The notes under the pieces were generated by a model. That model saw only the letters and a list, made by a program, of their open reading frames with translations. It was not told the origin of the DNA and made no database searches. Below are positions 1 to 64,000 of a stretch of 64,000 bases of DNA, one piece after another. Where the stretch lies: the IMG/VR virus record IMGVR_UViG_3300047510_001256, positions 1 through 64,000 of that record. One strand, 5' to 3'. Source of the DNA: a virus. Within the stretch, counting starts at the first letter, position 1. The number at the start of each line of letters is the position of its first letter. The translations under genes and the position numbers were made by a program.

Positions 1-58
1 CTACAGTGTGGAAGGGGTCTGAGGCATTGCTGCCCTCGCGTCTCCCCTTGTGAAACCT

Positions 59-118
59 AGTATGGATCAGATCGGTGGCAGAGTCAAGCGATGTGTGCCA
101 CCTGTCTGACTGTCACAT
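59..118 (-). promoter_or_regulatory. sigma70-type promoter with upstream dyad (copy A)
   Basis: On the minus strand the -35 box TTGACT (82-87) and -10 box CATACT (59-64) are 17 bp apart. A dyad with half-sites GTGACA and TGGCAC (93-118) lies just upstream of the -35 box and overlaps the stop codon of the gene at 113-271. The transcript would run leftward off the window; positions 1-58 are its leader and contain no convincing gene, only an 8-codon ORF ending at position 1. Confidence 0.75.
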
Positions 119-271
119 GCCGTTGAGATAGTCTGCCAATGCCTCTTTATAGTCTGCCTCAGTGTAGAAGGTCCGGGCACCAATCGTCCGAGGATAGGTA
201 GCCTTAGGGGCAGGCATCTTGCTAGGTTCCTTACCCTGCTGGGCAATCTGGCGAGTGTAGATGTTGCTCAT
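113..271 (-). CDS. hypothetical protein, 52 aa
   Basis: The protein starts MSNIYTRQIAQQGKEP and ends ADYLNGM. The N-terminal half is basic and proline-rich, followed by a short acidic helix-prone tail. No family is recognised. Its TGA stop lies inside the dyad of promoter A. The next gene upstream starts about 20 bp away, so it is probably co-transcribed from promoter B. Confidence 0.6.
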   Translation of the reverse strand: MSNIYTRQIAQQGKEPSKMPAPKATYPRTIGARTFYTEADYKEALADYLNGM

Positions 272-292
272 TGTTTGTTGGTTAAGTGTGAA

Positions 293-475
293 TCAGGCGC
301 AGATCAGAGATTCCATTCGGATCTCTTTGACTTCCATCGTAGCATAATCGTAACCGTCAACATCCGTCAGGCGTTGATAGTATGCTTCGGCAGCAGACTT
401 ACAATCATACAGGCGCAGGGAATCGAAGTGCTCGCCTTCATAATCCCAACCACCGATCACAGCGTAGACTTTCAA
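293..475 (-). CDS. hypothetical protein, 60 aa (TTG start)
   Basis: The protein begins (M)KVYAVIGGWDYEGEHFDS and looks like a small alpha/beta protein with a YDCKSAAEAY helix. I chose a TTG start at 475 because a GAGG ribosome-binding site lies five bases upstream and because promoter B starts transcription near 496, which rules out the longer frame. It resembles small conserved cyanophage early proteins; function unknown. Confidence 0.6.
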   Translation of the reverse strand: MKVYAVIGGWDYEGEHFDSLRLYDCKSAAEAYYQRLTDVDGYDYATMEVKEIRMESLICA

Positions 476-502
476 AATCACCTCGTTTCGTTTGTTGATA
501 CT

Positions 503-562
503 AGTATGGCACCCCAGAGGGGACAATGGGGAGAATGGTGGACACCTTGCCCACTGTCACAC
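503..562 (-). promoter_or_regulatory. promoter with upstream dyad (copy B)
   Basis: The -10 box CATACT is at 503-508 and the dyad (GTGACA and TGTCCAC half-sites) at 538-562. There is no canonical -35 box: the region reads TTCTCCCC. Even so, the distance from dyad to -10 matches copies that have a good -35. The distal half overlaps the GTG-TGA end of the gene at 557-739. Confidence 0.65.
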
Positions 563-739
563 TCCCTCTAGCAGTTCGGGATAGTATTCTGTAACCTCAG
601 CAATTAGCTCCTCTTCAGTATAAGAATCCATATCATTGTCCATATAATCAAACAACATAGCAAGACAATCTTTCATGTCCATACCATCAATCACGTTGTT
701 GATGTAGGCGTCTTGAAGATCTTGGCGGTTAGTCATCAT
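557..739 (-). CDS. hypothetical acidic protein, 60 aa
   Basis: It starts MMTNRQDLQDAYINNVIDG and has a strongly acidic C-terminus (EEELIAEVTEYYPELLEGV). The likely fold is all-helical. The start overlaps the stop of the upstream membrane-peptide gene (ATGA). Function unknown. Confidence 0.65.
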   Translation of the reverse strand: MMTNRQDLQDAYINNVIDGMDMKDCLAMLFDYMDNDMDSYTEEELIAEVTEYYPELLEGV

Positions 740-861
740 TTGATCAGGGGAGAGTTGTAATAGGAACGAAAGACTGAAACCATGATAATCAGGGTGCTGG
801 TGACACCTACCAAACCCAGGTAGGTTACACTATCACCAACAAAGTTAAGCGTAGCAGGCAT
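736..861 (-). CDS. single-span membrane peptide, 41 aa
   Basis: It starts MPATLNFVGDSVTYLGLVG, followed by one hydrophobic segment (TSTLIIMVSVF), and ends FRSYYNSPLIK. It is a paralog of the 42-aa protein at 3214-3342, which has the same layout: FVGD or FSGD, a YLGL/FLGL helix, and FRxYxNSPL at the end. Probably an inner-membrane protein of unknown role. Confidence 0.65.
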   Translation of the reverse strand: MPATLNFVGDSVTYLGLVGVTSTLIIMVSVFRSYYNSPLIK

Positions 862-865
862 GATT

Positions 866-1009
866 TCAGGCAGCAAAGTTGAATTGTTCAGGGTTCATGT
901 ACATCATGTATTCTTCCTCATTCATCATACAAACCCTGGCAAACTCTTCACGATCCTCATCGCTCATGTCAAAGATTTCGCCGGGCATGTCTTGAATCTC
1001 ATCCCACAT
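866..1009 (-). CDS. hypothetical acidic, Met-rich protein, 47 aa
   Basis: The sequence (MWDEIQDMPGEIFDMSDEDR at the start) is acidic with nine methionines, including a CMMNEEEYMMYMN stretch. Its start codon lies about 30 bp downstream of the -10 box of promoter C. Unknown function; possibly a small host-protein-binding peptide, but nothing in the sequence shows this. Confidence 0.6.
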   Translation of the reverse strand: MWDEIQDMPGEIFDMSDEDREEFARVCMMNEEEYMMYMNPEQFNFAA

Positions 1010-1037
1010 AATGTGTTCGTTTCGTTTCAACAAAGGT

Positions 1038-1096
1038 AGTATGGCATCAAATCAGGGGCAGCAGGGAGAATGGTGGACACTCTCCCAACTGGCACA
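1038..1096 (-). promoter_or_regulatory. promoter with upstream dyad (copy C)
   Basis: The -10 box CATACT is at 1038-1043 and the dyad (GTGCCAGTT and TGTCCAC) at 1073-1096. The -35 region is not canonical. From dyad to -10, copies B and C share GTGTCCACCATTCTCCC. The dyad starts seven bases after the stop codon of the gene at 1103. Confidence 0.65.
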
Positions 1097-1102
1097 ATAT
1101 GA

Positions 1103-1294
1103 TCAGAATACGATCTCTTCTAGAGTAGGTTGCCCATTCACTACAGGTAGGGTGACATTCACACTGGGGAGAGTAACAAATCCATCCACAGGTTGAGCAT
1201 CATTAACGTCGCTGGTGATAGCATCAAGAATAGAAAGGATTTGCTCGCCAGTCTTACCTTGACGCAGAGCAGAGATCATCAGTTTGGTGTTCAT
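1103..1294 (-). CDS. hypothetical protein, 63 aa
   Basis: It starts MNTKLMISALRQGKTGEQIL, with a helical N-terminal half (QILSILDAI) and a beta-rich valine/proline C-terminal half. I chose the ATG at 1294 because the longer frame uses TTG. The N-terminal pattern resembles small cyanophage and cyanobacterial proteins of unknown function. Confidence 0.65.
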   Translation of the reverse strand: MNTKLMISALRQGKTGEQILSILDAITSDVNDAQPVDGFVTLPSVNVTLPVVNGQPTLEEIVF

Positions 1295-1321
1295 AATCAA
1301 AAAATGGTAAAGTGTAAAGAA

Positions 1322-1426
1322 TCAGTCTTGAGTAGTGTAGTCTATGTCCACATCTTGTGGATCATCATAATATTCTGGATCATCAGTTTGTTCATTCAAT
1401 TCATCATACATTTCCTGAATTGTCAT
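1322..1426 (-). CDS. hypothetical acidic peptide, 34 aa
   Basis: It starts MTIQEMYDELNEQTDDPEYY and continues with more Asp and Tyr (DVDIDYTTQD at the end). A GAGG-like ribosome-binding site (rc of aactcctc) lies upstream. It sits in series with flanking same-strand genes. Very short, so only moderately certain. Confidence 0.5.
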   Translation of the reverse strand: MTIQEMYDELNEQTDDPEYYDDPQDVDIDYTTQD

Positions 1427-1443
1427 TAGTTAACTCCTCAGAT

Positions 1444-1758
1444 TCAGTTGAGACGCATACCAGAGAAGAAAGGAATCTCACCCCCTTCCTGACTCACGAA
1501 CCATTCAAACTTACGTTGAAAGACTCGCTCACCAGGCAGACCATGCTCAGAAAGAATAGCATTCAGGCGAGATTTGGTAGTGTTAGATTGCCAACCGCCA
1601 TCAAACAAAGTGATGAAATTCTCACCAATCTCGGCAATCTTGTTACCATGCAGGAGCACGACAGCGATATCATCTGCCATCACAACGTTAGTGTTAGCAG
1701 AGCGAAAATCTTTGCCAGCAGTGATAGCGGCATTCATCAGACGTTCAATCTTACGCAT
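1444..1758 (-). CDS. conserved hypothetical protein, 104 aa
   Basis: The chosen start gives MRKIERLMNAAITAGKDF and lies about 20 bp downstream of the predicted start of promoter D, which excludes the longer frame. The middle holds NKIAEIGENFITLFDGGWQS followed by TTKSRLNAIL. The pattern is that of a compact alpha/beta protein seen in other marine cyanophages and related phages. Function unknown. Confidence 0.7.
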   Translation of the reverse strand: MRKIERLMNAAITAGKDFRSANTNVVMADDIAVVLLHGNKIAEIGENFITLFDGGWQSNTTKSRLNAILSEHGLPGERVFQRKFEWFVSQEGGEIPFFSGMRLN

Positions 1759-1783
1759 TTGCTGAAATTTGTTTGATGTATAC

Positions 1784-1843
1784 AGTATGGACCGGATCGG
1801 GGAGAAAGTCAAGCGGTTTGTGCCACTTGTCTGACTGTCACAC
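1784..1843 (-). promoter_or_regulatory. sigma70-type promoter with upstream dyad (copy D)
   Basis: -35 TTGACT (1807-1812), 17-bp spacer, -10 CATACT (1784-1789). The dyad (GTGTGACAGTC and TGGCAC halves) at 1818-1843 is nearly identical to copy A and overlaps the GTG-TGA end of the next gene upstream. Confidence 0.78.
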
Positions 1844-2008
1844 GGTAGCAGGTGACAGCGAGACTTCCACACGTTTAATATTCAAACCCTGCAGCTGTTC
1901 GTTAACACGCTTGCAGATAGATTCAGTGGGATTCTTTAATTTGGACTTTTCATACCAAATGGTAGTGCAACCATCGTTAGTCTCAACCTGAACGCGAATA
2001 GTTTTCAA
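1838..2008 (-). CDS. hypothetical protein, about 56 aa (start uncertain)
   Basis: The likely start is a TTG at 2008 giving (M)KTIRVQVETNDGCTTIWYEK, preceded by GGGAA. An ATG at 2029 would precede the predicted transcription start of promoter E. The rest is a short beta hairpin and helix ending VEVSLSPATV. No family recognised. Confidence 0.5.
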   Translation of the reverse strand: MKTIRVQVETNDGCTTIWYEKSKLKNPTESICKRVNEQLQGLNIKRVEVSLSPATV

Positions 2009-2031
2009 CGTGAATTCCCGACAACTCATAT

Positions 2032-2088
2032 ACAATACACGATATCTGGGGGAATGGGGAGATTAGTGGACACTTCAGAAACTGTCAC
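2032..2088 (-). promoter_or_regulatory. promoter with upstream dyad (copy E)
   Basis: The dyad (GTGACAGTT and AAGTGTCCAC halves) is at 2066-2088 and the -10-like box TATTGT at 2032-2037, shifted one base from the other copies. The -35 region reads TCTCCCCATTCC, as in copies B and C. The dyad includes the TGA of the upstream gene. Confidence 0.6.
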
Positions 2089-2242
2089 CCCAATCATCGT
2101 TTTGGTCCTTGAATTTGGTAACTTTCTTCTTGGATTGGCGACGTATGTTCTTTACATCGTATCCATAATCTTCAAATTCATCTTCATAGTAACTGGACTT
2201 GCTGTTAATATTAGGACGATAATCGTATTTCTTGTTAGACAT
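2075..2242 (-). CDS. hypothetical charged protein, 55 aa
   Basis: It starts MSNKKYDYRPNINSKSSYYE and is rich in Tyr, Asp, Lys and Arg, with a basic patch (NIRRQSKKKVTKFK) and an acidic end (DQNDDWGDSF). Probably largely disordered. Its stop codon lies in the centre of dyad E. Unknown function. Confidence 0.6.
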   Translation of the reverse strand: MSNKKYDYRPNINSKSSYYEDEFEDYGYDVKNIRRQSKKKVTKFKDQNDDWGDSF

Positions 2243-2255
2243 AATAGCTGTTTAA

Positions 2256-2483
2256 TCAGATCTCTTGAAGATTGTTATTAGAACGCTGTTGGTGAATATA
2301 TTTCCCAACAGATACATTATTTAGAATATTAGTTACTAAATCAATCACAAATAGATTGATATTACTACTAGTATACTGATATTCTTTATCTTTATTGTTA
2401 TTATATACCAAAGATACTACATTATCTTTAATATAAACAGAATCAATAGCAGAACTATTAAAATCTGAAATCTTTAGATTCAT
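2256..2483 (-). CDS. KTSC-domain-like protein, 75 aa
   Basis: The N-terminus has SSAIDSVYIKDNVVSLVYNN, then a YQYTSS strand and a VGKYIHQQ end. This matches the KTSC fold pattern (SSxI, aromatic strand, xGxY) found in small phage and bacterial proteins. The role of such proteins is not settled; they often sit near nucleic-acid enzymes. Transcribed from promoter F through a 120-base, very AT-rich leader. Confidence 0.6.
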   Translation of the reverse strand: MNLKISDFNSSAIDSVYIKDNVVSLVYNNNKDKEYQYTSSNINLFVIDLVTNILNNVSVGKYIHQQRSNNNLQEI

Positions 2484-2610
2484 TTGATTGTTAAAAAACT
2501 AAAAAGGATTAAAATTTAATAAATAGGAAATCTTAAATTCTTAAAAAACTCAAAATCTTAAAAAAGTGAAAAATTGAGATTTTGAAGTTTCTTGGATTTC
2601 TTACTTTTTA

Positions 2611-2669
2611 AGTATAGGGCAAAACCCAGTCCCTGTCAAGGTCTGTGTGCCACTTGGAGAACTGGCATA
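2611..2669 (-). promoter_or_regulatory. near-consensus sigma70 promoter with upstream dyad (copy F)
   Basis: -35 TTGACA (2634-2639), 17-bp spacer, -10 TATACT (2611-2616), likely one of the strongest promoters in the early region. The dyad at 2645-2669 has halves ATGCCAGTT and AAGTGGCAC, pairing almost perfectly. It reads into the KTSC-like gene. Confidence 0.85.
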
Positions 2670-2675
2670 GTGGGG

Positions 2676-2732
2676 GTTGACATCCTGTTAGGTGGTGTGC
2701 TAAGACTCCAACAGGCCCGCACAATTGTCAAC
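2676..2732. other. 57-nt element able to form an enclosed pseudoknot
   Basis: Three perfect complementary pairs are interleaved: GTTGACA (2676-2682) with TGTCAAC (2726-2732); CCTGTT (2684-2689) with AACAGG (2710-2715); TGTGC (2696-2700) with GCACA (2719-2723). The last two cross each other, forming an H-type pseudoknot closed by the first stem. It works on either strand. It lies directly upstream of dyad F. No known ribozyme or riboswitch consensus was recognised. Confidence 0.5.
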
Positions 2733-2841
2733 AATACAACACATTACCTATATTTTTTTAAACATTTATTAATAATACCAAACACCATCAAATTGCGGTG
2801 TGAAACCCATTGCTATCACTGACGCGGAGCAATACGAATCA

Positions 2842-3024
2842 CTATCGTTTTTTCCTATCAATCACCTCTACATGTGAGAGGAACTGACTAGGTGTTTGAA
2901 ACCATCGTGCTTGGCATTCATCATACCATTCATACACCTCTACCTGACCATTAGATAGAACAAGTTTATACTTATGTCTATCATATGATTGATGTGATGT
3001 TTGTGTAAATGTATTAGGTGTCAT
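2842..3024 (-). CDS. hypothetical protein, 60 aa
   Basis: It starts MTPNTFTQTSHQSYDRHKYK and contains a beta hairpin (YKLVLSNGQVEVYEWYDE) and a helical QARWFQTPSQFLSHVEVI end. The ATG is preceded by AGGAAAC. Unknown function; small cyanophage proteins of this type are common in the early region. Confidence 0.65.
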   Translation of the reverse strand: MTPNTFTQTSHQSYDRHKYKLVLSNGQVEVYEWYDECQARWFQTPSQFLSHVEVIDRKKR

Positions 3025-3048
3025 CTGGTTGTTTCCTATATGTAAGTC

Positions 3049-3213
3049 CTAGGTAGATGAAATAGATCCCAATGAGTGATAGCATCCAAATTCGTTTGTG
3101 TAGTATAGAAATGAATTGATATTAGGTTTTACATCTAAAGAGAAGCAGCAATCAAGATACGAATCAAAATCAATTTGTAACTCTTTAGATAGGGTGATAT
3201 TAACCTCTTTCAT
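3049..3213 (-). CDS. hypothetical protein, 54 aa
   Basis: It starts MKEVNITLSKELQIDFDSYL, with a Cys pair (DCCFSL) and a Tyr-rich end. It starts immediately after the upstream membrane-peptide gene ends. No family recognised. Confidence 0.6.
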   Translation of the reverse strand: MKEVNITLSKELQIDFDSYLDCCFSLDVKPNINSFLYYTNEFGCYHSLGSISST

Positions 3214-3342
3214 TTAACGACGAAGAGGAGAGTTGAAATAACGCCTGAAAGCAGTGACCACAATAACAAGCGTGGAAACCACACCAAGTAGACCAAGGAA
3301 GGTAACAGCATCACCACTGAATGTGTAAGTGTCTGGAGTCAT
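3214..3342 (-). CDS. single-span membrane peptide, 42 aa
   Basis: It starts MTPDTYTFSGDAVTFLGLLG, followed by a hydrophobic segment (VVSTLVIVVTAF), and ends FRRYFNSPLRR. It is a clear paralog of the 41-aa protein at 736-861. Its start overlaps the stop of the upstream gene by one base (TAATG), implying translational coupling. Confidence 0.7.
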   Translation of the reverse strand: MTPDTYTFSGDAVTFLGLLGVVSTLVIVVTAFRRYFNSPLRR

Positions 3343-3500
3343 TAGATAAATTCCTGAATGTAATAGTCAACGGTAATCTCAAGTTCAGCAGCAAGTGCCT
3401 CTAACTCTTGGTAATCATGAAGCAATTCACGATGAGTAGAGTTAGGTAGTCTACGATAGATTGTCTGTCCTTTATCAGGAGATTCGTAGATGTAATTCAT
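3342..3500 (-). CDS. hypothetical protein, 52 aa
   Basis: It starts MNYIYESPDKGQTIYRRLPN and continues as a helix rich in Glu and Leu (HDYQELEALAAELEITVDYY). The N-terminal YIYESPDxGxTxYRR pattern is familiar from small proteins of marine cyanophages. Function unknown. Confidence 0.7.
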   Translation of the reverse strand: MNYIYESPDKGQTIYRRLPNSTHRELLHDYQELEALAAELEITVDYYIQEFI

Positions 3501-3629
3501 TTAATCGTCGTAGTTGTGATGAGTGTTACGATAGAGATTATCTTCTTGTTCTTTGTTTGGTTGATGTATCACATAGTTAACTACTAATGCTGTCACCATA
3601 CCACCGAAATACCAGAATAAAATAGTCAT
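3501..3629 (-). CDS. N-terminally anchored membrane peptide, 42 aa
   Basis: An N-terminal hydrophobic segment (ILFWYFGGMVTALVVNYVI) is followed by a charged tail ending NTHHNYDD. This suggests a single membrane span with a soluble C-terminus. It abuts both neighbours without gaps. Unknown role. Confidence 0.6.
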   Translation of the reverse strand: MTILFWYFGGMVTALVVNYVIHQPNKEQEDNLYRNTHHNYDD

Positions 3630-3775
3630 TTAGCGTAACGGCAATCAGGATGTGGTTGTGGGAGTTGTTGACAGGCATGATCATATGCTTTAAAGAGTTG
3701 TTGATCACGCTTTGCCAATGCTACATTATACATGAGAATGGCAATAAAAGCAAGAAAGATGTAGGTAACTTTCAT
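3626..3775 (-). CDS. secreted or membrane-anchored small protein, 49 aa
   Basis: The chosen start gives MKVTYIFLAFIAILMYNVAL, a typical signal peptide or anchor, then a short domain with two cysteines (ACQQL and DCRYAK) that could form a disulfide in the periplasm. The longer frame lacks a good start. Unknown function. Confidence 0.6.
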   Translation of the reverse strand: MKVTYIFLAFIAILMYNVALAKRDQQLFKAYDHACQQLPQPHPDCRYAK

Positions 3776-3776
3776 A

Positions 3777-3944
3777 TCAGTTGTAATAAGCACAGGAGAC
3801 AGAGGAAGGAATACCAGCAGAGGCAAGAAGAGAGTTAATACGATCTACCTCATCTTGTGCTCCCTCTTCACTATAGGTGACATAAAGCAATTCAGTCGTG
3901 CCATCTTCCATTGTCTGAAAGATGTGAAACTCTTGGTCGCTCAT
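3777..3944 (-). CDS. hypothetical protein, 55 aa
   Basis: It starts MSDQEFHIFQTMEDGTTELL, predicted beta hairpin, then a helix (EEGAQDEVDRINSLLASAG). It is the first gene after promoter G, whose leader contains ACAAACGAACGAG just before the start. Unknown function. Confidence 0.65.
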   Translation of the reverse strand: MSDQEFHIFQTMEDGTTELLYVTYSEEGAQDEVDRINSLLASAGIPSSVSCAYYN

Positions 3945-3968
3945 GGTCTCGTTCGTTTGTATGAATGT

Positions 3969-4028
3969 ATTATGGCATGGTGTGCGGTGATTCGCAACAG
4001 GTCATGTGCCAGTATCTGAGCTGTCCAC
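3969..4028 (-). promoter_or_regulatory. sigma70-type promoter with upstream dyad (copy G)
   Basis: -35 TTGCGA (3992-3997), 17-bp spacer, -10 CATAAT (3969-3974). The dyad at 4006-4028 has halves GTGGACAGCT and ACTGGCAC. Its proximal half contains the ACA-TGA end of the upstream gene. Confidence 0.72.
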
Positions 4029-4163
4029 TGATACTGGTAATTGATCTAGGACATCTGCTATCTCATTACATAGAGCACCAAATTCAGTATACCATTGATC
4101 AATCATTTCATTATTCTGTGCGTGATAGCGTAGTTCTTGTGCTAGATACTGATTACGATTCAT
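4002..4163 (-). CDS. hypothetical protein, 53 aa
   Basis: It starts MNRNQYLAQELRYHAQNNEM and is mostly helical with an acidic middle (NEIADVLDQL). Its 3' end encodes dyad G (SVDSSDTGT then stop). It overlaps the upstream gene by 11 bases. Confidence 0.65.
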   Translation of the reverse strand: MNRNQYLAQELRYHAQNNEMIDQWYTEFGALCNEIADVLDQLPVSVDSSDTGT

Positions 4164-4389
4164 TGGTCTTACCTTCTAATTCATCAATCACTTGTGTAGC
4201 ATAAGAACTAAAGTCAAGTTCATCACCTACATCACAACGTCCAGCAGCAGCATCAACATCAATCATATACTCATCAAAGTATGTAAAGATGAGCGCCGCA
4301 CGACGTTTATCATGTTCAGTGATAGAAGTATGTGGTGAAGCAATCGTCTTGGTCACATACTCAAAGAGTTGATCCATTGTCATGTTCAT
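4153..4389 (-). CDS. hypothetical protein, 78 aa
   Basis: It starts MNMTMDQLFEYVTKTIASPH and is helical with an acidic C-terminal third. The start overlaps the upstream stop (ATGA). Not recognised. Confidence 0.65.
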   Translation of the reverse strand: MNMTMDQLFEYVTKTIASPHTSITEHDKRRAALIFTYFDEYMIDVDAAAGRCDVGDELDFSSYATQVIDELEGKTNES

Positions 4390-4568
4390 CGTAAGTTACC
4401 TCTCATTGTGTTTACGCATTGATTCCATTTATAGGAGTTTGTATCATGTTCCTGAGGCAACCATTCATCTACAGCATCAATGAGTTGATCTGTAACCACA
4501 TCACACTCAATACCATATCCTACTCTGGTGCCCACAATCTTCCATATCTTATCATAGAGTTTAGTCAT
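4386..4568 (-). CDS. hypothetical protein, 60 aa
   Basis: It starts MTKLYDKIWKIVGTRVGYGI, short helical protein with a VTDQLIDAVDEWLPQE segment. It overlaps both neighbours by four bases, in a run of coupled genes. Function unknown. Confidence 0.65.
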   Translation of the reverse strand: MTKLYDKIWKIVGTRVGYGIECDVVTDQLIDAVDEWLPQEHDTNSYKWNQCVNTMRGNLR

Positions 4569-4918
4569 TTTAACCCCAGAAGTTCTTTTTCTTCATCAGT
4601 CAAGGAAGCAAGGTCTTTCTTGAGTTGCTTAAGTTTTTGTTCCTTTGCCTTTGCTTTCTCTGCTTTTTCTTTCTCCAGTTGCTTCATCCGTTTCTCATAC
4701 TCTTTGTCGGTTTCTTCACGATGCTTGTAGAGATAAGGAACTTCGTGGTCGTGACAATCACCATAACCTCGTTCATAATCAATCTCTATACCTTCCCAAC
4801 CAGCATCTAATTCTGCTTGAAGTGAAGAAATAATACTCTTAAGAGTACCATCAAAGTCCCCCCAGTATCGTTGAGTTTCTTTGACTTGAATTTTTTTAGG
4901 TTGCTTAGTCATGGTCAA
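4565..4918 (-). CDS. hypothetical protein with coiled-coil tail, 117 aa
   Basis: The N-terminal half (residues 15-60) is globular (GDFDGTLKSIISSLQAELDA, then GWEGIEIDYERGYGD). The C-terminal half is a highly charged Lys/Glu coiled coil (residues about 70-105). The start overlaps the upstream stop. Not recognised; the coiled coil suggests an oligomer. Confidence 0.7.
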   Translation of the reverse strand: MTMTKQPKKIQVKETQRYWGDFDGTLKSIISSLQAELDAGWEGIEIDYERGYGDCHDHEVPYLYKHREETDKEYEKRMKQLEKEKAEKAKAKEQKLKQLKKDLASLTDEEKELLGLK

Positions 4919-5115
4919 CCTCCAACATCACCACTAATCACAACAGGCTCTACATTACCACACACAACTTCAACCTCAATTTGACTCATCATATTCAGCA
5001 CATGATCTCTCACACGCTCTCTCGTTGCGTCTGTGAATCCTTCATAGTTCATAACTTTCAAACTATGATTGAGAGTGTCCACAATGACCATCAAATCACC
5101 AGCATTCAGTTTCAT
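4915..5115 (-). CDS. hypothetical protein, 66 aa
   Basis: The start at 5115 (MKLNAGDLMVIVDTLNHSLK) overlaps the upstream stop as ATGA. The body is helical with an ARERVRDHVLNMM-type amphipathic segment and a valine-rich end. Unknown function. Confidence 0.65.
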   Translation of the reverse strand: MKLNAGDLMVIVDTLNHSLKVMNYEGFTDATRERVRDHVLNMMSQIEVEVVCGNVEPVVISGDVGG

Positions 5116-5393
5116 TTCTTCACCCACATACAATCAAAACACAGATACATCATCCACCTCACAAAACGATTAGGAACTCTTCCTTCTTGTGGTGTATAAG
5201 CAATACCATAATTAGCACCAGGACGATTGCCAAACATATAGCATGTCCATTTGGAATGCTTTGGAAAATTGATTTTACTATAGGGATCATCTGGTATTTT
5301 GAATACACCCTCTAGTTTTGCTTGTTTCATAGCATCACGGAGACCAGCATCTACTTCATCTGGTGTTTGTGGTTTTGGTTGAAATTCAGTCAT
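5112..5393 (-). CDS. hypothetical protein, 93 aa
   Basis: It starts MTEFQPKPQTPDEVDAGLRD after a GAGG site. The C-terminal half has three cysteines (TCYMFG and LCFDCMWVKK) and several Tyr and Trp. It could be a small metal-binding protein, but no clear zinc motif is present. Confidence 0.65.
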   Translation of the reverse strand: MTEFQPKPQTPDEVDAGLRDAMKQAKLEGVFKIPDDPYSKINFPKHSKWTCYMFGNRPGANYGIAYTPQEGRVPNRFVRWMMYLCFDCMWVKK

Positions 5394-5581
5394 TTTAATT
5401 CCTCTTTCAATCTCCAAAGGATAAAATCAAAATCACCATCATTAACTTGTTCTAACCAATCAGTAATCTCCAAAAGTGCTGCCTTTGCCTCATTATTACG
5501 ACAATCCTCATAAGTTTCTCCTTGTGGAGCAGTAGAGATTGCCGTAGAAATTCGTTGAAGTAGAATTTTAGTGTCAGTCAT
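5390..5581 (-). CDS. hypothetical protein, 63 aa
   Basis: It starts MTDTKILLQRISTAISTAPQ, all-helical, ending FDFILWRLKEELK. The chosen ATG overlaps the end of the upstream gene by eight bases. Function unknown. Confidence 0.6.
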   Translation of the reverse strand: MTDTKILLQRISTAISTAPQGETYEDCRNNEAKAALLEITDWLEQVNDGDFDFILWRLKEELK

Positions 5582-5759
5582 AATTCTTTGGTTGTTGGGG
5601 ATCTTGACGCCACATCTCATTATAGCACAACCATGGCTCTTGTAGATGATCCATCTCTGCTGTCCAGTGAATGCCATCTACATCAATAGCATCCAGATAG
5701 TGTATGCGTGTCTTAGGATCAATCACACGGGTGACTGATACAAACTTCACATGTTTCAT
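5574..5759 (-). CDS. hypothetical protein, 61 aa
   Basis: It starts MKHVKFVSVTRVIDPKTRIH, a beta-hairpin core, then IHWTAEMDHLQEPWL. Tightly packed between overlapping neighbours. Not recognised. Confidence 0.65.
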   Translation of the reverse strand: MKHVKFVSVTRVIDPKTRIHYLDAIDVDGIHWTAEMDHLQEPWLCYNEMWRQDPQQPKNYD

Positions 5760-5944
5760 TCTTCTTCATCCTCTACAGGAAACATAGCGGCAAGCTCTTC
5801 ATCAGTGAGATTGAGAATCTCTAATGTATTATTCTCTTCTGCCTGTCTTACTTCTTCATCATACATGACAAAGTAACGAGCAAACTCATGTAAACTGGTG
5901 CTGCCAAACTCAACAACACCATCAATCAAACACAGGTAGTTCAT
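5756..5944 (-). CDS. hypothetical acidic protein, 62 aa
   Basis: It starts MNYLCLIDGVVEFGSTSLHE, a beta hairpin followed by an acidic helical tail (LTDEELAAMFPVEDEEE). Start and stop overlap neighbours by four bases. Unknown function. Confidence 0.65.
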   Translation of the reverse strand: MNYLCLIDGVVEFGSTSLHEFARYFVMYDEEVRQAEENNTLEILNLTDEELAAMFPVEDEEE

Positions 5945-6147
5945 ACTTCAGCAAGCAAGAGTTTGTGACAACGATCTGCCTCCATCAAGACATCTTCATC
6001 TAGACAATCCCACTCCACATAATCATAAGCAGAACCAGCAGTTTCGTATGAACCATCAGACAGCAGTGGAGCATACATCAGCACACGCTGATTGTTAGCA
6101 TCCAGAGTGTAAGTGCAACCGTTAACTTCAGAGATGAGGAATACCAT
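5941..6147 (-). CDS. hypothetical protein, 68 aa
   Basis: It starts MVFLISEVNGCTYTLDANNQ, mostly beta, with an acidic helical end (EDVLMEADRCHKLLLAEV). Similar small proteins are common in marine cyanophages. Function unknown. Confidence 0.65.
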   Translation of the reverse strand: MVFLISEVNGCTYTLDANNQRVLMYAPLLSDGSYETAGSAYDYVEWDCLDEDVLMEADRCHKLLLAEV

Positions 6148-6149
6148 TT

Positions 6150-6344
6150 TCAGATCAGGCAGAAAGAACCGCAGTAGTTTTGTGCCCAGTTGAGTGCTTC
6201 ATCAAGAGGGCGAGGATTAGAAACAACCATCATGTTGTCACCAACCTGAGCAACACAAATATATTCAGACTTGAGCATAGACATGGAAGGAACCAGAGTT
6301 AGGGTGCCTTGCTTGCCGTGACCAGCAGTGTAGTGGAAGACCAT
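6150..6344 (-). CDS. hypothetical beta-rich protein, 64 aa
   Basis: The start at 6344 (MVFHYTAGHGKQGTLTLVPS) is preceded by AAGGAAA and is the first ATG after promoter H. The frame runs further upstream but that part precedes the promoter. It ends with a helix and a Cys-rich CGSFCLI tail. Unknown function. Confidence 0.65.
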   Translation of the reverse strand: MVFHYTAGHGKQGTLTLVPSMSMLKSEYICVAQVGDNMMVVSNPRPLDEALNWAQNYCGSFCLI

Positions 6345-6370
6345 CGGGGCGTTTCCTTGATTACCTATGT

Positions 6371-6429
6371 AATATACAGGAGAATCCACCCCACCGGGGG
6401 GTGAGGTGGACAGCTTGCCTAGTGGCACA
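6371..6429 (-). promoter_or_regulatory. promoter with dyad and extra palindrome (copy H)
   Basis: The -10 box TATATT is at 6371-6376 and the dyad (GTGCCACT and TGTCCAC halves) at 6406-6428, starting just after the upstream stop. Instead of a -35 box there is a second palindrome, CCACC-x-CACC / GGTG-x-GGTGG, at about 6386-6409, which overlaps the proximal half-site. Confidence 0.65.
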
Positions 6430-7437
6430 TCATGAGGCAATAGGAACGCAAGTAGTGGGATCCTCTTTATCATTGATCTGCGGAGCAAAACCAATGAAGT
6501 TAAAGGGAAGACTACCATTCACAAAAAGATAACCAGCAACATCACGAACGATCTGTTCAAAGTTATCAAATTTGTCCATAGTATCCTCTCGTTGCTTCAC
6601 GATAGACTTCTCATCTTTGCCATCAACATGAAGATAAACATTCTGGACTTTCTTAGTATCAGAATATTGCTTCATGAGAGAGTAGATACGATCTTGGAAG
6701 TAATGACCAGGGAAAAAGTAATCTGGTTCTACAGGCAAATTCGTATCAGGTTGCTGTGCCCAAGCAGTAGCACTCTTATCAGTCCAGCTAATCGTAGCAG
6801 TAGGAATATCGTTGTTCTTGATGATCTCTGCCACAATCTGATTCTTAGTCTGTGTGGGCATGTTCTGGCATACCAAATACACCCATTCACGGATAGAATC
6901 TTCGTTATCTTCTAGATCACCAGATCCAATCAAACGAGTCGCAGAAGCATGAACATCTTCCACGCTATGTGCTTCACTGGGAGCATGATCATTACGAATC
7001 TGAGCAAATGTCTCTAGGGCATACTCACGACTCACACCATTCACACCGATGTTGACTACATCAAATACCCATTCAGTGTATCCGATGTTGAGAAATGCCT
7101 TGAAGCGATTCATACCATCAATCAAACGATAGTAATACTTCCTGCCATTAGCAACAATGGGATCTTTCAATCGTTCAACTACAGGAACGGGAAGAGAGTA
7201 ATCAACACCACGATCACGCAAAGAGTTCTCAATCTTAGACACATTCTTACGCAATGCGCCATGAACACGACCAGGATTGGTTTCAGTTTGTCCAGTATAG
7301 ATATCAGCAAGTGTGATAGATGCCCGACCAGATCCACCACCACCCCGTTCCTCAGATCTACCACCAAGGGCAGCGGAGATACCAGGAGTTGCTACAAATT
7401 TGTAGGTGAAGTCCTTGACTTTAAGTTTTTGTTTCAT
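6430..7437 (-). CDS. ParB/Srx-domain protein, 335 aa
   Basis: A ParB-like (ParB N-terminal/sulfiredoxin-fold) domain covers about residues 80-150, with YYRLIDGMNRFKAF resembling the family signature DGxxRxxA. A long C-terminal region (190-330) is charged and unrecognised. Phage ParB-domain proteins can be nucleases, CTP-dependent switches or DNA-binding factors; the sequence does not decide. A Gly/Ser-rich stretch (GGRSEERGGGGSGR) near residue 30 is probably a flexible linker. It is transcribed from the promoter at 7501. Confidence 0.75.
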   Translation of the reverse strand: MKQKLKVKDFTYKFVATPGISAALGGRSEERGGGGSGRASITLADIYTGQTETNPGRVHGALRKNVSKIENSLRDRGVDYSLPVPVVERLKDPIVANGRKYYYRLIDGMNRFKAFLNIGYTEWVFDVVNIGVNGVSREYALETFAQIRNDHAPSEAHSVEDVHASATRLIGSGDLEDNEDSIREWVYLVCQNMPTQTKNQIVAEIIKNNDIPTATISWTDKSATAWAQQPDTNLPVEPDYFFPGHYFQDRIYSLMKQYSDTKKVQNVYLHVDGKDEKSIVKQREDTMDKFDNFEQIVRDVAGYLFVNGSLPFNFIGFAPQINDKEDPTTCVPIAS

Positions 7438-7500
7438 GATAGTTAATTCAATGTGTTATGAACATCAGATCAAGTGCCAATCACTTTCTCTGATATGGTT

Positions 7501-7529
7501 ATCATACCAGTTTTGAGGGGATCTGGCAA
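7501..7529 (-). promoter_or_regulatory. sigma70-type promoter without dyad
   Basis: -35 TTGCCA (7524-7529), 17-bp spacer, -10 TATGAT (7501-7506). It lies 60 bp upstream of the ParB-domain gene. Unlike most early promoters here, no GTGnCA dyad is seen upstream. Confidence 0.7.
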
Positions 7530-7547
7530 CCCCATAATCAATTAGTG

Positions 7548-7955
7548 TTACTTATTCATCTGAAGTGTGGGCACAGGCATACCACCCTCGGTAGGAACGT
7601 AGATGGTCACGTTACCTTTGTTAGCACCCTCTTCAAGTCCAGTGATATACAGATACTGAAGATACTCACGATTGTCCTTCAGACTATCACCAATGATCTG
7701 GTTTGCTTTAGCAACACCAGTAGCACGAATGATCTCAGCATCAGCTAGTTGTTGAGCACTATCTTTCTTTGCTTGTGCTTCCAACACTGCTACCTGACGA
7801 GTATACTCTGCTTTCTGAAGTTCTGCCTTACCAGCAAGCGATTGTTGCCACACATTATATTGTGGACCACCAATAAAGATGAGACCACCAACTACCACAA
7901 CACCAACAGCAATGAGAGCAATGGCAGGGTCAATAAATCCGTTTTGTTGTTTCAT
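7548..7955 (-). CDS. SPFH/prohibitin-like membrane protein, 135 aa
   Basis: One membrane span lies near the N-terminus (residues 10-30, AIALIAVGVVVVGGLIFIGG). It is followed by an Ala/Glu/Lys-rich coiled coil and the pattern AEIIRATGVAKANQIIGDSL, then YLQYLYITGLEEG, as in the C-terminal part of prohibitin/HflK-type proteins. The SPFH core itself is missing, so this is a short form. Related small membrane proteins occur in other T4-like cyanophages, where they may bind host FtsH or membrane microdomains (inference). Confidence 0.7.
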   Translation of the reverse strand: MKQQNGFIDPAIALIAVGVVVVGGLIFIGGPQYNVWQQSLAGKAELQKAEYTRQVAVLEAQAKKDSAQQLADAEIIRATGVAKANQIIGDSLKDNREYLQYLYITGLEEGANKGNVTIYVPTEGGMPVPTLQMNK

Positions 7956-8164
7956 TTGTTCATCTCCAGTTTGAGTTTACGAATACCAGTAATAAAATAT
8001 CCAAAGTCACGCGATTCTGTGATAGGTTTGGTCTCACCACAGACATCACATTTACCATTCCACACAGATGAGCATCCTACAGAATACACACCATACTCAG
8101 CACCACAATCAAAACATGAGGTGTAAGCATTCTCCAGTTTCTTAAGCAGTTTCTTGTTGTCCAT
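7952..8164 (-). CDS. zinc-ribbon protein, 70 aa
   Basis: Two CxxC motifs (CFDCGAEYG and CDVCGETK) are about 22 residues apart, a probable zinc ribbon. The chosen start gives MDNKKLLKKLENAYTS. It overlaps genes on both sides. Possibly nucleic-acid or protein binding; the family is not recognised. Confidence 0.7.
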   Translation of the reverse strand: MDNKKLLKKLENAYTSCFDCGAEYGVYSVGCSSVWNGKCDVCGETKPITESRDFGYFITGIRKLKLEMNK

Positions 8165-8345
8165 CTTGTTGTTTAGCAATAGAATCTAATGCTGCTCGCG
8201 CAGACTTAGCAAAGTGATACGGAGTTGTGAGTCCGAAATCCGCACCATCTAGCAGATCAGTAGCATAGTATGTCTCAGCAATCAGCATGAGAGCATCATA
8301 CAGAGCAGCAATATGCTCTTCTTTAGATTTGAATGAGAGTGTCAT
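8142..8345 (-). CDS. hypothetical helical protein, 67 aa
   Basis: It starts MTLSFKSKEEHIAALYDALM and is almost entirely helical. Overlaps the zinc-ribbon gene by 23 bases. Unknown function. Confidence 0.65.
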   Translation of the reverse strand: MTLSFKSKEEHIAALYDALMLIAETYYATDLLDGADFGLTTPYHFAKSARAALDSIAKQQDGQQETA

Positions 8346-8617
8346 CAGACCAGTTGGAGTTTAGGAGCAGGAGAGACTTGGAAAGTGAAACGCTTGGCAG
8401 TGATAGTAGCATTCTCAGTGCCAGACTCATCAATGATCTGCCACCAGTCCTCACCATCTTCAATCACAACATAACCGAAGCAACCAGCAATACAGAGAGA
8501 GTCAAGACCTTTACGAATAGCAGCACGTTTGGAGTTGAAACGCTCTTTGCAGTTATACCATCCGTTACGCTCTACATCCTCAGCAGGACCGAAAGTGATG
8601 AGCAGGTAGTCAGTCAT
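8345..8617 (-). CDS. hypothetical protein, 90 aa
   Basis: The start at 8617 (MTDYLLITFGPAEDVERNGW) is the first ATG downstream of promoter J. It is an alpha/beta protein with a YVVIEDGEDWWQII strand region. The long frame upstream of 8617 is the antisense-free shadow of the methyltransferase end and is not used. Unknown function. Confidence 0.65.
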   Translation of the reverse strand: MTDYLLITFGPAEDVERNGWYNCKERFNSKRAAIRKGLDSLCIAGCFGYVVIEDGEDWWQIIDESGTENATITAKRFTFQVSPAPKLQLV

Positions 8618-8644
8618 GAGTGCGTGTCTTTCGCTGATGTAATC

Positions 8645-8703
8645 AGTATAGGGCATCTGGTGGGCAGTGGGGAGAATGGTGGACAGCTCATGAGGTGGCA
8701 CAC
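8645..8703 (-). promoter_or_regulatory. promoter with upstream dyad (copy J)
   Basis: -10 TATACT (8645-8650), one base nearer than usual to the dyad at 8679-8703 (GTGCCACCT and AGCTGTCCAC). The -35 region reads TTCTCCCC, as in copies B, C and E. The TGA of the methyltransferase gene sits in the dyad centre. Confidence 0.7.
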
Positions 8704-9467
8704 GCCTCGATCCGCTGCCTGGCATAATCAATATAGTCTGCATCAATATCGTAACCAATATAATCCCAATCAAGATTAATTGCGGCAACTGCTGTAGTCC
8801 CTGTGCCCATGAATGGATCAAGAACTATACCATTCTCAATACCAGTCAGTTTAATACAATCCGCAACCAATTTAACTGGAAATGTAGCTGGATGCTTGCC
8901 TCTGAGTTCTTTACTATTAATAGTTTCGTATGGTATAAACCAGCAATTGCCCTTGTCTCTCAAATTTGGTTTGGTGTCAATAGTATTCTTACCACGAATG
9001 TTTGCTTCGTAGTATTCATACTTAACACCAACTGCAAGACGATCTACATTTACATTACCATCTTTTGTGAAGTGAAAGAGATGCTCCCATGTAGGACATA
9101 GAAATCTTTTACTATTAATTGGTTTGAAATGTCCGCTTGTCTTGTCATTTACATGAATAGATTTCACCCAGTTAATGTGATTTTGCAAAATCCAATCATT
9201 TCTGAGTGCAAGACCGACCTCCATGCCCACCCATGGATCAACATTAGAATATCCCATGTTCACAAACAAATGCCCATTATCCTTGAGCACACGCTTACCT
9301 TCACGAAATATCTCTACCAACCAATCAATATACTCTTGGCGTGGTTTGTCATCAGAATATTTACCATATTTGATATTAAGATTATATGGAGGAGAGGTGA
9401 TGATAGCATCAACACTCTCGTTCTCCAATTGCTTCATACCAGTCAAACAATCAAGCAAATAGAGCAT
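8688..9467 (-). CDS. DNA methyltransferase (N6-adenine or N4-cytosine), beta class
   Basis: The catalytic motif TSPPY is at residues 24-28 and the AdoMet-binding motif DPFMGTGTT is near residue 220. Motif IV before motif I marks the beta class of DNA amino-methyltransferases. Length (259 aa) is normal for phage enzymes. The chosen start (MLYLLDCLTGMKQLENESVD) overlaps the upstream nuclease-like gene. It would methylate phage or host DNA at a short recognition site that cannot be read from the sequence. The neighbour at 9451 suggests a restriction-modification-like pair. Confidence 0.88.
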   Translation of the reverse strand: MLYLLDCLTGMKQLENESVDAIITSPPYNLNIKYGKYSDDKPRQEYIDWLVEIFREGKRVLKDNGHLFVNMGYSNVDPWVGMEVGLALRNDWILQNHINWVKSIHVNDKTSGHFKPINSKRFLCPTWEHLFHFTKDGNVNVDRLAVGVKYEYYEANIRGKNTIDTKPNLRDKGNCWFIPYETINSKELRGKHPATFPVKLVADCIKLTGIENGIVLDPFMGTGTTAVAAINLDWDYIGYDIDADYIDYARQRIEACATS

Positions 9468-9885
9468 TACGATCACCAAATGGAATAGAACCCTTAGTAT
9501 ATTGAGTCAGATCAGATCCACGTTTGAATACAACGCGAACCTTAGGGAATTCTACCACATCACAGAAGATGTAGATCATCTTCATAGAATGTTCACGATG
9601 CTCATCAATATCAACAGACCGACCAACACCAAGATATTTGGATGCACAGAATTTGGCACCACCTTTAGTGAAACATTTGGCATCATACTTGACACCATTG
9701 GGATCTACATGATCGTATCCCTTGCCATCAACAAACATCAATTCAGGAAACCATTCTTCAAGTTGCAATTCAAGAAAACCAGATGCACGACGACCATCAG
9801 TGAATAGTTTATTCACACGCTCTTGCGAGAGAGTTCCAAATGCTGCTGGGCACTCAAAGTTATAAACTTGATTGAGTTGAATCAT
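9451..9885 (-). CDS. putative PD-(D/E)xK nuclease, restriction-enzyme-like, 144 aa
   Basis: A compact alpha/beta protein. The segment YDHVDPNGVKYDAKCFTKGG (about residues 58-77) fits the D...(D/E)xK active-site hairpin of restriction-type nucleases, followed by a SKYLGVGR strand. It is the first gene after promoter K and overlaps a DNA methyltransferase by 17 bases. That order and coupling support a restriction endonuclease of a phage R-M-like pair, but the family was not recognised directly. It could instead be a nuclease accessory or a sequence-specific nicking enzyme. Confidence 0.55.
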   Translation of the reverse strand: MIQLNQVYNFECPAAFGTLSQERVNKLFTDGRRASGFLELQLEEWFPELMFVDGKGYDHVDPNGVKYDAKCFTKGGAKFCASKYLGVGRSVDIDEHREHSMKMIYIFCDVVEFPKVRVVFKRGSDLTQYTKGSIPFGDRNALFA

Positions 9886-9906
9886 GGTTTGTTTGATTAT
9901 GAATTA

Positions 9907-9964
9907 ATTGTAGCAGGTCAGTCGCCCGATAGGGCAGCACCCAGACACCTTGACAAGTGGCACT
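9907..9964 (-). promoter_or_regulatory. promoter with partial dyad (copy K)
   Basis: -10 TACAAT (9907-9912); the dyad at 9943-9964 has a good distal half (GTGCCACTT) and a weaker proximal half (AAGGTGTC). No canonical -35. The whole element lies inside the 3' end of the gene at 9918-10094. It reads into the nuclease/methyltransferase pair. Confidence 0.6.
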
Positions 9965-10094
9965 CTAGCTCTTGATCGCTCACGCCATGCCTGTTAGCAA
10001 TCTGTTTAGCAATACGCTCATCAGTTGCCCACATCAAATCAATAATAAATGCAATCTCTTTGTTATTCAGAACCACATCAGTTGATACAATCAT
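9918..10094 (-). CDS. hypothetical protein, 58 aa
   Basis: It starts MIVSTDVVLNNKEIAFIIDL and has a helix-turn-helix-like stretch (DERIAKQIANRHGVSDQELE) that might bind DNA. Its last 20 codons double as promoter K. A candidate small regulator, but unproven. Confidence 0.6.
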   Translation of the reverse strand: MIVSTDVVLNNKEIAFIIDLMWATDERIAKQIANRHGVSDQELECHLSRCLGAALSGD

Positions 10095-10540
10095 TTTTTC
10101 TTGCTCCTAGGGGACGCTGTAGGGGTCTTGGCAGCGGGAGCAGCAGCAGACTGCTTAGGAGTCTTAGCAGGGGTCTTCCTGCCGCTCCTGGGCGCTGCTG
10201 GCGGTGCCTCAGCAGTCTTCTTGCGTGTCCGCTTTGGTTTCTCTTCTACATCAGTGATCTTAACATAGGTGTCAAGATCAGCAAATACCTTGTCTTTCTT
10301 TGTAGTGCGTGGTTTCTTAACTTTCTCTTGTTTTTCCTCTAGTGGTGGATAATCTGGATGCACATCAATCTTACACTGACTCACATCAATCTTGTATTTT
10401 TCAAGATACTTACCAACATGAGTAGGATGACAGAACCAACAGATCTTATTGTCATTCCTATCCTTATGCTCTAGGCGATACCCAAAGTTTGAGTGTGGAA
10501 ATAGATCTTCAGTTTTCAGATTGCTCTTTGTTTTTCTCAT
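10091..10540 (-). CDS. protein with histone-H1-like basic tail, 149 aa
   Basis: The N-terminal half (residues 1-75) is a small domain with a CWFCHPTHVGKYL segment. The C-terminal half is Lys/Ala/Pro-rich, with repeats such as GRKTPAKTPKQS and AAKTPTASPRSKKK, close in composition to eukaryotic H1 tails and bacterial HctB-type proteins. It probably binds nucleic acid through the tail. GC content rises over this stretch, giving a local composition unlike the neighbours. Confidence 0.7.
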   Translation of the reverse strand: MRKTKSNLKTEDLFPHSNFGYRLEHKDRNDNKICWFCHPTHVGKYLEKYKIDVSQCKIDVHPDYPPLEEKQEKVKKPRTTKKDKVFADLDTYVKITDVEEKPKRTRKKTAEAPPAAPRSGRKTPAKTPKQSAAAPAAKTPTASPRSKKK

Positions 10541-10682
10541 GTTCCTCAATTACTCGGTTACACTCTGCCATAATGACATTTATAAAGTCTTGTTCGGTCC
10601 AGGTATTGAACACAGACTCCACAGGATCATCAGGATCCCATGTAATTTCAAAACCATCTTGTGTTTCTTTACAATCAATCAT
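10509..10682 (-). CDS. hypothetical acidic protein, 57 aa
   Basis: It starts MIDCKETQDGFEITWDPDDP, then a helical Glu-rich end. The ITWDxxDPVESVFN pattern is familiar from small marine cyanophage proteins. It overlaps the next gene's start by 32 bases. Function unknown. Confidence 0.65.
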   Translation of the reverse strand: MIDCKETQDGFEITWDPDDPVESVFNTWTEQDFINVIMAECNRVIEEHEKNKEQSEN

Positions 10683-10894
10683 ACTATCTCCCAGTGTGCA
10701 TCAGATTTATCACCAAAACGATTAGTTCCAGTCCGAGTGCTGACCCAAAAGAAGTATTTACGATTCTCGGATGCAAGGAACAACTCACCGCCAGTATCCT
10801 GTTCTACAATACAAACAGGATTGTTTTCCATTATATTAGCAAGACGATTCTTTGCCTTGCTACTCTTAGGTTTGACTAGGACTTTTCTCATCAT
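10679..10894 (-). CDS. hypothetical protein, 71 aa
   Basis: It starts MMRKVLVKPKSSKAKNRLAN, with a beta-rich centre (VCIVEQDTGGELFLASENRK) and an aromatic YFFWVSTRTG strand. The start is inside the preceding gene; an ATGATG gives two possible starts. Not recognised. Confidence 0.65.
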   Translation of the reverse strand: MMRKVLVKPKSSKAKNRLANIMENNPVCIVEQDTGGELFLASENRKYFFWVSTRTGTNRFGDKSDAHWEIV

Positions 10895-11051
10895 CGAGTT
10901 TGATGTTGTATTTGTTGAGTGTTCCGTCTGTGAGATAATCATACAGCAGCTCAGCAAATCCATGGTGGGGACGTGTGCCAGTTTCTAAAGCTCCACTGGT
11001 TGCTACTGTCCACATAAGGTCTAGGTTACGTTTGTCCGGAAGTTCTTTCAT
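10866..11051 (-). CDS. hypothetical protein, 61 aa
   Basis: It starts MKELPDKRNLDLMWTVATSG and includes HHGFAELLYDYLTDG. Short alpha-rich protein in the early cluster. Function unknown. Confidence 0.6.
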   Translation of the reverse strand: MKELPDKRNLDLMWTVATSGALETGTRPHHGFAELLYDYLTDGTLNKYNIKLDDEKSPSQT

Positions 11052-11055
11052 TTGT

Positions 11056-11397
11056 TTAGTCCCATGGTGCTTTACGATTTATCAGTTCTTTTATTCTTTC
11101 TGCTACAGCAGGATCTGGTGGTTCATTGATTCGTCTCACAAGTTCATTGTAATCCTCTACTGAGAGTAGAATCTTTGGTAGTTCTTGCGACAATCTCAAC
11201 TTGCGTTCTGGACTGATAGTTAAATTGTATGGATCATCATATGGATAGATGTATTCTTGAAACCATCCAATACTTAAGGATTCCCAGAACTCACCATAAC
11301 CCCATTCATCACCATCATTATAACAATCTACAATACACAAGACATTACGAAATCCATCTAGGAAGTCTTGCCACTTTGATTGAGTTTCAAATCTCAT
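11056..11397 (-). CDS. hypothetical protein, 113 aa
   Basis: The start at 11397 gives MRFETQSKWQDFLDGFRNVL. The C-terminal third (LLSVEDYNELVRRINEPPDP) resembles the end of DUF1778-type antitoxins, though the N-terminal ribbon-helix-helix is not evident. The middle is rich in Trp and Tyr. Assignment as an antitoxin is not supported. Confidence 0.65.
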   Translation of the reverse strand: MRFETQSKWQDFLDGFRNVLCIVDCYNDGDEWGYGEFWESLSIGWFQEYIYPYDDPYNLTISPERKLRLSQELPKILLSVEDYNELVRRINEPPDPAVAERIKELINRKAPWD

Positions 11398-11581
11398 TCC
11401 ATTCCTCGTATCTCGTATTGATCTTACCATCATTGGTGAAGATATTCAAGTGTCCTGTGCGACCATCCTCAAAATAGAATGCCATCCAAACATGATGCCC
11501 TTCATCCATCACCTCATAGTGATACGATTTAATATCATCCAGAAGAAACTCGTCTGGATTATAGAGTTCTTTGTCAGTCAT
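11387..11581 (-). CDS. hypothetical protein, 64 aa
   Basis: It starts MTDKELYNPDEFLLDDIKSY, with a beta-rich body (HHVWMAFYFEDGRTGHLNIF). It overlaps both neighbours. Unknown function. Confidence 0.65.
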   Translation of the reverse strand: MTDKELYNPDEFLLDDIKSYHYEVMDEGHHVWMAFYFEDGRTGHLNIFTNDGKINTRYEEWNEI

Positions 11582-12141
11582 GATTGTTCAGAATCGGGTA
11601 ATTCTGATCGTAAGTATTGTTCAAATTTTTCCCCGAATCCACGTTCAGAATTGCGAAGATTATCATGTAGTCTATTTACTGATTCATGATAGCTATATAA
11701 ATCTACATTATCCCAATCTACCATAGACATGTTATCACCATCAACTATAATATTATCCAAGTGCCAATCTTGATGAGCATAAGGAAAAGTCTGTTTAATA
11801 TTATCTAAACAAAATTGATATACTTTTTTTATAAATTCGGGAGTGTGGGGGAACTTATCAGCAGTATCTCCTGATATTTTTTTAAGTTCCATCCAGACAG
11901 TTTTTTCATCCTTATCCCAACCATATCTTTTTATATAATCAGGATTAACTATTTTCATAATTTCAACATGATGTGATAATCCTTGCTCTATTTGAAAATC
12001 AGGAATTTCGGGCAAAAATTTCCATATTTTTTTATAACAATCTGAAAGTTCGTAAACTTCTACTTGCACTCCTCGTCCCTCGTGGCGTCCAGGTGAAAGA
12101 TCAATAGGTTTGATTGTGGTGTCAGGTAGATTGTCTTTCAT
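11578..12141 (-). CDS. kinase-fold (APH/choline-kinase-like) protein, 187 aa
   Basis: HQDWHLDN (residues 123-130) matches the HxDxxxxN catalytic loop of aminoglycoside/choline phosphotransferases and small eukaryote-like kinases. It is followed by VDWDN (141-145), in place of the DFG or IDW metal-binding motif. A GRHEGRGVQVEVYELSDC segment could hold the nucleotide-binding strand; a clear Lys-Glu pair is not obvious. At 187 residues it is shorter than typical APH enzymes (about 260). The likely activity is ATP-dependent phosphorylation of a small molecule or host protein; substrate unknown. Confidence 0.65.
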   Translation of the reverse strand: MKDNLPDTTIKPIDLSPGRHEGRGVQVEVYELSDCYKKIWKFLPEIPDFQIEQGLSHHVEIMKIVNPDYIKRYGWDKDEKTVWMELKKISGDTADKFPHTPEFIKKVYQFCLDNIKQTFPYAHQDWHLDNIIVDGDNMSMVDWDNVDLYSYHESVNRLHDNLRNSERGFGEKFEQYLRSELPDSEQS

Positions 12142-12147
12142 TTTTAA

Positions 12148-12813
12148 TTATCCAAAGTTATAATGAACTTGACTATAGAAGTTTTTATAGCACTTGGCAT
12201 TGGAGAGTTTCATCATCACAGGTGGGATGAAATAAGCACACTCAGTATAGAATGCTTCTTTAGATAGAAAGCGAAGACCATGTAAATGCCATGTCCCAAA
12301 CTTTTCATGAAACTCCCTCACAGCACGATATTGTTTTGTGGTAACTGGATTGTAATTGTCATCAGGTCCAAAGTCATTGCCATATGGTAGTCCTTGTGTG
12401 ATCATTAGACAAATAGTTTGTCCTTCACCAGTAGCAAAGTATTCAGAAATCATATAGACCCAATATGGATCTTCTTTATGATCACCATACTTTTGATTGT
12501 ATTCTTCTATACAACACTCAGCAACCTTTTGAAAGTTCTCTTTCTTTAGTGCTTCAAGTTGTTCATACAACTCTTCTTTCTCGGAAGCAGCAAGTTCTTT
12601 CAGTGCTCCATCATACTGATGAATACCTTCTAGAGCAGTTTTCATTACTTGATCAGACATTGCTTCTTCAAACATAGCATCAGGATATGGTTCTTGATTG
12701 TTCATAAGTTCTCTCAATTTGTCTTTACCATATTCAGTAAGTTCAAACTTCTTATTACGAAGTTCATTGATTTCTTTTTGAGTTAGATTAACCCAAGGCA
12801 TGTCAAAAGTCAT
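12148..12813 (-). CDS. conserved hypothetical protein, 221 aa
   Basis: The N-terminal third has a helical QKEINELRNKKFELTEYGKD segment and the central third a coiled coil rich in Glu and Lys. The C-terminal part is aromatic (EKFGTWHLHGLRFLSKEAFY). Two cysteines (ECCIEE) lie in the helical part. Longer than most neighbours and free of recognisable domains. Confidence 0.75.
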   Translation of the reverse strand: MTFDMPWVNLTQKEINELRNKKFELTEYGKDKLRELMNNQEPYPDAMFEEAMSDQVMKTALEGIHQYDGALKELAASEKEELYEQLEALKKENFQKVAECCIEEYNQKYGDHKEDPYWVYMISEYFATGEGQTICLMITQGLPYGNDFGPDDNYNPVTTKQYRAVREFHEKFGTWHLHGLRFLSKEAFYTECAYFIPPVMMKLSNAKCYKNFYSQVHYNFG

Positions 12814-13096
12814 ACTTCACCTCAGTTTCTTTCATACGCAGCAGGAAACCATCATCGCCAATGTCACCACTATAGAGATAATCAATGTCTCTCATAATCG
12901 TTGCCATCTTACGCAGTTTGGGGATTTGCTCTCGCAACACATCAATCACATCAGGATCATGGCTAGGATACCATTTCTCACCATAGTATCCACTATCATC
13001 TTTTGCTTTACCATTATTCTCAATCTCTACTTCCAACTCATCAGCAAACTGATCTACTTTGTAGTAGTCATAATTTCCAAAGTGCCCGCCGCTCAT
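12803..13096 (-). CDS. conserved hypothetical protein, 97 aa
   Basis: It starts MSGGHFGNYDYYKVDQFADE, an N-terminus I associate with a small family found in phages and some bacteria. The rest is alpha-helical and acidic with VLREQIPKLRKMATIMRDID. It overlaps both neighbours. Function unknown. Confidence 0.72.
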   Translation of the reverse strand: MSGGHFGNYDYYKVDQFADELEVEIENNGKAKDDSGYYGEKWYPSHDPDVIDVLREQIPKLRKMATIMRDIDYLYSGDIGDDGFLLRMKETEVKYDF

Positions 13097-13272
13097 TGAT
13101 AGTTCTCCTCAAAATCAAAACGCAAATCAATACAATTCATAATCTCATTCTGGATGTTTTCTATCACCCAATGTTCTTCTGGAGTATCAGTATGCTTGAA
13201 TGATCTACGATATCCAATGCGGATACCTTCTTCAAGTGCTTCCTCAAGAATTACTCTAGTCTTCGCTTTCAT
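13093..13272 (-). CDS. hypothetical protein, 59 aa
   Basis: It starts MKAKTRVILEEALEEGIRIG and is helical, with TPEEHWVIENIQNEIMNCID. Overlaps are four and 17 bases. Similar short helical proteins are common in T4-like cyanophages. Unknown function. Confidence 0.65.
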   Translation of the reverse strand: MKAKTRVILEEALEEGIRIGYRRSFKHTDTPEEHWVIENIQNEIMNCIDLRFDFEENYQ

Positions 13273-13546
13273 CATTTACATTCTCCAAATAATCAAAGTT
13301 CCAAGTGCGTTCAAAGAATCCAATGTCAATGCCAAATTTGTAGCACCAAAACATTACACTGAAGAGAGTTCCAGTTCCAGATTTGATCTGAATATAGGGC
13401 CATGAAGCATAATCATTCCAACTTACTGATAGTTGAATCAGTGACCAATCTTTGAATGGACTAGGAACATGTCTACCAGTGTTCAAAATTTGAACAAACC
13501 AGTCATGACCATAATCATAGCGGTGATTAAATTTAATGAGTTTCAT
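13256..13546 (-). CDS. hypothetical protein, 96 aa
   Basis: It starts MKLIKFNHRYDYGHDWFVQI and is rich in Trp, Phe and Tyr, probably a beta-sheet domain (PYIQIKSGTGTLFSVMFWCY). No domain recognised. Confidence 0.65.
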   Translation of the reverse strand: MKLIKFNHRYDYGHDWFVQILNTGRHVPSPFKDWSLIQLSVSWNDYASWPYIQIKSGTGTLFSVMFWCYKFGIDIGFFERTWNFDYLENVNDESED

Positions 13547-13824
13547 TGACTTTTACCTCTACGACGACGCTTCTGTTCTTTCTTGAGTTGTTCGTACAGA
13601 TCTACCAGTTCATCCTCATCATACCACACAATGGGATCTTCTACATCAGGATTCAACCATTCCATGAACTCATCGCCTACAGCAATGGCATCATCATTAC
13701 GACCATTACGAATCAGATACATGAACCTACGCTCACGATTCTTCATGATAGTCTCAACTTGATCTGATAATTTCTGTGCTTTACTCAATGGGTGTACACT
13801 CCAGTTTGTTGTTAAGGTGATCAT
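13543..13824 (-). CDS. hypothetical protein, up to 93 aa
   Basis: Residues 28-93 (MKNRERRFMYLIRNGRNDDA onward) look like a real helical domain with a basic end (KKEQKRRRRGKSQ). The first 27 residues overlap the upstream gene by 44 bases, so a start at 13743 is possible. Confidence 0.6.
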   Translation of the reverse strand: MITLTTNWSVHPLSKAQKLSDQVETIMKNRERRFMYLIRNGRNDDAIAVGDEFMEWLNPDVEDPIVWYDEDELVDLYEQLKKEQKRRRRGKSQ

Positions 13825-14026
13825 AGGATACTAACTTGTATCCGTCAAGTTTCTCTTGAATCGCGTTCACAAACTCCAGGGGAAACTTGTGATGATAGAT
13901 CCAGAAGACTTTCTTCTCTCGCGTAGAAGTAGTATCCTTGGGGCGAACACTCATGTTGTCGTAATTAACCTCCATCCATTGACGGAGATCAGACACTACA
14001 AATTGAGAGAGTTTTTGTGCTTTCAT
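13781..14026 (-). CDS. hypothetical protein, 81 aa
   Basis: It starts MKAQKLSQFVVSDLRQWMEV, alpha/beta, with VFWIYHHKFPLEFVNAIQEK in the middle. The start overlaps the upstream stop (ATGA). Not recognised. Confidence 0.65.
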   Translation of the reverse strand: MKAQKLSQFVVSDLRQWMEVNYDNMSVRPKDTTSTREKKVFWIYHHKFPLEFVNAIQEKLDGYKLVSYDHLNNKLECTPIE

Positions 14027-14268
14027 TTGACAAATACCACGTTAGGTTTTACAGAGAGTTCATACATACGAACCAGACAATCGTATGCGGTCTTATACAG
14101 AGCATATTCAGTAGGATTTAGCTCATCCCACTCAATATCCCATTCACTATCCCAATCGGGAGTGCCATCTTGACACATAGGCATCTGATAGACACCACCA
14201 GTGTGATCAAGACTTACAGCAATACCGAGAGGACCAATAACAATGTAGAGATCGTCTTCGTGAAGCAT
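14023..14268 (-). CDS. hypothetical protein, 81 aa
   Basis: The start at 14268 (MLHEDDLYIVIGPLGIAVSL) lies just downstream of a sigma70-type promoter. The middle repeats Trp-Asp (PDWDSEWDIEWDELNPTEY). The likely fold is a small beta domain plus a C-terminal helix. Unknown function. Confidence 0.65.
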   Translation of the reverse strand: MLHEDDLYIVIGPLGIAVSLDHTGGVYQMPMCQDGTPDWDSEWDIEWDELNPTEYALYKTAYDCLVRMYELSVKPNVVFVK

Positions 14269-14296
14269 TTTGAACACCGGAATGAAGGATTACTAT

Positions 14297-14325
14297 AATT
14301 TAGCAGAGAAATCTCCGCTTGTCAA
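14297..14325 (-). promoter_or_regulatory. sigma70-type promoter with palindromic spacer
   Basis: -35 TTGACA (14320-14325) overlaps the TGA of the upstream gene; 17-bp spacer; -10 TAAATT (14297-14302). The spacer itself is a near-palindrome (GCGGAGA TT TCTCTGC). No GTGnCA dyad is present. Confidence 0.65.
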
Positions 14326-14756
14326 CGGGCATACAGATAAGAACCTGCCCAGTCAGCATTCTCAAACAACCATTCACGCTCACTAATGACGCGGAGATCG
14401 TAACGAACACCCTTAGCAGGAGACTGCCAGGAGGCAGATTTATAGACTTCACCAGTCTTCTTGTCCACAAATGCGTGAACAGAACGGGAACCATCCGCAG
14501 TCATGATGATCTTGTGATACTTACGACCCGACTCAAAAGTGAAGTCATAGTTACACTTACCTTGCCTCAATTCAGCAATACAGGCATCATGATACTCCAC
14601 ATCAGATGTGCGAAGTGCGTGAGACCGAATAGAGTAATCAATAAAGTTCTGACGCAGTGCCTCACATAGTTCCCAAGTCCACTTAGTAACATTCAATTGA
14701 ATGGTATTCTTAGCGTCTTGCTGAGCAACAAATTGATCGAAGGTGGCGCTGGTCAT
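14322..14756 (-). CDS. conserved hypothetical protein, 144 aa
   Basis: It starts MTSATFDQFVAQQDAKNTIQ. The region VHAFVDKKTGEVYKSASWQS followed by PAKGVRYDLR matches a small family seen in phages of cyanobacteria and actinobacteria. Its biochemical role is not known. It is the first gene after promoter L. Confidence 0.75.
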   Translation of the reverse strand: MTSATFDQFVAQQDAKNTIQLNVTKWTWELCEALRQNFIDYSIRSHALRTSDVEYHDACIAELRQGKCNYDFTFESGRKYHKIIMTADGSRSVHAFVDKKTGEVYKSASWQSPAKGVRYDLRVISEREWLFENADWAGSYLYAR

Positions 14757-14778
14757 GGTCTGTCCTCTTGATCTCTTT

Positions 14779-14837
14779 ATTATAGGGTCTCAGGTGGTGC
14801 TGACGACGAGGTGTGTGACACTAAAACAACTGGCACC
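14779..14837 (-). promoter_or_regulatory. promoter with upstream dyad (copy L)
   Basis: Consensus -10 TATAAT (14779-14784); dyad at 14811-14837 with halves GTGCCAGTT and AGTGTCACAC. The -35 region (TCGTCG) is poor. The element lies inside the 3' end of the gene at 14790-15086. Confidence 0.72.
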
Positions 14838-15086
14838 CTGCGGCGGCGGCATGGCAGAATATGGTGTTACAAATTCAGCAAGTTTACCGGGTTTCTTAGC
14901 ATTGACTGGGGATACAATCTTCATATCCTTCTTGCGAAGAAATCCCCAGATAGTCTTTACTTCTTCAGTTGTGTAACTATACGGAAAAGAATGATGTAAC
15001 CAGATAGCATGATGCTTAGCATCAAAATCCCGCTGAACAACAAATTTGTATCCATCTGGTGCCTTAGGTAGTGTAACTTTACTCAT
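14790..15086 (-). CDS. hypothetical protein, 98 aa
   Basis: It starts MSKVTLPKAPDGYKFVVQRD. Residues 35-70 look like a small basic domain (FLRKKDMKIVSPVNAKKPGK). The last 25 codons double as the dyad and -35 region of promoter L, so the C-terminus (CFSVTHLVVSTT) is likely set by the regulatory element. Confidence 0.65.
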   Translation of the reverse strand: MSKVTLPKAPDGYKFVVQRDFDAKHHAIWLHHSFPYSYTTEEVKTIWGFLRKKDMKIVSPVNAKKPGKLAEFVTPYSAMPPPQGASCFSVTHLVVSTT

Positions 15087-15107
15087 GTAAATTGCATCAA
15101 TAAATCA

Positions 15108-15166
15108 ATAATACATCATTATTTGGTGAATTGGAGGTTTTATGTGCCAGTTTGCGAACTGCCACC
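15108..15166 (-). promoter_or_regulatory. promoter with upstream dyad (copy M)
   Basis: -10 TATTAT (15108-15113); dyad at 15144-15165 with halves GTGGCAGTT and AACTGGCAC around a GCAA/TTGC core. No canonical -35. The dyad encodes the last residues of the upstream gene, whose TAA follows directly. Confidence 0.7.
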
Positions 15167-15301
15167 ATACTTTTTAATATCATCGCAAGATATGTCAATC
15201 TTGTCTTCTAAGTCTTCTAGTCGTTTGTATAATTCTTTCATCATTCCACATTCTTCTGTGGATAGTACACTTTTAAGTTGATCCCAGTTTGGTTTAGTCA
15301 T
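15140..15301 (-). CDS. hypothetical protein, 53 aa
   Basis: It starts MTKPNWDQLKSVLSTEECGM and forms one long helix with YKRLEDLEDKIDI. The start at 15301 is one base beyond the upstream stop. Ends SSQTGT within dyad M. Confidence 0.6.
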   Translation of the reverse strand: MTKPNWDQLKSVLSTEECGMMKELYKRLEDLEDKIDISCDDIKKYGGSSQTGT

Positions 15302-15302
15302 A

Positions 15303-15923
15303 CTAGTAAATGAATAGGAACTCTTCAACAAATGATTTAGACTTATCTTTGTCGTAAATGTTATTCATATACCCAGAAATGGGGTCAAGTTTACGCATAT
15401 ATGAGTCAAAATCTTTGTATGCTGATGTATCTATACTAAAAGGAGCATCGTTATAAACTATTTCCTTGTATACTGACAAATAAGATACAAAATCATCCAG
15501 ATAGTTATCAACCTCTGACATTGTACATTTGCGAACAAAGATATGCTCACTAAAATGATTTCCCATCTCAAAAAATCTATATTTACCAGTGTCTTTGGGT
15601 AGTCTATCACCAACACTGAACTTATAGTTCTCTACAGGATGCTGGAAATCAAATACGATGATCACTTTGTTCTCAAAGAATCCCATCAAGTCTACACTGA
15701 AGCATGGTGTATTCTTGCCAGTGTAGGGATACAGCACATGATTGTAAATGTCTGTAGTATCATTGCGGACCAGTGCTTCTCTAGTTCGCATGAAATGACC
15801 ACCACGATAGACATAAGCATCCATCGTCATCTTACCTTCCCAGTGATTCCAGAGTTCTACTTGTTTGAGTTCTGGGAAGGTATCGTGAATTGCTTGCTTA
15901 TAGTTTTTCCAGAGGTTTTTCAC
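15303..15923 (-). CDS. ferredoxin-dependent bilin reductase (PebS/PcyX/PcyA-like), 206 aa
   Basis: The central region VIIVFDFQHPVENYKF, then KYRFFEMGNHFSEHIFVRKC, and the C-terminal SYMRKLDPISGYM with VEEFLF are hallmarks of the HY2 family that reduces biliverdin using ferredoxin. Phage members are PebS (makes phycoerythrobilin in one step), PcyX and PcyA. Overall layout is closest to PebS, but the protein is about 25 residues shorter than the usual 230 and I cannot assign the product. It would alter bilin pools in the phycobilisome-bearing host. The CP12 gene lies two genes upstream and a cpeT-like gene is elsewhere in the window. Confidence 0.85.
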   Translation of the reverse strand: MKNLWKNYKQAIHDTFPELKQVELWNHWEGKMTMDAYVYRGGHFMRTREALVRNDTTDIYNHVLYPYTGKNTPCFSVDLMGFFENKVIIVFDFQHPVENYKFSVGDRLPKDTGKYRFFEMGNHFSEHIFVRKCTMSEVDNYLDDFVSYLSVYKEIVYNDAPFSIDTSAYKDFDSYMRKLDPISGYMNNIYDKDKSKSFVEEFLFIY

Positions 15924-16234
15924 AGCGCGAGAATATCTTCAGCAAGATATTGTGGACTATAGTTGGTGATGGTGTCATCTTCAAAAGTCAGTGGGCGATG
16001 ACCATTTACCATTTTCTTGACAAGTTTAGCCTTCTCAAGGAATTTACGATGATATTCAATCCAGGTATCAATTTCACCAACTAATTCGTTATAGAATTGT
16101 TCTGCTGAACATTCTTCATCAGTGAGATAATCACCAATGACATCAACAAGACGATCTTTGCGAACAGATTGATAAGTCTTTTCCATGTAATTATGTGGGT
16201 AAGTGTTCAAAGATGGATCAATTTCACACGTCAT
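15920..16234 (-). CDS. conserved hypothetical protein, 104 aa
   Basis: It starts MTCEIDPSLNTYPHNYMEKT and contains a helical YNELVGEIDTWIEYHRKFLE segment. Found here between the bilin reductase and cp12, overlapping both. Function unknown. Confidence 0.7.
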   Translation of the reverse strand: MTCEIDPSLNTYPHNYMEKTYQSVRKDRLVDVIGDYLTDEECSAEQFYNELVGEIDTWIEYHRKFLEKAKLVKKMVNGHRPLTFEDDTITNYSPQYLAEDILAL

Positions 16235-16433
16235 AAACTTTACATTCCAATGCTTCCGGATTATCGTTACAATAGAGTTCTAGAGCAGTTGGGTCATGCT
16301 CATCGTCTGGATGAGAAGCAGCATAACGCTCCAGAGACTCTAATTCTTCTTCAACATGACGGCGAGACTGAGAAGATACCATAGGATCTCCTAAAATTTG
16401 TCTGTCTTTTTCAATATGTGTATGGATGTCCAT
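16224..16433 (-). CDS. cp12: CP12, Calvin-cycle inhibitor
   Basis: The C-terminal ELYCNDNPEALECKVYDV (residues 52-69) is the CP12 signature: a Cys pair around NPEALE, and the KVYD end that enters the GAPDH active site. The preceding VEEELESLERYAAS helix is also typical. The N-terminal Cys pair is absent, as in other short phage forms. CP12 bridges GAPDH and phosphoribulokinase and blocks carbon fixation, leaving NADPH for nucleotide synthesis during infection (known for cyanophage CP12). Length (69 aa) is normal. Confidence 0.87.
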   Translation of the reverse strand: MDIHTHIEKDRQILGDPMVSSQSRRHVEEELESLERYAASHPDDEHDPTALELYCNDNPEALECKVYDV

Positions 16434-16434
16434 T

Positions 16435-16641
16435 TTAGTTATTGTCTTTAAGTGATTGCTTCATGTCATCAATATGATCTAGTAATTCATCAGTGCGAAT
16501 CAACATATCAATATTATGTATCAACTCAGCAATGTTTTTTGCTGTTGACGGTCTCTCTGTTCTCGCAGCATATGCTAGAGCATTTCTCAGAGAATACTCT
16601 GCTTCCTTTAAAGAATCGGTAACTGATTGTGATAACGCCAT
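16435..16641 (-). CDS. conserved hypothetical helical protein, 68 aa
   Basis: It starts MALSQSVTDSLKEAEYSLRN and continues ALAYAARTERPSTAKNIAEL. This small all-helical protein is conserved in marine T4-like cyanophages, next to cp12-type genes. No function known. Confidence 0.75.
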   Translation of the reverse strand: MALSQSVTDSLKEAEYSLRNALAYAARTERPSTAKNIAELIHNIDMLIRTDELLDHIDDMKQSLKDNN

Positions 16642-16856
16642 TAGAGTTTACCTCCTACAATTCCATCATGAGTTTTGAGCGGCTCGTTAAATCCTTCTTG
16701 CTTGCCCTTCAGATACCATCGTGTAGCATGAACACAATGATGCTTGGTGAGAGAAAGAATCACTGCTGTGCCATCTTTAAGATAGCTGTTCCATGTTCCC
16801 CATCTACTCTGCTGGACACGAAAGCAATCATCAATCCAAAAATCTTCTTCATTCAT
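16641..16856 (-). CDS. conserved hypothetical protein, 71 aa
   Basis: It starts MNEEDFWIDDCFRVQQSRWG, beta-rich with a CVHATRWYLKGKQ strand. It overlaps the next gene start by one base. Function unknown. Confidence 0.68.
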   Translation of the reverse strand: MNEEDFWIDDCFRVQQSRWGTWNSYLKDGTAVILSLTKHHCVHATRWYLKGKQEGFNEPLKTHDGIVGGKL

Positions 16857-16857
16857 A

Positions 16858-17085
16858 TTACTTAATGTTGTAGTCTTTTCGTATCTTCTCTAGAGCACGT
16901 TTGAGTTTGTAGTTATCATAGCGTATACGGATGCCTAATGTCAAGACAAACCAGCGTTTGATGATATTGATACGGATCAACTGAACTTGTAACAGAATCC
17001 ACTTACCAACATTCTCATCAACTGCCATCATATACACTACAACAGCAAATATGGTGAGTAATGCGTAGTAGTAAAATTCAGTCAC
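16858..17085 (-). CDS. membrane protein, 75 aa (GTG start)
   Basis: A GTG at 17085 with a strong GGAGG site upstream gives (M)TEFYYYALLTIFAVVVYMM, one membrane span, then a second hydrophobic part (WILLQVQLIRINIIKRW) and a basic tail. The longer ATG frame would lie inside the upstream gene. Probably inner-membrane; role unknown. Confidence 0.65.
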   Translation of the reverse strand: MTEFYYYALLTIFAVVVYMMAVDENVGKWILLQVQLIRINIIKRWFVLTLGIRIRYDNYKLKRALEKIRKDYNIK

Positions 17086-17398
17086 GCTGCCTCCAGTCTT
17101 CGGGTTTATCTTGCTTGAACCAATCGGCAATCTCATCTACACTATTGAATCCACTAATTCCCTTGGATTCATGTCCTGTTCCACCAATATCCAGCTGATT
17201 TAGAAAGTCATCTAGATCACCCTCCACCATATCAGGATTCTCTGCCCTTCTTCTTGCCTGACGGAGTATGGTAGCAGCAGAGCGATTTGCTTTTGCCAAT
17301 TTCTCTGCCCAGATCATGTCTTCCAGACTGACTTCCTCATGAAGCGCAATCTTCTTACCAATACCTTCCAGACGAAGGCGATATTGCGTAGAGAGCAT
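17078..17398 (-). CDS. conserved hypothetical protein, 106 aa
   Basis: The start at 17398 gives MLSTQYRLRLEGIGKKIALH. The segment EVSLEDMIWAEKLAKANRSA then ATILRQARR is strongly conserved in my memory of marine cyanomyoviruses. All-helical N-terminal half, flexible Gly-rich middle, acidic end. Function unknown. Confidence 0.78.
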   Translation of the reverse strand: MLSTQYRLRLEGIGKKIALHEEVSLEDMIWAEKLAKANRSAATILRQARRRAENPDMVEGDLDDFLNQLDIGGTGHESKGISGFNSVDEIADWFKQDKPEDWRQRD

Positions 17399-17431
17399 AT
17401 GTAATCTCCATATAGGGTTATTTAGCACGGG

Positions 17432-17626
17432 TCACTTAAATCGTTCTGCTAGATCATTACACTTAGCAAAGTCCTGATATGATTGCTCAGAGCGTTCATA
17501 AACAATATCACAGATCTCTTGAAGAATAGTATCAGTATCAACACCATCCTCAATGTATGTGTAAAGTGCTTCTCGCAGATACCTCTGACGATTCCACTCA
17601 GGTGTATATGGTTTGTAGTATGTCAT
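17432..17626 (-). CDS. hypothetical protein, 64 aa
   Basis: It starts MTYYKPYTPEWNRQRYLREA and is helical with a VYERSEQSYQDFAKC end. The longer frame runs into the helicase gene and is not used. Unknown function. Confidence 0.68.
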   Translation of the reverse strand: MTYYKPYTPEWNRQRYLREALYTYIEDGVDTDTILQEICDIVYERSEQSYQDFAKCNDLAERFK

Positions 17627-17636
17627 GGTGATAAAA

Positions 17637-18890
17637 TCAGATGGAATATTCGGTAGCAGCGATACCTTTGATGAAGATGTTCTCAATGATCGCTTGAAGA
17701 CGCTTCTCAGTGCGCTGACCATAGTTGGCGAACACAGGCACAGTCACGAAACCAGTCTTCTTACGATAGAACTCACACGCACCAGCAGCAATCTTGCCAG
17801 AGGCAATATCAGCAGCATCACGGCGATCAAGACGAATCACACGCCCAATGGTCTGTGCCATCTCAATGACGGGCAGACAACGCAGCAGGATAGTGTGAGT
17901 GAGACCAGGGCAATTGATACCCTCAGCAAGAATGCTGTAGTGGAAGATGATCATCTTGATAGTAGGATCCTCACCCCACTTAGTCATAGTGTTAAAGAAC
18001 ACCTCACGACCAACTTTCTGACCATTGACATAGGCACCATGCTTCGCAGTGATATGAAGCACGTTGTAACCATGAGCAGTGAAGTGAGAGATCACATCAG
18101 TCTTGGTCAGCAGACGCCACAGAACTTTAGTGTTAGGAGCAGCAACCAGAATCTTCTGGGCATGTTCGTCATCCAGTTCGTCAATAATGTCAAGCAGAAC
18201 TTGCTTGTCATTGTCAGCTGCGGCAAGAGACTTTTGGCGAGCAAAGTCTACTTTGTGCGACTTGATGGTAGGAGGAAGAATGCTGCCGTTCTCAATCAGT
18301 TCAGGAGCAGGCACACTGATCAGTTCCTCACCATACACCATGGTATTGTTCATACCATTGGCATAAGGATTGTTGTGATACTTAGGCGTAGCAGTGAAGA
18401 AATAAGCGTTGGTGGCGTTACCAGCAACGTCAGCAACAGTCGGGAAGAAATCACGACGAACGCTGTTATGTGCCTCGTCAAAGTAAACGAAGTCCACATC
18501 AATCTCACTCTCAACAATACGATTGAGAGACTGATAGGTGGTGAACAGCAGGCAGTGAAGACCAGCGTTCAGAGTGACATCGTTGAAACCACGAATTACA
18601 GCAGGTTTGGTGCTGTGAAAGTGATCAGTCTCACCGCTGTGAACGTGACCCACAGCAGCATGAACATCACCATTCAGAGCAGACCAGAACTCTTCGCAGA
18701 GTTGGTTAGCAAGCAGAATGCGGGGAGCAACGATTACAGCAGTCTTAGGGGCATCAGAAGCGAGCAGACGACGCTTGAGATCCTCAATAGCAATCAGAGT
18801 CTTACCACCACCCGTAGGGATGATAATACGACCCGTGTTATGCTTCTCCATAGCGGCGAGAGCACGTTGCTGGTGGGGACGGAGGTTCAT
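17637..18890 (-). CDS. superfamily II DEAD/DEAH helicase, 417 aa
   Basis: Motif I PTGGGKT (25-31), Walker B FDEAH (near 140), motif III TATP (near 170), and motif VI region QTIGRVIRLDR (near 350) define a type III R / UvsW-like SF2 helicase. An N-terminal LRPHQQRAL Q-motif-like start is present. It probably unwinds branched DNA or RNA:DNA hybrids during replication or recombination. It is the longest early gene in the left block and has its own promoter (copy N). GC content is slightly higher than in the surrounding tail genes. Confidence 0.88.
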   Translation of the reverse strand: MNLRPHQQRALAAMEKHNTGRIIIPTGGGKTLIAIEDLKRRLLASDAPKTAVIVAPRILLANQLCEEFWSALNGDVHAAVGHVHSGETDHFHSTKPAVIRGFNDVTLNAGLHCLLFTTYQSLNRIVESEIDVDFVYFDEAHNSVRRDFFPTVADVAGNATNAYFFTATPKYHNNPYANGMNNTMVYGEELISVPAPELIENGSILPPTIKSHKVDFARQKSLAAADNDKQVLLDIIDELDDEHAQKILVAAPNTKVLWRLLTKTDVISHFTAHGYNVLHITAKHGAYVNGQKVGREVFFNTMTKWGEDPTIKMIIFHYSILAEGINCPGLTHTILLRCLPVIEMAQTIGRVIRLDRRDAADIASGKIAAGACEFYRKKTGFVTVPVFANYGQRTEKRLQAIIENIFIKGIAATEYSI

Positions 18891-18912
18891 AACGAATCAC
18901 GTTTGTCTTCAT

Positions 18913-18972
18913 ACTATAGGGTCATTTGCCGCCCACGTCAAGGGGTGTGTGCCAGTTTGCAGACTGCACACT
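18913..18972 (-). promoter_or_regulatory. sigma70-type promoter with upstream dyad (copy N)
   Basis: -35 TTGACG (18936-18941), 17-bp spacer, -10 TATAGT (18913-18918). The dyad at 18947-18971 (GTGTGCAGT and AACTGGCACAC) is one of the longest, with 9-10 paired bases and one bulge. It reads into the SF2 helicase gene and marks the border between the tail block and the early block. Confidence 0.83.
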
Positions 18973-18978
18973 ATCCCA

Positions 18979-19473
18979 TTACGCTAATTTCAGCTTAAAA
19001 GCTATTGTAGTTCTCAGATCAAAAAAATCTTTTTCTGGAGACTTTGCATAGTGCCAAATATTTGCAGGAAATAATAGTCCAGTATTTGGTTTTGGTATAA
19101 AATAATATAATGCATTATTTAAATTAAACACCGTCTCCCCTCCCCAACTAACGTTCCAGTGAGGATTTGCATAAAACAAAAAAGTATATTCATTGCTTGA
19201 ATTAGAATCTAAATGCCACGATCCAGATTGTCCGTATGTTTGACCATTAGCATAAACATTCAAGAGAGTAACATCCATTTGAATTAGATCTTTTATGCAT
19301 CCAAACAAATGTTTAGTGAAAAAATCATGATCATTTAGATTCATAATCCAAAATTTCTTGTTGTCATCTCCCGATTTACTGACATGTCCATAACGCCAGG
19401 AAGATGATCTCAAATAATTTTGTATTTCATCACGTTGCTGGTCACAAAATACATTTTCAAAAGCTTTTATCAT
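18979..19473 (-). CDS. 2-oxoglutarate/Fe(II) oxygenase, 164 aa
   Basis: The iron-binding triad is visible: WHLD (H87, D89) and WHYAK (H141), with R154 placed to bind 2-oxoglutarate. The intervening GGETVFN and GLLFPANIWH segments fit the double-stranded beta-helix core. The protein is short, close to the minimal prolyl-hydroxylase-like domain. It is the last gene of the tail-fibre operon, which suggests a protein substrate such as a fibre (inference). Confidence 0.8.
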   Translation of the reverse strand: MIKAFENVFCDQQRDEIQNYLRSSSWRYGHVSKSGDDNKKFWIMNLNDHDFFTKHLFGCIKDLIQMDVTLLNVYANGQTYGQSGSWHLDSNSSNEYTFLFYANPHWNVSWGGETVFNLNNALYYFIPKPNTGLLFPANIWHYAKSPEKDFFDLRTTIAFKLKLA

Positions 19474-19808
19474 TCTAAAGAGTTATCCCAGAGGAAATTA
19501 CCATTTTCATCATAAACACAACAAAAAACATATAAAAGTAAGTCATTGGTCATTCCCAATATTTCTCTCTTGGTTGGGAAATTCATTTCCGCAATTTCAA
19601 CAGCTGTTAATGCATTAGAGAAAGAGAAAAAACAATCATCATCATTTCTCATTGCATTGATAAATTCCATATCAACTTTATCGTCATAGAAATCACATAT
19701 CTTTTCCCTTTCTTCTATCGTTGAATATTTAATTTCATAATAGACTAAACTTACTCTATTTTTGATGCAATAATCGCTGATTAGATCAGAAATTCTTAAA
19801 TTTTCCAT
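19470..19808 (-). CDS. hypothetical protein, 112 aa
   Basis: It starts MENLRISDLISDYCIKNRVS. The middle has FFSFSNALTAVEIAEMNFP, and the end is a hydrophobic strand (LLLYVFCCVYDENGNFLW). It sits between two oxygenase genes and overlaps both by 1-4 bases. The end resembles a tail-chaperone-type beta hairpin but this is weak. Confidence 0.65.
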   Translation of the reverse strand: MENLRISDLISDYCIKNRVSLVYYEIKYSTIEEREKICDFYDDKVDMEFINAMRNDDDCFFSFSNALTAVEIAEMNFPTKREILGMTNDLLLYVFCCVYDENGNFLWDNSLE

Positions 19809-20491
19809 TAGTTCATTCCCTCAAAATTTCCAAAGTTTCTTAGTAAATTAAATTTAATTTTAACAAAATTTTCATACAATTCTGGTTGCTTTTCCTTCCA
19901 ATTATCAGGAACAGCGTAATTTTTCATAATACCATGCATATCTGAATTAATTTGCCTCAAAACACTGTTTTGAATAGTAGATTCGATCCAAAATACGCAA
20001 ACACGTCTTACTCCAGATGTAACTTCATTTACTCTATGTGTATAACCAGTTGGGTATATTATAGCATCTCCGGCATCCAATTTAAAAGGGATTTCTTTAT
20101 TGCCGATATCAATCATCAACTCACCACCAGAATACTCATCTGGATTAGACAGAAAAACTGTACAACTATAATCTGTTCTAACAGATCCCATTTTGTAATA
20201 ATCATTGTGCTTGTGATAATACATACCGCTAGTATACTGAGAAAATAAAATGGGTCCGTATTTTCTCAGTGCTGTATACTCCTGAAAATCATAATTTTCA
20301 GCAACTGATGATACTATAATTTTTTCACTTTCGGTAAAATATCCTTCACCTCTTGTCATTTCTAGATTATTTTTAATTTGTGGCACAAATTCAACCTTTG
20401 TCATAAGACCTGCTTTAAATTCAGCAGCATCATAAAGAGAATTTAATTTTTGAATATTCTGTTCATTCAAAAGAGTTAATGTATGAAACAT
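19808..20491 (-). CDS. PKHD-type 2-oxoglutarate/Fe(II) hydroxylase, 227 aa
   Basis: H95-x-D97 (YYHKHNDYY), H152 (GYTHRV) and R162/R163 are the expected iron and 2-oxoglutarate ligands. The segment YSGGELMIDIGNKEI, then LDAGDAIIYPTG, is typical of the PiuC/YbiX (PKHD) family. Length matches that family (about 225). Likely hydroxylates a protein or peptide side chain; host PiuC homologs are iron-regulated, but no such site is seen here. Confidence 0.88.
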   Translation of the reverse strand: MFHTLTLLNEQNIQKLNSLYDAAEFKAGLMTKVEFVPQIKNNLEMTRGEGYFTESEKIIVSSVAENYDFQEYTALRKYGPILFSQYTSGMYYHKHNDYYKMGSVRTDYSCTVFLSNPDEYSGGELMIDIGNKEIPFKLDAGDAIIYPTGYTHRVNEVTSGVRRVCVFWIESTIQNSVLRQINSDMHGIMKNYAVPDNWKEKQPELYENFVKIKFNLLRNFGNFEGMN

Positions 20492-20500
20492 AATGATTAG

Positions 20501-21466
20501 TTATTCCGAAATTTTATTTAGTGCTTGTGTTGCAGCGTCGTGGTAGTAAACCTCTGGATTTTTTTGAAGTAATTCAGATAGAACTTCCCTAGCTTCATCA
20601 GTTAATCCAGATTGTAAGTTAGTTGCACTATCTGAACAAGCTCCCATGTATCCAGTTTTATAATTAATTGTAAGTTCCAAATTTTTATCAATTTTTTGAA
20701 TTGCTTTGGTAATTTTTTCCTTCAATTCACTATAAGAAAGTAAATTAAGATCTTCGTCCATGGGTAAAGATATATACGTAGCAAATTTTAAAAGTTTTAC
20801 TTTTGTTAGCATTAAAGCATGATTTTCAAACTGATCTGGAGTAGAAAGATACTCAACATCTTTATTTGGATATCTTAGTAAATAATTTTCTGGATCTATT
20901 GGAAACTCAATGTTTAGGATATTTTCATTACTCCAATTAGGATTTTTTGTAACATCCCTAAGAGTTTGTCTATATTTTGACCACATAATTTTAACGTCTT
21001 CATCCAACGGGACATCTGGAATCTGAGTCCAATCTGATTTTGAGAGCAAACTTGATCTTAATCCTCTCAAATTTGCAACAATAAAATCGAATTGCTGAAC
21101 AATTTGTTTTTTTACTTCTTCTTTAGAATTTCGTAAAAATTTTATTCTTACTTCTTCATAAAGATTCAAAAATTTATTATATAAATTAAATCCCTGTTCT
21201 GGAGTAAGATTTGCATTATACATTACTGGAACCTTTTTCTGTAACCTATAATCATAGGCATTTTTTTCCTTTTCACAAGAAAAAGTTTCGTCATTATACC
21301 AATTAAAGAATACAATTTGGTCATCTTCAGACCAAATAGATTTATCAATAGATGATATAAATTCTTTCAGAGATTCTTCGTCAACTAAATGCATATTTCC
21401 ACCCCAATATATCTTCTTTTCACGAAGATAAAATTGTAGAACTGGTGCTCTTTCTGGGTTTTCCAT
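20501..21466 (-). CDS. protein with phage tail-assembly-chaperone domain, 321 aa
   Basis: Residues about 140-200 (SDWTQIPDVPLDEDVKIMWS, then KYRQTLRDVTKNPNW and NIEFPIDP) match the tail assembly chaperone domain found beside tail fibres (consensus SDWTxLPDxPL...YRQALRD). The N-terminus (residues 1-90) has a separate WxGGNMHL domain and the C-terminus an isolated helical part. The start at 21466 gives a clean 14-bp gap to the upstream stop. In other phages such domains help fold or trimerise tail fibres. Confidence 0.75.
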   Translation of the reverse strand: MENPERAPVLQFYLREKKIYWGGNMHLVDEESLKEFISSIDKSIWSEDDQIVFFNWYNDETFSCEKEKNAYDYRLQKKVPVMYNANLTPEQGFNLYNKFLNLYEEVRIKFLRNSKEEVKKQIVQQFDFIVANLRGLRSSLLSKSDWTQIPDVPLDEDVKIMWSKYRQTLRDVTKNPNWSNENILNIEFPIDPENYLLRYPNKDVEYLSTPDQFENHALMLTKVKLLKFATYISLPMDEDLNLLSYSELKEKITKAIQKIDKNLELTINYKTGYMGACSDSATNLQSGLTDEAREVLSELLQKNPEVYYHDAATQALNKISE

Positions 21467-21480
21467 ATTAATTTTGTTTA

Positions 21481-22134
21481 TTAGTAACGTAATACTGGGG
21501 CGTTTATATACCAACCCGTCAATATATATTTATTCTGAGAATAAACAGTTAAACCTCTATGCACATGAGTATATCCTGCAGGCCAAATTACACATGTTCC
21601 TCTTTTGGGTCTGATCCTTCTTTTTTGATATAAAAACTCTGTCTCGCCCTCACCTTCCGGAAGATCATTTAAATATATCATCCAAACCAAAACTCTTTGT
21701 GCCATATCATATCCAGTATCTTCATAATGCCAAACATGATACCCACCCATAGGTTCAGTTCTTTGTAGTTTAGAATCTGTAGCAATTAATGGTGTATTTG
21801 CAAGTTGTCCATATTGATCAATATAATCTAGAAAGCAAGAGTGTAAATATTGATTAAATTCATTACATAATGCCGCAGCAGTATGATTAATCATTACACT
21901 ATAATCTTGACGACCGAGATTTTTAGTTTTGAATTGACGGTCCCCCTCCATGGGTTCAATATCCATTGAATCGTTAAGTTGTAATTGATTGGTCGAACAA
22001 TTCAGTAAAACTTCATCGATATGTTTAATGGCTTTATCACAAACAAATTTAGGAACATGATCTTCCCAAACTCCAATGAAATCATCAAATTTTCCCTCCA
22101 TTAACTCGGGAGGTTTAATTGGTATTATAGACAT
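21481..22134 (-). CDS. prolyl-4-hydroxylase-like 2OG/Fe(II) oxygenase, 217 aa
   Basis: YHVWHYED (H136-x-E138, with D139 adjacent), GYTHVHRG (H190/H192) and K202 fit the P4H-like iron/2-oxoglutarate site, with an unusual HxE or HxxD spacing instead of HxD. The core (VLVWMIYLNDLPEGEGETEF and IWPAGYTH) is typical. It lies directly downstream of a collar protein that has collagen-like PG-rich segments, which is a possible prolyl substrate (inference). Confidence 0.83.
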   Translation of the reverse strand: MSIIPIKPPELMEGKFDDFIGVWEDHVPKFVCDKAIKHIDEVLLNCSTNQLQLNDSMDIEPMEGDRQFKTKNLGRQDYSVMINHTAAALCNEFNQYLHSCFLDYIDQYGQLANTPLIATDSKLQRTEPMGGYHVWHYEDTGYDMAQRVLVWMIYLNDLPEGEGETEFLYQKRRIRPKRGTCVIWPAGYTHVHRGLTVYSQNKYILTGWYINAPVLRY

Positions 22135-22141
22135 AGTATTT

Positions 22142-23260
22142 TCAGTATGCTTTTATTATATATTTAAGACGAAAATATGGACTCATCAACAGAATTTCTT
22201 CCGCGGCCTGTAACCTTACACTCAATGCAGCATCAAACTCTGATCTGGAAGAAGTTTTCATAACTATATTACCAGGATTCAAATTTACACCAGCATCATT
22301 AACTAAATTAATTGTTTTGTTGATGGTTGTGCCTAAATTATTACTTGGATTTGCAACAAAAGTATCGTGTGCAGTCTGATTTGCTGGGTTTAAATTTCCA
22401 TTATACAGAGCTCCACCTGGACCTTCATCATGACCATATGAAGATACTGGTGCTGCCGTTCCCCAAGTGATGTAATGAGAATGAGCTCGTAATGGAGATC
22501 CGCTTCTACTAAAAGTCAGTGGTGTGCCATTAGTTTTATTAACAAATCCAACTCTAGCATCAGAATAGTAGGGACTACCAGAAGATGCTTGATCATCACT
22601 CCTGAGAACATGTCTCATAACATGATCATGCACTGGAGCTGCAGATACTAGTCTAGGTTCTGTGCCATTTGAGCTTCCGGCACTGAAAGATGCAGTTCCA
22701 CTATAGTTTGGCTCAACTTCAGTAGTTGTTTTATCAAATCCAGTTGTAAAAAAACTACCCAATTCAAAAGTATCTTCTGAACTTCCACCAATAGATACTG
22801 GATTGCCAGGACTTCCAGGAGTAATTTCAGACCCTGGAGGTAATTGCCTGACCGTGCTTACATTATATAATCCCCCTTGAGTTCCTGGAGTATCTATAGA
22901 TCCTCCAGGAGTTCCAGTTGGATTGGTGACGGGAGTTAAAGATAATCCAGCACCAATATTACCATCAAGAACTCCAGTTCCCATTAATTTTTTAGATCTA
23001 TAATCTGGTAATCTAAATGTAGAATTTTGTGTTCCACCATAAGTATTACCAAGGACTTGATATAATGCTCGATAATCAGAAACATTAAGTAATCTACCAT
23101 CGCATTCTAACCACCCAGGATACAGTGTTTCTATATTCCAATTTGAAGATTCAGTTGCTAAATTACTACTATTTGTCCAGGTAGATGGTTTTGGAACTGA
23201 AATCACAGTTCCAATCGATGCACCAGTTTTTTGTGTCTGTTTAGAATATCTTACTGCCAT
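22142..23260 (-). CDS. tail-collar-domain protein with PG-rich repeats, 372 aa
   Basis: The N-terminal tail-collar domain (residues 15-90) has GTVISVP, YPGWLECDGRLLN and RLPDYRSKKLMGTG. Next is a Pro/Gly-rich part (residues about 115-160; PTGTPGGS, PGTQGG, PPGSEITPGSPGNP) resembling short collagen-like GXY runs, then a beta-rich region. Such proteins form the tips of short tail fibres or whiskers (T4 gp12-like collar fold). The third of three in tandem. Confidence 0.83.
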   Translation of the reverse strand: MAVRYSKQTQKTGASIGTVISVPKPSTWTNSSNLATESSNWNIETLYPGWLECDGRLLNVSDYRALYQVLGNTYGGTQNSTFRLPDYRSKKLMGTGVLDGNIGAGLSLTPVTNPTGTPGGSIDTPGTQGGLYNVSTVRQLPPGSEITPGSPGNPVSIGGSSEDTFELGSFFTTGFDKTTTEVEPNYSGTASFSAGSSNGTEPRLVSAAPVHDHVMRHVLRSDDQASSGSPYYSDARVGFVNKTNGTPLTFSRSGSPLRAHSHYITWGTAAPVSSYGHDEGPGGALYNGNLNPANQTAHDTFVANPSNNLGTTINKTINLVNDAGVNLNPGNIVMKTSSRSEFDAALSVRLQAAEEILLMSPYFRLKYIIKAY

Positions 23261-23261
23261 T

Positions 23262-24137
23262 TTAAGTTTTAATTAAATATTCAACTAGAATATATTTGTG
23301 CTGTAGATCATCCATTTTGAATGTATTATCCATATTTATCCGTGTTGTCGTAACGATCTGATCAGCAGAAAGATCAAATGCGCTTATATTATGAGTGGTG
23401 GATCTGCTAACTGTAGATCTCTGTAGACTATGATTATGACTTACACCAGTAGCACTTCCTCCTAGTGCAGTTTGAGTCTCTACTTGATCAGAATAGTATC
23501 CAGCTTTTAAATCGCCAGGCCATGTTGCCACTTGGGCCGAAAATGGACCGCTACGAACAACAGCAGCGTTAGAATAATGTCCATGTGGTAGAAGATTATC
23601 TTGCTGAAATGCAGTAGCAGGAACTTGACCGGAAAGTGTTGTTCCGAAATTTTGAGTAGCAGGGAATGGAACTTCTGTCTGAGGAACAGCAAACTCACCA
23701 GAGAAAAAAGTTTCAATTTCTTCACCTCTATTTAAACTCATTTCAACTTCCAAACCAACTCTAGTAGTTTCAACACCAGTATTTGGATTTAAAATTACCA
23801 AATTATCATAAATTCCACTTGCATTAGATGCTTTTACATATTTTGATCCCAAATCTGGCAACTGAAATTGTCCCAAAGTTAAATCATCATTAGCCTCTTC
23901 TAATGAGAATCCTTCTTTAGCAAATTTACAATCAGATCCAATTCCCAATATTTCTGCTAGAGCTCTAAAATCTCTGGCCTTGTAAATTAATCCATTGCAC
24001 CTTAAAAATCCTGCGGGGACATAATTAACCCAATCAGTTCCTTCAGGATTTGTTCCATCTAGATATCTACCAAATGGCATTATGGTTCCAGTAACTATTC
24101 CGTATTTTCCCTTCTCAAACGAATAATTTTTTGCCAT
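23262..24137 (-). CDS. tail-collar-domain protein, 291 aa
   Basis: N-terminal collar domain: TGTIMPFGRYLD, PAGFLRCNGLIY, FQLPDLGSKYVKAS. The rest is beta-rich with repeated Asn/Ser/Thr and a C-terminal ILVEYLIKT strand shared in position with its neighbours. Likely trimeric short tail-fibre subunit. One-base gap to the next gene. Confidence 0.82.
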   Translation of the reverse strand: MAKNYSFEKGKYGIVTGTIMPFGRYLDGTNPEGTDWVNYVPAGFLRCNGLIYKARDFRALAEILGIGSDCKFAKEGFSLEEANDDLTLGQFQLPDLGSKYVKASNASGIYDNLVILNPNTGVETTRVGLEVEMSLNRGEEIETFFSGEFAVPQTEVPFPATQNFGTTLSGQVPATAFQQDNLLPHGHYSNAAVVRSGPFSAQVATWPGDLKAGYYSDQVETQTALGGSATGVSHNHSLQRSTVSRSTTHNISAFDLSADQIVTTTRINMDNTFKMDDLQHKYILVEYLIKT

Positions 24138-24139
24138 TT

Positions 24140-25213
24140 TTAGTATGCCCTTATAATGTGGATTATGGATAATGAAGGTGTGTCTATATTATCTACTCGT
24201 ATTGTTGCTATTTGTTCTGTGCCCTCATTGATTGGAGTAACATTTCCAGTTCCAATAGTGTTAATACTTATAGTATTTGGAGTCCTTACACTGCCAATAG
24301 TTATTGTAAAATCAACAGAATCATGTGTATGTCCTAATGCCCTACTAACAAAATTAACTTCTGGATGATTTAATGCAACTGGATATCCAAATCTACCACC
24401 ATTTCCAGTATTATTTGACTCTAATGTATCATCTGAAGGTTGTAAAAAATTTCTAACTCCAGAAATATTTGATGCTTCTAATTGACCAGTAGCGTATTCA
24501 TTTCTACTAGCTCCGCCAGATTGTAAATTATACCCCAAATTATTACCAGATGCTGATTCCGGGATGACATATGATGATCGATCAAATTCAGCGTTTGAGT
24601 TTGATTCGGAAGTATAGAAAGAAACATTTTCACAATCATCAGGACAAAAGAATCCACAATTAGTCAATTCACCACCTTGACAACGCTCAACCCATTGAGA
24701 AGCCGGACCAACGGAACTATATCCATTTTGAGATGTATGACTATGACCACCCATATGGTGATCTCCCATCAATCTAGGAATAATAGATACACTTTCTCCA
24801 TAAGACGGAGGATTAATACCTATTCCAGTTACAGACGCACTAAAAGTATTTCTCGTAGAAATACCAAATCTTAAATCTATATTAGATACAGTGCCAGCAG
24901 TGCTATTAGCAGTATCCGTACCTATTCTTGCCGCAAAGTTACTGGACATTCCCAATCCAGATATATTCTGATGATTTGGATGGAAGTCAGCAATTGCTTT
25001 AGATAAAAGTTGAGGTAAATTGAATGTGATACCATCACCACCGTAGCGAGTACCGATTATTTCATACAACAGAGGAAAATCTTGTGGTGAGATTGTAGCA
25101 CCATCACATTTTAACCACCCAGGTGGAATGCTACTTATGTTACCAGCCCATGGAATTATAGTTCCTATGGAGCAAGATTTCATCGATTTGACATTATTGT
25201 AATGCGTTGCCAT
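24140..25213 (-). CDS. tail-collar-domain protein, 357 aa
   Basis: N-terminal collar domain: IGTIIPWAGNISSIPPGWLK, CDGATISPQDFPLLYEIIG, RYGGDGITFNLPQLL. A Cys-rich insert (CQGGELTNCGFFCPDDCE, residues about 180-197) is unusual for a tail fibre and could form disulfides or bind metal. The end (SIIHIIRAY) resembles the ends of the other two. Probably a receptor-contacting fibre. Confidence 0.82.
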   Translation of the reverse strand: MATHYNNVKSMKSCSIGTIIPWAGNISSIPPGWLKCDGATISPQDFPLLYEIIGTRYGGDGITFNLPQLLSKAIADFHPNHQNISGLGMSSNFAARIGTDTANSTAGTVSNIDLRFGISTRNTFSASVTGIGINPPSYGESVSIIPRLMGDHHMGGHSHTSQNGYSSVGPASQWVERCQGGELTNCGFFCPDDCENVSFYTSESNSNAEFDRSSYVIPESASGNNLGYNLQSGGASRNEYATGQLEASNISGVRNFLQPSDDTLESNNTGNGGRFGYPVALNHPEVNFVSRALGHTHDSVDFTITIGSVRTPNTISINTIGTGNVTPINEGTEQIATIRVDNIDTPSLSIIHIIRAY

Positions 25214-25216
25214 TTA

Positions 25217-28200
25217 TCAAATCTCCATTAAATGCCACCCTCTGTTTGAAGATGGAATTGAATTACCATCTCCATCAGTAGCACCTGCGTAGATAAGTCC
25301 AAATGCAGCATTTGGCGTATTAATAATTAATTCCCCACCACTATATATTCCTGAAGTAAGACCAATATTTGTTCCTGTTGTATCTCCCTGTATTGCAACA
25401 CCAGATGGTGCTCTGAGAACCAATTGTGTATTATATTTTAAACTTCCTCCAACGTCAACGATTCTAATCATATCTCCAGTTTGTGCTGTTGTTGGTAGTT
25501 TTAATATCAAGGCAGCATTGGATCCAGAAGGTCTAACGAAATAATTTGTATTTGATTTTAAAAGTTCACTTGGTCCAATTGATGCTTCACTATTTGAATC
25601 AGTGCTAATGAATACCCACTTAAATCCTCCAGTATTTGTAATGTAATTAGTGATTCCGGCAAAATCAATAGATCCAGTAGAGTTAATAGCAAATTTTTCG
25701 ATACCACCAGAATTAATAGTAAAGTCGCCACCATCTAATGTTAGGTCTCCCCCAATTGTTACATTATCAGCAAATGTTGCATCATTAGCACTAAGACTAA
25801 GAACTGTAGCACCAGTGCTGGATTTAATATCATTTCCATTGATCTGTAGATCTCCAGCAACAGTAACATTTGCGCCAGATAAAGTTAAAGCAACATTTGT
25901 GCTTGAACTAATGTCATTTCCAGCAACTGTCAGGTCGCCAGAAATAAACAGATTTCCAGTAGAATTAGTAAGCGTTAATTTATTGGAAGTTCCTGCAGAA
26001 TCGTTAATGATGAAGTTTCCGCCATTTATAGTTAAATTATTTGGCGTATTAAATGTTGCATTTCCGTCAACATTTAAAGATCCATTAAAATCAATTGGTC
26101 CATAAACCGTCAATCCTCCATTAGTAATATTATCACTAATTAAGGTAGCACCAGTAATTGTATCAATTTCAAATTTTAAGACGTTTGCACCGTTATAAAC
26201 CTGAAACTTTTTATTAATTGCTGATGTGGATGCTCCAACTAATATAGCTTCTCCTGTAGTTCCAGAAGTATTTCTAGACAGGAATAAGTAACTTCCTTGT
26301 GATAGTTCTCCACCAAATTCAGCAAGAGAGACTACATCGGTTGTTCCAGTTCCGTCAACGTTAGAAGTTAACCAAGTGCTATCAAATGACGTAATTACTT
26401 TTCTAATTGTAGTTGCGTCTGGGTGATCAGTTCTTGTAGGTAAGAATGTTCCGTATGGTTGTCTCTCAACAATAAGATAATATGGAGAAGCATTAACTCT
26501 TCTCAATCCTCCTATAGAAACTCTAACAATTTCAGGGTGACTAGAACCAGAAACTGCAGTATCAATTAAAAGATCATTTCCTTCCGAAATACCAACTGGT
26601 GCATTAACAATTGGTAAATAGTATTGATTTCCAGTTAAAGCAGCAAGTGCTGTCCCATCATCTGCTGTATAGGTAGGAATTGCTTGCTGGAAGAAAGTTC
26701 CTCCCCAAGTTCCTGCACCAGCAGTATCCAACACATTTGTAGTAGTTGTAATTATAACAAAATCAACATTTTTATCAGCAGGAATGCCGGATGGTGTTCC
26801 TGTATGTGTTGTCTGAGTTGATCCCAATCTAGATCGTGTTGCATTAAATGAAAATGCTGCTGTTCCACCAACAACTATAGAATTTCCTTTTACACTTAGA
26901 GTTGCATCAACCGTCAAACTATTGCGGATAGTTGTTGTTCCACCCTGAGCACCCATAGTAACAAGTGCTGCGTTTGTTGCAAAATTTAATGTTGAGGTTG
27001 CTCCAGAATTACTAAAGAAATTAACAGTGCCAGCAGATCCAGTAACATCTAATGTATCACTAAATGCTTTGTTTAATCCAATTGACAGATCTCCCCAAAT
27101 ATTGGTTTGCTTTGTCTTTATTGTGGTAAAGCTCAATGATTGATTTCTGCTGTATGCTCCACCAATATTAACTCTAGATACTGCAGAAGTTGTGCTAGCG
27201 TTTCCTAGCGTAATAGTGAATGTATCCGAGGTATTTCCAATATCAATTGTTTGTGTGGCAGCAAGATTACCAATATTGATAACCTGAGTTGTGGATTCAA
27301 CATTACCAATTGCGATTGTAGAAGCTCTGCTGGCAAAATTAACTACTTCTGCCCAAGTTGTAAGATTTGCTGTTCCAACAAATCCACTATTTGAGATGAA
27401 ATTGAAAGTTCCAGTAGTAATACTAGTTCTTACATCAGCAGTGTTAGTTCCACCTCCTCCATTAATGTCAATATCATTTTCAAATAAGAAGTCTCCAGTA
27501 ATTCTAGCATTTCCTTTGACTACAAAATTTCTATCAAGGTCGCTCAATTGAGTGTTGATTCCAACTCTGCCGCCACTTTGATAAGTAGTGCCAGGTGTTG
27601 TTGCATCTGTAGTTGCTATTCTGAATGTAGCAGCATTTTGCGAAATTAAAGTATCAGTAGAATTGAGGAAATTGTAACCAAGGACAAATGCATTATTTAA
27701 TGATTGTGCAACTCTATTAGAAGGATTAGACTGACTTCTATAATCAGGAACTGCCTTACCAGTAATAAAAACATTACCAACAACGTCAAGATTTGCTCTA
27801 GGATCAGTTGTTGCCGAGTCAACATAAGAGTTACTGTAGGCACTATGAGGTGATCTAGCAACTGTGTTAATGCCTACTCTATAATCTCCAAGTGTTGAAG
27901 TAAAGGTTCTAATTGATTCAGAACCAATAACTCCCAGTTCTTTCCAGTTTGAATTGGTAACAGATACTTGAGCACCCTGTCCAATTCCAACCGCATTCCA
28001 ATTTTCTACTAAATCAAATGTAACTAATCCATTGACTTCAATATCAATAAATTCGCCATCAATATCCCAAGTATCTTCGTGAATTGTAAATCTTCCATTA
28101 AATCTTTGTTCCAATTCTTGACCATCAACATTAATGGTGCGAATAATAGAATCTAAAGTAAGACCATATGATAGATTTAATTCTCTATTTGTGATGGGAG

Positions 28201-31200
28201 ATCCACCAACTCCACCAGATACAGACCAGATTAAACGAATCAGATTAGTTGCAGTGTATCCTTCTCCGCCACCAGTTCCAACTTCTAAATTTAATGTTGC
28301 ATCATTAATTTTTGGAGTTGCTACAGTTTGAATCAATGAATTTGGAATAATTTCAAAAGTATTGGCATAAATCCAACCTAAAGATCCGGATTTACCTACT
28401 TCTTTACCTTTAAATAGTATATCACCGGGGATAGGTTGATTTCCAGTATTTCCATAATAAACATCTTGATCTGAAAATAGTTTATTTGAATTTAAATTTG
28501 TAGGTGAATAAATTTCCGGAGATTGCTCTGGAGTTGTATTTGATGGAGATCCCCCACTTTCCTGGAAATTATAGTGAGTCCTGATTGAATAATCTTGACC
28601 AGAAGCTCCCGATGCACCATTTCCTCTAGGATTAATTGCAAATATTGCAGAATTAATTCTATTTTTCGATAAACGAATATCCCCTAATTTTTCATCCGGA
28701 AATGCAGTTCTATCTAATGTTGGATCTTCACCAAGAACACTTGGATCAACTAGACTTAGAATTGACAGAGCAGCAACTGGTTCTTTGGCATCATTTGGTT
28801 GAACTCTTATTGTAACTGGTTGTGAAAAATCCGCAGTTCCTTTAACAGTAATTTTTTCTCTAAATGTAACTGGTGAAGTAAACGTAGTTACCAAAGCAGA
28901 TCCAAGATCATCATCTTCTTCGCCAAATCCAACTAATTCTGCAGATTCTAAGAATGATTCTTCACCAGTAATACCATTAATCTTCTTGTTACCGATGTAA
29001 AGGTCTCCATTGGAGTTTAATCCAGTGTAGAATACGATACCACCATCCTCTCTCTTTGCCTGAGCATAGAAGTCTTGCTTATCAGTAAGAATAACTTCCT
29101 GACGTAGTGGGAAACCAGTTGAGTAGTTACCAGGACCAAATCCAAGATACTCAAAGGTGTGGTTTCCAGAACGAGCAATAGATGGTCTACGAAGTTCTAC
29201 ATAGAGTCTTTCTTCTGTTGGAAACAGCGAGGTTCCTCTAATTGGAATGAGTCTATCTTCAGATCCAGATTCAGCATTTCCAACTTGTGCCCTCAATCTA
29301 GCGTCAACAGAATATTCTGGAGCAACATCAACATATTCATCATATTCATATTCATTAAGTGCTGGACTATTAACTAAAAATGTTACTGCTTCCTTCGTGG
29401 AACTGAATTTTGAGTTGTTAACAGTAACTAATCCATGAACATAATTATCGGCAGCAGAGTATGATGCTGGAGGATCATTAATTTCATCACCATAATAATC
29501 AGAATCTAATTTTTCATACCATAAAGGATCATCTTTGTAATTTTGTGGATAAATGTATGCTACTGGTTGCGAGAATTTAAAGTTTCTGAAATTATTTCCA
29601 ACACCTGGACCTGTTGGGAACGGAGAAACATTTCCTTTCAGACAAGTTAGATAGTAAATACCATCTTGTTGTCCGGGAATTCTTTCCTTAATTTCTTCAA
29701 TATCAAAAATGTAGAATGTATCTTCAATTTCTCCAACATCTTCTACACTATCAATATAAAATTCTGCTCCAGTGTCATCGGAAACAATGTCGCCGGGCAC
29801 TAGAGTGAATACATTTGATCCTTTAAGGGAGTAAAGATAATCACTCTTTAATGACTTACTATTTCCATTTGCATCACCCACGCTATCTGGTTTTGCTAGA
29901 AGTTTTGCAAACACTGTAGATCCAAGAGGTGTAGAACCTCCCTGGAAAAACGTCGTTTGATTTATTTTACTGAAATTGATTTCACCATCAGTAATATTTT
30001 TAATTATTAAATAATGATCTTGATTAGTTACAGAACTTGATGTAAATGGTTTATCAGATGTTGTAAAATATCCGTGTAAATAACCAGTGCCAGAACTATG
30101 CCCAGACCATTGAATTAAATTTCCATTGGTATTTGAAGTGGCATTTGCGGAGAAAATTCCAACTGAACCCTGTGGGGGTTCAATTTTAACTATTGTAAAT
30201 TTTTCATTCTTAATTGCTTGATTTAAAATAGTGTGGTCAAAAGCAACAACTTCTAAGTAACTAAAGTTTGTTCCGCTTCCATTATCTTGGGAAATAATTT
30301 TTGCTGATTGAATAGTAAAAGCAATTTTTCCGTTTTTAGTCTCTACAACTTTTGGATTACTATATGGATCATATTTAGGTTCTATAATACTCCCATATGT
30401 TTTTCTATCCCAACCAATTTGCTCATCTGTATTATCAAAATCTGGATTTATGCCAGAATTATTTAAAAATTTGGCAATTGACGAAGAAGAATACCCAGCT
30501 TCCTCTAAGTGACTATCGGAAATAATTGGTTTGAGTACAATTTTTTGTGGTAATAATCTTCGTTTGTTGTCTGTTCTGATTTTTAATACAAATCCATTTA
30601 ATGGATCTCTAACTGTCTCTAGATATTTTGGAATTACATATCTAAGTTTGTAAATTCTATCTTCTTTAATTCTATCATCATTAACTCTTTCAAAGAATGT
30701 ATCGGATGTCCTGACCTCTCCAGGATTTGGTCCGGAATATACATTGCCAGAATTAAATCTATACAAAATATGATTTGTATTTTCATTATCTTCATCACTA
30801 ATTTCGTCCACACAACGTAAATACCACTGTCCAGTTGAATTTCTGACAGATTGATTACTAGTTGGTTTTGGTTCAAATCTCAGTGGAGAAAATCTCTTAT
30901 TTGAATATGTTAAAAATGTAAGATTTCCATTTAAAACAACACGATTTACATCATTTTTGGAATCATCGTATGATGTATAAATTGTAAATTCATTTGGACT
31001 ATAATATCTAACCCAAAATTCATCTTGGGGATCTAAAGTTACTTGAGTAGTTACACCAGCAACAGAAATAGTTCTTACAGGTAAATTTGATCCATTAATT
31101 GGTCTAAAGAATACTTTTTGGTGATCAATTGGATCAATAGAGTCAGAAGGAATATCAAATGAGTGTGAGACTGAAGTTTTTAATACACCAGTTCCTGCAT

Positions 31201-34200
31201 CTGTAGATACAGAAGTTATATATTGATATAAATCATATTGTGCATCTAAAATATATTTGTTTACTTCAATTACTACATCAGGATTTATTGAATCAGTTTC
31301 TGGAGAGTAAATATAATTACCTGCTTTTGCATTTTCTAAAGTTGTTGCAAGTAAGAAGACCTGTTGATCAGATCCATCGAAAATTGTGGTGCTTGAGAAA
31401 TCTTCCGGAGAAGTTTTTCTTCCTGGAGCAATTACATAATATGTTGTATTAGTATTAAATCCTTTTGGTAGGCGAATAACTCTAGGATCTGGATTAGTTC
31501 CTGGAGCAGGTTTTGGAGAAAGACGAACAGCTGTTCCTGTTTCCATTTGGTGAGCTTGTCCACCAACTATAGTGAAGAGTGTTGCTCTCCTAGAAAGAAC
31601 CGAGAAGTCTGTAGTTGGTTCAATTTTATCGACACCAGCATTTTCTGGATCTGAAGATAAAATACTTGTAATGTCTACAAAATATCCATCAATAATTGTT
31701 TCAATGTCGTCGTATTCAGTTTCATTATTTAATACATTAACTGTATCTTTAGGGATAGTATCATCATAGATAGTTCTTTCAGTTGAGAAAATACCATCTC
31801 TTACGGCAACAGGTCCATTTGGATATGATGTAAATTCAGTTTCGTCTCTTAATGTAAAATAAAGAATTGCACCAGTTAACTCCTGTGTTGCTACCTTAGT
31901 TTGTGAGGATGGATTAAAATATTGACCTGGATCCACGCCAAAATTATAAGATCCTTTTACGCCAATTTCAATATTTGTATCATCAATAATAGATCTAATA
32001 TAAGAACCGGGTGGAATTGTTGCAGTTGGAGATCCAGTTGGTTCCGTCTGAGTTAATGAATCGTAAGAAGAGTATGAAGTAACCTTCATACCAACAACTA
32101 ATCCCTTTGTTGATGGGACTTCAATAATACTACTGCTTGTTTCAGTTTTGCATCCAGTCAGTAGGTAATTCCAGTTACGCATTGCTGCGAGGCAAAAATC
32201 TTTTGTTACGCCAAGAGCATCAATTGTTTCACTTAACTCATTTTCAATGTAAATTAATTCATTTGCAGAAAAATATCCTTCTGCTGTCTGAACGCTATTA
32301 ACATTTCCCCCAAGTCTCAAATCTTTAACTACAGCATCTACATAATAACCAATATCTCTTTTACATGTAAGGATGTCAATATTTGAATTATTCAAAAGAT
32401 CGGGATATTTTGCGGTAATATATCCATACACTTCATCTTGAATGAATTGTTTATTATATCCAATTAAATTAGAAGCATCCTGTGCTCTCTGATTAATGGT
32501 AATTCCAGTAGGATTTAAGAAATTTACAGAAACATTATACGTTTCAATTCCTGTTGGAGTTAAAGTTGCTTCAAATAAATTATTTCCACCTGGAGTAATT
32601 GGTTCCAATTCAACATATAATTTTTCTCCCGGTCTAGCACCAAGTCGGTATCCACTTAATGTTGAGGCTGGTTTTTTAGATGGATCATATGCTTCGTTGG
32701 TTCCTAAGTAAAGACGAGTAAAATTACCAGGATCGTTTGAAGTTGGAACATCAATTGGATAGTATGGAATTTCAGTTGAATTAATAGAATCACCAAAAAT
32801 AGTAGGGCGATATCCACCAACAATTTGCTGAGGTGGGATAATATGAGTAATATATCCACCCTTATCCTGGTTAAATGAGTATCCTTTATGACCTACAGAG
32901 TGAAGTGAAGTGTTACCGAAGTTTGAGTTGGAGTTGGTGATGGACATGTCGCCACCAGATTCCATCAAGAAGTGGTCAAAGAATCCCACAGCAAACACAG
33001 ACACACACTGAACGAATGCATCATCTGAAGCACGAATGTGGAAGTTTCTCCATTCATCCTTCCAGTAAGAATCGCCCTTTGCATGATAAGGAACAGAAGC
33101 AAAGGCATCTGTTAACGATGCTTGATTCCAAGTGTTAGTAAATTCATCGTAGCGAATGAATGCTCTATCGTCTTTCTGCAGGGATACACCAGTATATTGA
33201 GCGACAACCATGGATCTAAATCCAGTTGACTTGGATCCATTTGCCCACATACCGCATAGACCCCAGATCGAACGAATCGAACAGTTGAATACATATGGAG
33301 ATGCAGATTCAACAGAGTCAATTTCAGCTTGAACTACAGCATTTGAATTGAGTGAGGAACCTGATGTATATACAGCATTATTTGTAAGTCCTAATCCAGC
33401 TGCTACCTTTCCAGGAATTTCGTAAGTGAATACTTTGGGATTATTAGCATCAATGCTTGCTACTTTAAATGTGCCGTTTAACTCTTCGTCTAAACCAAGA
33501 TTTAATACTGCAACATACTGATCCTTAAAATAACCATGATTAACTTTAGTTGTTACATTTAATACTAATTTTTGATTGGGTTCACCTAAGTTGGTATCTA
33601 CTGGTTTAATACTTTCGATAAAAGTTGTATCCGAAAGAGGTCCAACAATTCTATTTTCCTGAACCAATACATCAAATTCACCAGGATCATCAATAGTTGG
33701 TTGATATTTTGAAAACGCAACGGCAACTTTTTTATAATAAGCATCTAATTCAAAATTTTCTGCATATTCCATAATGCAGATTTTGTGGTGTGAATATTCA
33801 GGAACAGCTAAATTAGTAACATTTCCTTTTTGGTAATATACTTTACCAACTTTATCGGCAGAATCATACAATGGAGAATTTGAAGAGAGGTCTCCGTCTT
33901 TAATTGTAAACTGCCAAATATAACAACCACCAGTTAAATTAAATATTGATGTTCTTTCTTGTGTTCCATCAGATGGATCAGGAACATAGAGTGGTCTTAC
34001 AATAGTTCTACGAAGATCATATCCAACCAGTGAGCAACCTCTAGGAACAATTGCACCACCAGTAGAAGCATTGAACTTCCAATAGATATTGTCTGGACTT
34101 CTTAAATCTATGATGGAATTATCTTCCCACTGTCCAGTTGCCTGGTTAAAATTAAAGATAGGAAGTTCACCAAAAGTTTCTGGTTCTGTGCGATCACCTA

Positions 34201-34996
34201 AATCTAAAATTTGATTAATACCAGAAGCAATAATATCAAATAATGTATTTAAATCACTTGTAACATCAGCACATGTTTCTAATTGACCATAAGGAATATC
34301 CGGTGTCGTTGCTCCGGATTCAGATGGTCCCACAGAAATTGATGGGTCGAAAGATTGTGTGTATGTAGTTTGATATAACGTTATAATAATTTCTTGCTTA
34401 ATTATTGAGGTAGCAATTTCAGCTGCATTTTCATAAATTTCTAATAATTCTGCCTGTTCATTTTGAAATAAAGTGGCGTTATCTTGATATACTAAAGATG
34501 CATCAAAAGTTTTATCGTTGCCGCCAAATTTAATATTGTAAATGATCGAGTCAATTACTTCAGCAACATTATTAATAAAATTTTCTACGGTTCCAGTAGA
34601 TGGTAGAAATCCAGGATTTGCATTGAGCATCTTTGCATATGCTTCATTTGCAATAAATTCTCTGTTTAATTCAATTAAATTACCAGCATCGTAATATCTA
34701 TTTTTATTTTGATTACTACCATTGATACTGTAATTAACTAGTCCTGGTCTATTATCAATATAGTGATCACCAGGCATAAGCATGATGCTGAATTGATCAA
34801 AACGATCATTATTAGCACCAGGCTGATATGAGAAGCGAGATACTTCTAAGAATGCTCTTTGAATGGTCTTGAATGGACGGAGTGGTGAGTTTCCTCTGTT
34901 ATCTAATGTATCCGTAGCGTTAAAGTCGTCGGGAGAGACATACAGATACTTTCCAGTTTTGCTGGAATACAGATTATCAAGTCTTGTAAGAGACAT
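25217..34996 (-). CDS. giant virion structural/tail-fibre-like protein, 3259 aa
   Basis: The N-terminus (residues 15-100) has NRGNSPLRPFKTIQRAFLEV, the start of a pectin-lyase-like beta-helix typical of phage fibre and baseplate-attached proteins. The body is a long series of beta-rich domains. The last 700 residues contain repeats of the type GDLTVAGN / SGANVTVAGDLQ / GGDLTLDGG, which suggest a triple-stranded beta-helix ending in a C-terminal cap (GWHLMEI). It is transcribed from a TATAAATA late promoter. Similar very long proteins occur in other T4-like cyanophages. Confidence 0.85.
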   Translation of the reverse strand: MSLTRLDNLYSSKTGKYLYVSPDDFNATDTLDNRGNSPLRPFKTIQRAFLEVSRFSYQPGANNDRFDQFSIMLMPGDHYIDNRPGLVNYSINGSNQNKNRYYDAGNLIELNREFIANEAYAKMLNANPGFLPSTGTVENFINNVAEVIDSIIYNIKFGGNDKTFDASLVYQDNATLFQNEQAELLEIYENAAEIATSIIKQEIIITLYQTTYTQSFDPSISVGPSESGATTPDIPYGQLETCADVTSDLNTLFDIIASGINQILDLGDRTEPETFGELPIFNFNQATGQWEDNSIIDLRSPDNIYWKFNASTGGAIVPRGCSLVGYDLRRTIVRPLYVPDPSDGTQERTSIFNLTGGCYIWQFTIKDGDLSSNSPLYDSADKVGKVYYQKGNVTNLAVPEYSHHKICIMEYAENFELDAYYKKVAVAFSKYQPTIDDPGEFDVLVQENRIVGPLSDTTFIESIKPVDTNLGEPNQKLVLNVTTKVNHGYFKDQYVAVLNLGLDEELNGTFKVASIDANNPKVFTYEIPGKVAAGLGLTNNAVYTSGSSLNSNAVVQAEIDSVESASPYVFNCSIRSIWGLCGMWANGSKSTGFRSMVVAQYTGVSLQKDDRAFIRYDEFTNTWNQASLTDAFASVPYHAKGDSYWKDEWRNFHIRASDDAFVQCVSVFAVGFFDHFLMESGGDMSITNSNSNFGNTSLHSVGHKGYSFNQDKGGYITHIIPPQQIVGGYRPTIFGDSINSTEIPYYPIDVPTSNDPGNFTRLYLGTNEAYDPSKKPASTLSGYRLGARPGEKLYVELEPITPGGNNLFEATLTPTGIETYNVSVNFLNPTGITINQRAQDASNLIGYNKQFIQDEVYGYITAKYPDLLNNSNIDILTCKRDIGYYVDAVVKDLRLGGNVNSVQTAEGYFSANELIYIENELSETIDALGVTKDFCLAAMRNWNYLLTGCKTETSSSIIEVPSTKGLVVGMKVTSYSSYDSLTQTEPTGSPTATIPPGSYIRSIIDDTNIEIGVKGSYNFGVDPGQYFNPSSQTKVATQELTGAILYFTLRDETEFTSYPNGPVAVRDGIFSTERTIYDDTIPKDTVNVLNNETEYDDIETIIDGYFVDITSILSSDPENAGVDKIEPTTDFSVLSRRATLFTIVGGQAHQMETGTAVRLSPKPAPGTNPDPRVIRLPKGFNTNTTYYVIAPGRKTSPEDFSSTTIFDGSDQQVFLLATTLENAKAGNYIYSPETDSINPDVVIEVNKYILDAQYDLYQYITSVSTDAGTGVLKTSVSHSFDIPSDSIDPIDHQKVFFRPINGSNLPVRTISVAGVTTQVTLDPQDEFWVRYYSPNEFTIYTSYDDSKNDVNRVVLNGNLTFLTYSNKRFSPLRFEPKPTSNQSVRNSTGQWYLRCVDEISDEDNENTNHILYRFNSGNVYSGPNPGEVRTSDTFFERVNDDRIKEDRIYKLRYVIPKYLETVRDPLNGFVLKIRTDNKRRLLPQKIVLKPIISDSHLEEAGYSSSSIAKFLNNSGINPDFDNTDEQIGWDRKTYGSIIEPKYDPYSNPKVVETKNGKIAFTIQSAKIISQDNGSGTNFSYLEVVAFDHTILNQAIKNEKFTIVKIEPPQGSVGIFSANATSNTNGNLIQWSGHSSGTGYLHGYFTTSDKPFTSSSVTNQDHYLIIKNITDGEINFSKINQTTFFQGGSTPLGSTVFAKLLAKPDSVGDANGNSKSLKSDYLYSLKGSNVFTLVPGDIVSDDTGAEFYIDSVEDVGEIEDTFYIFDIEEIKERIPGQQDGIYYLTCLKGNVSPFPTGPGVGNNFRNFKFSQPVAYIYPQNYKDDPLWYEKLDSDYYGDEINDPPASYSAADNYVHGLVTVNNSKFSSTKEAVTFLVNSPALNEYEYDEYVDVAPEYSVDARLRAQVGNAESGSEDRLIPIRGTSLFPTEERLYVELRRPSIARSGNHTFEYLGFGPGNYSTGFPLRQEVILTDKQDFYAQAKREDGGIVFYTGLNSNGDLYIGNKKINGITGEESFLESAELVGFGEEDDDLGSALVTTFTSPVTFREKITVKGTADFSQPVTIRVQPNDAKEPVAALSILSLVDPSVLGEDPTLDRTAFPDEKLGDIRLSKNRINSAIFAINPRGNGASGASGQDYSIRTHYNFQESGGSPSNTTPEQSPEIYSPTNLNSNKLFSDQDVYYGNTGNQPIPGDILFKGKEVGKSGSLGWIYANTFEIIPNSLIQTVATPKINDATLNLEVGTGGGEGYTATNLIRLIWSVSGGVGGSPITNRELNLSYGLTLDSIIRTINVDGQELEQRFNGRFTIHEDTWDIDGEFIDIEVNGLVTFDLVENWNAVGIGQGAQVSVTNSNWKELGVIGSESIRTFTSTLGDYRVGINTVARSPHSAYSNSYVDSATTDPRANLDVVGNVFITGKAVPDYRSQSNPSNRVAQSLNNAFVLGYNFLNSTDTLISQNAATFRIATTDATTPGTTYQSGGRVGINTQLSDLDRNFVVKGNARITGDFLFENDIDINGGGGTNTADVRTSITTGTFNFISNSGFVGTANLTTWAEVVNFASRASTIAIGNVESTTQVINIGNLAATQTIDIGNTSDTFTITLGNASTTSAVSRVNIGGAYSRNQSLSFTTIKTKQTNIWGDLSIGLNKAFSDTLDVTGSAGTVNFFSNSGATSTLNFATNAALVTMGAQGGTTTIRNSLTVDATLSVKGNSIVVGGTAAFSFNATRSRLGSTQTTHTGTPSGIPADKNVDFVIITTTTNVLDTAGAGTWGGTFFQQAIPTYTADDGTALAALTGNQYYLPIVNAPVGISEGNDLLIDTAVSGSSHPEIVRVSIGGLRRVNASPYYLIVERQPYGTFLPTRTDHPDATTIRKVITSFDSTWLTSNVDGTGTTDVVSLAEFGGELSQGSYLFLSRNTSGTTGEAILVGASTSAINKKFQVYNGANVLKFEIDTITGATLISDNITNGGLTVYGPIDFNGSLNVDGNATFNTPNNLTINGGNFIINDSAGTSNKLTLTNSTGNLFISGDLTVAGNDISSSTNVALTLSGANVTVAGDLQINGNDIKSSTGATVLSLSANDATFADNVTIGGDLTLDGGDFTINSGGIEKFAINSTGSIDFAGITNYITNTGGFKWVFISTDSNSEASIGPSELLKSNTNYFVRPSGSNAALILKLPTTAQTGDMIRIVDVGGSLKYNTQLVLRAPSGVAIQGDTTGTNIGLTSGIYSGGELIINTPNAAFGLIYAGATDGDGNSIPSSNRGWHLMEI

Positions 34997-35027
34997 AATT
35001 ATTGCGCTACTGGTAATTCTTCTGAGT

Positions 35028-35035
35028 TATTTATA
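35028..35035 (-). promoter_or_regulatory. late promoter TATAAATA
   Basis: A perfect T4-type late -10 element on the minus strand, 32 bases upstream of the 3259-residue protein's start. It overlaps the 3' end of the small gene at 35042-35215 only marginally. Confidence 0.75.
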
Positions 35036-35041
35036 CCAGTG

Positions 35042-35215
35042 TCAAATATTTTGCTGAGATGATATCATGTATTCTACAGTGTTTGCGATATCATTCATAG
35101 CGTCTCTCAAAAAAGGTCTGCTACCAGATTCCTGTTTTACAATAGGACGATGATCATCAGTTAAAGTCCATCTCCATTCTTTAAAAGATTCGCAATACCA
35201 AAGATTAATTTTCAT
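35042..35215 (-). CDS. hypothetical protein, 57 aa
   Basis: It starts MKINLWYCESFKEWRWTLTD, then HRPIVKQESGSRPFLRDAMN. The WRWTLT strand and the helix LRDAMNDIANTVEYM form a compact conserved-looking unit. It lies between tRNA-Asn and the late promoter. Function unknown. Confidence 0.65.
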   Translation of the reverse strand: MKINLWYCESFKEWRWTLTDDHRPIVKQESGSRPFLRDAMNDIANTVEYMISSQQNI

Positions 35216-35231
35216 AATAAATTGTTAACAA

Positions 35232-35303
35232 CTCCCCCGGCAAGGATCGAACTTGCGACCAAGCGGTTAACAGCCGCTCGCTCTACCGCTGAGCTACAGA
35301 GGA
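35232..35303 (-). tRNA. tRNA-Asn (anticodon GTT)
   Basis: Full cloverleaf of 72 nt. Acceptor TCCTCTG pairs with CGGGGGA (two G-T pairs), the D-arm has AGCTCAGCGGTAGAGC, the anticodon loop CTGTTAA and T-loop TTCGATC. No CCA is encoded. Confidence 0.93.
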
Positions 35304-35308
35304 TTAAA

Positions 35309-35350
35309 GGGTAGCGGCATTCCGGTTTATCTTTCCGGCGCAAACTACCC
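35309..35350 (-). other. hairpin spacer between tRNA-Ala and tRNA-Asn
   Basis: GGGTAG (35309-35314) pairs with CTACCC (35345-35350), with an inner CCGG (35322-35325) / CCGG (35335-35338) helix. It occupies almost the whole spacer. It may guide tRNA processing. Confidence 0.45.
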
Positions 35351-35351
35351 A

Positions 35352-35424
35352 TGGAGAATAGCGGACTTGAACCGCTGACAGCCTGCTTGCAAAGCAGATA
35401 CTCTACCAACTGAGTTAATTCCCC
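35352..35424 (-). tRNA. tRNA-Ala (anticodon TGC)
   Basis: 73-nt cloverleaf; acceptor begins GGGGAAT and ends with TTCTCC plus discriminator A. Anticodon loop TTTGCAA, T-loop TTCAAGT. No CCA encoded. Confidence 0.93.
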
Positions 35425-35433
35425 TTGTGGTAG

Positions 35434-35561
35434 GAGGGGGGAGCATCACCTTAAGCCCCCCTCTTTACTTCACTTGGTCACAGAATACTAAGACCAAGGA
35501 GAGGTTTTGGTTCCTACAGGTAGTTTGACCCTTTATATCACCCCAGACTAAGGAAACTACC
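35434..35561. ncRNA. structured spacer RNA candidate between tRNA-Thr and tRNA-Ala
   Basis: Three perfect stems in a 181-bp tRNA spacer: GAGGGGGG (35434-35441) / CCCCCCTC (35456-35463), CTTGGTC (35473-35479) / GACCAAG (35492-35498), and GGTAGTTT (35519-35526) / AAACTACC (35554-35561). It contains no ORF. It is probably transcribed with the tRNAs on the minus strand. No known RNA family recognised. Confidence 0.45.
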
Positions 35562-35605
35562 AAATGGCATCTGGAGATCATGGTTAATCGCTAAGGACTA
35601 CCAAG

Positions 35606-35677
35606 AGCCTAATGTCAGACTTGAACTGACGACCGCTCGCTTACAAGGCGAGTGCTCTACCACTGAGCTAATTAGGC
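35606..35677 (-). tRNA. tRNA-Thr (anticodon TGT)
   Basis: 72-nt cloverleaf; acceptor GCCTAAT / ATTAGGC with discriminator T, D-arm AGCTCAGTGGTAGAGC, anticodon loop CTTGTAA, T-loop TTCAAGT. Confidence 0.93.
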
Positions 35678-35730
35678 AAGAAAGAGGGCGTCCTGCTATT
35701 CGGACCTTTTGTATTCCCTCTCATATTATA

Positions 35731-36201
35731 TCACATGAAGACGTATTCTGTCCACTCTGGATCCTTAGATTTTTCTAAAGATAAAAACATGGTGTTGATG
35801 GGTGCTCTAGGATTTTTCGCCAATTTCATACCAGTTTGTTCAAGATATTTATCACCTTTTTTCGTATTACATGACGAACAGGCAACCACCATGTTTTCCC
35901 ACGTATCCCCGCCACCTTTAGATCTAGGAATTACATGATCAATTGTAAGATGTCTGGTTGATCCACAATACTGACATTTGTTGTCATCTCGTTGGTAAAT
36001 CATCTTACGAGTTGGTTGTGTTACTCTCATCTTTTTAAGAGGGAGAGCAATGTAATTAACTAGTCTGATAACTCTCTTAGAGAGCATATGTGCTTTATTT
36101 TTGAGAAGTAGAACGATTGCTCGTTTCCAATTTGTGATGTTGATTGGTTCGTAAGAACTATTCAATACTAGAACTGGTTTATACGGGTCTGGGTAGTCCA
36201 T
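35731..36201 (-). CDS. HNH endonuclease, 156 aa
   Basis: CQYCG and CSSCN supply four zinc-binding cysteines around the HNH core: HLTIDHVIPRSKGGGDTWEN, with conserved H/D-H and N. The N-terminal half has a YKPVLVLNSSYEPINI strand seen in cyanobacterial HNH nucleases. It is free-standing next to tRNA-Thr, so it could be a homing-type nuclease that helped build the tRNA array (inference). Length is typical. Confidence 0.87.
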   Translation of the reverse strand: MDYPDPYKPVLVLNSSYEPINITNWKRAIVLLLKNKAHMLSKRVIRLVNYIALPLKKMRVTQPTRKMIYQRDDNKCQYCGSTRHLTIDHVIPRSKGGGDTWENMVVACSSCNTKKGDKYLEQTGMKLAKNPRAPINTMFLSLEKSKDPEWTEYVFM

Positions 36202-36221
36202 AACTTTTACCGTCTTCCAAA

Positions 36222-36722
36222 TTATATAGAGAGTTTAGAAAATTCAAAGGGACCATATTCAGTTCCCCAGATTTGTTTCTTGCTGACTGGATCAAAACCA
36301 CGATCAATAACATGATAATAGTTTGGTCCAATCTGTGCTTTTGTTGTGAAGTAAGTTTCCTTACCTCCTCTCATCACGACGCAATTACATCCTTCTGAGG
36401 ATCCAACAAAGACATCATCAATTAGATTAAAATAGATGTCACAACCATCACGATAGGAGAGATTATCTTTCGTGATGGGAAGATTATGATCAATCACTGA
36501 GTAATTTTTAATTACTAGTCTTCCGTTATCTTCAACTGGTTCTAGGACAAACTTCCGATATGGAGAGTTTAGCATATAGTGGTATGCTTGCTCGCCATAG
36601 ATCAGAGATCCATCCACATCCTTGTGAACAATTCTAACATACGCAAACCGAGAAGGATTACGAAATGCTTGACGTTTGTTCTCAAATGTGCCAATTAAGC
36701 GATTACGAAATTCATGAATCAT
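36222..36722 (-). CDS. cpeT: CpeT-like phycobiliprotein lyase
   Basis: The features of the CpcT/CpeT family are present: FRNRLIGTFENKRQAFRNPS at the N-terminus, YGEQAYHYMLNSPYR (residues about 42-56), SEGCNCVVMRGGKETY near residue 115, and QIWGTEYGPFEFSK at the end. The length (166 aa) matches phage CpeT, about 30 residues shorter than host enzymes. It binds phycoerythrobilin and is thought to assist or interfere with chromophore attachment to host phycobiliproteins. Together with the bilin reductase it points to a phycobilisome-containing host. Confidence 0.87.
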   Translation of the reverse strand: MIHEFRNRLIGTFENKRQAFRNPSRFAYVRIVHKDVDGSLIYGEQAYHYMLNSPYRKFVLEPVEDNGRLVIKNYSVIDHNLPITKDNLSYRDGCDIYFNLIDDVFVGSSEGCNCVVMRGGKETYFTTKAQIGPNYYHVIDRGFDPVSKKQIWGTEYGPFEFSKLSI

Positions 36723-36981
36723 CTTTAGGTAAAAGTTCTGGATCGTCTACTTCCAGTTCAAACATAAGTGGATGTGCTGCTTCTGTCACCAAATAATTAG
36801 ATGCCAAATACATGTCTTCATCATCATAGTCACGATTGGACAATGCTTGTGTTTGAACTGATGGGTGATCCTGTATAATTTGAGGAAGTTCATCAAATGT
36901 ATAAGGAATACCCTGTATGAAATACATTCTCACCACTTCCCCCATGTAGAAGACATAAGATTGTGATAGATGGTATTTCAT
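36712..36981 (-). CDS. hypothetical protein, 89 aa
   Basis: The start at 36981 gives MKYHLSQSYVFYMGEVVRMY. The N-terminal half is beta-rich and the C-terminal half acidic (FELEVDDPELLPKDDS). It overlaps cpeT by 11 bases, so the two are probably translated together; any link to bilin chemistry is unproven. Confidence 0.65.
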   Translation of the reverse strand: MKYHLSQSYVFYMGEVVRMYFIQGIPYTFDELPQIIQDHPSVQTQALSNRDYDDEDMYLASNYLVTEAAHPLMFELEVDDPELLPKDDS

Positions 36982-37015
36982 GTTTGAATTTCCACACAAG
37001 GTTATTTAGTGTGGA

Positions 37016-37099
37016 TGCGAGCAGGGAGACTTGAACTCCCACGGGGTTGCCCCCAACAGATTTTAAGTCTGGTGTGTCTACCGATTCCACCATACTCGC
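37016..37099 (-). tRNA. tRNA-Leu (anticodon TAA)
   Basis: 84 nt with a long variable arm (TTGGGGGCAACCCCGT). Acceptor GCGAGTA / TGCTCGC, anticodon loop CTTAAAA, T-loop TTCAAGT. Confidence 0.93.
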
Positions 37100-37103
37100 T
37101 TGG

Positions 37104-37175
37104 TAGGACTGCGGAGACTTGAACTCCGTTCACACCGTTATAAGCAGTGGGCCTTAACCTATAGGCGACAGTCCC
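37104..37175 (-). tRNA. tRNA-Ile (anticodon TAT)
   Basis: 72 nt. Acceptor GGGACTG / CAGTCCT with a G-T first pair, discriminator A and an encoded CCA (37101-37103). The anticodon stem CACTG/CGGTG encloses loop CTTATAA, giving anticodon UAU for AUA codons. Bacteria normally read AUA with a CAU tRNA modified to lysidine, so this is unusual. Confidence 0.88.
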
Positions 37176-37190
37176 TTTCGGGATAAGACA

Positions 37191-37219
37191 ATCATACCAT
37201 AAGGATGGATGGTTGTCAA
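37191..37219 (-). promoter_or_regulatory. strong sigma70 promoter inside the tRNA array
   Basis: -35 TTGACA (37214-37219), 17-bp spacer, -10 TATGAT (37191-37196), placed between tRNA-Ile(GAT) and tRNA-Ile(TAT). It would transcribe the left part of the array together with cpeT and the HNH gene. No dyad. Confidence 0.8.
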
Positions 37220-37220
37220 G

Positions 37221-37292
37221 TGGAACCGACAAGATTTGAACTTGTGACCGCTCGGTTATCAGCCGAGTGCTCTACCACTGAGCTACGGTTCC
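37221..37292 (-). tRNA. tRNA-Ile (anticodon GAT)
   Basis: 72 nt; acceptor GGAACCG / CGGTTCC, discriminator A; anticodon loop CTGATAA; T-loop TTCAAAT. The -35 of the adjacent promoter starts two bases after its 3' end. Confidence 0.93.
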
Positions 37293-37294
37293 AA

Positions 37295-37366
37295 TGGGTC
37301 TGGTGGGATTTGAACCCACAACTTCCAGGTTAAAAGCCCGTTACTCTACCGTTGAGTTACAGACCC
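37295..37366 (-). tRNA. tRNA-Lys (anticodon TTT)
   Basis: 72 nt; acceptor GGGTCTG / CAGACCC, discriminator A; anticodon loop CTTTTAA; T-loop TTCAAAT. Confidence 0.93.
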
Positions 37367-37370
37367 TTGG

Positions 37371-37442
37371 TTCTGAGGGTAGGATTCGGACCCACGAATG
37401 GCGGGACCAAAACCCGCTGCCTTACCACTTGGCTACCTCAGA
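37371..37442 (-). tRNA. tRNA-Gln (anticodon TTG)
   Basis: 72 nt; acceptor TCTGAGG / CCTCAGA, discriminator A; D-arm AGCCAAGTGGTAAGGC typical of Gln; anticodon loop TTTTGGT; T-loop TCCGAAT. Confidence 0.92.
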
Positions 37443-37448
37443 ATGAGG

Positions 37449-37540
37449 CGGAGGATGTTGGATTTGAACCAACGGATGCCCATAGAAGACATCGGGAGAT
37501 TAGCAATCTCCTGCATTAAACCTAACTCTGCCAATCCTCC
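37449..37540 (-). tRNA. tRNA-Ser (anticodon GCT)
   Basis: 92 nt with long variable arm; acceptor GGAGGAT / ATCCTCC, discriminator G; anticodon loop TTGCTAA; T-loop TTCAAAT. Confidence 0.93.
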
Positions 37541-37543
37541 AAA

Positions 37544-37625
37544 TGTCGCTGAGAGGACTTGAACCTCCACGAATTAATTCACTGGAACCTAAACCCAGCG
37601 CGTCTACCAATTCCGCCACAGCGAC
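37544..37625 (-). tRNA. tRNA-Leu (anticodon TAG)
   Basis: 82 nt with variable arm (TGAATTAATTCGT); acceptor GTCGCTG / CAGCGAC, discriminator A; anticodon loop TTTAGGT; T-loop TTCAAGT. Confidence 0.93.
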
Positions 37626-37634
37626 ATATAATTT

Positions 37635-37714
37635 GGACACTGACCTGATGGTTACTCTTTCCGCAGAGGGAGGCGTCAGTTGTTTATATCCTAGCAAGCA
37701 CCTTGCTGGAGTCC
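37635..37714. ncRNA. structured spacer RNA candidate between tRNA-Met and tRNA-Leu
   Basis: GGAC (37635-37638) closes with GTCC (37711-37714). Inside are ACTGAC (37639-37644) / GTCAGT (37675-37680) with an inner CTCT/AGAG helix, and AGCAAG (37693-37698) / CTTGCT (37702-37707). The layout is a two-arm, tRNA-sized fold with no T-loop, so it is not a functional tRNA. It could be a decayed tRNA or a processing element. Confidence 0.42.
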
Positions 37715-37717
37715 AAA

Positions 37718-37790
37718 TGCTGGTTGAGGGGATTGAACCCACCTATATCCGATTATGAGTCGGGTGCTTTCACCAGATAGCTAAACCAGC
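37718..37790 (-). tRNA. tRNA-Met (anticodon CAT)
   Basis: 73 nt; acceptor GCTGGTT / AACCAGC, discriminator A; anticodon loop CTCATAA; T-loop TTCAATC, with a T-T mismatch in the T-stem. Because an Ile(TAT) tRNA is present, elongator Met is more likely than lysidine-Ile. Confidence 0.85.
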
Positions 37791-37796
37791 GAAAAA

Positions 37797-38375
37797 TTAA
37801 AATTCAACCAACTCAAAACAACTCCATATAATATGTTTATTACCAGAATGAACTTTAGTTGCTTTGTGAAGCATACTATATCCTGTAGGAAAGCATATAA
37901 AAGTGCCAACACTAGGAGATATTTTTACTCTATCATTATGAAAAAGTAAATTTCCACCTGTGTAATCTTCATTTAAATAAAGAACATAAGAAAGAACAAA
38001 ATTTTTCTTTGGATCTAAATCTGCGTGCCAATTGTAGTAATCATTTACATCATATTTTCTATATATGTATTCAGATTGAAATGAGCTGCTTTTACCATGT
38101 GGATAATTAATTTTAATTAAATGATTATCAACGTTAAATCTTTGATGAACCTCAGTAAAATATTTGTGAGCAATATCATCAATATATTTGACATATGGAT
38201 TTTGGGGTGCCATCGTCGTTAGATTAAATGCTTGGTTATTTCTAATCTTATTTCTACTGTCGTCAGTTAAAAAATTACCAAAATATTTACTATAATTGAT
38301 AATTTCTTCACAAACTTCTACAGGCACAAAATTTTTATACTCGTATATAAAGTTGCTATGTATAATAGGTTTCAT
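37797..38375 (-). CDS. 2-oxoglutarate/Fe(II) oxygenase, 192 aa
   Basis: YNWHADLDP (H117, D119) and SMLHKAT (H170) supply the iron triad, with K180 (SGNKHIIWS) as a likely 2-oxoglutarate ligand. The VLSYVLYLNEDYTGGNLLFH strand and SVGTFICFPTGY are typical of the P4H-like core. Its start overlaps the upstream cupin stop (TAATG). It belongs to a short operon driven by promoter O. Confidence 0.84.
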   Translation of the reverse strand: MKPIIHSNFIYEYKNFVPVEVCEEIINYSKYFGNFLTDDSRNKIRNNQAFNLTTMAPQNPYVKYIDDIAHKYFTEVHQRFNVDNHLIKINYPHGKSSSFQSEYIYRKYDVNDYYNWHADLDPKKNFVLSYVLYLNEDYTGGNLLFHNDRVKISPSVGTFICFPTGYSMLHKATKVHSGNKHIIWSCFELVEF

Positions 38376-38899
38376 TACTTTGTCCAAAATCCAAATGATA
38401 ATCCAATTCTTGGAGTTAAAGGAACAACATCATGATATGTTCCTTCTGGTAGAAAAATACAATCTCCGGGGTTTAAAACATATTTGTATGTTTCACCAGA
38501 TTCCGTGATTGTCCACTCCGTTTTACCAACTTGTTGCCAATGAAATAAATCGGTTTCATCACAATGATTTCCGTGAGATTTTGCATGTGGAAAAAATGAA
38601 AAATATATAGCAAAGTGAGGAAACAAATTTTGCTTTTCTTTCTCTGCTACAAAATTTTGCAAATCAAAAATAGAAAAAAATGCATTGAATTTTTCTTGCA
38701 TAAAAGGAATATTTTCATGCTCACCCAAAATTCTTAATCTATATGTTAGATTATTAAAATCGATAGGATCAATACCATTTCCTGCAATTTGGGAGTATTT
38801 GTGTAAATTGTGATTATCGCAATACATTTGAATGTATTCAAATAATTCTTCCCAAATTATTAAATTATTGGCATTATTGGGCAATAATTTATGATTCAT
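38375..38899 (-). CDS. cupin/JmjC-like oxygenase, 174 aa
   Basis: H112-x-D114 (GNHCDETD) and H156 (PEGTYHDV) match the metal site of cupin_4/JmjC-type oxygenases. The strand KYVLNPGDCIFLPEGTYHDV is typical of cupins, and the DLFHWQQVGKTEW segment resembles ribosomal oxygenases such as YcfD, although the protein is much shorter. Possible activity: hydroxylation of a protein side chain. It overlaps the 192-residue oxygenase gene by one base. Confidence 0.75.
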   Translation of the reverse strand: MNHKLLPNNANNLIIWEELFEYIQMYCDNHNLHKYSQIAGNGIDPIDFNNLTYRLRILGEHENIPFMQEKFNAFFSIFDLQNFVAEKEKQNLFPHFAIYFSFFPHAKSHGNHCDETDLFHWQQVGKTEWTITESGETYKYVLNPGDCIFLPEGTYHDVVPLTPRIGLSFGFWTK

Positions 38900-39018
38900 T
38901 GAAATAGCAATTTTTTCTTAAGTGCTTGACGCCTCTGTTTTGCTGCCCTCAACATCTGAGGTTTAAGGGAGCGTTTCTGTTCTTTCTTGGAGTGGTGTTG
39001 CCAGTTTGGAACTTTCAT
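38896..39018 (-). CDS. small basic protein, 40 aa
   Basis: It starts MKVPNWQHHSKKEQKRSLKP and continues MLRAAKQRRQALKKK; net charge is strongly positive, so it may bind nucleic acid. A GGGAG site precedes the start. It overlaps the cupin start as ATGA. First gene after promoter O. Confidence 0.65.
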   Translation of the reverse strand: MKVPNWQHHSKKEQKRSLKPQMLRAAKQRRQALKKKLLFQ

Positions 39019-39052
39019 CGCTCCCGTTTAACCTCGTCGTTTGTATGTATGT

Positions 39053-39110
39053 ATAATAACAGGTTAGGTGGGTCTTGTCAAGGGGGGTGTGGCAGTTTTC
39101 GGACTGACCC
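39053..39110 (-). promoter_or_regulatory. near-consensus sigma70 promoter with upstream dyad (copy O)
   Basis: -35 TTGACA (39076-39081), 17-bp spacer, -10 TATTAT (39053-39058). The dyad at 39087-39110 has halves GGTCAGT and AACTGCCAC. It lies inside the 3' end of the 49-residue gene. It drives the small basic protein, the cupin and the oxygenase, an early-type promoter next to late tail genes. Confidence 0.8.
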
Positions 39111-39213
39111 CATGGAGGACGTTGAGTGCTTGAAGAGTCTCAGCAGTCTCTTCCCATTCCCAACTATTTCCATTAGAATCAGTGAAGTTTCTCTTGGTTA
39201 CTTTAAGCTTCAT
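39064..39213 (-). CDS. hypothetical protein, 49 aa
   Basis: It starts MKLKVTKRNFTDSNGNSWEW, then a Glu-rich helix (EETAETLQALNVLHGV). A second ATG nine bases upstream (39222) is possible. The last 18 codons double as dyad and -35 of promoter O. Unknown function. Confidence 0.6.
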   Translation of the reverse strand: MKLKVTKRNFTDSNGNSWEWEETAETLQALNVLHGVSPKTATPPLTRPT

Positions 39214-39239
39214 ATGTCTCATCTTTACCGGACAAGCTT

Positions 39240-39268
39240 ATCCTAGGTCACTTTCTGAGGTTTGTCAA
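39240..39268 (-). promoter_or_regulatory. sigma70-type promoter
   Basis: -35 TTGACA (39263-39268), 17-bp spacer, -10 TAGGAT (39240-39245), six bases after the stop of the spike-related gene. It reads into the 49-residue gene. No dyad. Confidence 0.72.
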
Positions 39269-39273
39269 GCCCC

Positions 39274-40359
39274 TTAGTTCAGTTGAATTGTGAGACCAAT
39301 TAGAGATGTATATGATACTGAAGTGGATGTTATACTTCCTACAGCATTTTGATTGATTGCTCCTGCAGCTAAATCATAGGATGTTCCTATAGATCCACCA
39401 ACTGTCAATTGATATGCATTCAATCCTCTTGAATTCTCTCTTGGAGTTCCTACAGCTTCTACCTCAATCTGTGCTAGACTATAGAGGTAATTAGGTCCAA
39501 GTGAAATGGTTGAAGATCCTTGATTATCTCTAGTTAAAAATTTATTAGCATCAATTTGAGTATTACCTATAGTTGTAGTAGCAACTTGTCCAGTAACAAC
39601 GTTAGTAATATTACCGATGCTGTTAGTAGCATTACTAGAAGACGTTGGAGCCAGAGTTACTTTGCTCGTAACTGGATCAACACTTAATTTTTGGTTAAAG
39701 GTTATTTCAGATGGTCCATCAACATAAAAGGATCCAGTAAGATCGAACTTTGCAAATTTTGCAGTTGTCTTTACTTCTCCACCCAATAAATCTATTTTTC
39801 CAGTTCCATCAGATGAGACTGCTAGTATTTGCGATCCGGCAACTAATTTAAGTTGATCTTCTGCCTTAATTAGTATATTATTTCCACCAATTTTTAAATC
39901 TCCACCCACACAATTAATTGCTGCATCTCCATATATTTTTAAAGAAAATGCCGGATTTCTTTCTTCGGATCCGGATGCATCTTGCGTAGATTCATCGTCT
40001 ACTCCAGTGACCTCTAAGGTCATCTCTTTAATCTTTGAGTGCAACCAATCACTTCTTAATTGAAGTCCTCCTCCAGTGGCACCATCTATTGCACTTTTAC
40101 CAGTCTGTAAGTGTATTGTTTTATTTTCATCGATGTTGAATGTGCTTTGACCATCACTTATGAATAAACCACCAGAACCATCTTTGTTTGAGAATGTTCC
40201 TATGGCATATCCAAGATGCACACCTATAATTTGAATGTCCTTAGTGCAAAAGAGAATGGAATCATCCTCAACCGATGTTCTTCCATCAGTTGGAACTGCC
40301 GAAGCATTAGCTCCTATGGCACTTGGAATATTAGTAGGTTGATTATAACTTTGTGACAT
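39274..40359 (-). CDS. putative central-spike beta-helix protein, 361 aa
   Basis: The middle (residues about 140-230) is built from short alternating strands with a GDLKIGGNNILIKAEDQLKL pattern, resembling the triple-stranded beta-helix of the T4 gp5 C-terminal spike. It starts one base into the stop codon of the gp5-like gene (TAATG). In T4 the OB-fold, lysozyme and beta-helix are one protein; here the helix seems to be a separate product. The C-terminus (LIGLTIQLN) is unrecognised. Virion structural role is likely. Confidence 0.65.
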   Translation of the reverse strand: MSQSYNQPTNIPSAIGANASAVPTDGRTSVEDDSILFCTKDIQIIGVHLGYAIGTFSNKDGSGGLFISDGQSTFNIDENKTIHLQTGKSAIDGATGGGLQLRSDWLHSKIKEMTLEVTGVDDESTQDASGSEERNPAFSLKIYGDAAINCVGGDLKIGGNNILIKAEDQLKLVAGSQILAVSSDGTGKIDLLGGEVKTTAKFAKFDLTGSFYVDGPSEITFNQKLSVDPVTSKVTLAPTSSSNATNSIGNITNVVTGQVATTTIGNTQIDANKFLTRDNQGSSTISLGPNYLYSLAQIEVEAVGTPRENSRGLNAYQLTVGGSIGTSYDLAAGAINQNAVGSITSTSVSYTSLIGLTIQLN

Positions 40360-43300
40360 TATGGGCAATCAATATAAGAACCAGTTCCAATCTTCACATA
40401 TCCCTTACGCTCTAATTCTTCCTGTGGTAAGCATACTAAACTGGGAAGAACAAATCCTCCAACTCCTCCACCACCAGCAATCAAAATATCAGGAATAGTA
40501 GTAAAAGACTTACTTCTATTTAACACTCTTGCTCCAGTGATAAATCCATTATCATCAATAATAATTTCACCTATGTTAGGATCACCATCGATGTATAATG
40601 TTGGTTGTTCTGTATATCCAAATCCTGGTCTAATGAGAGTAAATGAATCTATGACACAGATTGAATCAGTATTTTGTCCAGAAACGTTTCTTTTATAACC
40701 AGAACCAATTCTAGTCACTCTAATTTCAGAAACAAATCCATTTCTATCAAGTAGAGCAATGCCAGCAGCACCTGATCCCTTTCCACGGATAATCACTTTT
40801 GGAGGAATTTGATATGTTTTGCCCCCTGGATTATCAATCGAAATGCTAATAATAGATCCAACATCATCAGTAACTGGAGTTCCCGCAGTGGGGGGATCTT
40901 TTGGTATATTGCTAGGAACATTAGGAGTTAATGGATTCTTAACTCCTAATTCTGGTGGTGTTTTTGTCTTTTGATCCGCAAAATCTTTTTCCTTAGTTAT
41001 AACAATATTATTCAAATACTCTTCAAGTTGTTCTTGTGTAGTGTCTGGAGATAATGTAAATGGAGTCTCTTCTTCATCTTTCTCTTCCGCAACAATAAAA
41101 ATAGTTTTAGATGCAACTGGTTTGTCAGTTCCATCTTCAAATAGTAGAACAGTTAATGTTTCTGTAAGTTCAGTGTCATCGTCATCTTCAATTACATAGA
41201 TGTAAAATTCTCCCAATGAATCATTTATCAATACTTTTTTATCTTCATCCGAAAGTTTATAGTCTGATTCGCTTACCCCTCCAAAAATTTTGTAATTAAA
41301 TATTGTTCCATTATTATAACCAATTGTATTGACTGCATAATTTATAGTTTCTCCCTCAATATATGATTCTTTGTCTGTAGTCAAACTAACAAATTTAACA
41401 TCAGGAATTTCTTCTGGGAATGTAGTCTTAGGATCTTCGTCCCATATTGTTGCTGAATCTGCTGCTCTTTTTGATGTAAATTCAAGTCCAACATAACCAG
41501 GAACATCCCAATCAGTGAGTTTATTTGTCGCTATTGGAAATGTAGTCGGTTCTGAGTAAAGAAGTTCGCCATATTCTGGATAAGTTGATGGATTTACTAA
41601 TCCCTTTTCGTAAACATCTCCAAAAATTTTATAATTAATTAATTCACCTACCTTAGTAATTACAAAGGTTACATCATCAACACCGTCTTGACCACCAACT
41701 TTACTACCACTGATTGTAAATACCATTCCAACTAGATATCCCTTTCCTGGTGCAAGTATTTCAATAACGACCACTTCTTCGCCATCAATTACACCTCTAG
41801 CTGGAAGTACGGTAAATCCAACACCTAGTCCATCATCTGTATTCACCACACATTCTTCATATGGTTCTTCTTGCGCTATACCTGTTGTGGCACTTATAAC
41901 TTCAACTTCCAAAACACCATTTCTTTCTGGACCAGTAATATCAAATGTTACGATTCCCCCAGATTCAATTACGTCTTCTCTAGCAACAATTTTATACTCA
42001 ATAAATGGATCTGTATCTTTTCTATAATCAGTGAGTGGATTTGGTAGATCCGTTGGAAAATCTATTGTTTCTATTGGAATATCAGGAATCGTAGTTGTCT
42101 CTGCAACATAGGAACTATTTGCTGGCGTTGTCTCAACTCCACCAACAAAAAATACTTCAGTTTCTTCTTCTGGAGCATTTGCCTTTGCATCTTCACAAAC
42201 ACCTCTAGAATACTTATCTCCAACTGAAAGATCTCCACCAGTTAAACTTCCTTTTTCAATTTCATCAATCAATTTATCAAGAAAATCCTTTTCATCTTCT
42301 TTCTTGTCATCACTTCCACCATCCGTGCATCTAGTTTTGTCTTTATTACACTTATCTTCAACGCCAGTGCAACTAATTCCAAGTATATTTAAAACTCTAC
42401 TTACAACTCCACCTATGATATCTAGATAACTTCCAGCGGTTCCCAATAAATCTTGCAGTGGTCCTAAAACTGTTTCAACTAATGTTGAAAAAGCAGAATC
42501 AATATACGATACAATACTATCAACAATGTTATCAATCAAACAGAATGCTGCTGAAATTGCATCGATCAAATATTCCATCAATAAGTCAATGATGAAATTA
42601 ATTAAATCATCTAAAGTTTTCTTGAATGAACAACCAACTTCATTTAAAACTGTATTAATTGTATTAATAACATCTTTTAAAAAGTTACCTCTTTCTGTTA
42701 CTGGAATATAAGATTCTTTTGGATTTTTTGTCTTATCTGCGCCCTGATCTGCCAAATCCTTGGCACTCTGAACTCCCATGATAAGTTGAATTAACTCATC
42801 AATTGCTTCACGAATTCCATATATAATCTCCTTCTTTACTCTAGATCCAAACGAAGAAACTACCCTATTAATTTTAGTTACATAACTCCTTGGTATGTCT
42901 ACAGCACTATACAATTCACCATTAATTTTACTAACATAGTAACTTCCAATATTTCCACCAGATGCTTGTGTATTTGCAAGAAGTTCTCCAACTATTTTTT
43001 TGATATCATCACCTAAATCTTTTGCATCGCAATTTGGATCTGCAATTGCAACACACATTTGTCCACCAGTAGGATTTAAGTCACTTTCTTTTCCTTTGAG
43101 TGCTCCAACTGCAGGAGGAACTTTTTTATTTAAATTGGATGTTCCTACAGCAGGAATACCACCATCAGTTATAGCTCCTTTTTTATCTTTACCACTTTGC
43201 TCATCTGCTGATCTATGCTTTTCCGATTTTAAATCAACTGCTTTAGTTGGTTTGAATCCCAAACTCTTTAAATCTGGTGTATACTCTTGTAAATCTTTGT

Positions 43301-43643
43301 ATGTTGATGCCTTAGTGTGAGCAATTGATCCAATAACTAATGGACGCTGGCATTCATTGTCCATAAAGAATCCAATTACCCATCCACCAATTTGTATATT
43401 GTTGGTTGCGCCAGTTGTTCCACCTGTAGTAAATGGAACATTAAGAGGCATTGTCACATTTGCCCATGGTAAGTCTGCAGTTGGAGTTATATCGCCCTCA
43501 CGATTATGCTGACCAACTATTCTTACTTGAATTCTTCCGCTATTTTTTGGGTCTTTATTATTTTCAACCTGACCAATCCACCAAGAAAATCCATCGTTTC
43601 CAATTTTATATGTTGGAAATAGACTTGATAATACAGGATCCAT
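40359..43643 (-). CDS. gp5: gp5-like baseplate central hub/spike protein, 1094 aa
   Basis: The N-terminal OB-fold domain (residues 10-115) has WWIGQVENNKDPKNSGRIQV then RIVGQHNREGD and LPWANVTMPL, typical of gp5/VgrG spikes. No lysozyme motif follows. A helical centre (residues about 330-430, rich in Ile/Leu/Asp) is flanked by Cys pairs (CTGVEDKCNKDKTRCTDGG). The C-terminal half holds Calx-beta-like domains (NYKIFGG repeats and TELTETLTVLLF) and Gly-rich strands. It lies between the gp27-like gene and the beta-helix gene, in T4 hub order. Confidence 0.78.
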   Translation of the reverse strand: MDPVLSSLFPTYKIGNDGFSWWIGQVENNKDPKNSGRIQVRIVGQHNREGDITPTADLPWANVTMPLNVPFTTGGTTGATNNIQIGGWVIGFFMDNECQRPLVIGSIAHTKASTYKDLQEYTPDLKSLGFKPTKAVDLKSEKHRSADEQSGKDKKGAITDGGIPAVGTSNLNKKVPPAVGALKGKESDLNPTGGQMCVAIADPNCDAKDLGDDIKKIVGELLANTQASGGNIGSYYVSKINGELYSAVDIPRSYVTKINRVVSSFGSRVKKEIIYGIREAIDELIQLIMGVQSAKDLADQGADKTKNPKESYIPVTERGNFLKDVINTINTVLNEVGCSFKKTLDDLINFIIDLLMEYLIDAISAAFCLIDNIVDSIVSYIDSAFSTLVETVLGPLQDLLGTAGSYLDIIGGVVSRVLNILGISCTGVEDKCNKDKTRCTDGGSDDKKEDEKDFLDKLIDEIEKGSLTGGDLSVGDKYSRGVCEDAKANAPEEETEVFFVGGVETTPANSSYVAETTTIPDIPIETIDFPTDLPNPLTDYRKDTDPFIEYKIVAREDVIESGGIVTFDITGPERNGVLEVEVISATTGIAQEEPYEECVVNTDDGLGVGFTVLPARGVIDGEEVVVIEILAPGKGYLVGMVFTISGSKVGGQDGVDDVTFVITKVGELINYKIFGDVYEKGLVNPSTYPEYGELLYSEPTTFPIATNKLTDWDVPGYVGLEFTSKRAADSATIWDEDPKTTFPEEIPDVKFVSLTTDKESYIEGETINYAVNTIGYNNGTIFNYKIFGGVSESDYKLSDEDKKVLINDSLGEFYIYVIEDDDDTELTETLTVLLFEDGTDKPVASKTIFIVAEEKDEEETPFTLSPDTTQEQLEEYLNNIVITKEKDFADQKTKTPPELGVKNPLTPNVPSNIPKDPPTAGTPVTDDVGSIISISIDNPGGKTYQIPPKVIIRGKGSGAAGIALLDRNGFVSEIRVTRIGSGYKRNVSGQNTDSICVIDSFTLIRPGFGYTEQPTLYIDGDPNIGEIIIDDNGFITGARVLNRSKSFTTIPDILIAGGGGVGGFVLPSLVCLPQEELERKGYVKIGTGSYIDCP

Positions 43644-43644
43644 A

Positions 43645-45081
43645 TTACTTTACACCACTTGGTTCTTCTTCCATACCATATGTATCACGTATCAGTTCTA
43701 AAACTGTCGTCATGGCAGGACCGGGCTCGTTTGCCATAACATAATTATGTGATAATTTTGCTATCAAATAATTTCCACTTGATTCCTTATCCCATGGGTC
43801 TGTTTTTCTGATCGATGCCTCTGCCATGTTTGGTAGATAGACTTTAATTTTCTCACCAACAACTAGATTACTATTACCAGGAATAGTAATTTCTAATTTT
43901 TGAAACTCTAGTGCATCTCTACGCGAAAGTCCTTGAGCAATCAGATATCTAGACTCATCTGGATAATCTGCATCTCCACCCTGAACTGGATCTGCAACGC
44001 TTTCTTTATTATGCCATGTCTCATGATCAACAATCATAGACATTACCCTAGATGGGTAATCGCCATGTCTTATTTGGTATTCTGGTAAACTATCTTGATA
44101 TCCAAGTTTAACCATACTATCAAAAGTTTCCTTTAAACTATAATTAAACTCTTCATAATCTCCAGTAGAGACATTATAGAATACCATTTTTGTGGAATAT
44201 ACTCCACGTCTAAATTTCTCTACAATATCAATTTCATCGATGAATCTATATTTTTGTATGACAAAGAAGTTACCAATGTCTCCATCTTCTTTACTTACAG
44301 GTCTAGAATAATACGAAGCAATGACATCACTACCAGTAAAATTACCTTTGGTCCCAACAGCACATAATGTATCAATAGATTTAAAAACAAATCCATTCTT
44401 ATTTTCAAAAAACAAGTATCCTGCAGTTCCTGCTATAAAAGCATCACTATTGCCATTATCAGAAGTAAATTTTGTTTCTGTTGTTGTGCTTGTCTTTGGT
44501 TTTACATTAATTGGAGTTGCTTTTTCGGAACGAGATCTTAATTGAATAGATGAAATAATAGATGTTATATTTCTACGCGATGGATAGAAAATTAATTTGT
44601 TACCTGCTCTTTCTTTAGAAAGTGTTTTTTCTGTTTTAAGATATTTGCTTAGTAATTTTTCTACTATTTCATCCGGGGAACCTTCTAATCTTTTTGTCAC
44701 CCTCACGATTTCATTTAAGAATGCTTCCTCTGAAATTAATGCAAGATGATATATCTGAACTTTTGCATCAAATTGCCTATTGTAAACTTTCCAAACTTTA
44801 AATTTGTATAAAATTTTATCCAATTTGGCAGTATTTTTTCCAGTGCTTCCTGGAGCATCAAAATCAATTTCAACATCTTCTCCACCCTGAATAGGTAATG
44901 TCTTAATTAAATTTAAACCACTATCAATTACCTGCAATTTCGCCATTACAAATGGTTTATCAACATCTTCATAATAAGAAAATGTGGTGCATAAAGATGT
45001 AATATCATAAACTTTTCCTGAAAGAGATATGATATTAATAGAATTTGGGGTAAAAGATTTTACGCTACTCTTATCTGCCAT
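43645..45081 (-). CDS. gp27: gp27-like baseplate hub protein, 478 aa
   Basis: Size, beta-rich composition and position directly upstream of the gp5-like gene fit the T4 gp27 hub (391 aa in T4). Segments such as NIISLSGKVYDITSLCTTFS near the N-terminus and PDEIVEKLLSKYLKTEKTL near residue 140 fit the two tube-like domains. A one-base gap separates it from gp5. The match is by architecture rather than a diagnostic motif. Confidence 0.7.
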   Translation of the reverse strand: MADKSSVKSFTPNSINIISLSGKVYDITSLCTTFSYYEDVDKPFVMAKLQVIDSGLNLIKTLPIQGGEDVEIDFDAPGSTGKNTAKLDKILYKFKVWKVYNRQFDAKVQIYHLALISEEAFLNEIVRVTKRLEGSPDEIVEKLLSKYLKTEKTLSKERAGNKLIFYPSRRNITSIISSIQLRSRSEKATPINVKPKTSTTTETKFTSDNGNSDAFIAGTAGYLFFENKNGFVFKSIDTLCAVGTKGNFTGSDVIASYYSRPVSKEDGDIGNFFVIQKYRFIDEIDIVEKFRRGVYSTKMVFYNVSTGDYEEFNYSLKETFDSMVKLGYQDSLPEYQIRHGDYPSRVMSMIVDHETWHNKESVADPVQGGDADYPDESRYLIAQGLSRRDALEFQKLEITIPGNSNLVVGEKIKVYLPNMAEASIRKTDPWDKESSGNYLIAKLSHNYVMANEPGPAMTTVLELIRDTYGMEEEPSGVK

Positions 45082-45095
45082 GTTAATTTACTATA

Positions 45096-47477
45096 TTAAT
45101 TTTTAAGAGGAGATGGCCAAAGATTGGTAAATGCTGCTCCAGGAGATACAGGAAATTGTGTCACGGAATCAATTGCCGAATTAACTACTTGATTTACTGC
45201 TTTACCTGCTAATGTATTATTGGGAAGAACAGCAACATTAGAAGAAGGTTTTCCTCCACTACCAGATCCTGATCTAGGTTTGGATGCAGGAGTTGGAGCA
45301 GCATTGGATGAGGCAGCAGCAACACCAGTTGGACTAGCAGTCGGTTTTGCTGCTACTTGTGGTGCATCAGTCTGCTTAACCTTCACATCTCCTCCACCTC
45401 TAATATAAGAATCAACATATCCTCTAGGATCAACTTTTCCTGTGATAGTTCCATTCCAACCTTTTCCTAATTCAAAATGCAAATGCGGACCATTTGAAAC
45501 TCCAGTACTTCCAACTTTTCCTATCACTTTAGCTTCTCCAGATTTATTTTCTATCTTATCTCCTTTTTTCACATTGATCTGACTTAAGTGACCATATAAA
45601 CTAAAAGTTCCATCATCATGTTTAACAACTACATATCTTCCCCATCCACTTCTACCAAGATCACCAGTTTCCTCCACAACTCCCGGTTTAATAACAGAAA
45701 TTGCTGTTCCTGCTTGCCATGGTCCACCAGCAATGTCAATACCACCATGATTTGTGGACGCACCAGCGATTCCAGTATTTCTTGGTCCAAATCCGGATGT
45801 TACATATTGCGAAGCAGTTGATCCACCACTAGATGTCATTGATGGACCAACCGCTCCTAATCCTCCTCCTCCACCGCCACCATCACCTCCACCACCATCT
45901 CCACCATCATCTTGAGCACCGAAATCTACTGGTTCCGGCATTGTAGCGGCACTAGCAGATCCTCCACCAAAAATAATTCCCAGAACAGATGCAGGTAAAC
46001 CGAATGCTTCAACTAATGGTTTTATAATTGGTTTGGCAGCATTGATAATTGCACCTAAGAATGGGACCGCATTAGCAATTTGAGCAATACTTGAAAACAT
46101 AATACCGCCACCAATTATATTCGGTAATTTAAATAATTGAGAAATATTTTCAGTTTCCTTTTTATTTCCCATAACTTGCTTACCAACATTACGATTCATT
46201 GGTAACACTGCTCTCAATCCATCTCCAATGAGTTTTGTTGGATTGGTAAGCATTTGGAATGCTCCACCGGCAGCACCTTTAACTGCATTACCAATGCCAC
46301 CCATTGCTCCACCTGGGTTAATCATCATATTGAGCATTGGACCCAATGGTGGTGGTAAGAATTTAGAAACTAGACCAGTAATTCCACCATCTGCTAATTT
46401 CTTCTGTTTTTGTGCTTTAATTGGGGCAATAATTCCACCATCGGACAGGTTTATATTACTGGATGGCATTCTTGGAGTAAATCCACCACCCTCTGCTGCC
46501 CATGGTGTAGGCGAATTCATTGGTTGTGGACCAATTGGAGCAGTGTATTGTCTATTTCTTCTGGCAGGATTCATCATCCTTCCTGCTCTCATTCTACCCA
46601 ATCTTCCTAATGCTCCACCTCTGCCCCCAAGACCACCCAATCTTCCACCACCTCTACCACTAAGTAATTGACCTCCTATGTTTAGTATGGAAGAAAATAA
46701 TCCTTTGCCCTTTGGTTTTATTCCCTGATCTGTTTCTTTAACATCCGTAACACCAGCGGTATCGGATTGTGCTTCTGATCTTGCTTCAGACTCTGCTCTA
46801 TTTCTCTCTTGCTCTGCCTTTTGTTCAAAGTCCAACTCCATTTGTTGAACATTAACTTCCTCTTTTGAAACATTTGATATTGTTTCGGTTGTCTTATTTA
46901 AATTTTCTGTAGAATTTTTTACACCATCAGTTTTGGATTCTGTTGATGAAGCAGTAGATGCTGTTTGCTCGCTACTGGATGCTGTTTTGTTAACTCTTGA
47001 TTTAATTTTATCAATCGCATCCATGATAAGTTGGAATCCCTTTCCAACATAACTCACTACGTCTTTACCGCCTTCTCTATCAGATGTATCTGGCATCTCG
47101 CCAGGTCTAAACATTCCAGACTTAGCATAAAATCTTTCTTTTTCCGTTGCTGCTGGATCATTCTGTAGTTCCGGATCTCTCTGGAACTTACCCATTGTTG
47201 TTCTAATTTTGTCAGTTGCCTGAAACTTCAGTGCTTTCTTGAAAAAATATGCGTTCTCACTTCTCTTTTGCTTGAGTGAATCTAACTCAATGATATCATC
47301 TTGAGTTTTTTCATCATCTGGAATTTCTTCAAGATTTTTGATACGTTGATCTGCTTCTTGACGAGCTTCTACCGCTTGCTCTTTGGCCTTCTTGACTTTC
47401 TCGCCAATTAACTTAAATAAACCTGGACCACCTGGATTTTGTCCAACTGGTGCAACAGAACTAGTTCCAGAAGCCAT
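45096..47477 (-). CDS. tail/hub protein with M23 (LytM) endopeptidase domain, 793 aa
   Basis: A C-terminal M23 domain covers residues about 555-690: NHGGIDIAGG (zinc His and Asp near 576), SLYGHLSQINVKKGDKI, and HLHFELGKG (HxH near 665), all ligands present. The N-terminal 350 residues are coiled-coil and Gly/Arg-rich, including DTAGVTDVKETDQG near residue 237, a motif shared with the next protein upstream. It probably cuts peptidoglycan cross-links during DNA injection. Position corresponds to the T4 hub genes 28/29, so it may also be a tape-measure component. Confidence 0.83.
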   Translation of the reverse strand: MASGTSSVAPVGQNPGGPGLFKLIGEKVKKAKEQAVEARQEADQRIKNLEEIPDDEKTQDDIIELDSLKQKRSENAYFFKKALKFQATDKIRTTMGKFQRDPELQNDPAATEKERFYAKSGMFRPGEMPDTSDREGGKDVVSYVGKGFQLIMDAIDKIKSRVNKTASSSEQTASTASSTESKTDGVKNSTENLNKTTETISNVSKEEVNVQQMELDFEQKAEQERNRAESEARSEAQSDTAGVTDVKETDQGIKPKGKGLFSSILNIGGQLLSGRGGGRLGGLGGRGGALGRLGRMRAGRMMNPARRNRQYTAPIGPQPMNSPTPWAAEGGGFTPRMPSSNINLSDGGIIAPIKAQKQKKLADGGITGLVSKFLPPPLGPMLNMMINPGGAMGGIGNAVKGAAGGAFQMLTNPTKLIGDGLRAVLPMNRNVGKQVMGNKKETENISQLFKLPNIIGGGIMFSSIAQIANAVPFLGAIINAAKPIIKPLVEAFGLPASVLGIIFGGGSASAATMPEPVDFGAQDDGGDGGGGDGGGGGGGLGAVGPSMTSSGGSTASQYVTSGFGPRNTGIAGASTNHGGIDIAGGPWQAGTAISVIKPGVVEETGDLGRSGWGRYVVVKHDDGTFSLYGHLSQINVKKGDKIENKSGEAKVIGKVGSTGVSNGPHLHFELGKGWNGTITGKVDPRGYVDSYIRGGGDVKVKQTDAPQVAAKPTASPTGVAAASSNAAPTPASKPRSGSGSGGKPSSNVAVLPNNTLAGKAVNQVVNSAIDSVTQFPVSPGAAFTNLWPSPLKN

Positions 47478-47503
47478 TTAATAATATCCTCCTAGATTAT
47501 TTA

Positions 47504-50500
47504 TTAGGCATTATACAACCTAGCATTAATGATACCACCTATCGTTAAACCTGGATCTTGATCCATTACAACAAAACCTCCACCGCCAGTTTGTCTAGGC
47601 ATTTGGGGACTTACCTTACCTGCTGATGGTGCAACGATAGCAAGATTATTTCCATAACCTTCATTATCTGGATCAGGATCTTGCATCACAGATGGTGCTA
47701 GAGATTTAGTCGGCAATTGTGCTGCAGATGCCATTAAATTTGAATCATCCGATTTTGCCATTGGGGCGGCAGCAACTTTTGGAGCAGCGGACGCACCAGT
47801 AGATTTAGCAGATATTTTTTGTGTTTCTTCTGTTTTTTTATCTTGATTATTAGATGAAGATGGAGAAGATCTTCTGTTATTTCCAGAAATAGATGATGAT
47901 CCTTTTTTATATACAGATTCAGCTGCTCCAATTCTTTTTGCCATTGAAGACGATAATTCACTATCACTTGCTCTTTCAACTTCATTAGCAAATCCCCTAG
48001 TTTTTGAGGGAACATCAGATCCATATGCCATTGCTTTTTTGAATTGCGAAGTTTCATATCTATCCCCACCACGAAGTTCCCAAGCAATATGGTCCAATTG
48101 GAACTCCAAATCAGTTGCGCTTTTGCCAGATTCTGCTGCCCTTCTCATGAGCGTATCTTTCCTACCATATGCCCATTGCATTAAACCAAATGCTCCTGAT
48201 TTTGGATTTACAGCTCCGGTTCTAAATGAAGACTCTGCCCATAAATTTCCTACAATTGCTGCTGCTTCCTCTTTCGTAAATCCTCTTTTTACAAGTCCAT
48301 TCATAATTGTTGAACCAGTAGCTGTCTCACCATCCCCTAAAGGAATGCCACTAACATTACTTCCTTTACCACGTTTCTGGCGACCACCTCCAAATAATCC
48401 ACCAAAGAAATTCTTTATGCCGCCAAATGCTCCAGAAACCATACCGCCAATGCCACTAAACATAGTTCCCAACCACCCCATACCAGAAGTGAGAGGATTT
48501 TTTGATGCTTGTTCAATAGATTTTGTCTTTCCTTTTGCTTGAGTAGTTGCTGCTTGAAGTTTAGATATTTTAAATGATCCAAAATCGCCAGAATAAACTG
48601 GAACTTTATATTGTGCCAGCATCGGTTGGATAATTGGATTTACAACTGGTCCTAGTATCGATCCGTATAAAGGATTTCTAACTATTCCGGCAGTAGCAGA
48701 TAATAAAGGACCAATGGCACTGAGGATAGATCCACCACCACTATTTTCCAATCCTCCTACAACTTTCTTTCCAATAGAAGATGTTAGTGGTATAACTGCC
48801 TCATTTCCTGCCTCACCAGCAACAATACCACCACCTGACAATTTAGTTTCTGGTTTGGATGCCTCAGCAGCAACATCTTTACCCATCAATAGAGCATCAA
48901 TACCGAGAGATATTGCTGTTCCAACACCAGGAACGAGAGAGGCAATTCCAGACCCAATCTCTCCAATTCCTCCTAGAATATCACCAGATTTGAATCTATC
49001 TGCCGCTGCCAGTCCACCAATAACTAAACCAACACCAGGAATCTTCTTACCAATAGACTTTGCTAGTCCACCACCTAGTTTAGATCCAACTTTGCCAGCA
49101 ACTTTACCGATTGCTCCCTTTCCTTTACCAATTAATCCTTTACCAGACTCAGCAAGATTTCCTACTCTACTTGCTACTGATTTTGGTTTAGATGCTCCTG
49201 GTTCCGGAACTAATTTGCCATCAGGAGTTCTAAATTTACCATCTGGTCCCATTTGTGGCTCAGATACTCCAGCACCTTCAGGAAATAACATATCTCCCAA
49301 TACTGGACCTAAGACACGACCACCAACAAACTTACCGGCAGCACCTAATCCTCTACCAATTCCACTCCCAATTCTACCCAATCCTCTTCCCAGACCACCT
49401 AATCTCCTACCAAATCCACGTCCAAATCTACTAAATCTTCTTCTTGCTAATCTAAGTCTTCCTCTAATTCTAGGTCTTCTGAAATCAGGTAAATCAAATC
49501 CACCGCCACCATCTTCTTGCTGTTGTTCTTCTTCTTCATTAAGACCTTGATCTGTTTCTTCTACATCAGTAGTGCCAGCAGTATCCTGAAATAATTCTCC
49601 CTGTGCTTCTGTGGCAGATCTCTTATTTTCGTCTTGCTCTTTCCTCAAAACCTCTCGTATTTTAGTTTTGATCTTAATAACTTCTTCTTTATTATCAACA
49701 AATTCTTTAAAGTTATCTGCTGTCTTTACAAATGTATTTTTGACCTCGCTCAAACTCTGAGTGATCTTAACAAATGCCTTAGATGTCTCTTTTTGACTCT
49801 TTTCAATTCTAACAAATCCTGGTTCCAGACCAAGAATCTTGTCTGCTGTCTTCTTGGCAAGATCTGTGATTGATTGTAAAGCAGTTTTATTGGTGTATGA
49901 ATCAACATCAAGAATTTCACCTTGCTTCATCATCTGAGGACGATTGACAAGATCACGTTTGACCACCTGAGCAAATCTTTCTTCCTTGCTCATGCCAGGA
50001 TCCTGAGTGGCGTCTGGATCCCTTGAGAAGGTGCCTCTGGTCCTACGACGGAAATCCCCACCGAACTCTGCTCCAAGTGCCTTGGAGAGGAAATACCCGC
50101 GTCTCAGAGAGCGAGGATCGCCACCAGACTCTTTGAATGCTTTTCTGGACGCAGCAGCGAGTCCAAAAGATGCTCCAATTTTGGAAATTACTCTTGGACC
50201 TAAGCTACCAGAAGATGAAGAAAATTTTCCGGCAAATTGTTTTCCTGGGAAAATTTTCTTAGATACTTGCTTTTTTGTTCCCCCTTTTTTAGTCTTAGAT
50301 GTAGGAAGAGGTTTTGGATTTTTGATTTCCTCTATAAGAGGATCTAGTAAATTCTTATCAAAGGATTCTGCCATCCTTTGAGAAAGTGGTTTTACTTTTT
50401 TGCGAACAAAACGATTTTTTGCTCTTGGAAGTTTAATTCTTCGCGGAGCATTTGCCTGCTTCTCAACAGGAACCTCAATTTCAATCTTTACTGGTTCTGG

Positions 50501-50872
50501 CGTTGGATCAGGTTGAGGAACAGGATCAGGTAATTTTTCAACTTCAATAATTTCTACTTCAACTGGAATTTCCTCTATTGGAGTTTCATCAATTGTAGTT
50601 GTTGGGGTTCCAAAGTAAAAATTCTTTAATGTTTCTCTGATTGCCAGAATACCTGGAGTTTCTCTTCCTGTAATGAGATCACTATCAATTCCATCATAAT
50701 ACTCAGGCAAATTGGAAGGAGATATCCATTTGGATGCTCCCGCAATTAATTTTTTTGCTTGATCTATTCCATCATTAGTTTGTGGAAATAGTCCATACGA
50801 TACTAAAATTCCAACAGCAATCTCTCTATGAGAAGGTTTTGAAAACTTTTTTATCGCCTTTTCCGGAATCAT
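47504..50872 (-). CDS. tape-measure/hub-like protein with tail-lysozyme domain, 1122 aa
   Basis: A C-terminal phage lysozyme/transglycosylase-like domain lies near residues 850-960: FTKEEAAAIVGNLWAESSFR and FGLMQWAYGRKDTL, with E near 886 as the likely catalytic residue. The middle is coiled coil (residues 340-420) followed by Gly/Leu/Arg-rich hydrophobic repeats and the shared motif DTAGTTDVEETDQG near residue 427. Basic N-terminal part with Pro/Lys repeats. It could serve as a tape measure and cell-wall hydrolase in one chain. Confidence 0.78.
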   Translation of the reverse strand: MIPEKAIKKFSKPSHREIAVGILVSYGLFPQTNDGIDQAKKLIAGASKWISPSNLPEYYDGIDSDLITGRETPGILAIRETLKNFYFGTPTTTIDETPIEEIPVEVEIIEVEKLPDPVPQPDPTPEPVKIEIEVPVEKQANAPRRIKLPRAKNRFVRKKVKPLSQRMAESFDKNLLDPLIEEIKNPKPLPTSKTKKGGTKKQVSKKIFPGKQFAGKFSSSSGSLGPRVISKIGASFGLAAASRKAFKESGGDPRSLRRGYFLSKALGAEFGGDFRRRTRGTFSRDPDATQDPGMSKEERFAQVVKRDLVNRPQMMKQGEILDVDSYTNKTALQSITDLAKKTADKILGLEPGFVRIEKSQKETSKAFVKITQSLSEVKNTFVKTADNFKEFVDNKEEVIKIKTKIREVLRKEQDENKRSATEAQGELFQDTAGTTDVEETDQGLNEEEEQQQEDGGGGFDLPDFRRPRIRGRLRLARRRFSRFGRGFGRRLGGLGRGLGRIGSGIGRGLGAAGKFVGGRVLGPVLGDMLFPEGAGVSEPQMGPDGKFRTPDGKLVPEPGASKPKSVASRVGNLAESGKGLIGKGKGAIGKVAGKVGSKLGGGLAKSIGKKIPGVGLVIGGLAAADRFKSGDILGGIGEIGSGIASLVPGVGTAISLGIDALLMGKDVAAEASKPETKLSGGGIVAGEAGNEAVIPLTSSIGKKVVGGLENSGGGSILSAIGPLLSATAGIVRNPLYGSILGPVVNPIIQPMLAQYKVPVYSGDFGSFKISKLQAATTQAKGKTKSIEQASKNPLTSGMGWLGTMFSGIGGMVSGAFGGIKNFFGGLFGGGRQKRGKGSNVSGIPLGDGETATGSTIMNGLVKRGFTKEEAAAIVGNLWAESSFRTGAVNPKSGAFGLMQWAYGRKDTLMRRAAESGKSATDLEFQLDHIAWELRGGDRYETSQFKKAMAYGSDVPSKTRGFANEVERASDSELSSSMAKRIGAAESVYKKGSSSISGNNRRSSPSSSNNQDKKTEETQKISAKSTGASAAPKVAAAPMAKSDDSNLMASAAQLPTKSLAPSVMQDPDPDNEGYGNNLAIVAPSAGKVSPQMPRQTGGGGFVVMDQDPGLTIGGIINARLYNA

Positions 50873-51051
50873 TTACCTTGTTGCCTTTGCTTAAGTTCTT
50901 CTTCTTTTTTCTTAATATATTCATTCACAAGAAGGACATAAACTTGCCGTTCAAAAGGCATCATATTTTCAATTTCTGTCAAAGAGTATTTATGTTCCTC
51001 CATCAACATGAAGTTTGTCCTAAAATAATTTTCCAGATTATTATAGGACAT
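50869..51051 (-). CDS. gp51: gp51-like baseplate hub assembly protein, 60 aa
   Basis: It has the pattern FMLMEEHKYSLTEIENMMPF followed by ERQVYVLLVNEYIKKKEEEL, which I recall from the gp51/hub-catalyst family near gp26 in T4-like phages. It lies between gp26 and the tape-measure-like gene and overlaps the latter by four bases. T4 gp51 is longer, so this is a short form. Confidence 0.6.
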   Translation of the reverse strand: MSYNNLENYFRTNFMLMEEHKYSLTEIENMMPFERQVYVLLVNEYIKKKEEELKQRQQGK

Positions 51052-51053
51052 TA

Positions 51054-51767
51054 CTAGGCGAAAAAATTCTGTAATCCCTCCAATACATACTCACTTTCTA
51101 CTCCAGTTGTTGGATTTTTGAGTTTGAATTCATGCTTCAATACTGGAAGATTTTCAAAAAATTCTCCAATTTTAACAAACTGCTTTTGAGTTAAATTATC
51201 TAACCAATCAATAATTTCTTGCTTTTTCAAATCTGCGGCATCCCATACTTCCTCACCATGGAAAATTTGATCAACTTTAGTTGCAACATATTCAATTACT
51301 TCTTCATCTGGCAATTGATTTCCCATCATAGCAAATCTAACAAATTCATCCATTCCTGGATATTTCAAAATTAGACCAAAATCTTCCTCCAGCATAATTT
51401 TATTGCTCGATTTGGAATTCTTCTTAACTTCAACATTAAGCAAATTTATGCGATGATTTACTTGCGTTTTATTGTCATCTTTACATGTAATTACTAAATC
51501 CAGATGTTCCTCTGCCGATCTAGCTCTTAATTGTAAAAACACATACTCCAAATCAAAATATGTAAAATCTTCTATCTTAACGCGAGAAACCATACAATTT
51601 TTGATGACATCTCTGATAGCATTTTTAATCTCTTTTTCGTCCTCAGACTGCTCTGCAAGAAGTAATACTTTTTCTTCTTTGACTAAAAATGGTCTAAATT
51701 TGATAACTTTTCCTGTTGATGGTAAAGTCAACTCGTATGTTGGCGTAGATGGTCTAGGTAATGACAT
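51054..51767 (-). CDS. gp26: gp26-like baseplate hub subunit, 237 aa
   Basis: The N-terminus (LPSTGKVIKFRPFLVKEEKV, residues about 16-35) and the KNCMVSRVKIEDFTYFDLEY segment near residue 75 match the T4 base-plate protein family (gp26). The length is close to the T4 protein (208). The C-terminus is helical. Adjacent to gp51, transcribed from the late promoter at 51786. Confidence 0.85.
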   Translation of the reverse strand: MSLPRPSTPTYELTLPSTGKVIKFRPFLVKEEKVLLLAEQSEDEKEIKNAIRDVIKNCMVSRVKIEDFTYFDLEYVFLQLRARSAEEHLDLVITCKDDNKTQVNHRINLLNVEVKKNSKSSNKIMLEEDFGLILKYPGMDEFVRFAMMGNQLPDEEVIEYVATKVDQIFHGEEVWDAADLKKQEIIDWLDNLTQKQFVKIGEFFENLPVLKHEFKLKNPTTGVESEYVLEGLQNFFA

Positions 51768-51785
51768 AATATTATTAAAATCCTA

Positions 51786-51793
51786 TATTTATA
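51786..51793 (-). promoter_or_regulatory. late promoter TATAAATA
   Basis: Perfect T4-like late element on the minus strand, 19 bases upstream of gp26. It is a plausible start for the hub operon through the spike genes. Confidence 0.75.
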
Positions 51794-51810
51794 TATCTCA
51801 ACTTTTTGGG

Positions 51811-51839
51811 CAAAAAATTGTCGAAAAAAATTTTTCGAC
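51811..51839 (-). terminator. Rho-independent terminator after the gp54-like gene
   Basis: GTCGAAAAA (51820-51828) pairs with TTTTTCGAC (51831-51839), followed on the minus strand by AATTTTTTG. A T-run on the other side makes it potentially bidirectional. Confidence 0.7.
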
Positions 51840-51871
51840 TTTTTTATAAATTAAAAGTCAATTTTGAAATT

Positions 51872-52510
51872 TCAAATAATATCAGTGTTCTCAACAAAAT
51901 ATCTAGAGTAGTAAAAAGATGCGGAGACATTTACTATCTGTGATGACCCGTAAGACAAAGGAGTGGCATCAATACTAAAAGGAAATGCATCAATTAAAGT
52001 GTATTTCATTGGTTTCAAATCTTTTGTTCCCTTTCCTTGAGATAGTTTAGTTATTATAATTGTTCCTTGATATTTTTCTGGATATCTAACTTTAGATGGA
52101 GTTGATCTAGTCTCCACTAAAGATCCACCACCAACTCTAGAGTCACTAAATGTATAATCATGCCATGTCTGTAGAAACCTGAGTGGTGTCATATTATGAT
52201 CACATTGCCAACCTAAAGCAATATCAGAATATAATCTTCCGTAAGCATAATTTACTTGACCTTCTCCCATAACAATTCCATTTGTCTGTCCAGTAAGTGA
52301 AGAAATATTTGGTAATTGTGCCTCATTGCACATCAAAGTAATTAAACCATCACCAGTTAAAGAACCAGAAGTTCTATCTCCAACTGCTGCCTGCAATTGT
52401 CCTTTCAATTCTGATGCTTGCGTCGGAAATTCAAAAGTCACTTCATACATGGTAGTCATCGACATACCCTTTTGTATCTTAGTGATTACTTCCGATATGG
52501 ATTTTCCCAC
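51872..52510 (-). CDS. tail-tube-like protein, probable gp54 tube initiator, 212 aa
   Basis: It has the features of gp19/gp54-type tube proteins: YEVTFEFPTQASELKGQLQA at the N-terminus, CNEAQLPNISSLTGQ near residue 74, and a C-terminal tail YSRYFVENTDII. T4 gp54 initiates the tube on the baseplate and gp19 builds it; the position next to gp4/gp48/gp53 and gp26 favours gp54. The start is GTG at 52510, or possibly ATG at 52465/52459. Confidence 0.68.
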   Translation of the reverse strand: MGKSISEVITKIQKGMSMTTMYEVTFEFPTQASELKGQLQAAVGDRTSGSLTGDGLITLMCNEAQLPNISSLTGQTNGIVMGEGQVNYAYGRLYSDIALGWQCDHNMTPLRFLQTWHDYTFSDSRVGGGSLVETRSTPSKVRYPEKYQGTIIITKLSQGKGTKDLKPMKYTLIDAFPFSIDATPLSYGSSQIVNVSASFYYSRYFVENTDII

Positions 52511-52518
52511 AATAAATA
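52511..52518 (+). promoter_or_regulatory. late promoter AATAAATA for the gp4 operon
   Basis: T4-like late element on the plus strand, 27 bases upstream of the gp4 ATG. It lies one base from the divergent gene's start codon. Confidence 0.62.
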
Positions 52519-52534
52519 GGATTGGTGAAGTGTA

Positions 52535-52542
52535 TATTTATA
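52535..52542 (-). promoter_or_regulatory. late promoter TATAAATA for the gp54-like gene
   Basis: Perfect late element on the minus strand, 24 bases upstream of the GTG start of the gp54-like gene. Together with the plus-strand element it packs two divergent late promoters into 36 bp. Confidence 0.72.
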
Positions 52543-52545
52543 TTT

Positions 52546-52983
52546 ATGGCATACTCTGGGTTGTATAAACCAGTGAACCCACAGAAGTATCGTGGAAACC
52601 CCACCCGGATCATTTATAGGTCCATGTGGGAGAAGAAATTTATGATCTTCTGTGATCATACAACATCAATTATAGAGTGGGGTAGTGAGGAAGTAATCAT
52701 TCCTTACAGGTCTCCTATAGATGGTAGAGTTCATCGTTACTATCCTGATTTTTACATCAAAGTAAAAACAAAGGAAGGTAAGTATGAGAAATACATCATT
52801 GAAATTAAACCAAAACGACAGACAATCAAACCGAATGACAAACCAAAACGTAAGACTGCCACTTGGAAACGAGAAGTTCTAACTTACATCAAGAACCGCG
52901 CTAAATGGGATGCGGCTGAGGACTTCTGTGAGGATCGGCAGATGAAATTTAAGATACTCACCGAAGATCACTTAAAGGTATAG
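52546..52983 (+). CDS. gp4: gp4 head completion protein (TnsA-like fold), 145 aa
   Basis: It starts MAYSGLYKPVNPQKYRGNPT. IIYRSMWEKKFMIFCD, then YYPDFYIKVKTKEGKYEKYI and IEIKPKRQT, match the T4 gp4 (gp50) head completion family, with a nuclease-like PDF...EIK core related to TnsA. It acts on filled heads before tail joining. First gene of the plus-strand operon. Confidence 0.9.
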   Translation: MAYSGLYKPVNPQKYRGNPTRIIYRSMWEKKFMIFCDHTTSIIEWGSEEVIIPYRSPIDGRVHRYYPDFYIKVKTKEGKYEKYIIEIKPKRQTIKPNDKPKRKTATWKREVLTYIKNRAKWDAAEDFCEDRQMKFKILTEDHLKV

Positions 52984-52987
52984 GACA

Positions 52988-53671
52988 ATGGCCACAGGTT
53001 TCTCAGAAATACAAAGAAATAATCCAAAAAAGAAGACAGGATACAAAACTATATTTGAGAAGGTAAGTGAAGCAACAGGAGGAGAAAGAAAAAGTTACGA
53101 TTGGTATCGCAGCAAAGTAGCATCTCTTTCCTCAGAATATAAAAAAGATCCGGCAAAATTACTAAGACAAGAGAATCAAGATAGAGCATCTCAATTTGCG
53201 GATGGAAACATATTGAGAAGATATCCAGTTGAAGGACATCTTTACTTTTTTGAATATAAAGCAAAGATGAAATGGTTGCCATACTATGACACATTTCCCC
53301 TTGTTTATGTAATGAAAATTATTGATGAAAATGAATTTGTTGGGGCAAATCTTCACTACATGGCACCAAAGAAAAGAGTCAAAGTTATACAGGATATAAT
53401 GTCAGATAAAATTGACATACCCAAAAATTGCTTCCATAAATACATTCTGAATCATGTTCAAGGTTACATGCTTGATCTCCACAAAGATGAATGGGATACA
53501 GCTATTTTGTTACCAGTTGAAAATTTTGTCAAAGATGTGAGCGGACATAAATTTCCATACAAAAAAGAAGATGTTTGGAAGGAAACAAACGAAAAATTCT
53601 ATGACAAAATTAAGGGACATCGAATGGTGATGGGATATGGAAGCAAAGGAAGTAAGGAGATGGTGAAGTAA
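52988..53671 (+). CDS. probable DNA end protector (gp2-like), 227 aa
   Basis: The region VEGHLYFFEYKAKMKWLPYY then DTFPLVYVMKI and GANLHYMAPKKR resembles a T4-like family usually named DNA end protector, found beside gp4. T4 gp2 coats the ends of packaged DNA against host RecBCD. The segment is conserved, but I am unsure of the name. Its last base overlaps the ATG of gp48. Confidence 0.55.
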   Translation: MATGFSEIQRNNPKKKTGYKTIFEKVSEATGGERKSYDWYRSKVASLSSEYKKDPAKLLRQENQDRASQFADGNILRRYPVEGHLYFFEYKAKMKWLPYYDTFPLVYVMKIIDENEFVGANLHYMAPKKRVKVIQDIMSDKIDIPKNCFHKYILNHVQGYMLDLHKDEWDTAILLPVENFVKDVSGHKFPYKKEDVWKETNEKFYDKIKGHRMVMGYGSKGSKEMVK

Positions 53672-54759
53672 TGGGAAACCCTGGACAAGAGACAACAGGA
53701 CAGGAAACATCCGGAGCTGCTAATGCAGAAGCACAAAAAAATGCAGATCTTGAGGCAAAAAATAAAGCGTTGACCGCGGCTAATCAAGCAGCGGAAGGAA
53801 CTAATGTAACATCATTTAGTTTCGGAAATTCTTCTAAAGATGGTCCATCATCAACCTTGTATTATCCATCCGAATTAAAATCATCAGAAGGAACAACAAA
53901 TTATGTAAAATTTTCATTTTTTGATTATGTCGGTCCATATACTAGTGAAGCTTCAGCAGGAACAAAAACAGGATCATTAAGTGCATACAATTCCTCCCTT
54001 TATAACAACAGAAGAGTATCTGTTAAAGATGGAACTAATGGAACTCTTCAAAATATAGTTCTTTACATGCCAGAAGATATTTCTGCTGATTATGGGGCAC
54101 AATGGGGAGGAAAATCAATTCAAAATTTTACCGCTGGAATTTTAGGAGCTGTAGGGTCCGCTGGAGGCAATGATTGGCAGGGTTTTATGGAAAAATTAAA
54201 ATCTGGTGGTGGTGCCGTTCTAGATACTGCACTAGTAGAATTGACAAAAACTGCACTTGAAGCACTACAAAATACAGGTCAAGGAGAAGGTCTAGGACTT
54301 AATGATGTTCTTGGAGCAACTAGAAATGTTGTTTTAAATCCAAATACTGAGCTACTATTCAATGGATTTGATTTGAGAACATTTAGTTTAAATTTTAAAA
54401 TGGTAGCAAGAAGTCAAACAGAAACAGATGAAATAAGAAATATTATAACGACCTTCAAGAAAGCAATGTTGCCATCTTTTGAATCAGATACAGGTGTTTT
54501 GGGTGGACAAAATGCGCCATCCTTTATAAAAGTTCCGGCATTAGTTGATGTAAAATTTATGGCAGGATCCAGTGAAAACCCCTATCTTACACAATTTAAA
54601 CCATGTGCAATCACTGGATTATCAGTAAACTATACTCCTGATGGTTCATATGCAGTATATGAAAATTTTGCACCAGTTGCAATAAATATGCAAATCAATT
54701 TTGCAGAAACCAAACTAGTGTATAGAGAAGAAATTTATTGGGGAGGGGCAACATACTAA
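53671..54759 (+). CDS. gp48: gp48 baseplate tail-tube cap, 362 aa
   Basis: Length equals T4 gp48 (364). Typical elements: NYVKFSFFDYVGPYTSEAS near residue 75, FNGFDLRTFSLNFKMVARSQ near residue 230, and the C-terminal VAINMQINFAETKLVYREEI. The N-terminus is Ala/Gln-rich and flexible. It caps the central hub and starts tail-tube assembly. It lies between gp2-like and gp53 genes, overlapping each by one base. Confidence 0.83.
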   Translation: MGNPGQETTGQETSGAANAEAQKNADLEAKNKALTAANQAAEGTNVTSFSFGNSSKDGPSSTLYYPSELKSSEGTTNYVKFSFFDYVGPYTSEASAGTKTGSLSAYNSSLYNNRRVSVKDGTNGTLQNIVLYMPEDISADYGAQWGGKSIQNFTAGILGAVGSAGGNDWQGFMEKLKSGGGAVLDTALVELTKTALEALQNTGQGEGLGLNDVLGATRNVVLNPNTELLFNGFDLRTFSLNFKMVARSQTETDEIRNIITTFKKAMLPSFESDTGVLGGQNAPSFIKVPALVDVKFMAGSSENPYLTQFKPCAITGLSVNYTPDGSYAVYENFAPVAINMQINFAETKLVYREEIYWGGATY

Positions 54760-55424
54760 TGTATTTCGATTTAATTCCAGACATAAAATATTCAGTAAAA
54801 CCAATCGGATTTCCATTCTCGGAAACAGATTATGTTACTGCAAAAAATTTCTTTAAGCGATACACTTTAAACGAAAAAGTATTTTCCTATGCTGTATTTT
54901 TTAAAAAATACACAATAAAAGATAGCGATAGATTAGATACTATTGCCGAAAGATACTATGATAATCCTTTTTATGATTGGATTATTGTGTTGACAAATAA
55001 CATGATCAATGCTACTTACGATTGGCCTCTAGATAAAGAATCATTTGATAGAAAAATGGATTCACTTGTCATCAATCCATTCACTACAATTCATCACTAT
55101 GAGACTGAAGAATTAAAAGCAGGATATAAAGTTGATGGAATTGATGTTATCGCATTGAAAGGTGGTCTATCAGTGACTCAAGAATTTCATGATAATCCTT
55201 TCACGTATTACAATGGAGAGGATCAAGTAACTATCCCAGGTAGTGAAGTTTCTAGACCAATTAGTGTTTATGAAAACGAATATCGATTGAATGAATCTAA
55301 GAGAGAAATTTATATTCTGAAAAAAAGATATCTGAATACCTTTGTTAACGATTTTAAAAAGAACAATAAGTATGAAGTATCTTCTGACTTTATCTCAAGT
55401 AAGTTAAAGCGCACATCCATCTGA
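54759..55424 (+). CDS. gp53: gp53 baseplate wedge subunit, 221 aa
   Basis: The ATG at 54759 gives MYFDLIPDIKYSVKPIGFPF with a GGGGAGGGG ribosome site upstream; the longer TTG frame is not needed. The LysM-like part YTIKDSDRLDTIAERYYDNP, then FYDWIIVLTNNMI, is characteristic of gp53, which closes the ring of wedges. Last gene of the operon, followed by a terminator. Confidence 0.9.
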   Translation: MYFDLIPDIKYSVKPIGFPFSETDYVTAKNFFKRYTLNEKVFSYAVFFKKYTIKDSDRLDTIAERYYDNPFYDWIIVLTNNMINATYDWPLDKESFDRKMDSLVINPFTTIHHYETEELKAGYKVDGIDVIALKGGLSVTQEFHDNPFTYYNGEDQVTIPGSEVSRPISVYENEYRLNESKREIYILKKRYLNTFVNDFKKNNKYEVSSDFISSKLKRTSI

Positions 55425-55439
55425 CGCGACTTTTGACAC

Positions 55440-55470
55440 AAAAAAATCCCGGAAAAATTTTTCCGGGATT
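55440..55470. terminator. bidirectional Rho-independent terminator between gp53 and gp32
   Basis: AATCCCGGAAAAA pairs with TTTTTCCGGGATT (55445-55470), followed by a run of seven T on the minus strand. It separates the convergent gp53 (+) and gp32 (-) operons. Confidence 0.85.
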
Positions 55471-55499
55471 GATGTAATCAGTTATTCAATTTTGGATTC

Positions 55500-56387
55500 T
55501 CAATCCTCAAGCAGGGAAGCAAAGTAGTCTGCTCCCTTATCCTCTGACGGAATGTTAGACGAGCGAGCAGGACGTGCTGCTACAGGTTCAGCAAACAGAT
55601 CATCATCGTCAGACGAGATAGGATCTGCTTCCTCTTCTGCTTGAGCAGCAGAGGCACGACGCTTAGAAGGATTCAGAACTTCATCCATACGCTTCTCAAG
55701 ATCACTGAAGGACTTGAATTGGTCAGGAGAAACAAGTTCCTGAAGAGAATAGCACTGGTTGTAGACTGCTTCCAGTTCATCATCATCGTTGCTGAGAGCA
55801 GCAGGAGAATCAAACTCGGATGCTTCGTAGTTCCAGTAACCACCTTTGATCTTGATCTTCAGTTTGAAGTTAGCACCTTCCCAAAGATCAAACACATTGA
55901 CGGGTTTCTCATCATCAAACTCAGGCTTCATGGCAGCAGCAATCTTATCAAAGATCATCTTGCCATAGCGGTAGAGGAATACTTTACCTTCATTATCAGG
56001 GTTAGCAGTGTCCTTCACAACATAGATGTTGGAGTAGTAGGACAGCTTACGCTTGCGTTCACGGGCAGTATCTTCATCACCATTCTTCCAAAGAACGCTG
56101 TTGGAGTTACAGATGGGACACTTCTCACCATTCGTGGTCAAACAATTCTCAATGAACCAGTCGTTCTCTGGACCTTGGAATGCGTGAGAGTAAAGTTTAA
56201 CGAGTGGCTTAGGTTCGTTAGCGGGACGGGGGAGGAAACGAATAACGGCATACCCGTTACCAGTTTCGTTAAGAGCAGGCTTCCAGATGCGCTCATCACC
56301 TTTAGAATCGGTAGATGCTTTCTCCAGTTCCTTCTGAAGGAAAGAGAAGTCGCTAGAAGAACTGCGCTTAAGATCAGCAAAAGACAT
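55500..56387 (-). CDS. gp32: gp32 single-strand DNA-binding protein, 295 aa
   Basis: The zinc site is visible (H68, C82, C90, C93: ENCLTTNGEKCPICNSN), as is an N-terminal basic B-domain (DLKRSSSSDFSFLQKELEKA). The C-terminal acidic tail (EEEADPISSDDDDLF) recruits replication proteins as in T4. Length is close to T4 (301). It coordinates replication and recombination. Its promoter overlaps the upstream gene's stop. Confidence 0.93.
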   Translation of the reverse strand: MSFADLKRSSSSDFSFLQKELEKASTDSKGDERIWKPALNETGNGYAVIRFLPRPANEPKPLVKLYSHAFQGPENDWFIENCLTTNGEKCPICNSNSVLWKNGDEDTARERKRKLSYYSNIYVVKDTANPDNEGKVFLYRYGKMIFDKIAAAMKPEFDDEKPVNVFDLWEGANFKLKIKIKGGYWNYEASEFDSPAALSNDDDELEAVYNQCYSLQELVSPDQFKSFSDLEKRMDEVLNPSKRRASAAQAEEEADPISSDDDDLFAEPVAARPARSSNIPSEDKGADYFASLLED

Positions 56388-56451
56388 ATGATACCTCGGA
56401 TTTACTTTGATGTTACTTGGATTTTGTTTGGTGTGACCCGTTCACTTATTC

Positions 56452-56503
56452 ATCATAACACAGGCACAGGGGTGGGTCAAGGATCCTGTGCCAGTTTGTC
56501 AAG
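56452..56503 (-). promoter_or_regulatory. gp32 promoter, sigma70-type with one dyad half (copy P)
   Basis: -35 TTGACC (56475-56480), 17-bp spacer, -10 TATGAT (56452-56457). Only the proximal half-site AACTGGCAC is well kept; the distal side reads CTTGACA. It lies in the 3' end of the gene at 56477. Confidence 0.78.
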
Positions 56504-56827
56504 CAACTGCTGCTTCATCTCCTGAACGCGAGAAATGAGTTCATCAAACATAGCATACATGGATTCGTTTGGATTTGCTCCTAACATAATCGTCATGTCT
56601 CTCATTAGATCTGCCATCTCTTTTGCTTCAGGATCTTCACTTAATGAAAGTCTAGCATAAAATGTTTTTTGTTTGTCAATCAATGTCATTAGAACATCAT
56701 AATATTCTAGTAGTTTTTCTGGAGAAAGTGCGGGCAGCATAGAAGATGCCCGCACACAATACATTTGGAGATCAGTGATCTCTTGTAGATCACCGCGAAC
56801 CATTTCCGATGTAAAAAAATCACTCAT
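56477..56827 (-). CDS. DUF1825-like protein, 116 aa
   Basis: The N-terminus SDFFTSEMVRGDLQEITDLQ and the helix LSPEKLLEYYDVLMTLIDKQ resemble the cyanobacterial DUF1825 family (FFxSEIV, and a helix with MDRYRIFxxRxxLS). The rest is helical with MFDELISRVQEMKQQLLDKL. Known in cyanobacteria but without assigned function. It overlaps the gp33 gene by four bases. Confidence 0.65.
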   Translation of the reverse strand: MSDFFTSEMVRGDLQEITDLQMYCVRASSMLPALSPEKLLEYYDVLMTLIDKQKTFYARLSLSEDPEAKEMADLMRDMTIMLGANPNESMYAMFDELISRVQEMKQQLLDKLAQDP

Positions 56828-57075
56828 ACTAGCATTAGTTTTGATCTACTTGTCTTCTTTATGTAGTTTAGTTTTTGTGCGTCCATCTTTAGTTTTTCTT
56901 TCAATGGTTTAGAAATAAGTTTGGACACACTTTCCAATTCAATTTCATTTAACTCGCAGTAGTGAACAACAGCATCAATATAATTCATTTCATGATTATG
57001 TAAGACGAGGTGTTCAACATCCTGCGAAAACTTCGCAGCACTCATAAATTTATCCTCAAGATTTTCTTCTGGCAT
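56824..57075 (-). CDS. gp33: gp33 late-transcription co-activator, 83 aa
   Basis: The core NYIDAVVHYCELNEIELESV, then SKLISKPLKEKLKMDAQKLN, is diagnostic of phage gp33 (RpbA-associated late co-activator). T4 gp33 links the sliding clamp to RNA polymerase at late promoters; the TATAAATA promoters in this window are its likely targets. The start overlaps the exonuclease gene's end by 20 bases. Confidence 0.88.
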   Translation of the reverse strand: MPEENLEDKFMSAAKFSQDVEHLVLHNHEMNYIDAVVHYCELNEIELESVSKLISKPLKEKLKMDAQKLNYIKKTSRSKLMLV

Positions 57076-57733
57076 TTTTGTGATATTCTGCGATGTATTC
57101 TTGTAACTTTAAATAATATTCTTTAAGAGGACGATTTACTTTGACTTGTGTTTCTCCATCTTCACAAGCAACAATGGTTACGAGTTTCTTAACAGCAAGA
57201 CCATACATTTCATAGAACATACATGCGTATGCTTGTTCCTGAACGTAATAGTCATAGAGATACGATTCTTTTTTAGGTGAACCAGAAGTTTTGAAATCTA
57301 TGATTGCCAGTTCTCCATTATATTCAGCAATACAATCAACGCGACCTGCGATTTGTAGTATGTCAGAATAGAGAACTGCCTCTTGTAAGTATATATTATT
57401 TATATTGTTTAGAGTTTCCTTCGCAGACTCAAACATCATAGCAGACAATGGGGAATGTGTAAAGTCCTGCTCGTTCAATGTATTTTTTAGATACATCTCT
57501 GCCATCAGGTGAAAGTCATTCCCCCTTGTCGTTGCTCTCTTTGAAATACGATTTGCTTTCTCTTCACCCACTCGTTTACGCCAGCGTTGAATGCCAGCAA
57601 TCTTTGTGGGATTGTTACTAATCACTGTAGTAACTGACGGATAGTTACCTTTGGGACATGGGTAATGTCTAGACCCATCTGCTGTGACAGATTCAACTTC
57701 AAATACATCCGGCAATACTACATGATTAAACAT
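57056..57733 (-). CDS. PD-(D/E)xK exonuclease (RecB/MGME1-like), 225 aa
   Basis: AGRVDCIAEYNGELAIIDFK (residues about 130-149) carries the D and DxK of the PD-(D/E)xK active site. YYVQEQAYACMFYEMYG supplies the QxxxY motif typical of RecB-type nucleases. The KGNYPSVTTVI and GNDFHLMAEMYL segments match the MGME1-like exonucleases common beside phoH in cyanophages. It probably processes DNA ends in recombination or packaging. Confidence 0.85.
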   Translation of the reverse strand: MFNHVVLPDVFEVESVTADGSRHYPCPKGNYPSVTTVISNNPTKIAGIQRWRKRVGEEKANRISKRATTRGNDFHLMAEMYLKNTLNEQDFTHSPLSAMMFESAKETLNNINNIYLQEAVLYSDILQIAGRVDCIAEYNGELAIIDFKTSGSPKKESYLYDYYVQEQAYACMFYEMYGLAVKKLVTIVACEDGETQVKVNRPLKEYYLKLQEYIAEYHKNARRKS

Positions 57734-57738
57734 ACTAA

Positions 57739-58500
57739 TTACATACCAAGGGAAATTTTACTTAAGAGATAAGACTTGACGAGACCGGAGCGGACAATAT
57801 CTTCCACACCAAACTCAATCAACGAGAACTCATCCATATTATCCAGAATGCGCTGGAAGTCTACGATACCTGTGCGTTCATTTGATTTGATCAGATCACT
57901 CTGACGAGCATCACCGCAGAAAATAATCTTAGAGTCTTGACCAACACGGGTGATGATTGAATCAAGTTCGTGGAAGTTTAAGTTCTGACATTCATCTACG
58001 ATAATGATAGCATTATCTAGAGTGGTGCCGCGAAGGAAGGATGTGCTCCAGAAACTAATTGTCTCTTGTGCTTTAAGATTATCGTAGAGACTATCGTAGT
58101 CAGAATCAGTAGAGAAATCAAACATGTTCCTTACCATATTCTTGTAAGGAATCTGATAGATGTCTGCCTTATCTTCGTGTGTGCCTGGTAGGAATCCAAT
58201 CTCTCTGGTAGCAACAAGAGAGCGAACGATGTATAGTTTCTCGTAGTTACTATACTCATCCAGAATCTCTCTGAGTGCTAAGTAAAGTGCCAGAAATGTC
58301 TTACCTGTTCCGGCACAACCATAGGCATAGATATTCTGACCTTTGCCATACTCTTCAAAGAATTGCTCCTGTCTTGGAGTTAAAGGTTCAATCGTTTCAA
58401 TATACTCAGCAGAGATTGGCTTGCGTCTCTTCATCTGCTTACGATTGTAACCATTTGCTACTGGTTGTTGTGCGCTGCGCGACTTTCTGGCTCTTGGCAT
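57739..58500 (-). CDS. phoH: PhoH-like P-loop ATPase, 253 aa
   Basis: Walker A GCAGTGKT (residues 61-68), Walker B IIIVDECQN (near 165) and FCGDARQSD (near 193) identify the PhoH family. The start at 58500 (MPRARKSRSAQQPVANGYNR) avoids overlap with the upstream gene. phoH is nearly universal in marine cyanophages; its role (RNA handling or phosphate stress) is unsettled. No pho box was seen upstream. Confidence 0.92.
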   Translation of the reverse strand: MPRARKSRSAQQPVANGYNRKQMKRRKPISAEYIETIEPLTPRQEQFFEEYGKGQNIYAYGCAGTGKTFLALYLALREILDEYSNYEKLYIVRSLVATREIGFLPGTHEDKADIYQIPYKNMVRNMFDFSTDSDYDSLYDNLKAQETISFWSTSFLRGTTLDNAIIIVDECQNLNFHELDSIITRVGQDSKIIFCGDARQSDLIKSNERTGIVDFQRILDNMDEFSLIEFGVEDIVRSGLVKSYLLSKISLGM

Positions 58501-58501
58501 A

Positions 58502-58774
58502 TTAGTAATTGTATTTTGAAGTAATGGATGTGTTTCCAATTGCTTTCGCTTTTGGATTGATTTTGTTTTTCATAATATCTGACCAGCCTGGATGAGATTT
58601 TGTCATCTTATCTCTCCAATCCCCCACCTCACCAGCAGCAGGACAAGTAGATGGATCACTCCAGTCTCTCTGCCACTCAGGATTATCTATCTTCCACTGG
58701 TCCCATTCAGTAACACTCATGGTCACTTCCTTTTGTTCGCCAGTCTTATTATTGATTACGGGATAGGTTGCCAT
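58502..58774 (-). CDS. conserved hypothetical protein, 90 aa
   Basis: It starts MATYPVINNKTGEQKEVTMS. VTEWDQWKIDNPEWQRDW is followed by a HPGWSDIMKNK stretch that resembles the C-terminal part of FmdB-type regulatory proteins, but no zinc ribbon is present. The start overlaps the thyX stop by one base. Conserved in T4-like cyanophages next to thyX in my memory. Confidence 0.68.
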   Translation of the reverse strand: MATYPVINNKTGEQKEVTMSVTEWDQWKIDNPEWQRDWSDPSTCPAAGEVGDWRDKMTKSHPGWSDIMKNKINPKAKAIGNTSITSKYNY

Positions 58775-59436
58775 TAAATCCACTCCAATGCTTCAGCAAC
58801 GTTAGGAAACTGACCAGCAAAAACACACTGACATTCTTTAGCAATATCCATGTGTTCTTTCTGAGTCCCGTGACCAGAACGTAATTGTATATAGTGAATC
58901 CACGAACGACATGATCCAGTCATGTAGATACGAGTTGGTGTAGCAAGAGGAAGAACGAAACGAGCACACTCTTTAGCAACTCCTTTCTCAAGCAACCTAT
59001 TATAAAGCACCTGACCTTGAGCAAAGTATTCAGAAATCTCTCCCTGTAATCCCAACTTTATGTAATCACCGAAGTCATCAATAGAATTCTGACGATTCTT
59101 TGTGTCCTGCCTACGAAGATCAGGAACCTTTGGAGAATCAGCCAGGAGATTCGTGTCAGCATACCGCTGTGAGAACTCCTGGAAGGTGAAGGAACGATGC
59201 CTGAGGATCTGGGCAGCAATACCCCTGGTAGTGTTGATCTCAAGGGTCATGAAGGCGTGTTCAAAGATGCTCCAGTGCTCATGCTTGATACAATACCGAA
59301 GCAATCCAGCAGCAGTATCAAAGTTTAGTTGGTTGTTTGGGTTGCTGACACGGGCAATGAAAGAAATTACTTCTTGAGCATTCTGTTCAATCAGATCACC
59401 AGCACCCTGAGTGATAGCAATTAGTTTTGTATTCAT
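58774..59436 (-). CDS. thyX: flavin-dependent thymidylate synthase ThyX, 220 aa
   Basis: The signature RHRSFTFQEFSQRY (residues 79-92; RHRx7S) is complete. The protein converts dUMP to dTMP with FAD and methylenetetrahydrofolate, supplying nucleotides for phage DNA. Length is typical. It lies in a gene run from promoter 59914 through phoH. Confidence 0.95.
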   Translation of the reverse strand: MNTKLIAITQGAGDLIEQNAQEVISFIARVSNPNNQLNFDTAAGLLRYCIKHEHWSIFEHAFMTLEINTTRGIAAQILRHRSFTFQEFSQRYADTNLLADSPKVPDLRRQDTKNRQNSIDDFGDYIKLGLQGEISEYFAQGQVLYNRLLEKGVAKECARFVLPLATPTRIYMTGSCRSWIHYIQLRSGHGTQKEHMDIAKECQCVFAGQFPNVAEALEWI

Positions 59437-59621
59437 TCAGCAGTCTCCCAATTTTCTTTTTCTTTTTTACGAAGTTTCTTGAGTTCCTTCATCATGTCTT
59501 TGATCTCTTGATAGGCAACTTCAGGTTCCATTTTATTTGATACCTCAAGTCCAACAATATATTGAACCTTGTCACCGAAGCGAGCAAGTGCTCTCTCAAA
59601 CTCAGTCAAAGTTTCATACAT
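59433..59621 (-). CDS. hypothetical helical protein, 62 aa
   Basis: It starts MYETLTEFERALARFGDKVQ and ends with a charged coiled coil (DMMKELKKLRKKEKENWE). The ATG at 59648 is an alternative start. It overlaps thyX by four bases. Unknown function. Confidence 0.65.
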   Translation of the reverse strand: MYETLTEFERALARFGDKVQYIVGLEVSNKMEPEVAYQEIKDMMKELKKLRKKEKENWETAE

Positions 59622-59889
59622 CTGCGCTCTCCATGACTTCAACATCAACAGATTCTACCACCTCTGGTTCCACAACAGGTTCAATGGTGGACTCTACCAC
59701 AACTGGTTGGCGGACATACTGACCAAAACCATTGCTTTGATACTGCCTCACCAGTTCTTGAGTCTTCTCTAGATTGCGAAGGTCTGTCTTAAGCTTATGA
59801 ATCTCTTCAGTGCTGTAAAGAAAGTCAGACTTCAATGCTTTTTTGATTAATTTAATATGCTTTTTTACATCAAATGTTTGTAATGCCAT
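59614..59889 (-). CDS. hypothetical protein with Val/Glu-rich tail, 91 aa
   Basis: The N-terminal 55 residues form a helical unit (MALQTFDVKKHIKLIKKALK), then a repetitive low-complexity tail of Val, Glu, Pro and Ser (EPVVEPEVVESVDVEVME). The tail is probably disordered. It is the first gene after the promoter at 59914. Confidence 0.68.
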   Translation of the reverse strand: MALQTFDVKKHIKLIKKALKSDFLYSTEEIHKLKTDLRNLEKTQELVRQYQSNGFGQYVRQPVVVESTIEPVVEPEVVESVDVEVMESADV

Positions 59890-59913
59890 TGTGTTTCAAA
59901 TCAATGTGTTCAT

Positions 59914-59942
59914 ATTGTAGCACCATCAGGAGTGCTTGTCAA
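59914..59942 (-). promoter_or_regulatory. near-consensus sigma70 promoter
   Basis: -35 TTGACA (59937-59942), 17-bp spacer, -10 TACAAT (59914-59919). The -35 box overlaps the stop codon of the gene at 59939. It drives the operon containing thyX, phoH, the exonuclease and gp33. No dyad is visible. Confidence 0.82.
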
Positions 59943-60085
59943 TCCGCATACCCGTCATCGTCATCACAGGATGTGTATCTGGGTCCGGACATATACGATT
60001 CAGTATCTGCGTATATTTCTACTTCCAATTCTTCTACAACTTCCTTTAACTTGTTTAGAATATCCTTGAGTTGTCTTCTTTCCAC
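59939..60085 (-). CDS. hypothetical acidic protein, 48 aa (GTG start)
   Basis: GTG start at 60085 (an in-frame TAG lies just upstream): (M)ERRQLKDILNKLKEVVEELE, one helix, then GPRYTSCDDDDGYAD. No ribosome site is visible, so translation is less certain. Confidence 0.48.
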   Translation of the reverse strand: MERRQLKDILNKLKEVVEELEVEIYADTESYMSGPRYTSCDDDDGYAD

Positions 60086-60118
60086 TGGTATCTATAGCAA
60101 CATTCCATTAATATCTAT

Positions 60119-60142
60119 AAAAAAAGGGGGCTCACGCCCCCT
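60119..60142 (-). terminator. Rho-independent terminator after the riboswitch-linked gene
   Basis: AGGGGGC TCAC-loop GCCCCCT hairpin (60125-60142) followed on the minus strand by seven T. A textbook intrinsic terminator for the gene at 60147. Confidence 0.92.
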
Positions 60143-60146
60143 GATA

Positions 60147-60278
60147 TTAATTAATTGATGCGAGCTGTGCTTCTTTAAGACGCTGCTCTTTTTCAATTTG
60201 TTCTTTAATCATTTGAAGAACGTTTAACTTACGCTCCTCAACGTTATATTTTACACCGCGATATGTTGCTGTTGTCAT
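60147..60278 (-). CDS. downstream peptide of glutamine-riboswitch type, 43 aa
   Basis: It starts MTTATYRGVKYNVEERKLNV. The TYRGVxY start resembles small cyanobacterial YRG peptides (DUF4278-like), which are often found directly behind the downstream-peptide RNA. The rest is a charged helix (IKEQIEKEQRLKEAQ). In Synechococcus and Prochlorococcus related peptides bind glutamine synthetase regulators; whether the phage copy does so is not shown. Confidence 0.8.
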   Translation of the reverse strand: MTTATYRGVKYNVEERKLNVLQMIKEQIEKEQRLKEAQLASIN

Positions 60279-60305
60279 TAGGTTTGCTCCTTTACTTTGT
60301 GGGTT

Positions 60306-60364
60306 AGGTGGCGTTCCTTCGGTTTCCCTACTTCCGTTCGCTATTTCCGAATAGCGAATGAACG
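60306..60364 (-). promoter_or_regulatory. glutamine riboswitch, downstream-peptide motif
   Basis: On the minus strand P1 is CGTTC / GAACG, enclosing a perfect hairpin TTCGCTATT-CGGA-AATAGCGAA. The conserved core reads GGAAGTAGG then CGAAGGAACGC, as in the glnA/downstream-peptide RNA family of cyanobacteria and cyanophages that binds L-glutamine. It lies directly before the 43-residue peptide gene. Confidence 0.88.
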
Positions 60365-60407
60365 TATTGTATCTATGAGATTATTTTTGTAACTTTAGAT
60401 ACAGAAT

Positions 60408-60737
60408 TTACCTTTCTACATAATCCAAGTTAAAATTGGTGGCATAGAGTTGCTCAATGATTATATCACAAGCAATCTTTGGATTAGATTCTCCGCATGT
60501 GAAAACATCAACTGCTGCCTCACCTTTCTCTGGCCATGTATGAATAGAGATGTGTGATTCAGACAGCAAACAAATCGCAGTGACTCCTTGAGGATCAAAC
60601 TGATGTGACATTGTTTGTAATACGTGTGCTCCACATGCTTCAGCAGCATTTTCTAATAGATCACACAGGAAAAACTCGTTGTCCAATAAGTCCAACGAGC
60701 ACCCGTATAGGTTCAATAGATAATGCTTGCCCATCAT
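60408..60737 (-). CDS. speD: S-adenosylmethionine decarboxylase SpeD, 109 aa
   Basis: LSESHISIHTWPEKGEAAVD (residues 58-77) contains the self-cleaving Ser61 that becomes the pyruvoyl group, His66, and Cys81 (FTCG). It starts polyamine (spermidine) synthesis. Length is that of bacterial class 1b SpeD. speD is common in marine cyanophages and may affect host photosystem or DNA packaging. Confidence 0.93.
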   Translation of the reverse strand: MMGKHYLLNLYGCSLDLLDNEFFLCDLLENAAEACGAHVLQTMSHQFDPQGVTAICLLSESHISIHTWPEKGEAAVDVFTCGESNPKIACDIIIEQLYATNFNLDYVER

Positions 60738-61036
60738 TTTTTCTTCTTGACCTCTTTAGTTTGATTTTGATTGCCCCATATCTTTGCTGGCACAGTTCCA
60801 TCAGTCCATTTCATAGACTGAATGACGCCACCAAACGTATCGTAATAGGCATCAAAAATATCGCTACGAGTTCCTTTCGCAATATCAAACCAAGAGACTT
60901 CTCCGTTGTCCAAAGTCATAAGATAACTATCTCTAGGAAGAGTCTTATCTTTTGCTGCCTCAGGAGAACAATTTTGTGAAAGAATTTTTATCGCATAACT
61001 TTCTAGGATTTTAATTTGCTCAGCATTGTAATTCAT
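60734..61036 (-). CDS. hypothetical protein, 100 aa
   Basis: The start at 61036 (MNYNAEQIKILESYAIKILS) overlaps the upstream stop (TAATG). It contains LDNGEVSWFDIAKGTRSDIF, and a basic end (NQTKEVKKKK). Not recognised. It overlaps speD by four bases. Confidence 0.68.
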   Translation of the reverse strand: MNYNAEQIKILESYAIKILSQNCSPEAAKDKTLPRDSYLMTLDNGEVSWFDIAKGTRSDIFDAYYDTFGGVIQSMKWTDGTVPAKIWGNQNQTKEVKKKK

Positions 61037-61470
61037 TAGCTTCGTCCACCCCATACAATCTGGGGGAACGCTTCTTCTACACATTGCTTAGTGATCTTCC
61101 AACGCTTACCAATCTTCTTGTCCTTCATGAGACAGATAAGTTCTGCCTCTTTGGAATGAAGATTCTCCAGCAACTGAATGAACATTATTTCTCTTCTAGT
61201 TTGCTGGAGTTGTGGTGCTCCGCCCTTAAAGAAATAATAGAGTTTACGATACTCCTGATAGAGAGTTGTGTGTTCTGTCTCTTCAGGAGCATCGTTTGGA
61301 GTGTAAGGAACATTACCTTCAGGCAACTCACAAACTACACTCTCATCAAAGTTTGCGATGAGAACTGCTCTGAGTGCTGGAGAGTTGTGTTCTTGAAGAA
61401 GTTTTACTTTCTCAGTTTTAGTCTTTGCGTTGCTGACTTTCTGTAGAATTTCTGAAATTAGTAGTTTCAT
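61036..61470 (-). CDS. conserved T4-like phage protein, 144 aa
   Basis: The N-terminal SEILQKVSNAKTKTEKVKLL and EHNSPALRAVLIANFDESV resemble a family in T4-like phages (DUF6433-type in my memory). ETEHTTLYQEYRKLYYFFKG is also typical. Function unknown. Possibly helical DNA-related protein. Confidence 0.72.
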   Translation of the reverse strand: MKLLISEILQKVSNAKTKTEKVKLLQEHNSPALRAVLIANFDESVVCELPEGNVPYTPNDAPEETEHTTLYQEYRKLYYFFKGGAPQLQQTRREIMFIQLLENLHSKEAELICLMKDKKIGKRWKITKQCVEEAFPQIVWGGRS

Positions 61471-61495
61471 ATCAGTTCATCGTGTGTATTAATAT

Positions 61496-61735
61496 TTAGT
61501 CCTCATCTTCGTAATCATACTCATCTTCGTCTGCCATAAAGCGAACAGAATAAAGCTCTTCACGAATCATAACACCATCGTCATCATACATCTCGGGATG
61601 CATTTGAACTTGTGGTTGCTGTGCCTGGAGATAGATTGCGAAGACATCATTTGCTATCCATCCAATAGTTGTCCCCAAAACTAATGAACCTAGAACCATA
61701 AAGGATGTTAACAAGAGCATTAAAGATGAATCCAT
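61496..61735 (-). CDS. single-span membrane protein, 79 aa
   Basis: Residues 4-34 are one membrane helix (LMLLLTSFMVLGSLVLGTTI). The soluble part is Gln- and Glu/Asp-rich (DEDEYDYEDED at the end). Likely inner membrane with the acidic tail in the cytoplasm. Function unknown. Confidence 0.68.
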   Translation of the reverse strand: MDSSLMLLLTSFMVLGSLVLGTTIGWIANDVFAIYLQAQQPQVQMHPEMYDDDGVMIREELYSVRFMADEDEYDYEDED

Positions 61736-61751
61736 TTTCTTTCTCCGGAGT

Positions 61752-61910
61752 TTACTTACGATCCTCCCAAGTAAACTCTAATCTAAAAGAGATGATTTTA
61801 CTCAGAAGTGTGAATGTTTGTCTAACCTTGAGACCACTTCTTTCTGGTTCCCTTTCTGACCTCCTGAGCATGAGCTCCACACCTTTATTTATTTGTAAAT
61901 CCTCACTCAT
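61752..61910 (-). CDS. conserved small protein, 52 aa
   Basis: It starts MSEDLQINKGVELMLRRSER and continues KVRQTFTLLSKIISFRLEFT. Overlaps the glutaredoxin gene by eight bases. It contains AAATAAATAAAGG near its 5' end, which looks like a late element but lies within the gene. Confidence 0.65.
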   Translation of the reverse strand: MSEDLQINKGVELMLRRSEREPERSGLKVRQTFTLLSKIISFRLEFTWEDRK

Positions 61911-62157
61911 TTTTTTTAGAAGATACTAGACCCTTTTCTACAAACAATTTTACTGTTTCTATTATATCATATGAAACATCATCTATTATAATTATAGGAT
62001 ATCCTGCCATGTTTGGAAATTTTTTCTTTATTTCATCGGAAGTAATGTCCACATTAAGAACATATTTTTTATAGTCAGTGATCTTAGCCATCTCCATAAG
62101 AGTTAAGGCTTTTTTGCACCAAGAGCATCCAGGAGAAGTATATATTTCAATGTTCAT
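61903..62157 (-). CDS. glutaredoxin, 84 aa
   Basis: The start at 62157 gives MNIEIYTSPGCSWCKKALTL with the redox motif CSWC (residues 11-14), then the cis-Pro segment AGYPIIIID near residue 63. It supplies electrons to ribonucleotide reductase or keeps phage enzymes reduced. The longer frame would cross the psbA terminator. Confidence 0.92.
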   Translation of the reverse strand: MNIEIYTSPGCSWCKKALTLMEMAKITDYKKYVLNVDITSDEIKKKFPNMAGYPIIIIDDVSYDIIETVKLFVEKGLVSSKKNE

Positions 62158-62183
62158 TTTGATCAAAAAGATATTTAGAGAAT

Positions 62184-62208
62184 AAAAAAGAGGGCCTTGC
62201 GACCCTCT
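62184..62208 (-). terminator. Rho-independent terminator after psbA
   Basis: AGAGGG / CCCTCT hairpin (62189-62208) followed on the minus strand by TTTTTT. It isolates psbA from the glutaredoxin operon. Confidence 0.82.
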
Positions 62209-62234
62209 CAGTATATCAGATTTGAATCTGCTTG

Positions 62235-63314
62235 TCAACCGATTGCCGGTGCGGTGAGAGCCACTGGAGTGGATTCAGCGGTGGCAAGATCCAAGGGGAA
62301 GTTGTGAGCATTTCGTTCATGCATAACTTCCATCCCAAGTCCTCCTCGGTTAAGGATATCGGCCCAAGTCGGGATGACACGGTTCTGACTATCAACAATA
62401 CTCTGGTTGAAATTGAAACCATTAAGGTTAAAGGCCATAGTAGACACGCCAAGAGCAGTGAACCAGATACCAACAACAGGCCAAGCAGCCAGAAAGAAGT
62501 GAAGGCTACGAGAGTTATTAAACGAGGCATATTGGAAGATCAAACGACCGAAGTAACCATGAGCAGCTACAATGTTGTAGGTCTCTTCTTCTTGTCCGAA
62601 CTTGTATCCATAGTTCTGGGACTCGGTTTCTGTAGTCTCACGAACGAGACTAGAGGTGACAAGAGATCCGTGCATAGCAGAGAAAAGAGAACCACCGAAG
62701 ACACCAGCAACTCCCAGCATGTGGAAAGGATGCATAAGAATGTTGTGTTCCGCCTGGAAAACAAGCATGTAGTTGAAAGTTCCCGAAATCCCCAGAGGCA
62801 TCGCATCAGAGAAGGATCCCTGACCGAAGGGATAGACCAGAAACACTGCGCTAGCAGCAGCAACGGGTGCGCTGTAAGCAACACAAATCCAAGGACGCAT
62901 ACCCAGTCTGTAAGAAAGTTCCCATTCGCGTCCCATGTAGGCATAGATACCAATCAGAAAATGGAAGACGACCAGTTGGAAAGGTCCACCATTATATAGC
63001 CATTCATCAAGAGAGTTGGCTTCCCAGATGGGATAGAAGTGAAGACCAATAGCATTGGATGAAGGAACAACAGCACCAGAAATGATGTTGTTACCATACA
63101 TCAGAGAACCAGCAACAGGTTCGCGGATCCCGTCAATGTCAACGGGGGGAGCAGCAATAAAAGCAACAATGAAACAGATAGTAGCAGCGAGAAGGGTAGG
63201 AATCATCAGGGTTCCAAACCAACCGACATAGAGGCGGTTGTTGGTAGATGTTACCCACTCACAGAACTCGTTCCAAACATTGCTTTGTCGCTGTTGAGCG
63301 ATGGTAGCAGTCAT
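62235..63314 (-). CDS. psbA: photosystem II reaction-centre protein D1
   Basis: Full length (359 aa) with all five membrane helices. Residue 130 is Glu ([17 protein letters not shown]), the high-light D1:2 form. [20 protein letters not shown] is a typical cyanophage D1 loop, and HNFPLDLA marks the C-terminal processing site. It replaces damaged host D1 so that light energy continues to power phage production. Own promoter (63378) and terminator; no psbD in the window. Confidence 0.98.
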
Positions 63315-63377
63315 AGTTTTAAAAGTTCGTAAGGTTTAAAGTATGTGAAGAAATGTTTCCATTCCTTAACAATATTT

Positions 63378-63407
63378 AGTATACCCCATCACCAATTGGT
63401 CTGTCAA
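63378..63407 (-). promoter_or_regulatory. psbA promoter, sigma70-type
   Basis: -35 TTGACA (63402-63407), 18-bp spacer, -10 TATACT (63378-63383), 63 bases upstream of the psbA ATG. A dyad copy (63425-63450) lies about 12 bases further upstream than in the other promoters. Confidence 0.85.
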
Positions 63408-63424
63408 GCCCCAAAGATAGGTAT

Positions 63425-63450
63425 TTGTGCCTGTTCTCCAAGTGTCCACC
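63425..63450. promoter_or_regulatory. dyad element between psbA and the fibre gene (copy Q)
   Basis: Halves GTGGACACTT and ACAGGCAC on the minus strand. The distance to the psbA -10 box is 43 bases instead of 28-31, roughly one more helical turn. It also lies only four bases from the plus-strand late element at 63454, so it could act on either gene. Confidence 0.65.
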
Positions 63451-63453
63451 CCA

Positions 63454-63461
63454 GATAAATA
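63454..63461 (+). promoter_or_regulatory. late promoter GATAAATA
   Basis: T4-like late element on the plus strand, 32 bases upstream of the fibre-like gene. It diverges from psbA. Confidence 0.68.
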
Positions 63462-63493
63462 AATAGTTTTATCAGGAAAACATAGGTATAATA

Positions 63494-64000
63494 ATGGCAA
63501 GTCGCTATCCATTAGTTGTCAACACAGCAATTCCAAGAATAGAAGAGCTAAAGGGTGTAGATGATCTGAATCTATCCAATAGTCTGATTGAACTTAAGAA
63601 TGGATTGCCAACTGCCACCAATCAGATTCCAAGATACGATGGTGCTGACCTCTCTTGGATCAGTGGAAATACTTTTGTTTTAAATGTTGTTCCAGACCTA
63701 GTTAGAACAGCAACAACACAGACTCTTACCAACAAAACTATTGATGGTGGAACAAATACTCTACAAAATATTCCAAACTCATCTCTGGTAAATGATTCTA
63801 TTACTATTGATGGCACAGAAGTTTTCCTTGGTGATAGTATTGGAAGATTAGATACTGATACTAAGTATGAATTTAGTGGCACATCAATTGTTAACCAAGT
63901 CAGTATCAAATTACAAGCATATGATATTGAAAATAATACTGTAACTAATCCTGTTCCTAATGGTGACAGCACAATTAGATTCGTTGGATCTGGTGCTACT
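63494..64000 (+). CDS. tail-fibre-like structural protein, partial (N-terminal 169 residues)
   Basis: It starts MASRYPLVVNTAIPRIEELK and contains VRTATTQTLTNKTIDGGTNT, a repeat type typical of phage tail fibres and cyanophage structural proteins, followed by Asn/Thr/Gly-rich beta strands. The frame is open at the window end, so only the N-terminal part is visible. Confidence 0.8.
   Translation, partial: MASRYPLVVNTAIPRIEELKGVDDLNLSNSLIELKNGLPTATNQIPRYDGADLSWISGNTFVLNVVPDLVRTATTQTLTNKTIDGGTNTLQNIPNSSLVNDSITIDGTEVFLGDSIGRLDTDTKYEFSGTSIVNQVSIKLQAYDIENNTVTNPVPNGDSTIRFVGSGAT

Follow-up and report, generated by a model that had tools for sequence, protein, structure and literature searches.

A promoter-linked two-armed DNA site in the early region of T4-like cyanophages, a candidate target of a dimeric activator

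Why do many promoters of one cyanophage carry the same inverted repeat at the same distance from the -10 box? An earlier note on the 64-kb stretch of viral DNA analyzed here (the window) had described 14 minus-strand promoters with a shared repeat, and all 14 were located. They are lettered A to H and J to O from the left window end. In the list below, the gap is the distance between the proximal half and the -10 hexamer, and -35 scores are matches to TTGACA.

A: dyad 95..116, minus strand; -10 CATACT 59..64; -35 TTGACT 82-87, 17-bp spacing, 5/6; gap 30 bp; runs off the contig, with no downstream ORF before the contig end.
B: dyad 538..560, minus strand, proximal half TG-NN-CAC; -10 CATACT 503..508; no -35; gap 29 bp.
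C: dyad 1073..1095, minus strand, proximal half TG-NN-CAC; -10 CATACT 1038..1043; no -35; gap 29 bp.
D: dyad 1820..1841, minus strand; -10 CATACT 1784..1789, 25 nt upstream of a Kyano_Gp96-family gene (1444-1758); -35 TTGACT 1807-1812, 17-bp spacing, 5/6; gap 30 bp.
E: dyad 2066..2088, minus strand, proximal half TG-NN-CAC; -10 TATTGT 2032..2037; no -35; gap 28 bp.
F: dyad 2647..2668, minus strand, degenerate distal half (ATG, not GTG); -10 TATACT 2611..2616; -35 TTGACA 2634-2639, 17-bp spacing, 6/6; gap 30 bp.
G: dyad 4006..4028, minus strand, distal half GTG-NN-CA; -10 CATAAT 3969..3974; -35-like TTGCGA 3992-3997, 17-bp spacing, 4/6; gap 31 bp.
H: dyad 6406..6428, minus strand, proximal half TG-NN-CAC; -10 TATATT 6371..6376; no -35; gap 29 bp.
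J: dyad 8679..8701, minus strand, proximal half TG-NN-CAC, overlapping the 3' end of a DNA methylase ORF (8688-9479); -10 TATACT 8645..8650; no -35; gap 28 bp.
K: dyad 9941..9963, minus strand, degenerate proximal half TGTCTGG; -10 TACAAT 9907..9912, 21 nt upstream of ORF 9451-9885; no -35; gap 28 bp; marginal score.
L: dyad 14815..14836, minus strand; -10 TATAAT 14779..14784, 22 nt upstream of a DUF7717 gene (14322-14756); no good -35 (4/6 at 16-bp spacing); gap 30 bp.
M: dyad 15144..15165, minus strand; -10 TATTAT 15108..15113, 21 nt upstream of ORF 14790-15086; no -35; gap 30 bp.
N: dyad 18949..18971, minus strand; -10 TATAGT 18913..18918, 22 nt upstream of a helicase gene (17637-18890); -35 TTGACG 18936-18941, 17-bp spacing, 5/6; gap 30 bp.
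O: dyad 39089..39111, minus strand, degenerate distal half; -10 TATTAT 39053..39058; -35 TTGACA 39076-39081, 17-bp spacing, 6/6; gap 30 bp.

The site, its geometry, and its link to -10 boxes are firmly established. In 14/14 copies, 28-31 bp separate the proximal half from the -10 box, as had been claimed, and the division by -35 content also holds: A, D, F, G, N, and O have a -35 at 17-bp spacing (4-6 of 6 matches), and B, C, E, H, J, K, L, and M reach at most 3/6 except for L, with G (4/6) and L borderline for the -35 class. The repeat itself is real, but its half-site, first written GTGnCAGTT, is better described as GTG-N1-or-N2-CAST with the inner CA-N10-TG as the constant part, so that TGnCAC and TGTCCAC are 2 length variants of one half. 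The core reads GTG-N1-2-CA-N10(11)-TG-N1-2-CAC. Its inner TG lies 33-35 bp ahead of the -10 box, which places the dyad center near -53; across 8 phages, offsets of 33, 34, and 35 were found in 12, 30, and 11 matches, versus 2.6, 1.8, and 2.6 in shuffled sequence.

Exact cores (GTG-N1-2-CA-N10/11-TG-N1-2-CAC) occur 13 times in the 144,687-bp contig, versus 0.6 in Markov-1 shuffles, and 11 of these matches, versus 0.1, have a good -10 at offset 33-35. The motif GTGNCAGTT alone has 10 matches where 1.6 are expected. Comparison of a profile with shuffled sequence, a check proposed in the earlier note, gave matches far above the shuffles and recovered all 14 copies. A composite model of dyad, spacer, and -10 box, trained on 10 other phages with this one left out, found 29 matches scoring at least 20 (counting both orientations of a palindrome) versus 0 in 10 shuffles. 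Scores exceeded 26 for 13 of the 14 copies. Copy K scored 17.5, and since about 0.6 matches are expected by chance at 16 or above and 0 at 18 or above, it is marginal if taken alone.

The module is concentrated in T4-like cyanophages. The proposed scan of related cyanophages found it conserved in 12/12, with 13-25 modules in each, including P-SSM2 and the window phage. Leave-one-out scans of 11 of them gave 13-25 modules each, where shuffles averaged 0.9-2.6 and reached 6 at most, and P-SSM2, which was in no training set, has 20 versus 3.0. S-TIM5, from another cyanomyovirus lineage, has 8 modules, all within 9 kb, versus shuffled means of 0.4-0.8, and in 4 of the 8 TGGCCC replaces TGNCAC. Matches were at or near chance (0-3 modules) in T4, a T4-like SAR11 phage, 2 cyanopodoviruses, 2 cyanosiphoviruses, and Ma-LMM01: the composite model found none in T4, P-SSP7, Syn5, and S-CBS2, one each in PSS2 and Ma-LMM01, and 3 in SAR11 phage HTVC008M (versus 0.9-1.6 shuffled), all just above threshold at 17.1-17.2 and none with an exact dyad.

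The module is associated with small early-region genes. Wherever it was checked, the orientation agreed with that of the genes: an ORF of at least 38 aa begins no more than 160 nt downstream of 13 of the 14 window copies, the exception being A, and 5 of 6 minus-strand modules of P-HM2 were checked, all 5 preceding minus-strand genes. At a score of at least 17, the module lies upstream of Kyano_Gp96 in 45/67 viral contigs and of DUF7717 in 49/69, but upstream of tail-tube gp19 in 0/50, all counted as non-identical upstream regions; shuffled upstreams give 0. It is absent above threshold from about 30% of these homologous genes (22/67 and 20/69 contigs). Among 193 modules having an ORF, the start codon lies 20-28 nt past the -10 box in 92 and 18-34 nt past it in 107. 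Upstream of the virion and replication genes examined the module is nearly absent, with exceptions at gp32 (4/11 phages), gp43 (4/11), and gp62 (1/11). The accessible text of one study places all P-HM2 auxiliary metabolic genes in the middle cluster (PMC5082946). Orthologs of these genes have the module upstream in 0/9 (talC), 0/11 (nrdA), 0/11 (nrdB), 2/11 (psbA), 1/11 (psbD), and 1/11 (hli) cases. Syn9 modules lie at 43.1, 44.8, 46.3, 47.2, 48.6, 49.1, 51.0, and 53.0 kb among small annotated genes, and we take the genes of this 43-53 kb region to be early.

What does the dyad do? A -35 with at least 5/6 matches to TTGACA accompanies only 36/206 modules (5/91 in contigs), and the other 170 fall below this level, which suggests that the polymerase must get help from something else. 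Random positions reach 5/6 in about 2% of cases, so a real -35 subset exists as well. Because the spacing is retained even though a -35 is missing from most modules, an activator is favored. The earlier proposal of a site for a dimeric activator or repressor is partly supported. There is strong evidence for a promoter-linked DNA site of the kind bound by proteins, from the fixed distance, the conservation before the same gene families, and the lack of covariation between the halves (below). The choice between activator and repressor is our own interpretation, and we consider it fairly likely, from sequence comparison, that the dyad is bound by a dimeric transcription factor that activates phage early promoters. 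A protein dimer would bind the 2 half-sites GTG-N1-2-CAST, centered some 53 bp ahead of the transcription start, and from this fixed position would aid host sigma-70 RNA polymerase at promoters with a -10 box and usually no -35. About half of the modules, those whose start codon follows the -10 box by 20-28 nt, would each drive a short-leader gene unit. Protein binding, activation, early action, and a phage-encoded or phage-carried source are all 4 inferred. The 6 window copies with a -35 might need no help, which counts against an activator, as do the family members lacking a module in contigs, the modules at gp32 and gp43, and the 3 matches in HTVC008M.

The activator is probably phage-encoded. 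A host cyanobacterial transcription factor recruited by the phage, which overlaps the activator reading and differs in the source of the protein, is rather unlikely, although early genes depend on a factor that is already there at entry, the many-module phages all infect cyanobacteria, and the T4-like SAR11 phage has threshold-level matches only. The proposed scan of host genomes showed no excess of the site: among the 201 host-family genomes scanned, 15 had one exact dyad each, versus 22 matches to a reversed-pattern control in 16 genomes. Furthermore, the podoviruses and siphoviruses above infect the same kinds of host without the module, and S-TIM5, which infects a marine Synechococcus-type host, has a changed half-site, as expected if phage protein and site change together. 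The data are compatible with a host factor whose chromosomal sites are few or degenerate. Two of the 15 host dyads lie inside orthologous ORFs recognized by eye as LysR-type.

As for a phage protein, Pfam listed no helix-turn-helix, ribbon-helix-helix, or Ogr-family zinc-finger protein among 34 Syn9 and 42 window ORFs, only a weak MazE/AbrB-like match (E 0.00025) and an Arm-DNA-binding one (0.032) in Syn9, and no binding protein emerged from the PHROGs families listed (25 of 52 and 25 of 46). One protein annotated as "transcriptional regulator", Syn9 gp230 (PHROG 385), is distributed much like the module, in 10/10 other module phages and 0/5 others. It has no recognizable DNA-binding fold, and it is missing from S-TIM5, which has modules. 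Tentatively, and with the balance somewhat against so specific a picture, T4-like cyanophages may carry their own immediate-early activator, a dimer brought in with the virion or synthesized within the first minutes, which would bind the lineage-specific dyad near -53 and allow unmodified host sigma-70 polymerase to use -35-less early promoters (T4 early genes need no such protein), with site and protein having diverged together in the S-TIM5 lineage.

A repressor operator acting as a timing switch, by which early promoters fire on entry until an early protein binds the dyad and shuts them off, is unlikely. Dyads are typical of operators, and the subset with full -35 and -10 boxes (6/14 here, one borderline; 36/206 overall) would need no activator. 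Overlap with the promoter and freedom to vary in position would be expected of an operator, whereas this dyad lies upstream of the core promoter without overlapping the -35 or -10, keeps its 33-35 bp offset, and is present even where there is no -35. A replication, recombination, or packaging site merely near promoters would fit the clustering of many sites in one genome region (for example in Syn9) but is very improbable, as it does not explain why distance and orientation relative to -10 boxes and start codons are fixed.

Least credible is the reading, raised in the earlier note as an alternative and unsupported here for the dyad, that an RNA hairpin or terminator ends the upstream transcript at its 3' end. 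On paper the dyad folds into a stem, but its variable positions are complementary no more often than chance. In the first set the halves matched in 8/25 cases at position N (expected 11.6) and 26/113 at S (40.5), and in the contig set in 18/32 at N (19.5), 38/82 at S (45.6), 54/82 at T/A (56.4), and 56/82 at inner5 (55.7). Only the innermost of 5 positions exceeds chance (29/82 versus 19.5, P 0.01), and covariation is absent at the other 4, which indicates that the site acts as DNA. An intrinsic terminator, a complementary stem followed by a T-run, does not match this pattern either: none of the 14 window copies has a T-run immediately after the dyad, and the distance to the downstream -10 box is fixed. 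A separate terminator-like hairpin with T-run, absent from the 20 modules of this phage, lies between dyad and -10 box in 21/206 modules, in relatives.

Doron et al. 2016 reportedly described a "novel regulatory element" of early genes in the T4-like cyanophages Syn9 and P-TIM40. The present module is very likely the same element: the phage group is the same, the module precedes the small genes of Syn9 at 43-53 kb, and it is conserved across T4-like cyanophages. The present analysis adds the length variants of the half-site, the constancy of the offset, the form seen in S-TIM5, and the tests on host genomes and contigs. The late promoters of P2 Ogr and P4 delta have a dyad near -55 (consensus TGT-N12-ACA), a -10 without a good -35, and a phage-encoded activator of host polymerase. 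The position near -53 and the scarcity of -35 boxes here are similar, but the main form here is TGT-N18-ACA, and the genes are early-region rather than late. T4 middle promoters (MotA/AsiA) likewise lack a -35 and need a phage DNA-binding protein, but the MotA box replaces the -35 at about -30, whereas the dyad of copy L covers about -64 to -43. As far as the accessible text of a 2010 review goes, cyanomyoviruses lack motA and asiA homologues, and their early and middle gene control without MotA, AsiA, and Alt is "still unclear" (PMC2984593). The same text describes a putative middle-promoter motif of Syn9 and P-SSM4, before homologues of T4 middle genes, which P-SSM2, S-PM2, and S-RSM4 are stated to lack (PMC2984593). 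It too lies upstream of cyanomyovirus genes, but unlike that motif as described there, the dyad module is present in those 3 phages and mostly missing before middle-type genes. The CRP site is TGTGA-N6-TCACA. That of NtcA is given as GTA-N8-TAC in the accessible part of its source (PMC3037559). Both are dyads for dimeric activators, but in half-site sequence and spacing they are unlike GTG-N-CA-N10-TG-N-CAC, and the mismatch asserted earlier holds by inspection (inner CA-N10/11-TG with GTG/CAC flanks).

Viruses infecting cyanobacteria of oceans and lakes have a two-armed site at fixed distance before many small early-region genes, and a protein binding there probably switches these genes on at the start of infection. 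With the precise site, the list of genes behind the module, and a lineage range that excludes other phages of the same host types, the binding protein can be sought directly by experiment, and the module offers a simple marker for candidate early operons in uncultivated cyanophage contigs.

The promoter-linked dyads of the early region belong to modules made up of an inverted repeat with a distal and a proximal half, a spacer, and a -10 box. The earlier note proposed 14 minus-strand copies in the window (A-H and J-O, lettered from its left end), and all are borne out, every one having been located and measured individually. In each of the 14, 28-31 bp separate the proximal half from the -10, and the claimed mixture of promoters also stands, with a -35 present in six copies and absent in eight (G and L are borderline). 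A model from ten other phages recovered 14/14, copy K marginally. The window covers the opening 64 kb of a record 144,687 bp long, and this whole contig contains 13 exact dyad cores versus 0.6 in shuffled sequence.

The constant core of the dyad is CA-N10-TG, with N11 in a minority, and GTG and CAC flank it at one or two bases. In the ten training phages the half consensus is TGTG(C/A)CA(G/C)T and its mirror, with a long variant GTGGACA/TGTCCAC, and modules derived from IMG/VR contigs have the same consensus halves. The distance from the inner TG to the start of the -10 has a sharp peak at 33-35, so that, taking the -10 as -12 to -7, the dyad is centered near -53. The interval from dyad to -10 may hold a -35, a C-rich box in the corresponding position, or a hairpin that resembles a terminator and has a T-run, the last in 21 of 206 modules. 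Among modules lacking a -35, the C-rich, CCCCATT-like box occupies the -35 position in 13/58 with a long proximal half versus 6/112 with a short one, one of the 13 being copy N in the wrong orientation. Window modules B, E, and J and their relatives fall in this long-half, C-rich class. An association of the long proximal half with a missing -35 is a pattern of the window only and fails across the 206 modules (Fisher P 0.57).

The earlier note set a profile scan of related cyanophages as a test, and in T4-like cyanophages the matches lie far above those in shuffled sequence. Modules were counted by a leave-one-out scan, in which a composite model of dyad, spacer, and -10 is trained without the phage being scanned. 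Shuffles for the genome scans and the offset test were first-order Markov resamplings, 5-10 per genome, rather than exact dinucleotide shuffles.

Modules per phage in the leave-one-out scan (P-SSM2, PSS2, Ma-LMM01, and S-CBS2 in a further scan), with means from separate new shuffles in brackets
G000 (the phage of the window): 20 (0.9)
Syn9: 14 (1.5)
S-PM2: 24 (1.6)
P-SSM4: 19 (1.5)
S-SZBM1: 19 (2.1)
G003: 14 (1.4)
Syn19: 13 (1.9)
P-HM2: 17 (2.5)
S-CRM01: 25 (2.2)
S-RSM4: 20 (2.6)
S-H9-1: 21 (2.5)
P-SSM2, never in training: 20 (3.0)
S-TIM5: 8 (0.8)
HTVC008M: 3 (0.9; 1.6 in an earlier shuffle set)
PSS2: 1 (0.4)
Ma-LMM01: 1 (1.6)
T4: 0 (1.0)
P-SSP7: 0 (0.4)
Syn5: 0 (0.2)
S-CBS2: 0 (0.0)

Because the leave-one-out list retained only the higher-scoring orientation of each palindrome, copies A, D, and N appear there as plus-strand modules. 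A strict palindrome pattern agrees with the module scan: 10 of 17 records are positive, all T4-like cyanophages, while the reversed pattern matches none of the 17. The strict form is not found in Syn19 or S-SZBM1. S-TIM5 (NC_019516), a second cyanomyovirus lineage, likewise has no strict match; its eight looser modules, at 162-171 kb, are a diverged form with TGGCCC in the proximal half of 4/8 copies. The threshold-level matches of HTVC008M are slightly above its shuffles and leave the odds of the readings unchanged. Outside the window, at position 119559 of G000, lies a similar dyad-like match with conserved surroundings and counterparts in S-PM2, S-RSM4, and S-H9-1; matches of this type may be false positives that the model picks up in coding sequence.

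We compared the genes behind the module in a descriptive ortholog table of 74 of the 232 Syn9 features, hand-picked with modules already known.

Orthologs of Syn9 genes with the module upstream
gp90 (Kyano_Gp96): 8/8 phages
gp68: 4/4
gp73: 4/4
helicase gp75: 7/8
peptidase gp150: 9/11
CobS: 9/11
DUF7717: 6/10

For the phage of the window, the plus-strand placement of A, D, and N makes this table show the helicase without a module and Kyano_Gp96 with the distant copy E, when N and D are actually there. No upstream module was found for orthologs of the seven genes gp17 to gp23, or of gp41, gp44, gp45, gp46, gp47, uvsX, nrdA, and nrdB (11 phages each). Some replication and metabolic genes do have a module in a minority of phages: gp32 and gp43 (4/11 each), psbA (2/11), and gp62, psbD, and hli (1/11 each). 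IMG/VR contigs provide a more independent test, though both gene families were picked for their known modules in phages: the module lies upstream of Kyano_Gp96 in 45/67 and of DUF7717 in 49/69, versus 0/50 for the tail-tube control gp19. This test drew 80 loci per gene, excluded 16 truncated loci and identical 120-bp upstreams, searched the gene's own strand only, and used simple letter shuffles as controls. The median distance from -10 to start codon for the two families is 25-26 nt.

A dyad-symmetric site at a fixed distance before -10 boxes that mostly lack a -35 suits an activator that, bound at the dyad, would touch RNA polymerase. Should transcription of these genes begin as soon as the phage enters, such an activator would need to be brought in by the virion, unless the earliest promoters can fire weakly in its absence. 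The nearest mechanistic parallel known to us is the P2 Ogr/P4 delta site, but its consensus spacing differs from that of the cyanophage dyad, so this is a likeness rather than membership.

The earlier note alternatively read the dyad as an RNA hairpin. A stem would predict covarying variable positions, and pairing at the innermost of the five is indeed above chance in contig modules (P 0.01; 91 modules scoring at least 20). Covariation is absent at the other four, which argues against an RNA stem, and the C/G variable position is biased toward non-pairing combinations. Rfam at gathering scores matched none of the dyads. The earlier note suggested scanning host genomes, and a host regulon is not supported: exact dyads number 15 across 201 genomes of the host family, versus 22 reversed-control matches.

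Since the host genomes show no matching regulon and the module is absent from four other phages with hosts of these kinds, two podoviruses and two siphoviruses, the comparison favors a putative activator protein belonging to the phage lineage. A gene-distribution hunt returned Syn9 gp147 (DUF3110), MazG, gp230, and an overlapping frame in regA, each in 10/10 other module phages and 0/5 others, but the test is weak because two of the five were unrelated podoviruses and another was S-TIM5, itself a carrier of modules. All four are absent from S-TIM5, which counts against them as the binder. For gp230, promising by name, Pfam shows no DNA-binding fold, and its apparent trace in S-TIM5 is spurious. 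Pfam gives Kyano_Gp96 no second family above its cut-off.

Doron et al. 2016 reportedly describe "a novel regulatory element" that controls Syn9 early genes and is conserved in T4-like cyanophages. Because the 43-53 kb region of Syn9 holds eight modules, we think it likely that the module is this element. Excerpts of the literature searched contained no printed description of the dyad, and as this likeliest source lay outside that literature, we do not claim the module as unpublished; what is added here is its anatomy and range. A 2010 review calls cyanomyovirus early and middle control unclear, states that these phages have neither motA nor asi, and reports sigma-70-like motifs upstream of early T4 homologues in S-PM2 and Syn9 and a putative middle-promoter motif present in P-SSM4 and Syn9 and missing from P-SSM2, S-PM2, and S-RSM4 (PMC2984593). 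Sullivan et al. 2010 searched for sigma-70, T4 late, Pho, and NtcA sites (PMC3037559), Puxty et al. 2018 treat motifs upstream of psbA (PMC5931967), and in the P-HM2 transcriptome auxiliary metabolic genes fall into the middle class (PMC5082946).

Named phages similar to the window are cyanophages, at a query coverage of at most 5%. The window contains eleven tRNAs and the following features near its right end.

60308-60366, minus strand: aptamer of a glutamine riboswitch (Rfam RF01739, 51.5 bits), preceding a 43-aa ORF (60147-60278)
62235-63314: ORF with cyanobacterial relatives, which we take to be psbA-type
63427-63449, minus strand: imperfect dyad resembling those of the modules, ahead of the psbA-type ORF

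The inner end of this dyad is 47 bp rather than 34 bp upstream of the -10 TATACT (63378-63383), and that promoter also has a TTGACA -35. In a broad viral scan, many of the matches listed fall outside the cyanophage type. Among them, a different viral contig family (loci L023, L036, L037, L051, L061, and similar) has TGTGCCAGTCGGTGCAACTGTCACA adjoining a sequence similar to the cyanobacterial LexA box. Loci L100, L102, L107, and L014 carry dyads of the same half-site, in some with a CATAGT-like -10 only ~14 bp away, a different arrangement and possibly an operator.
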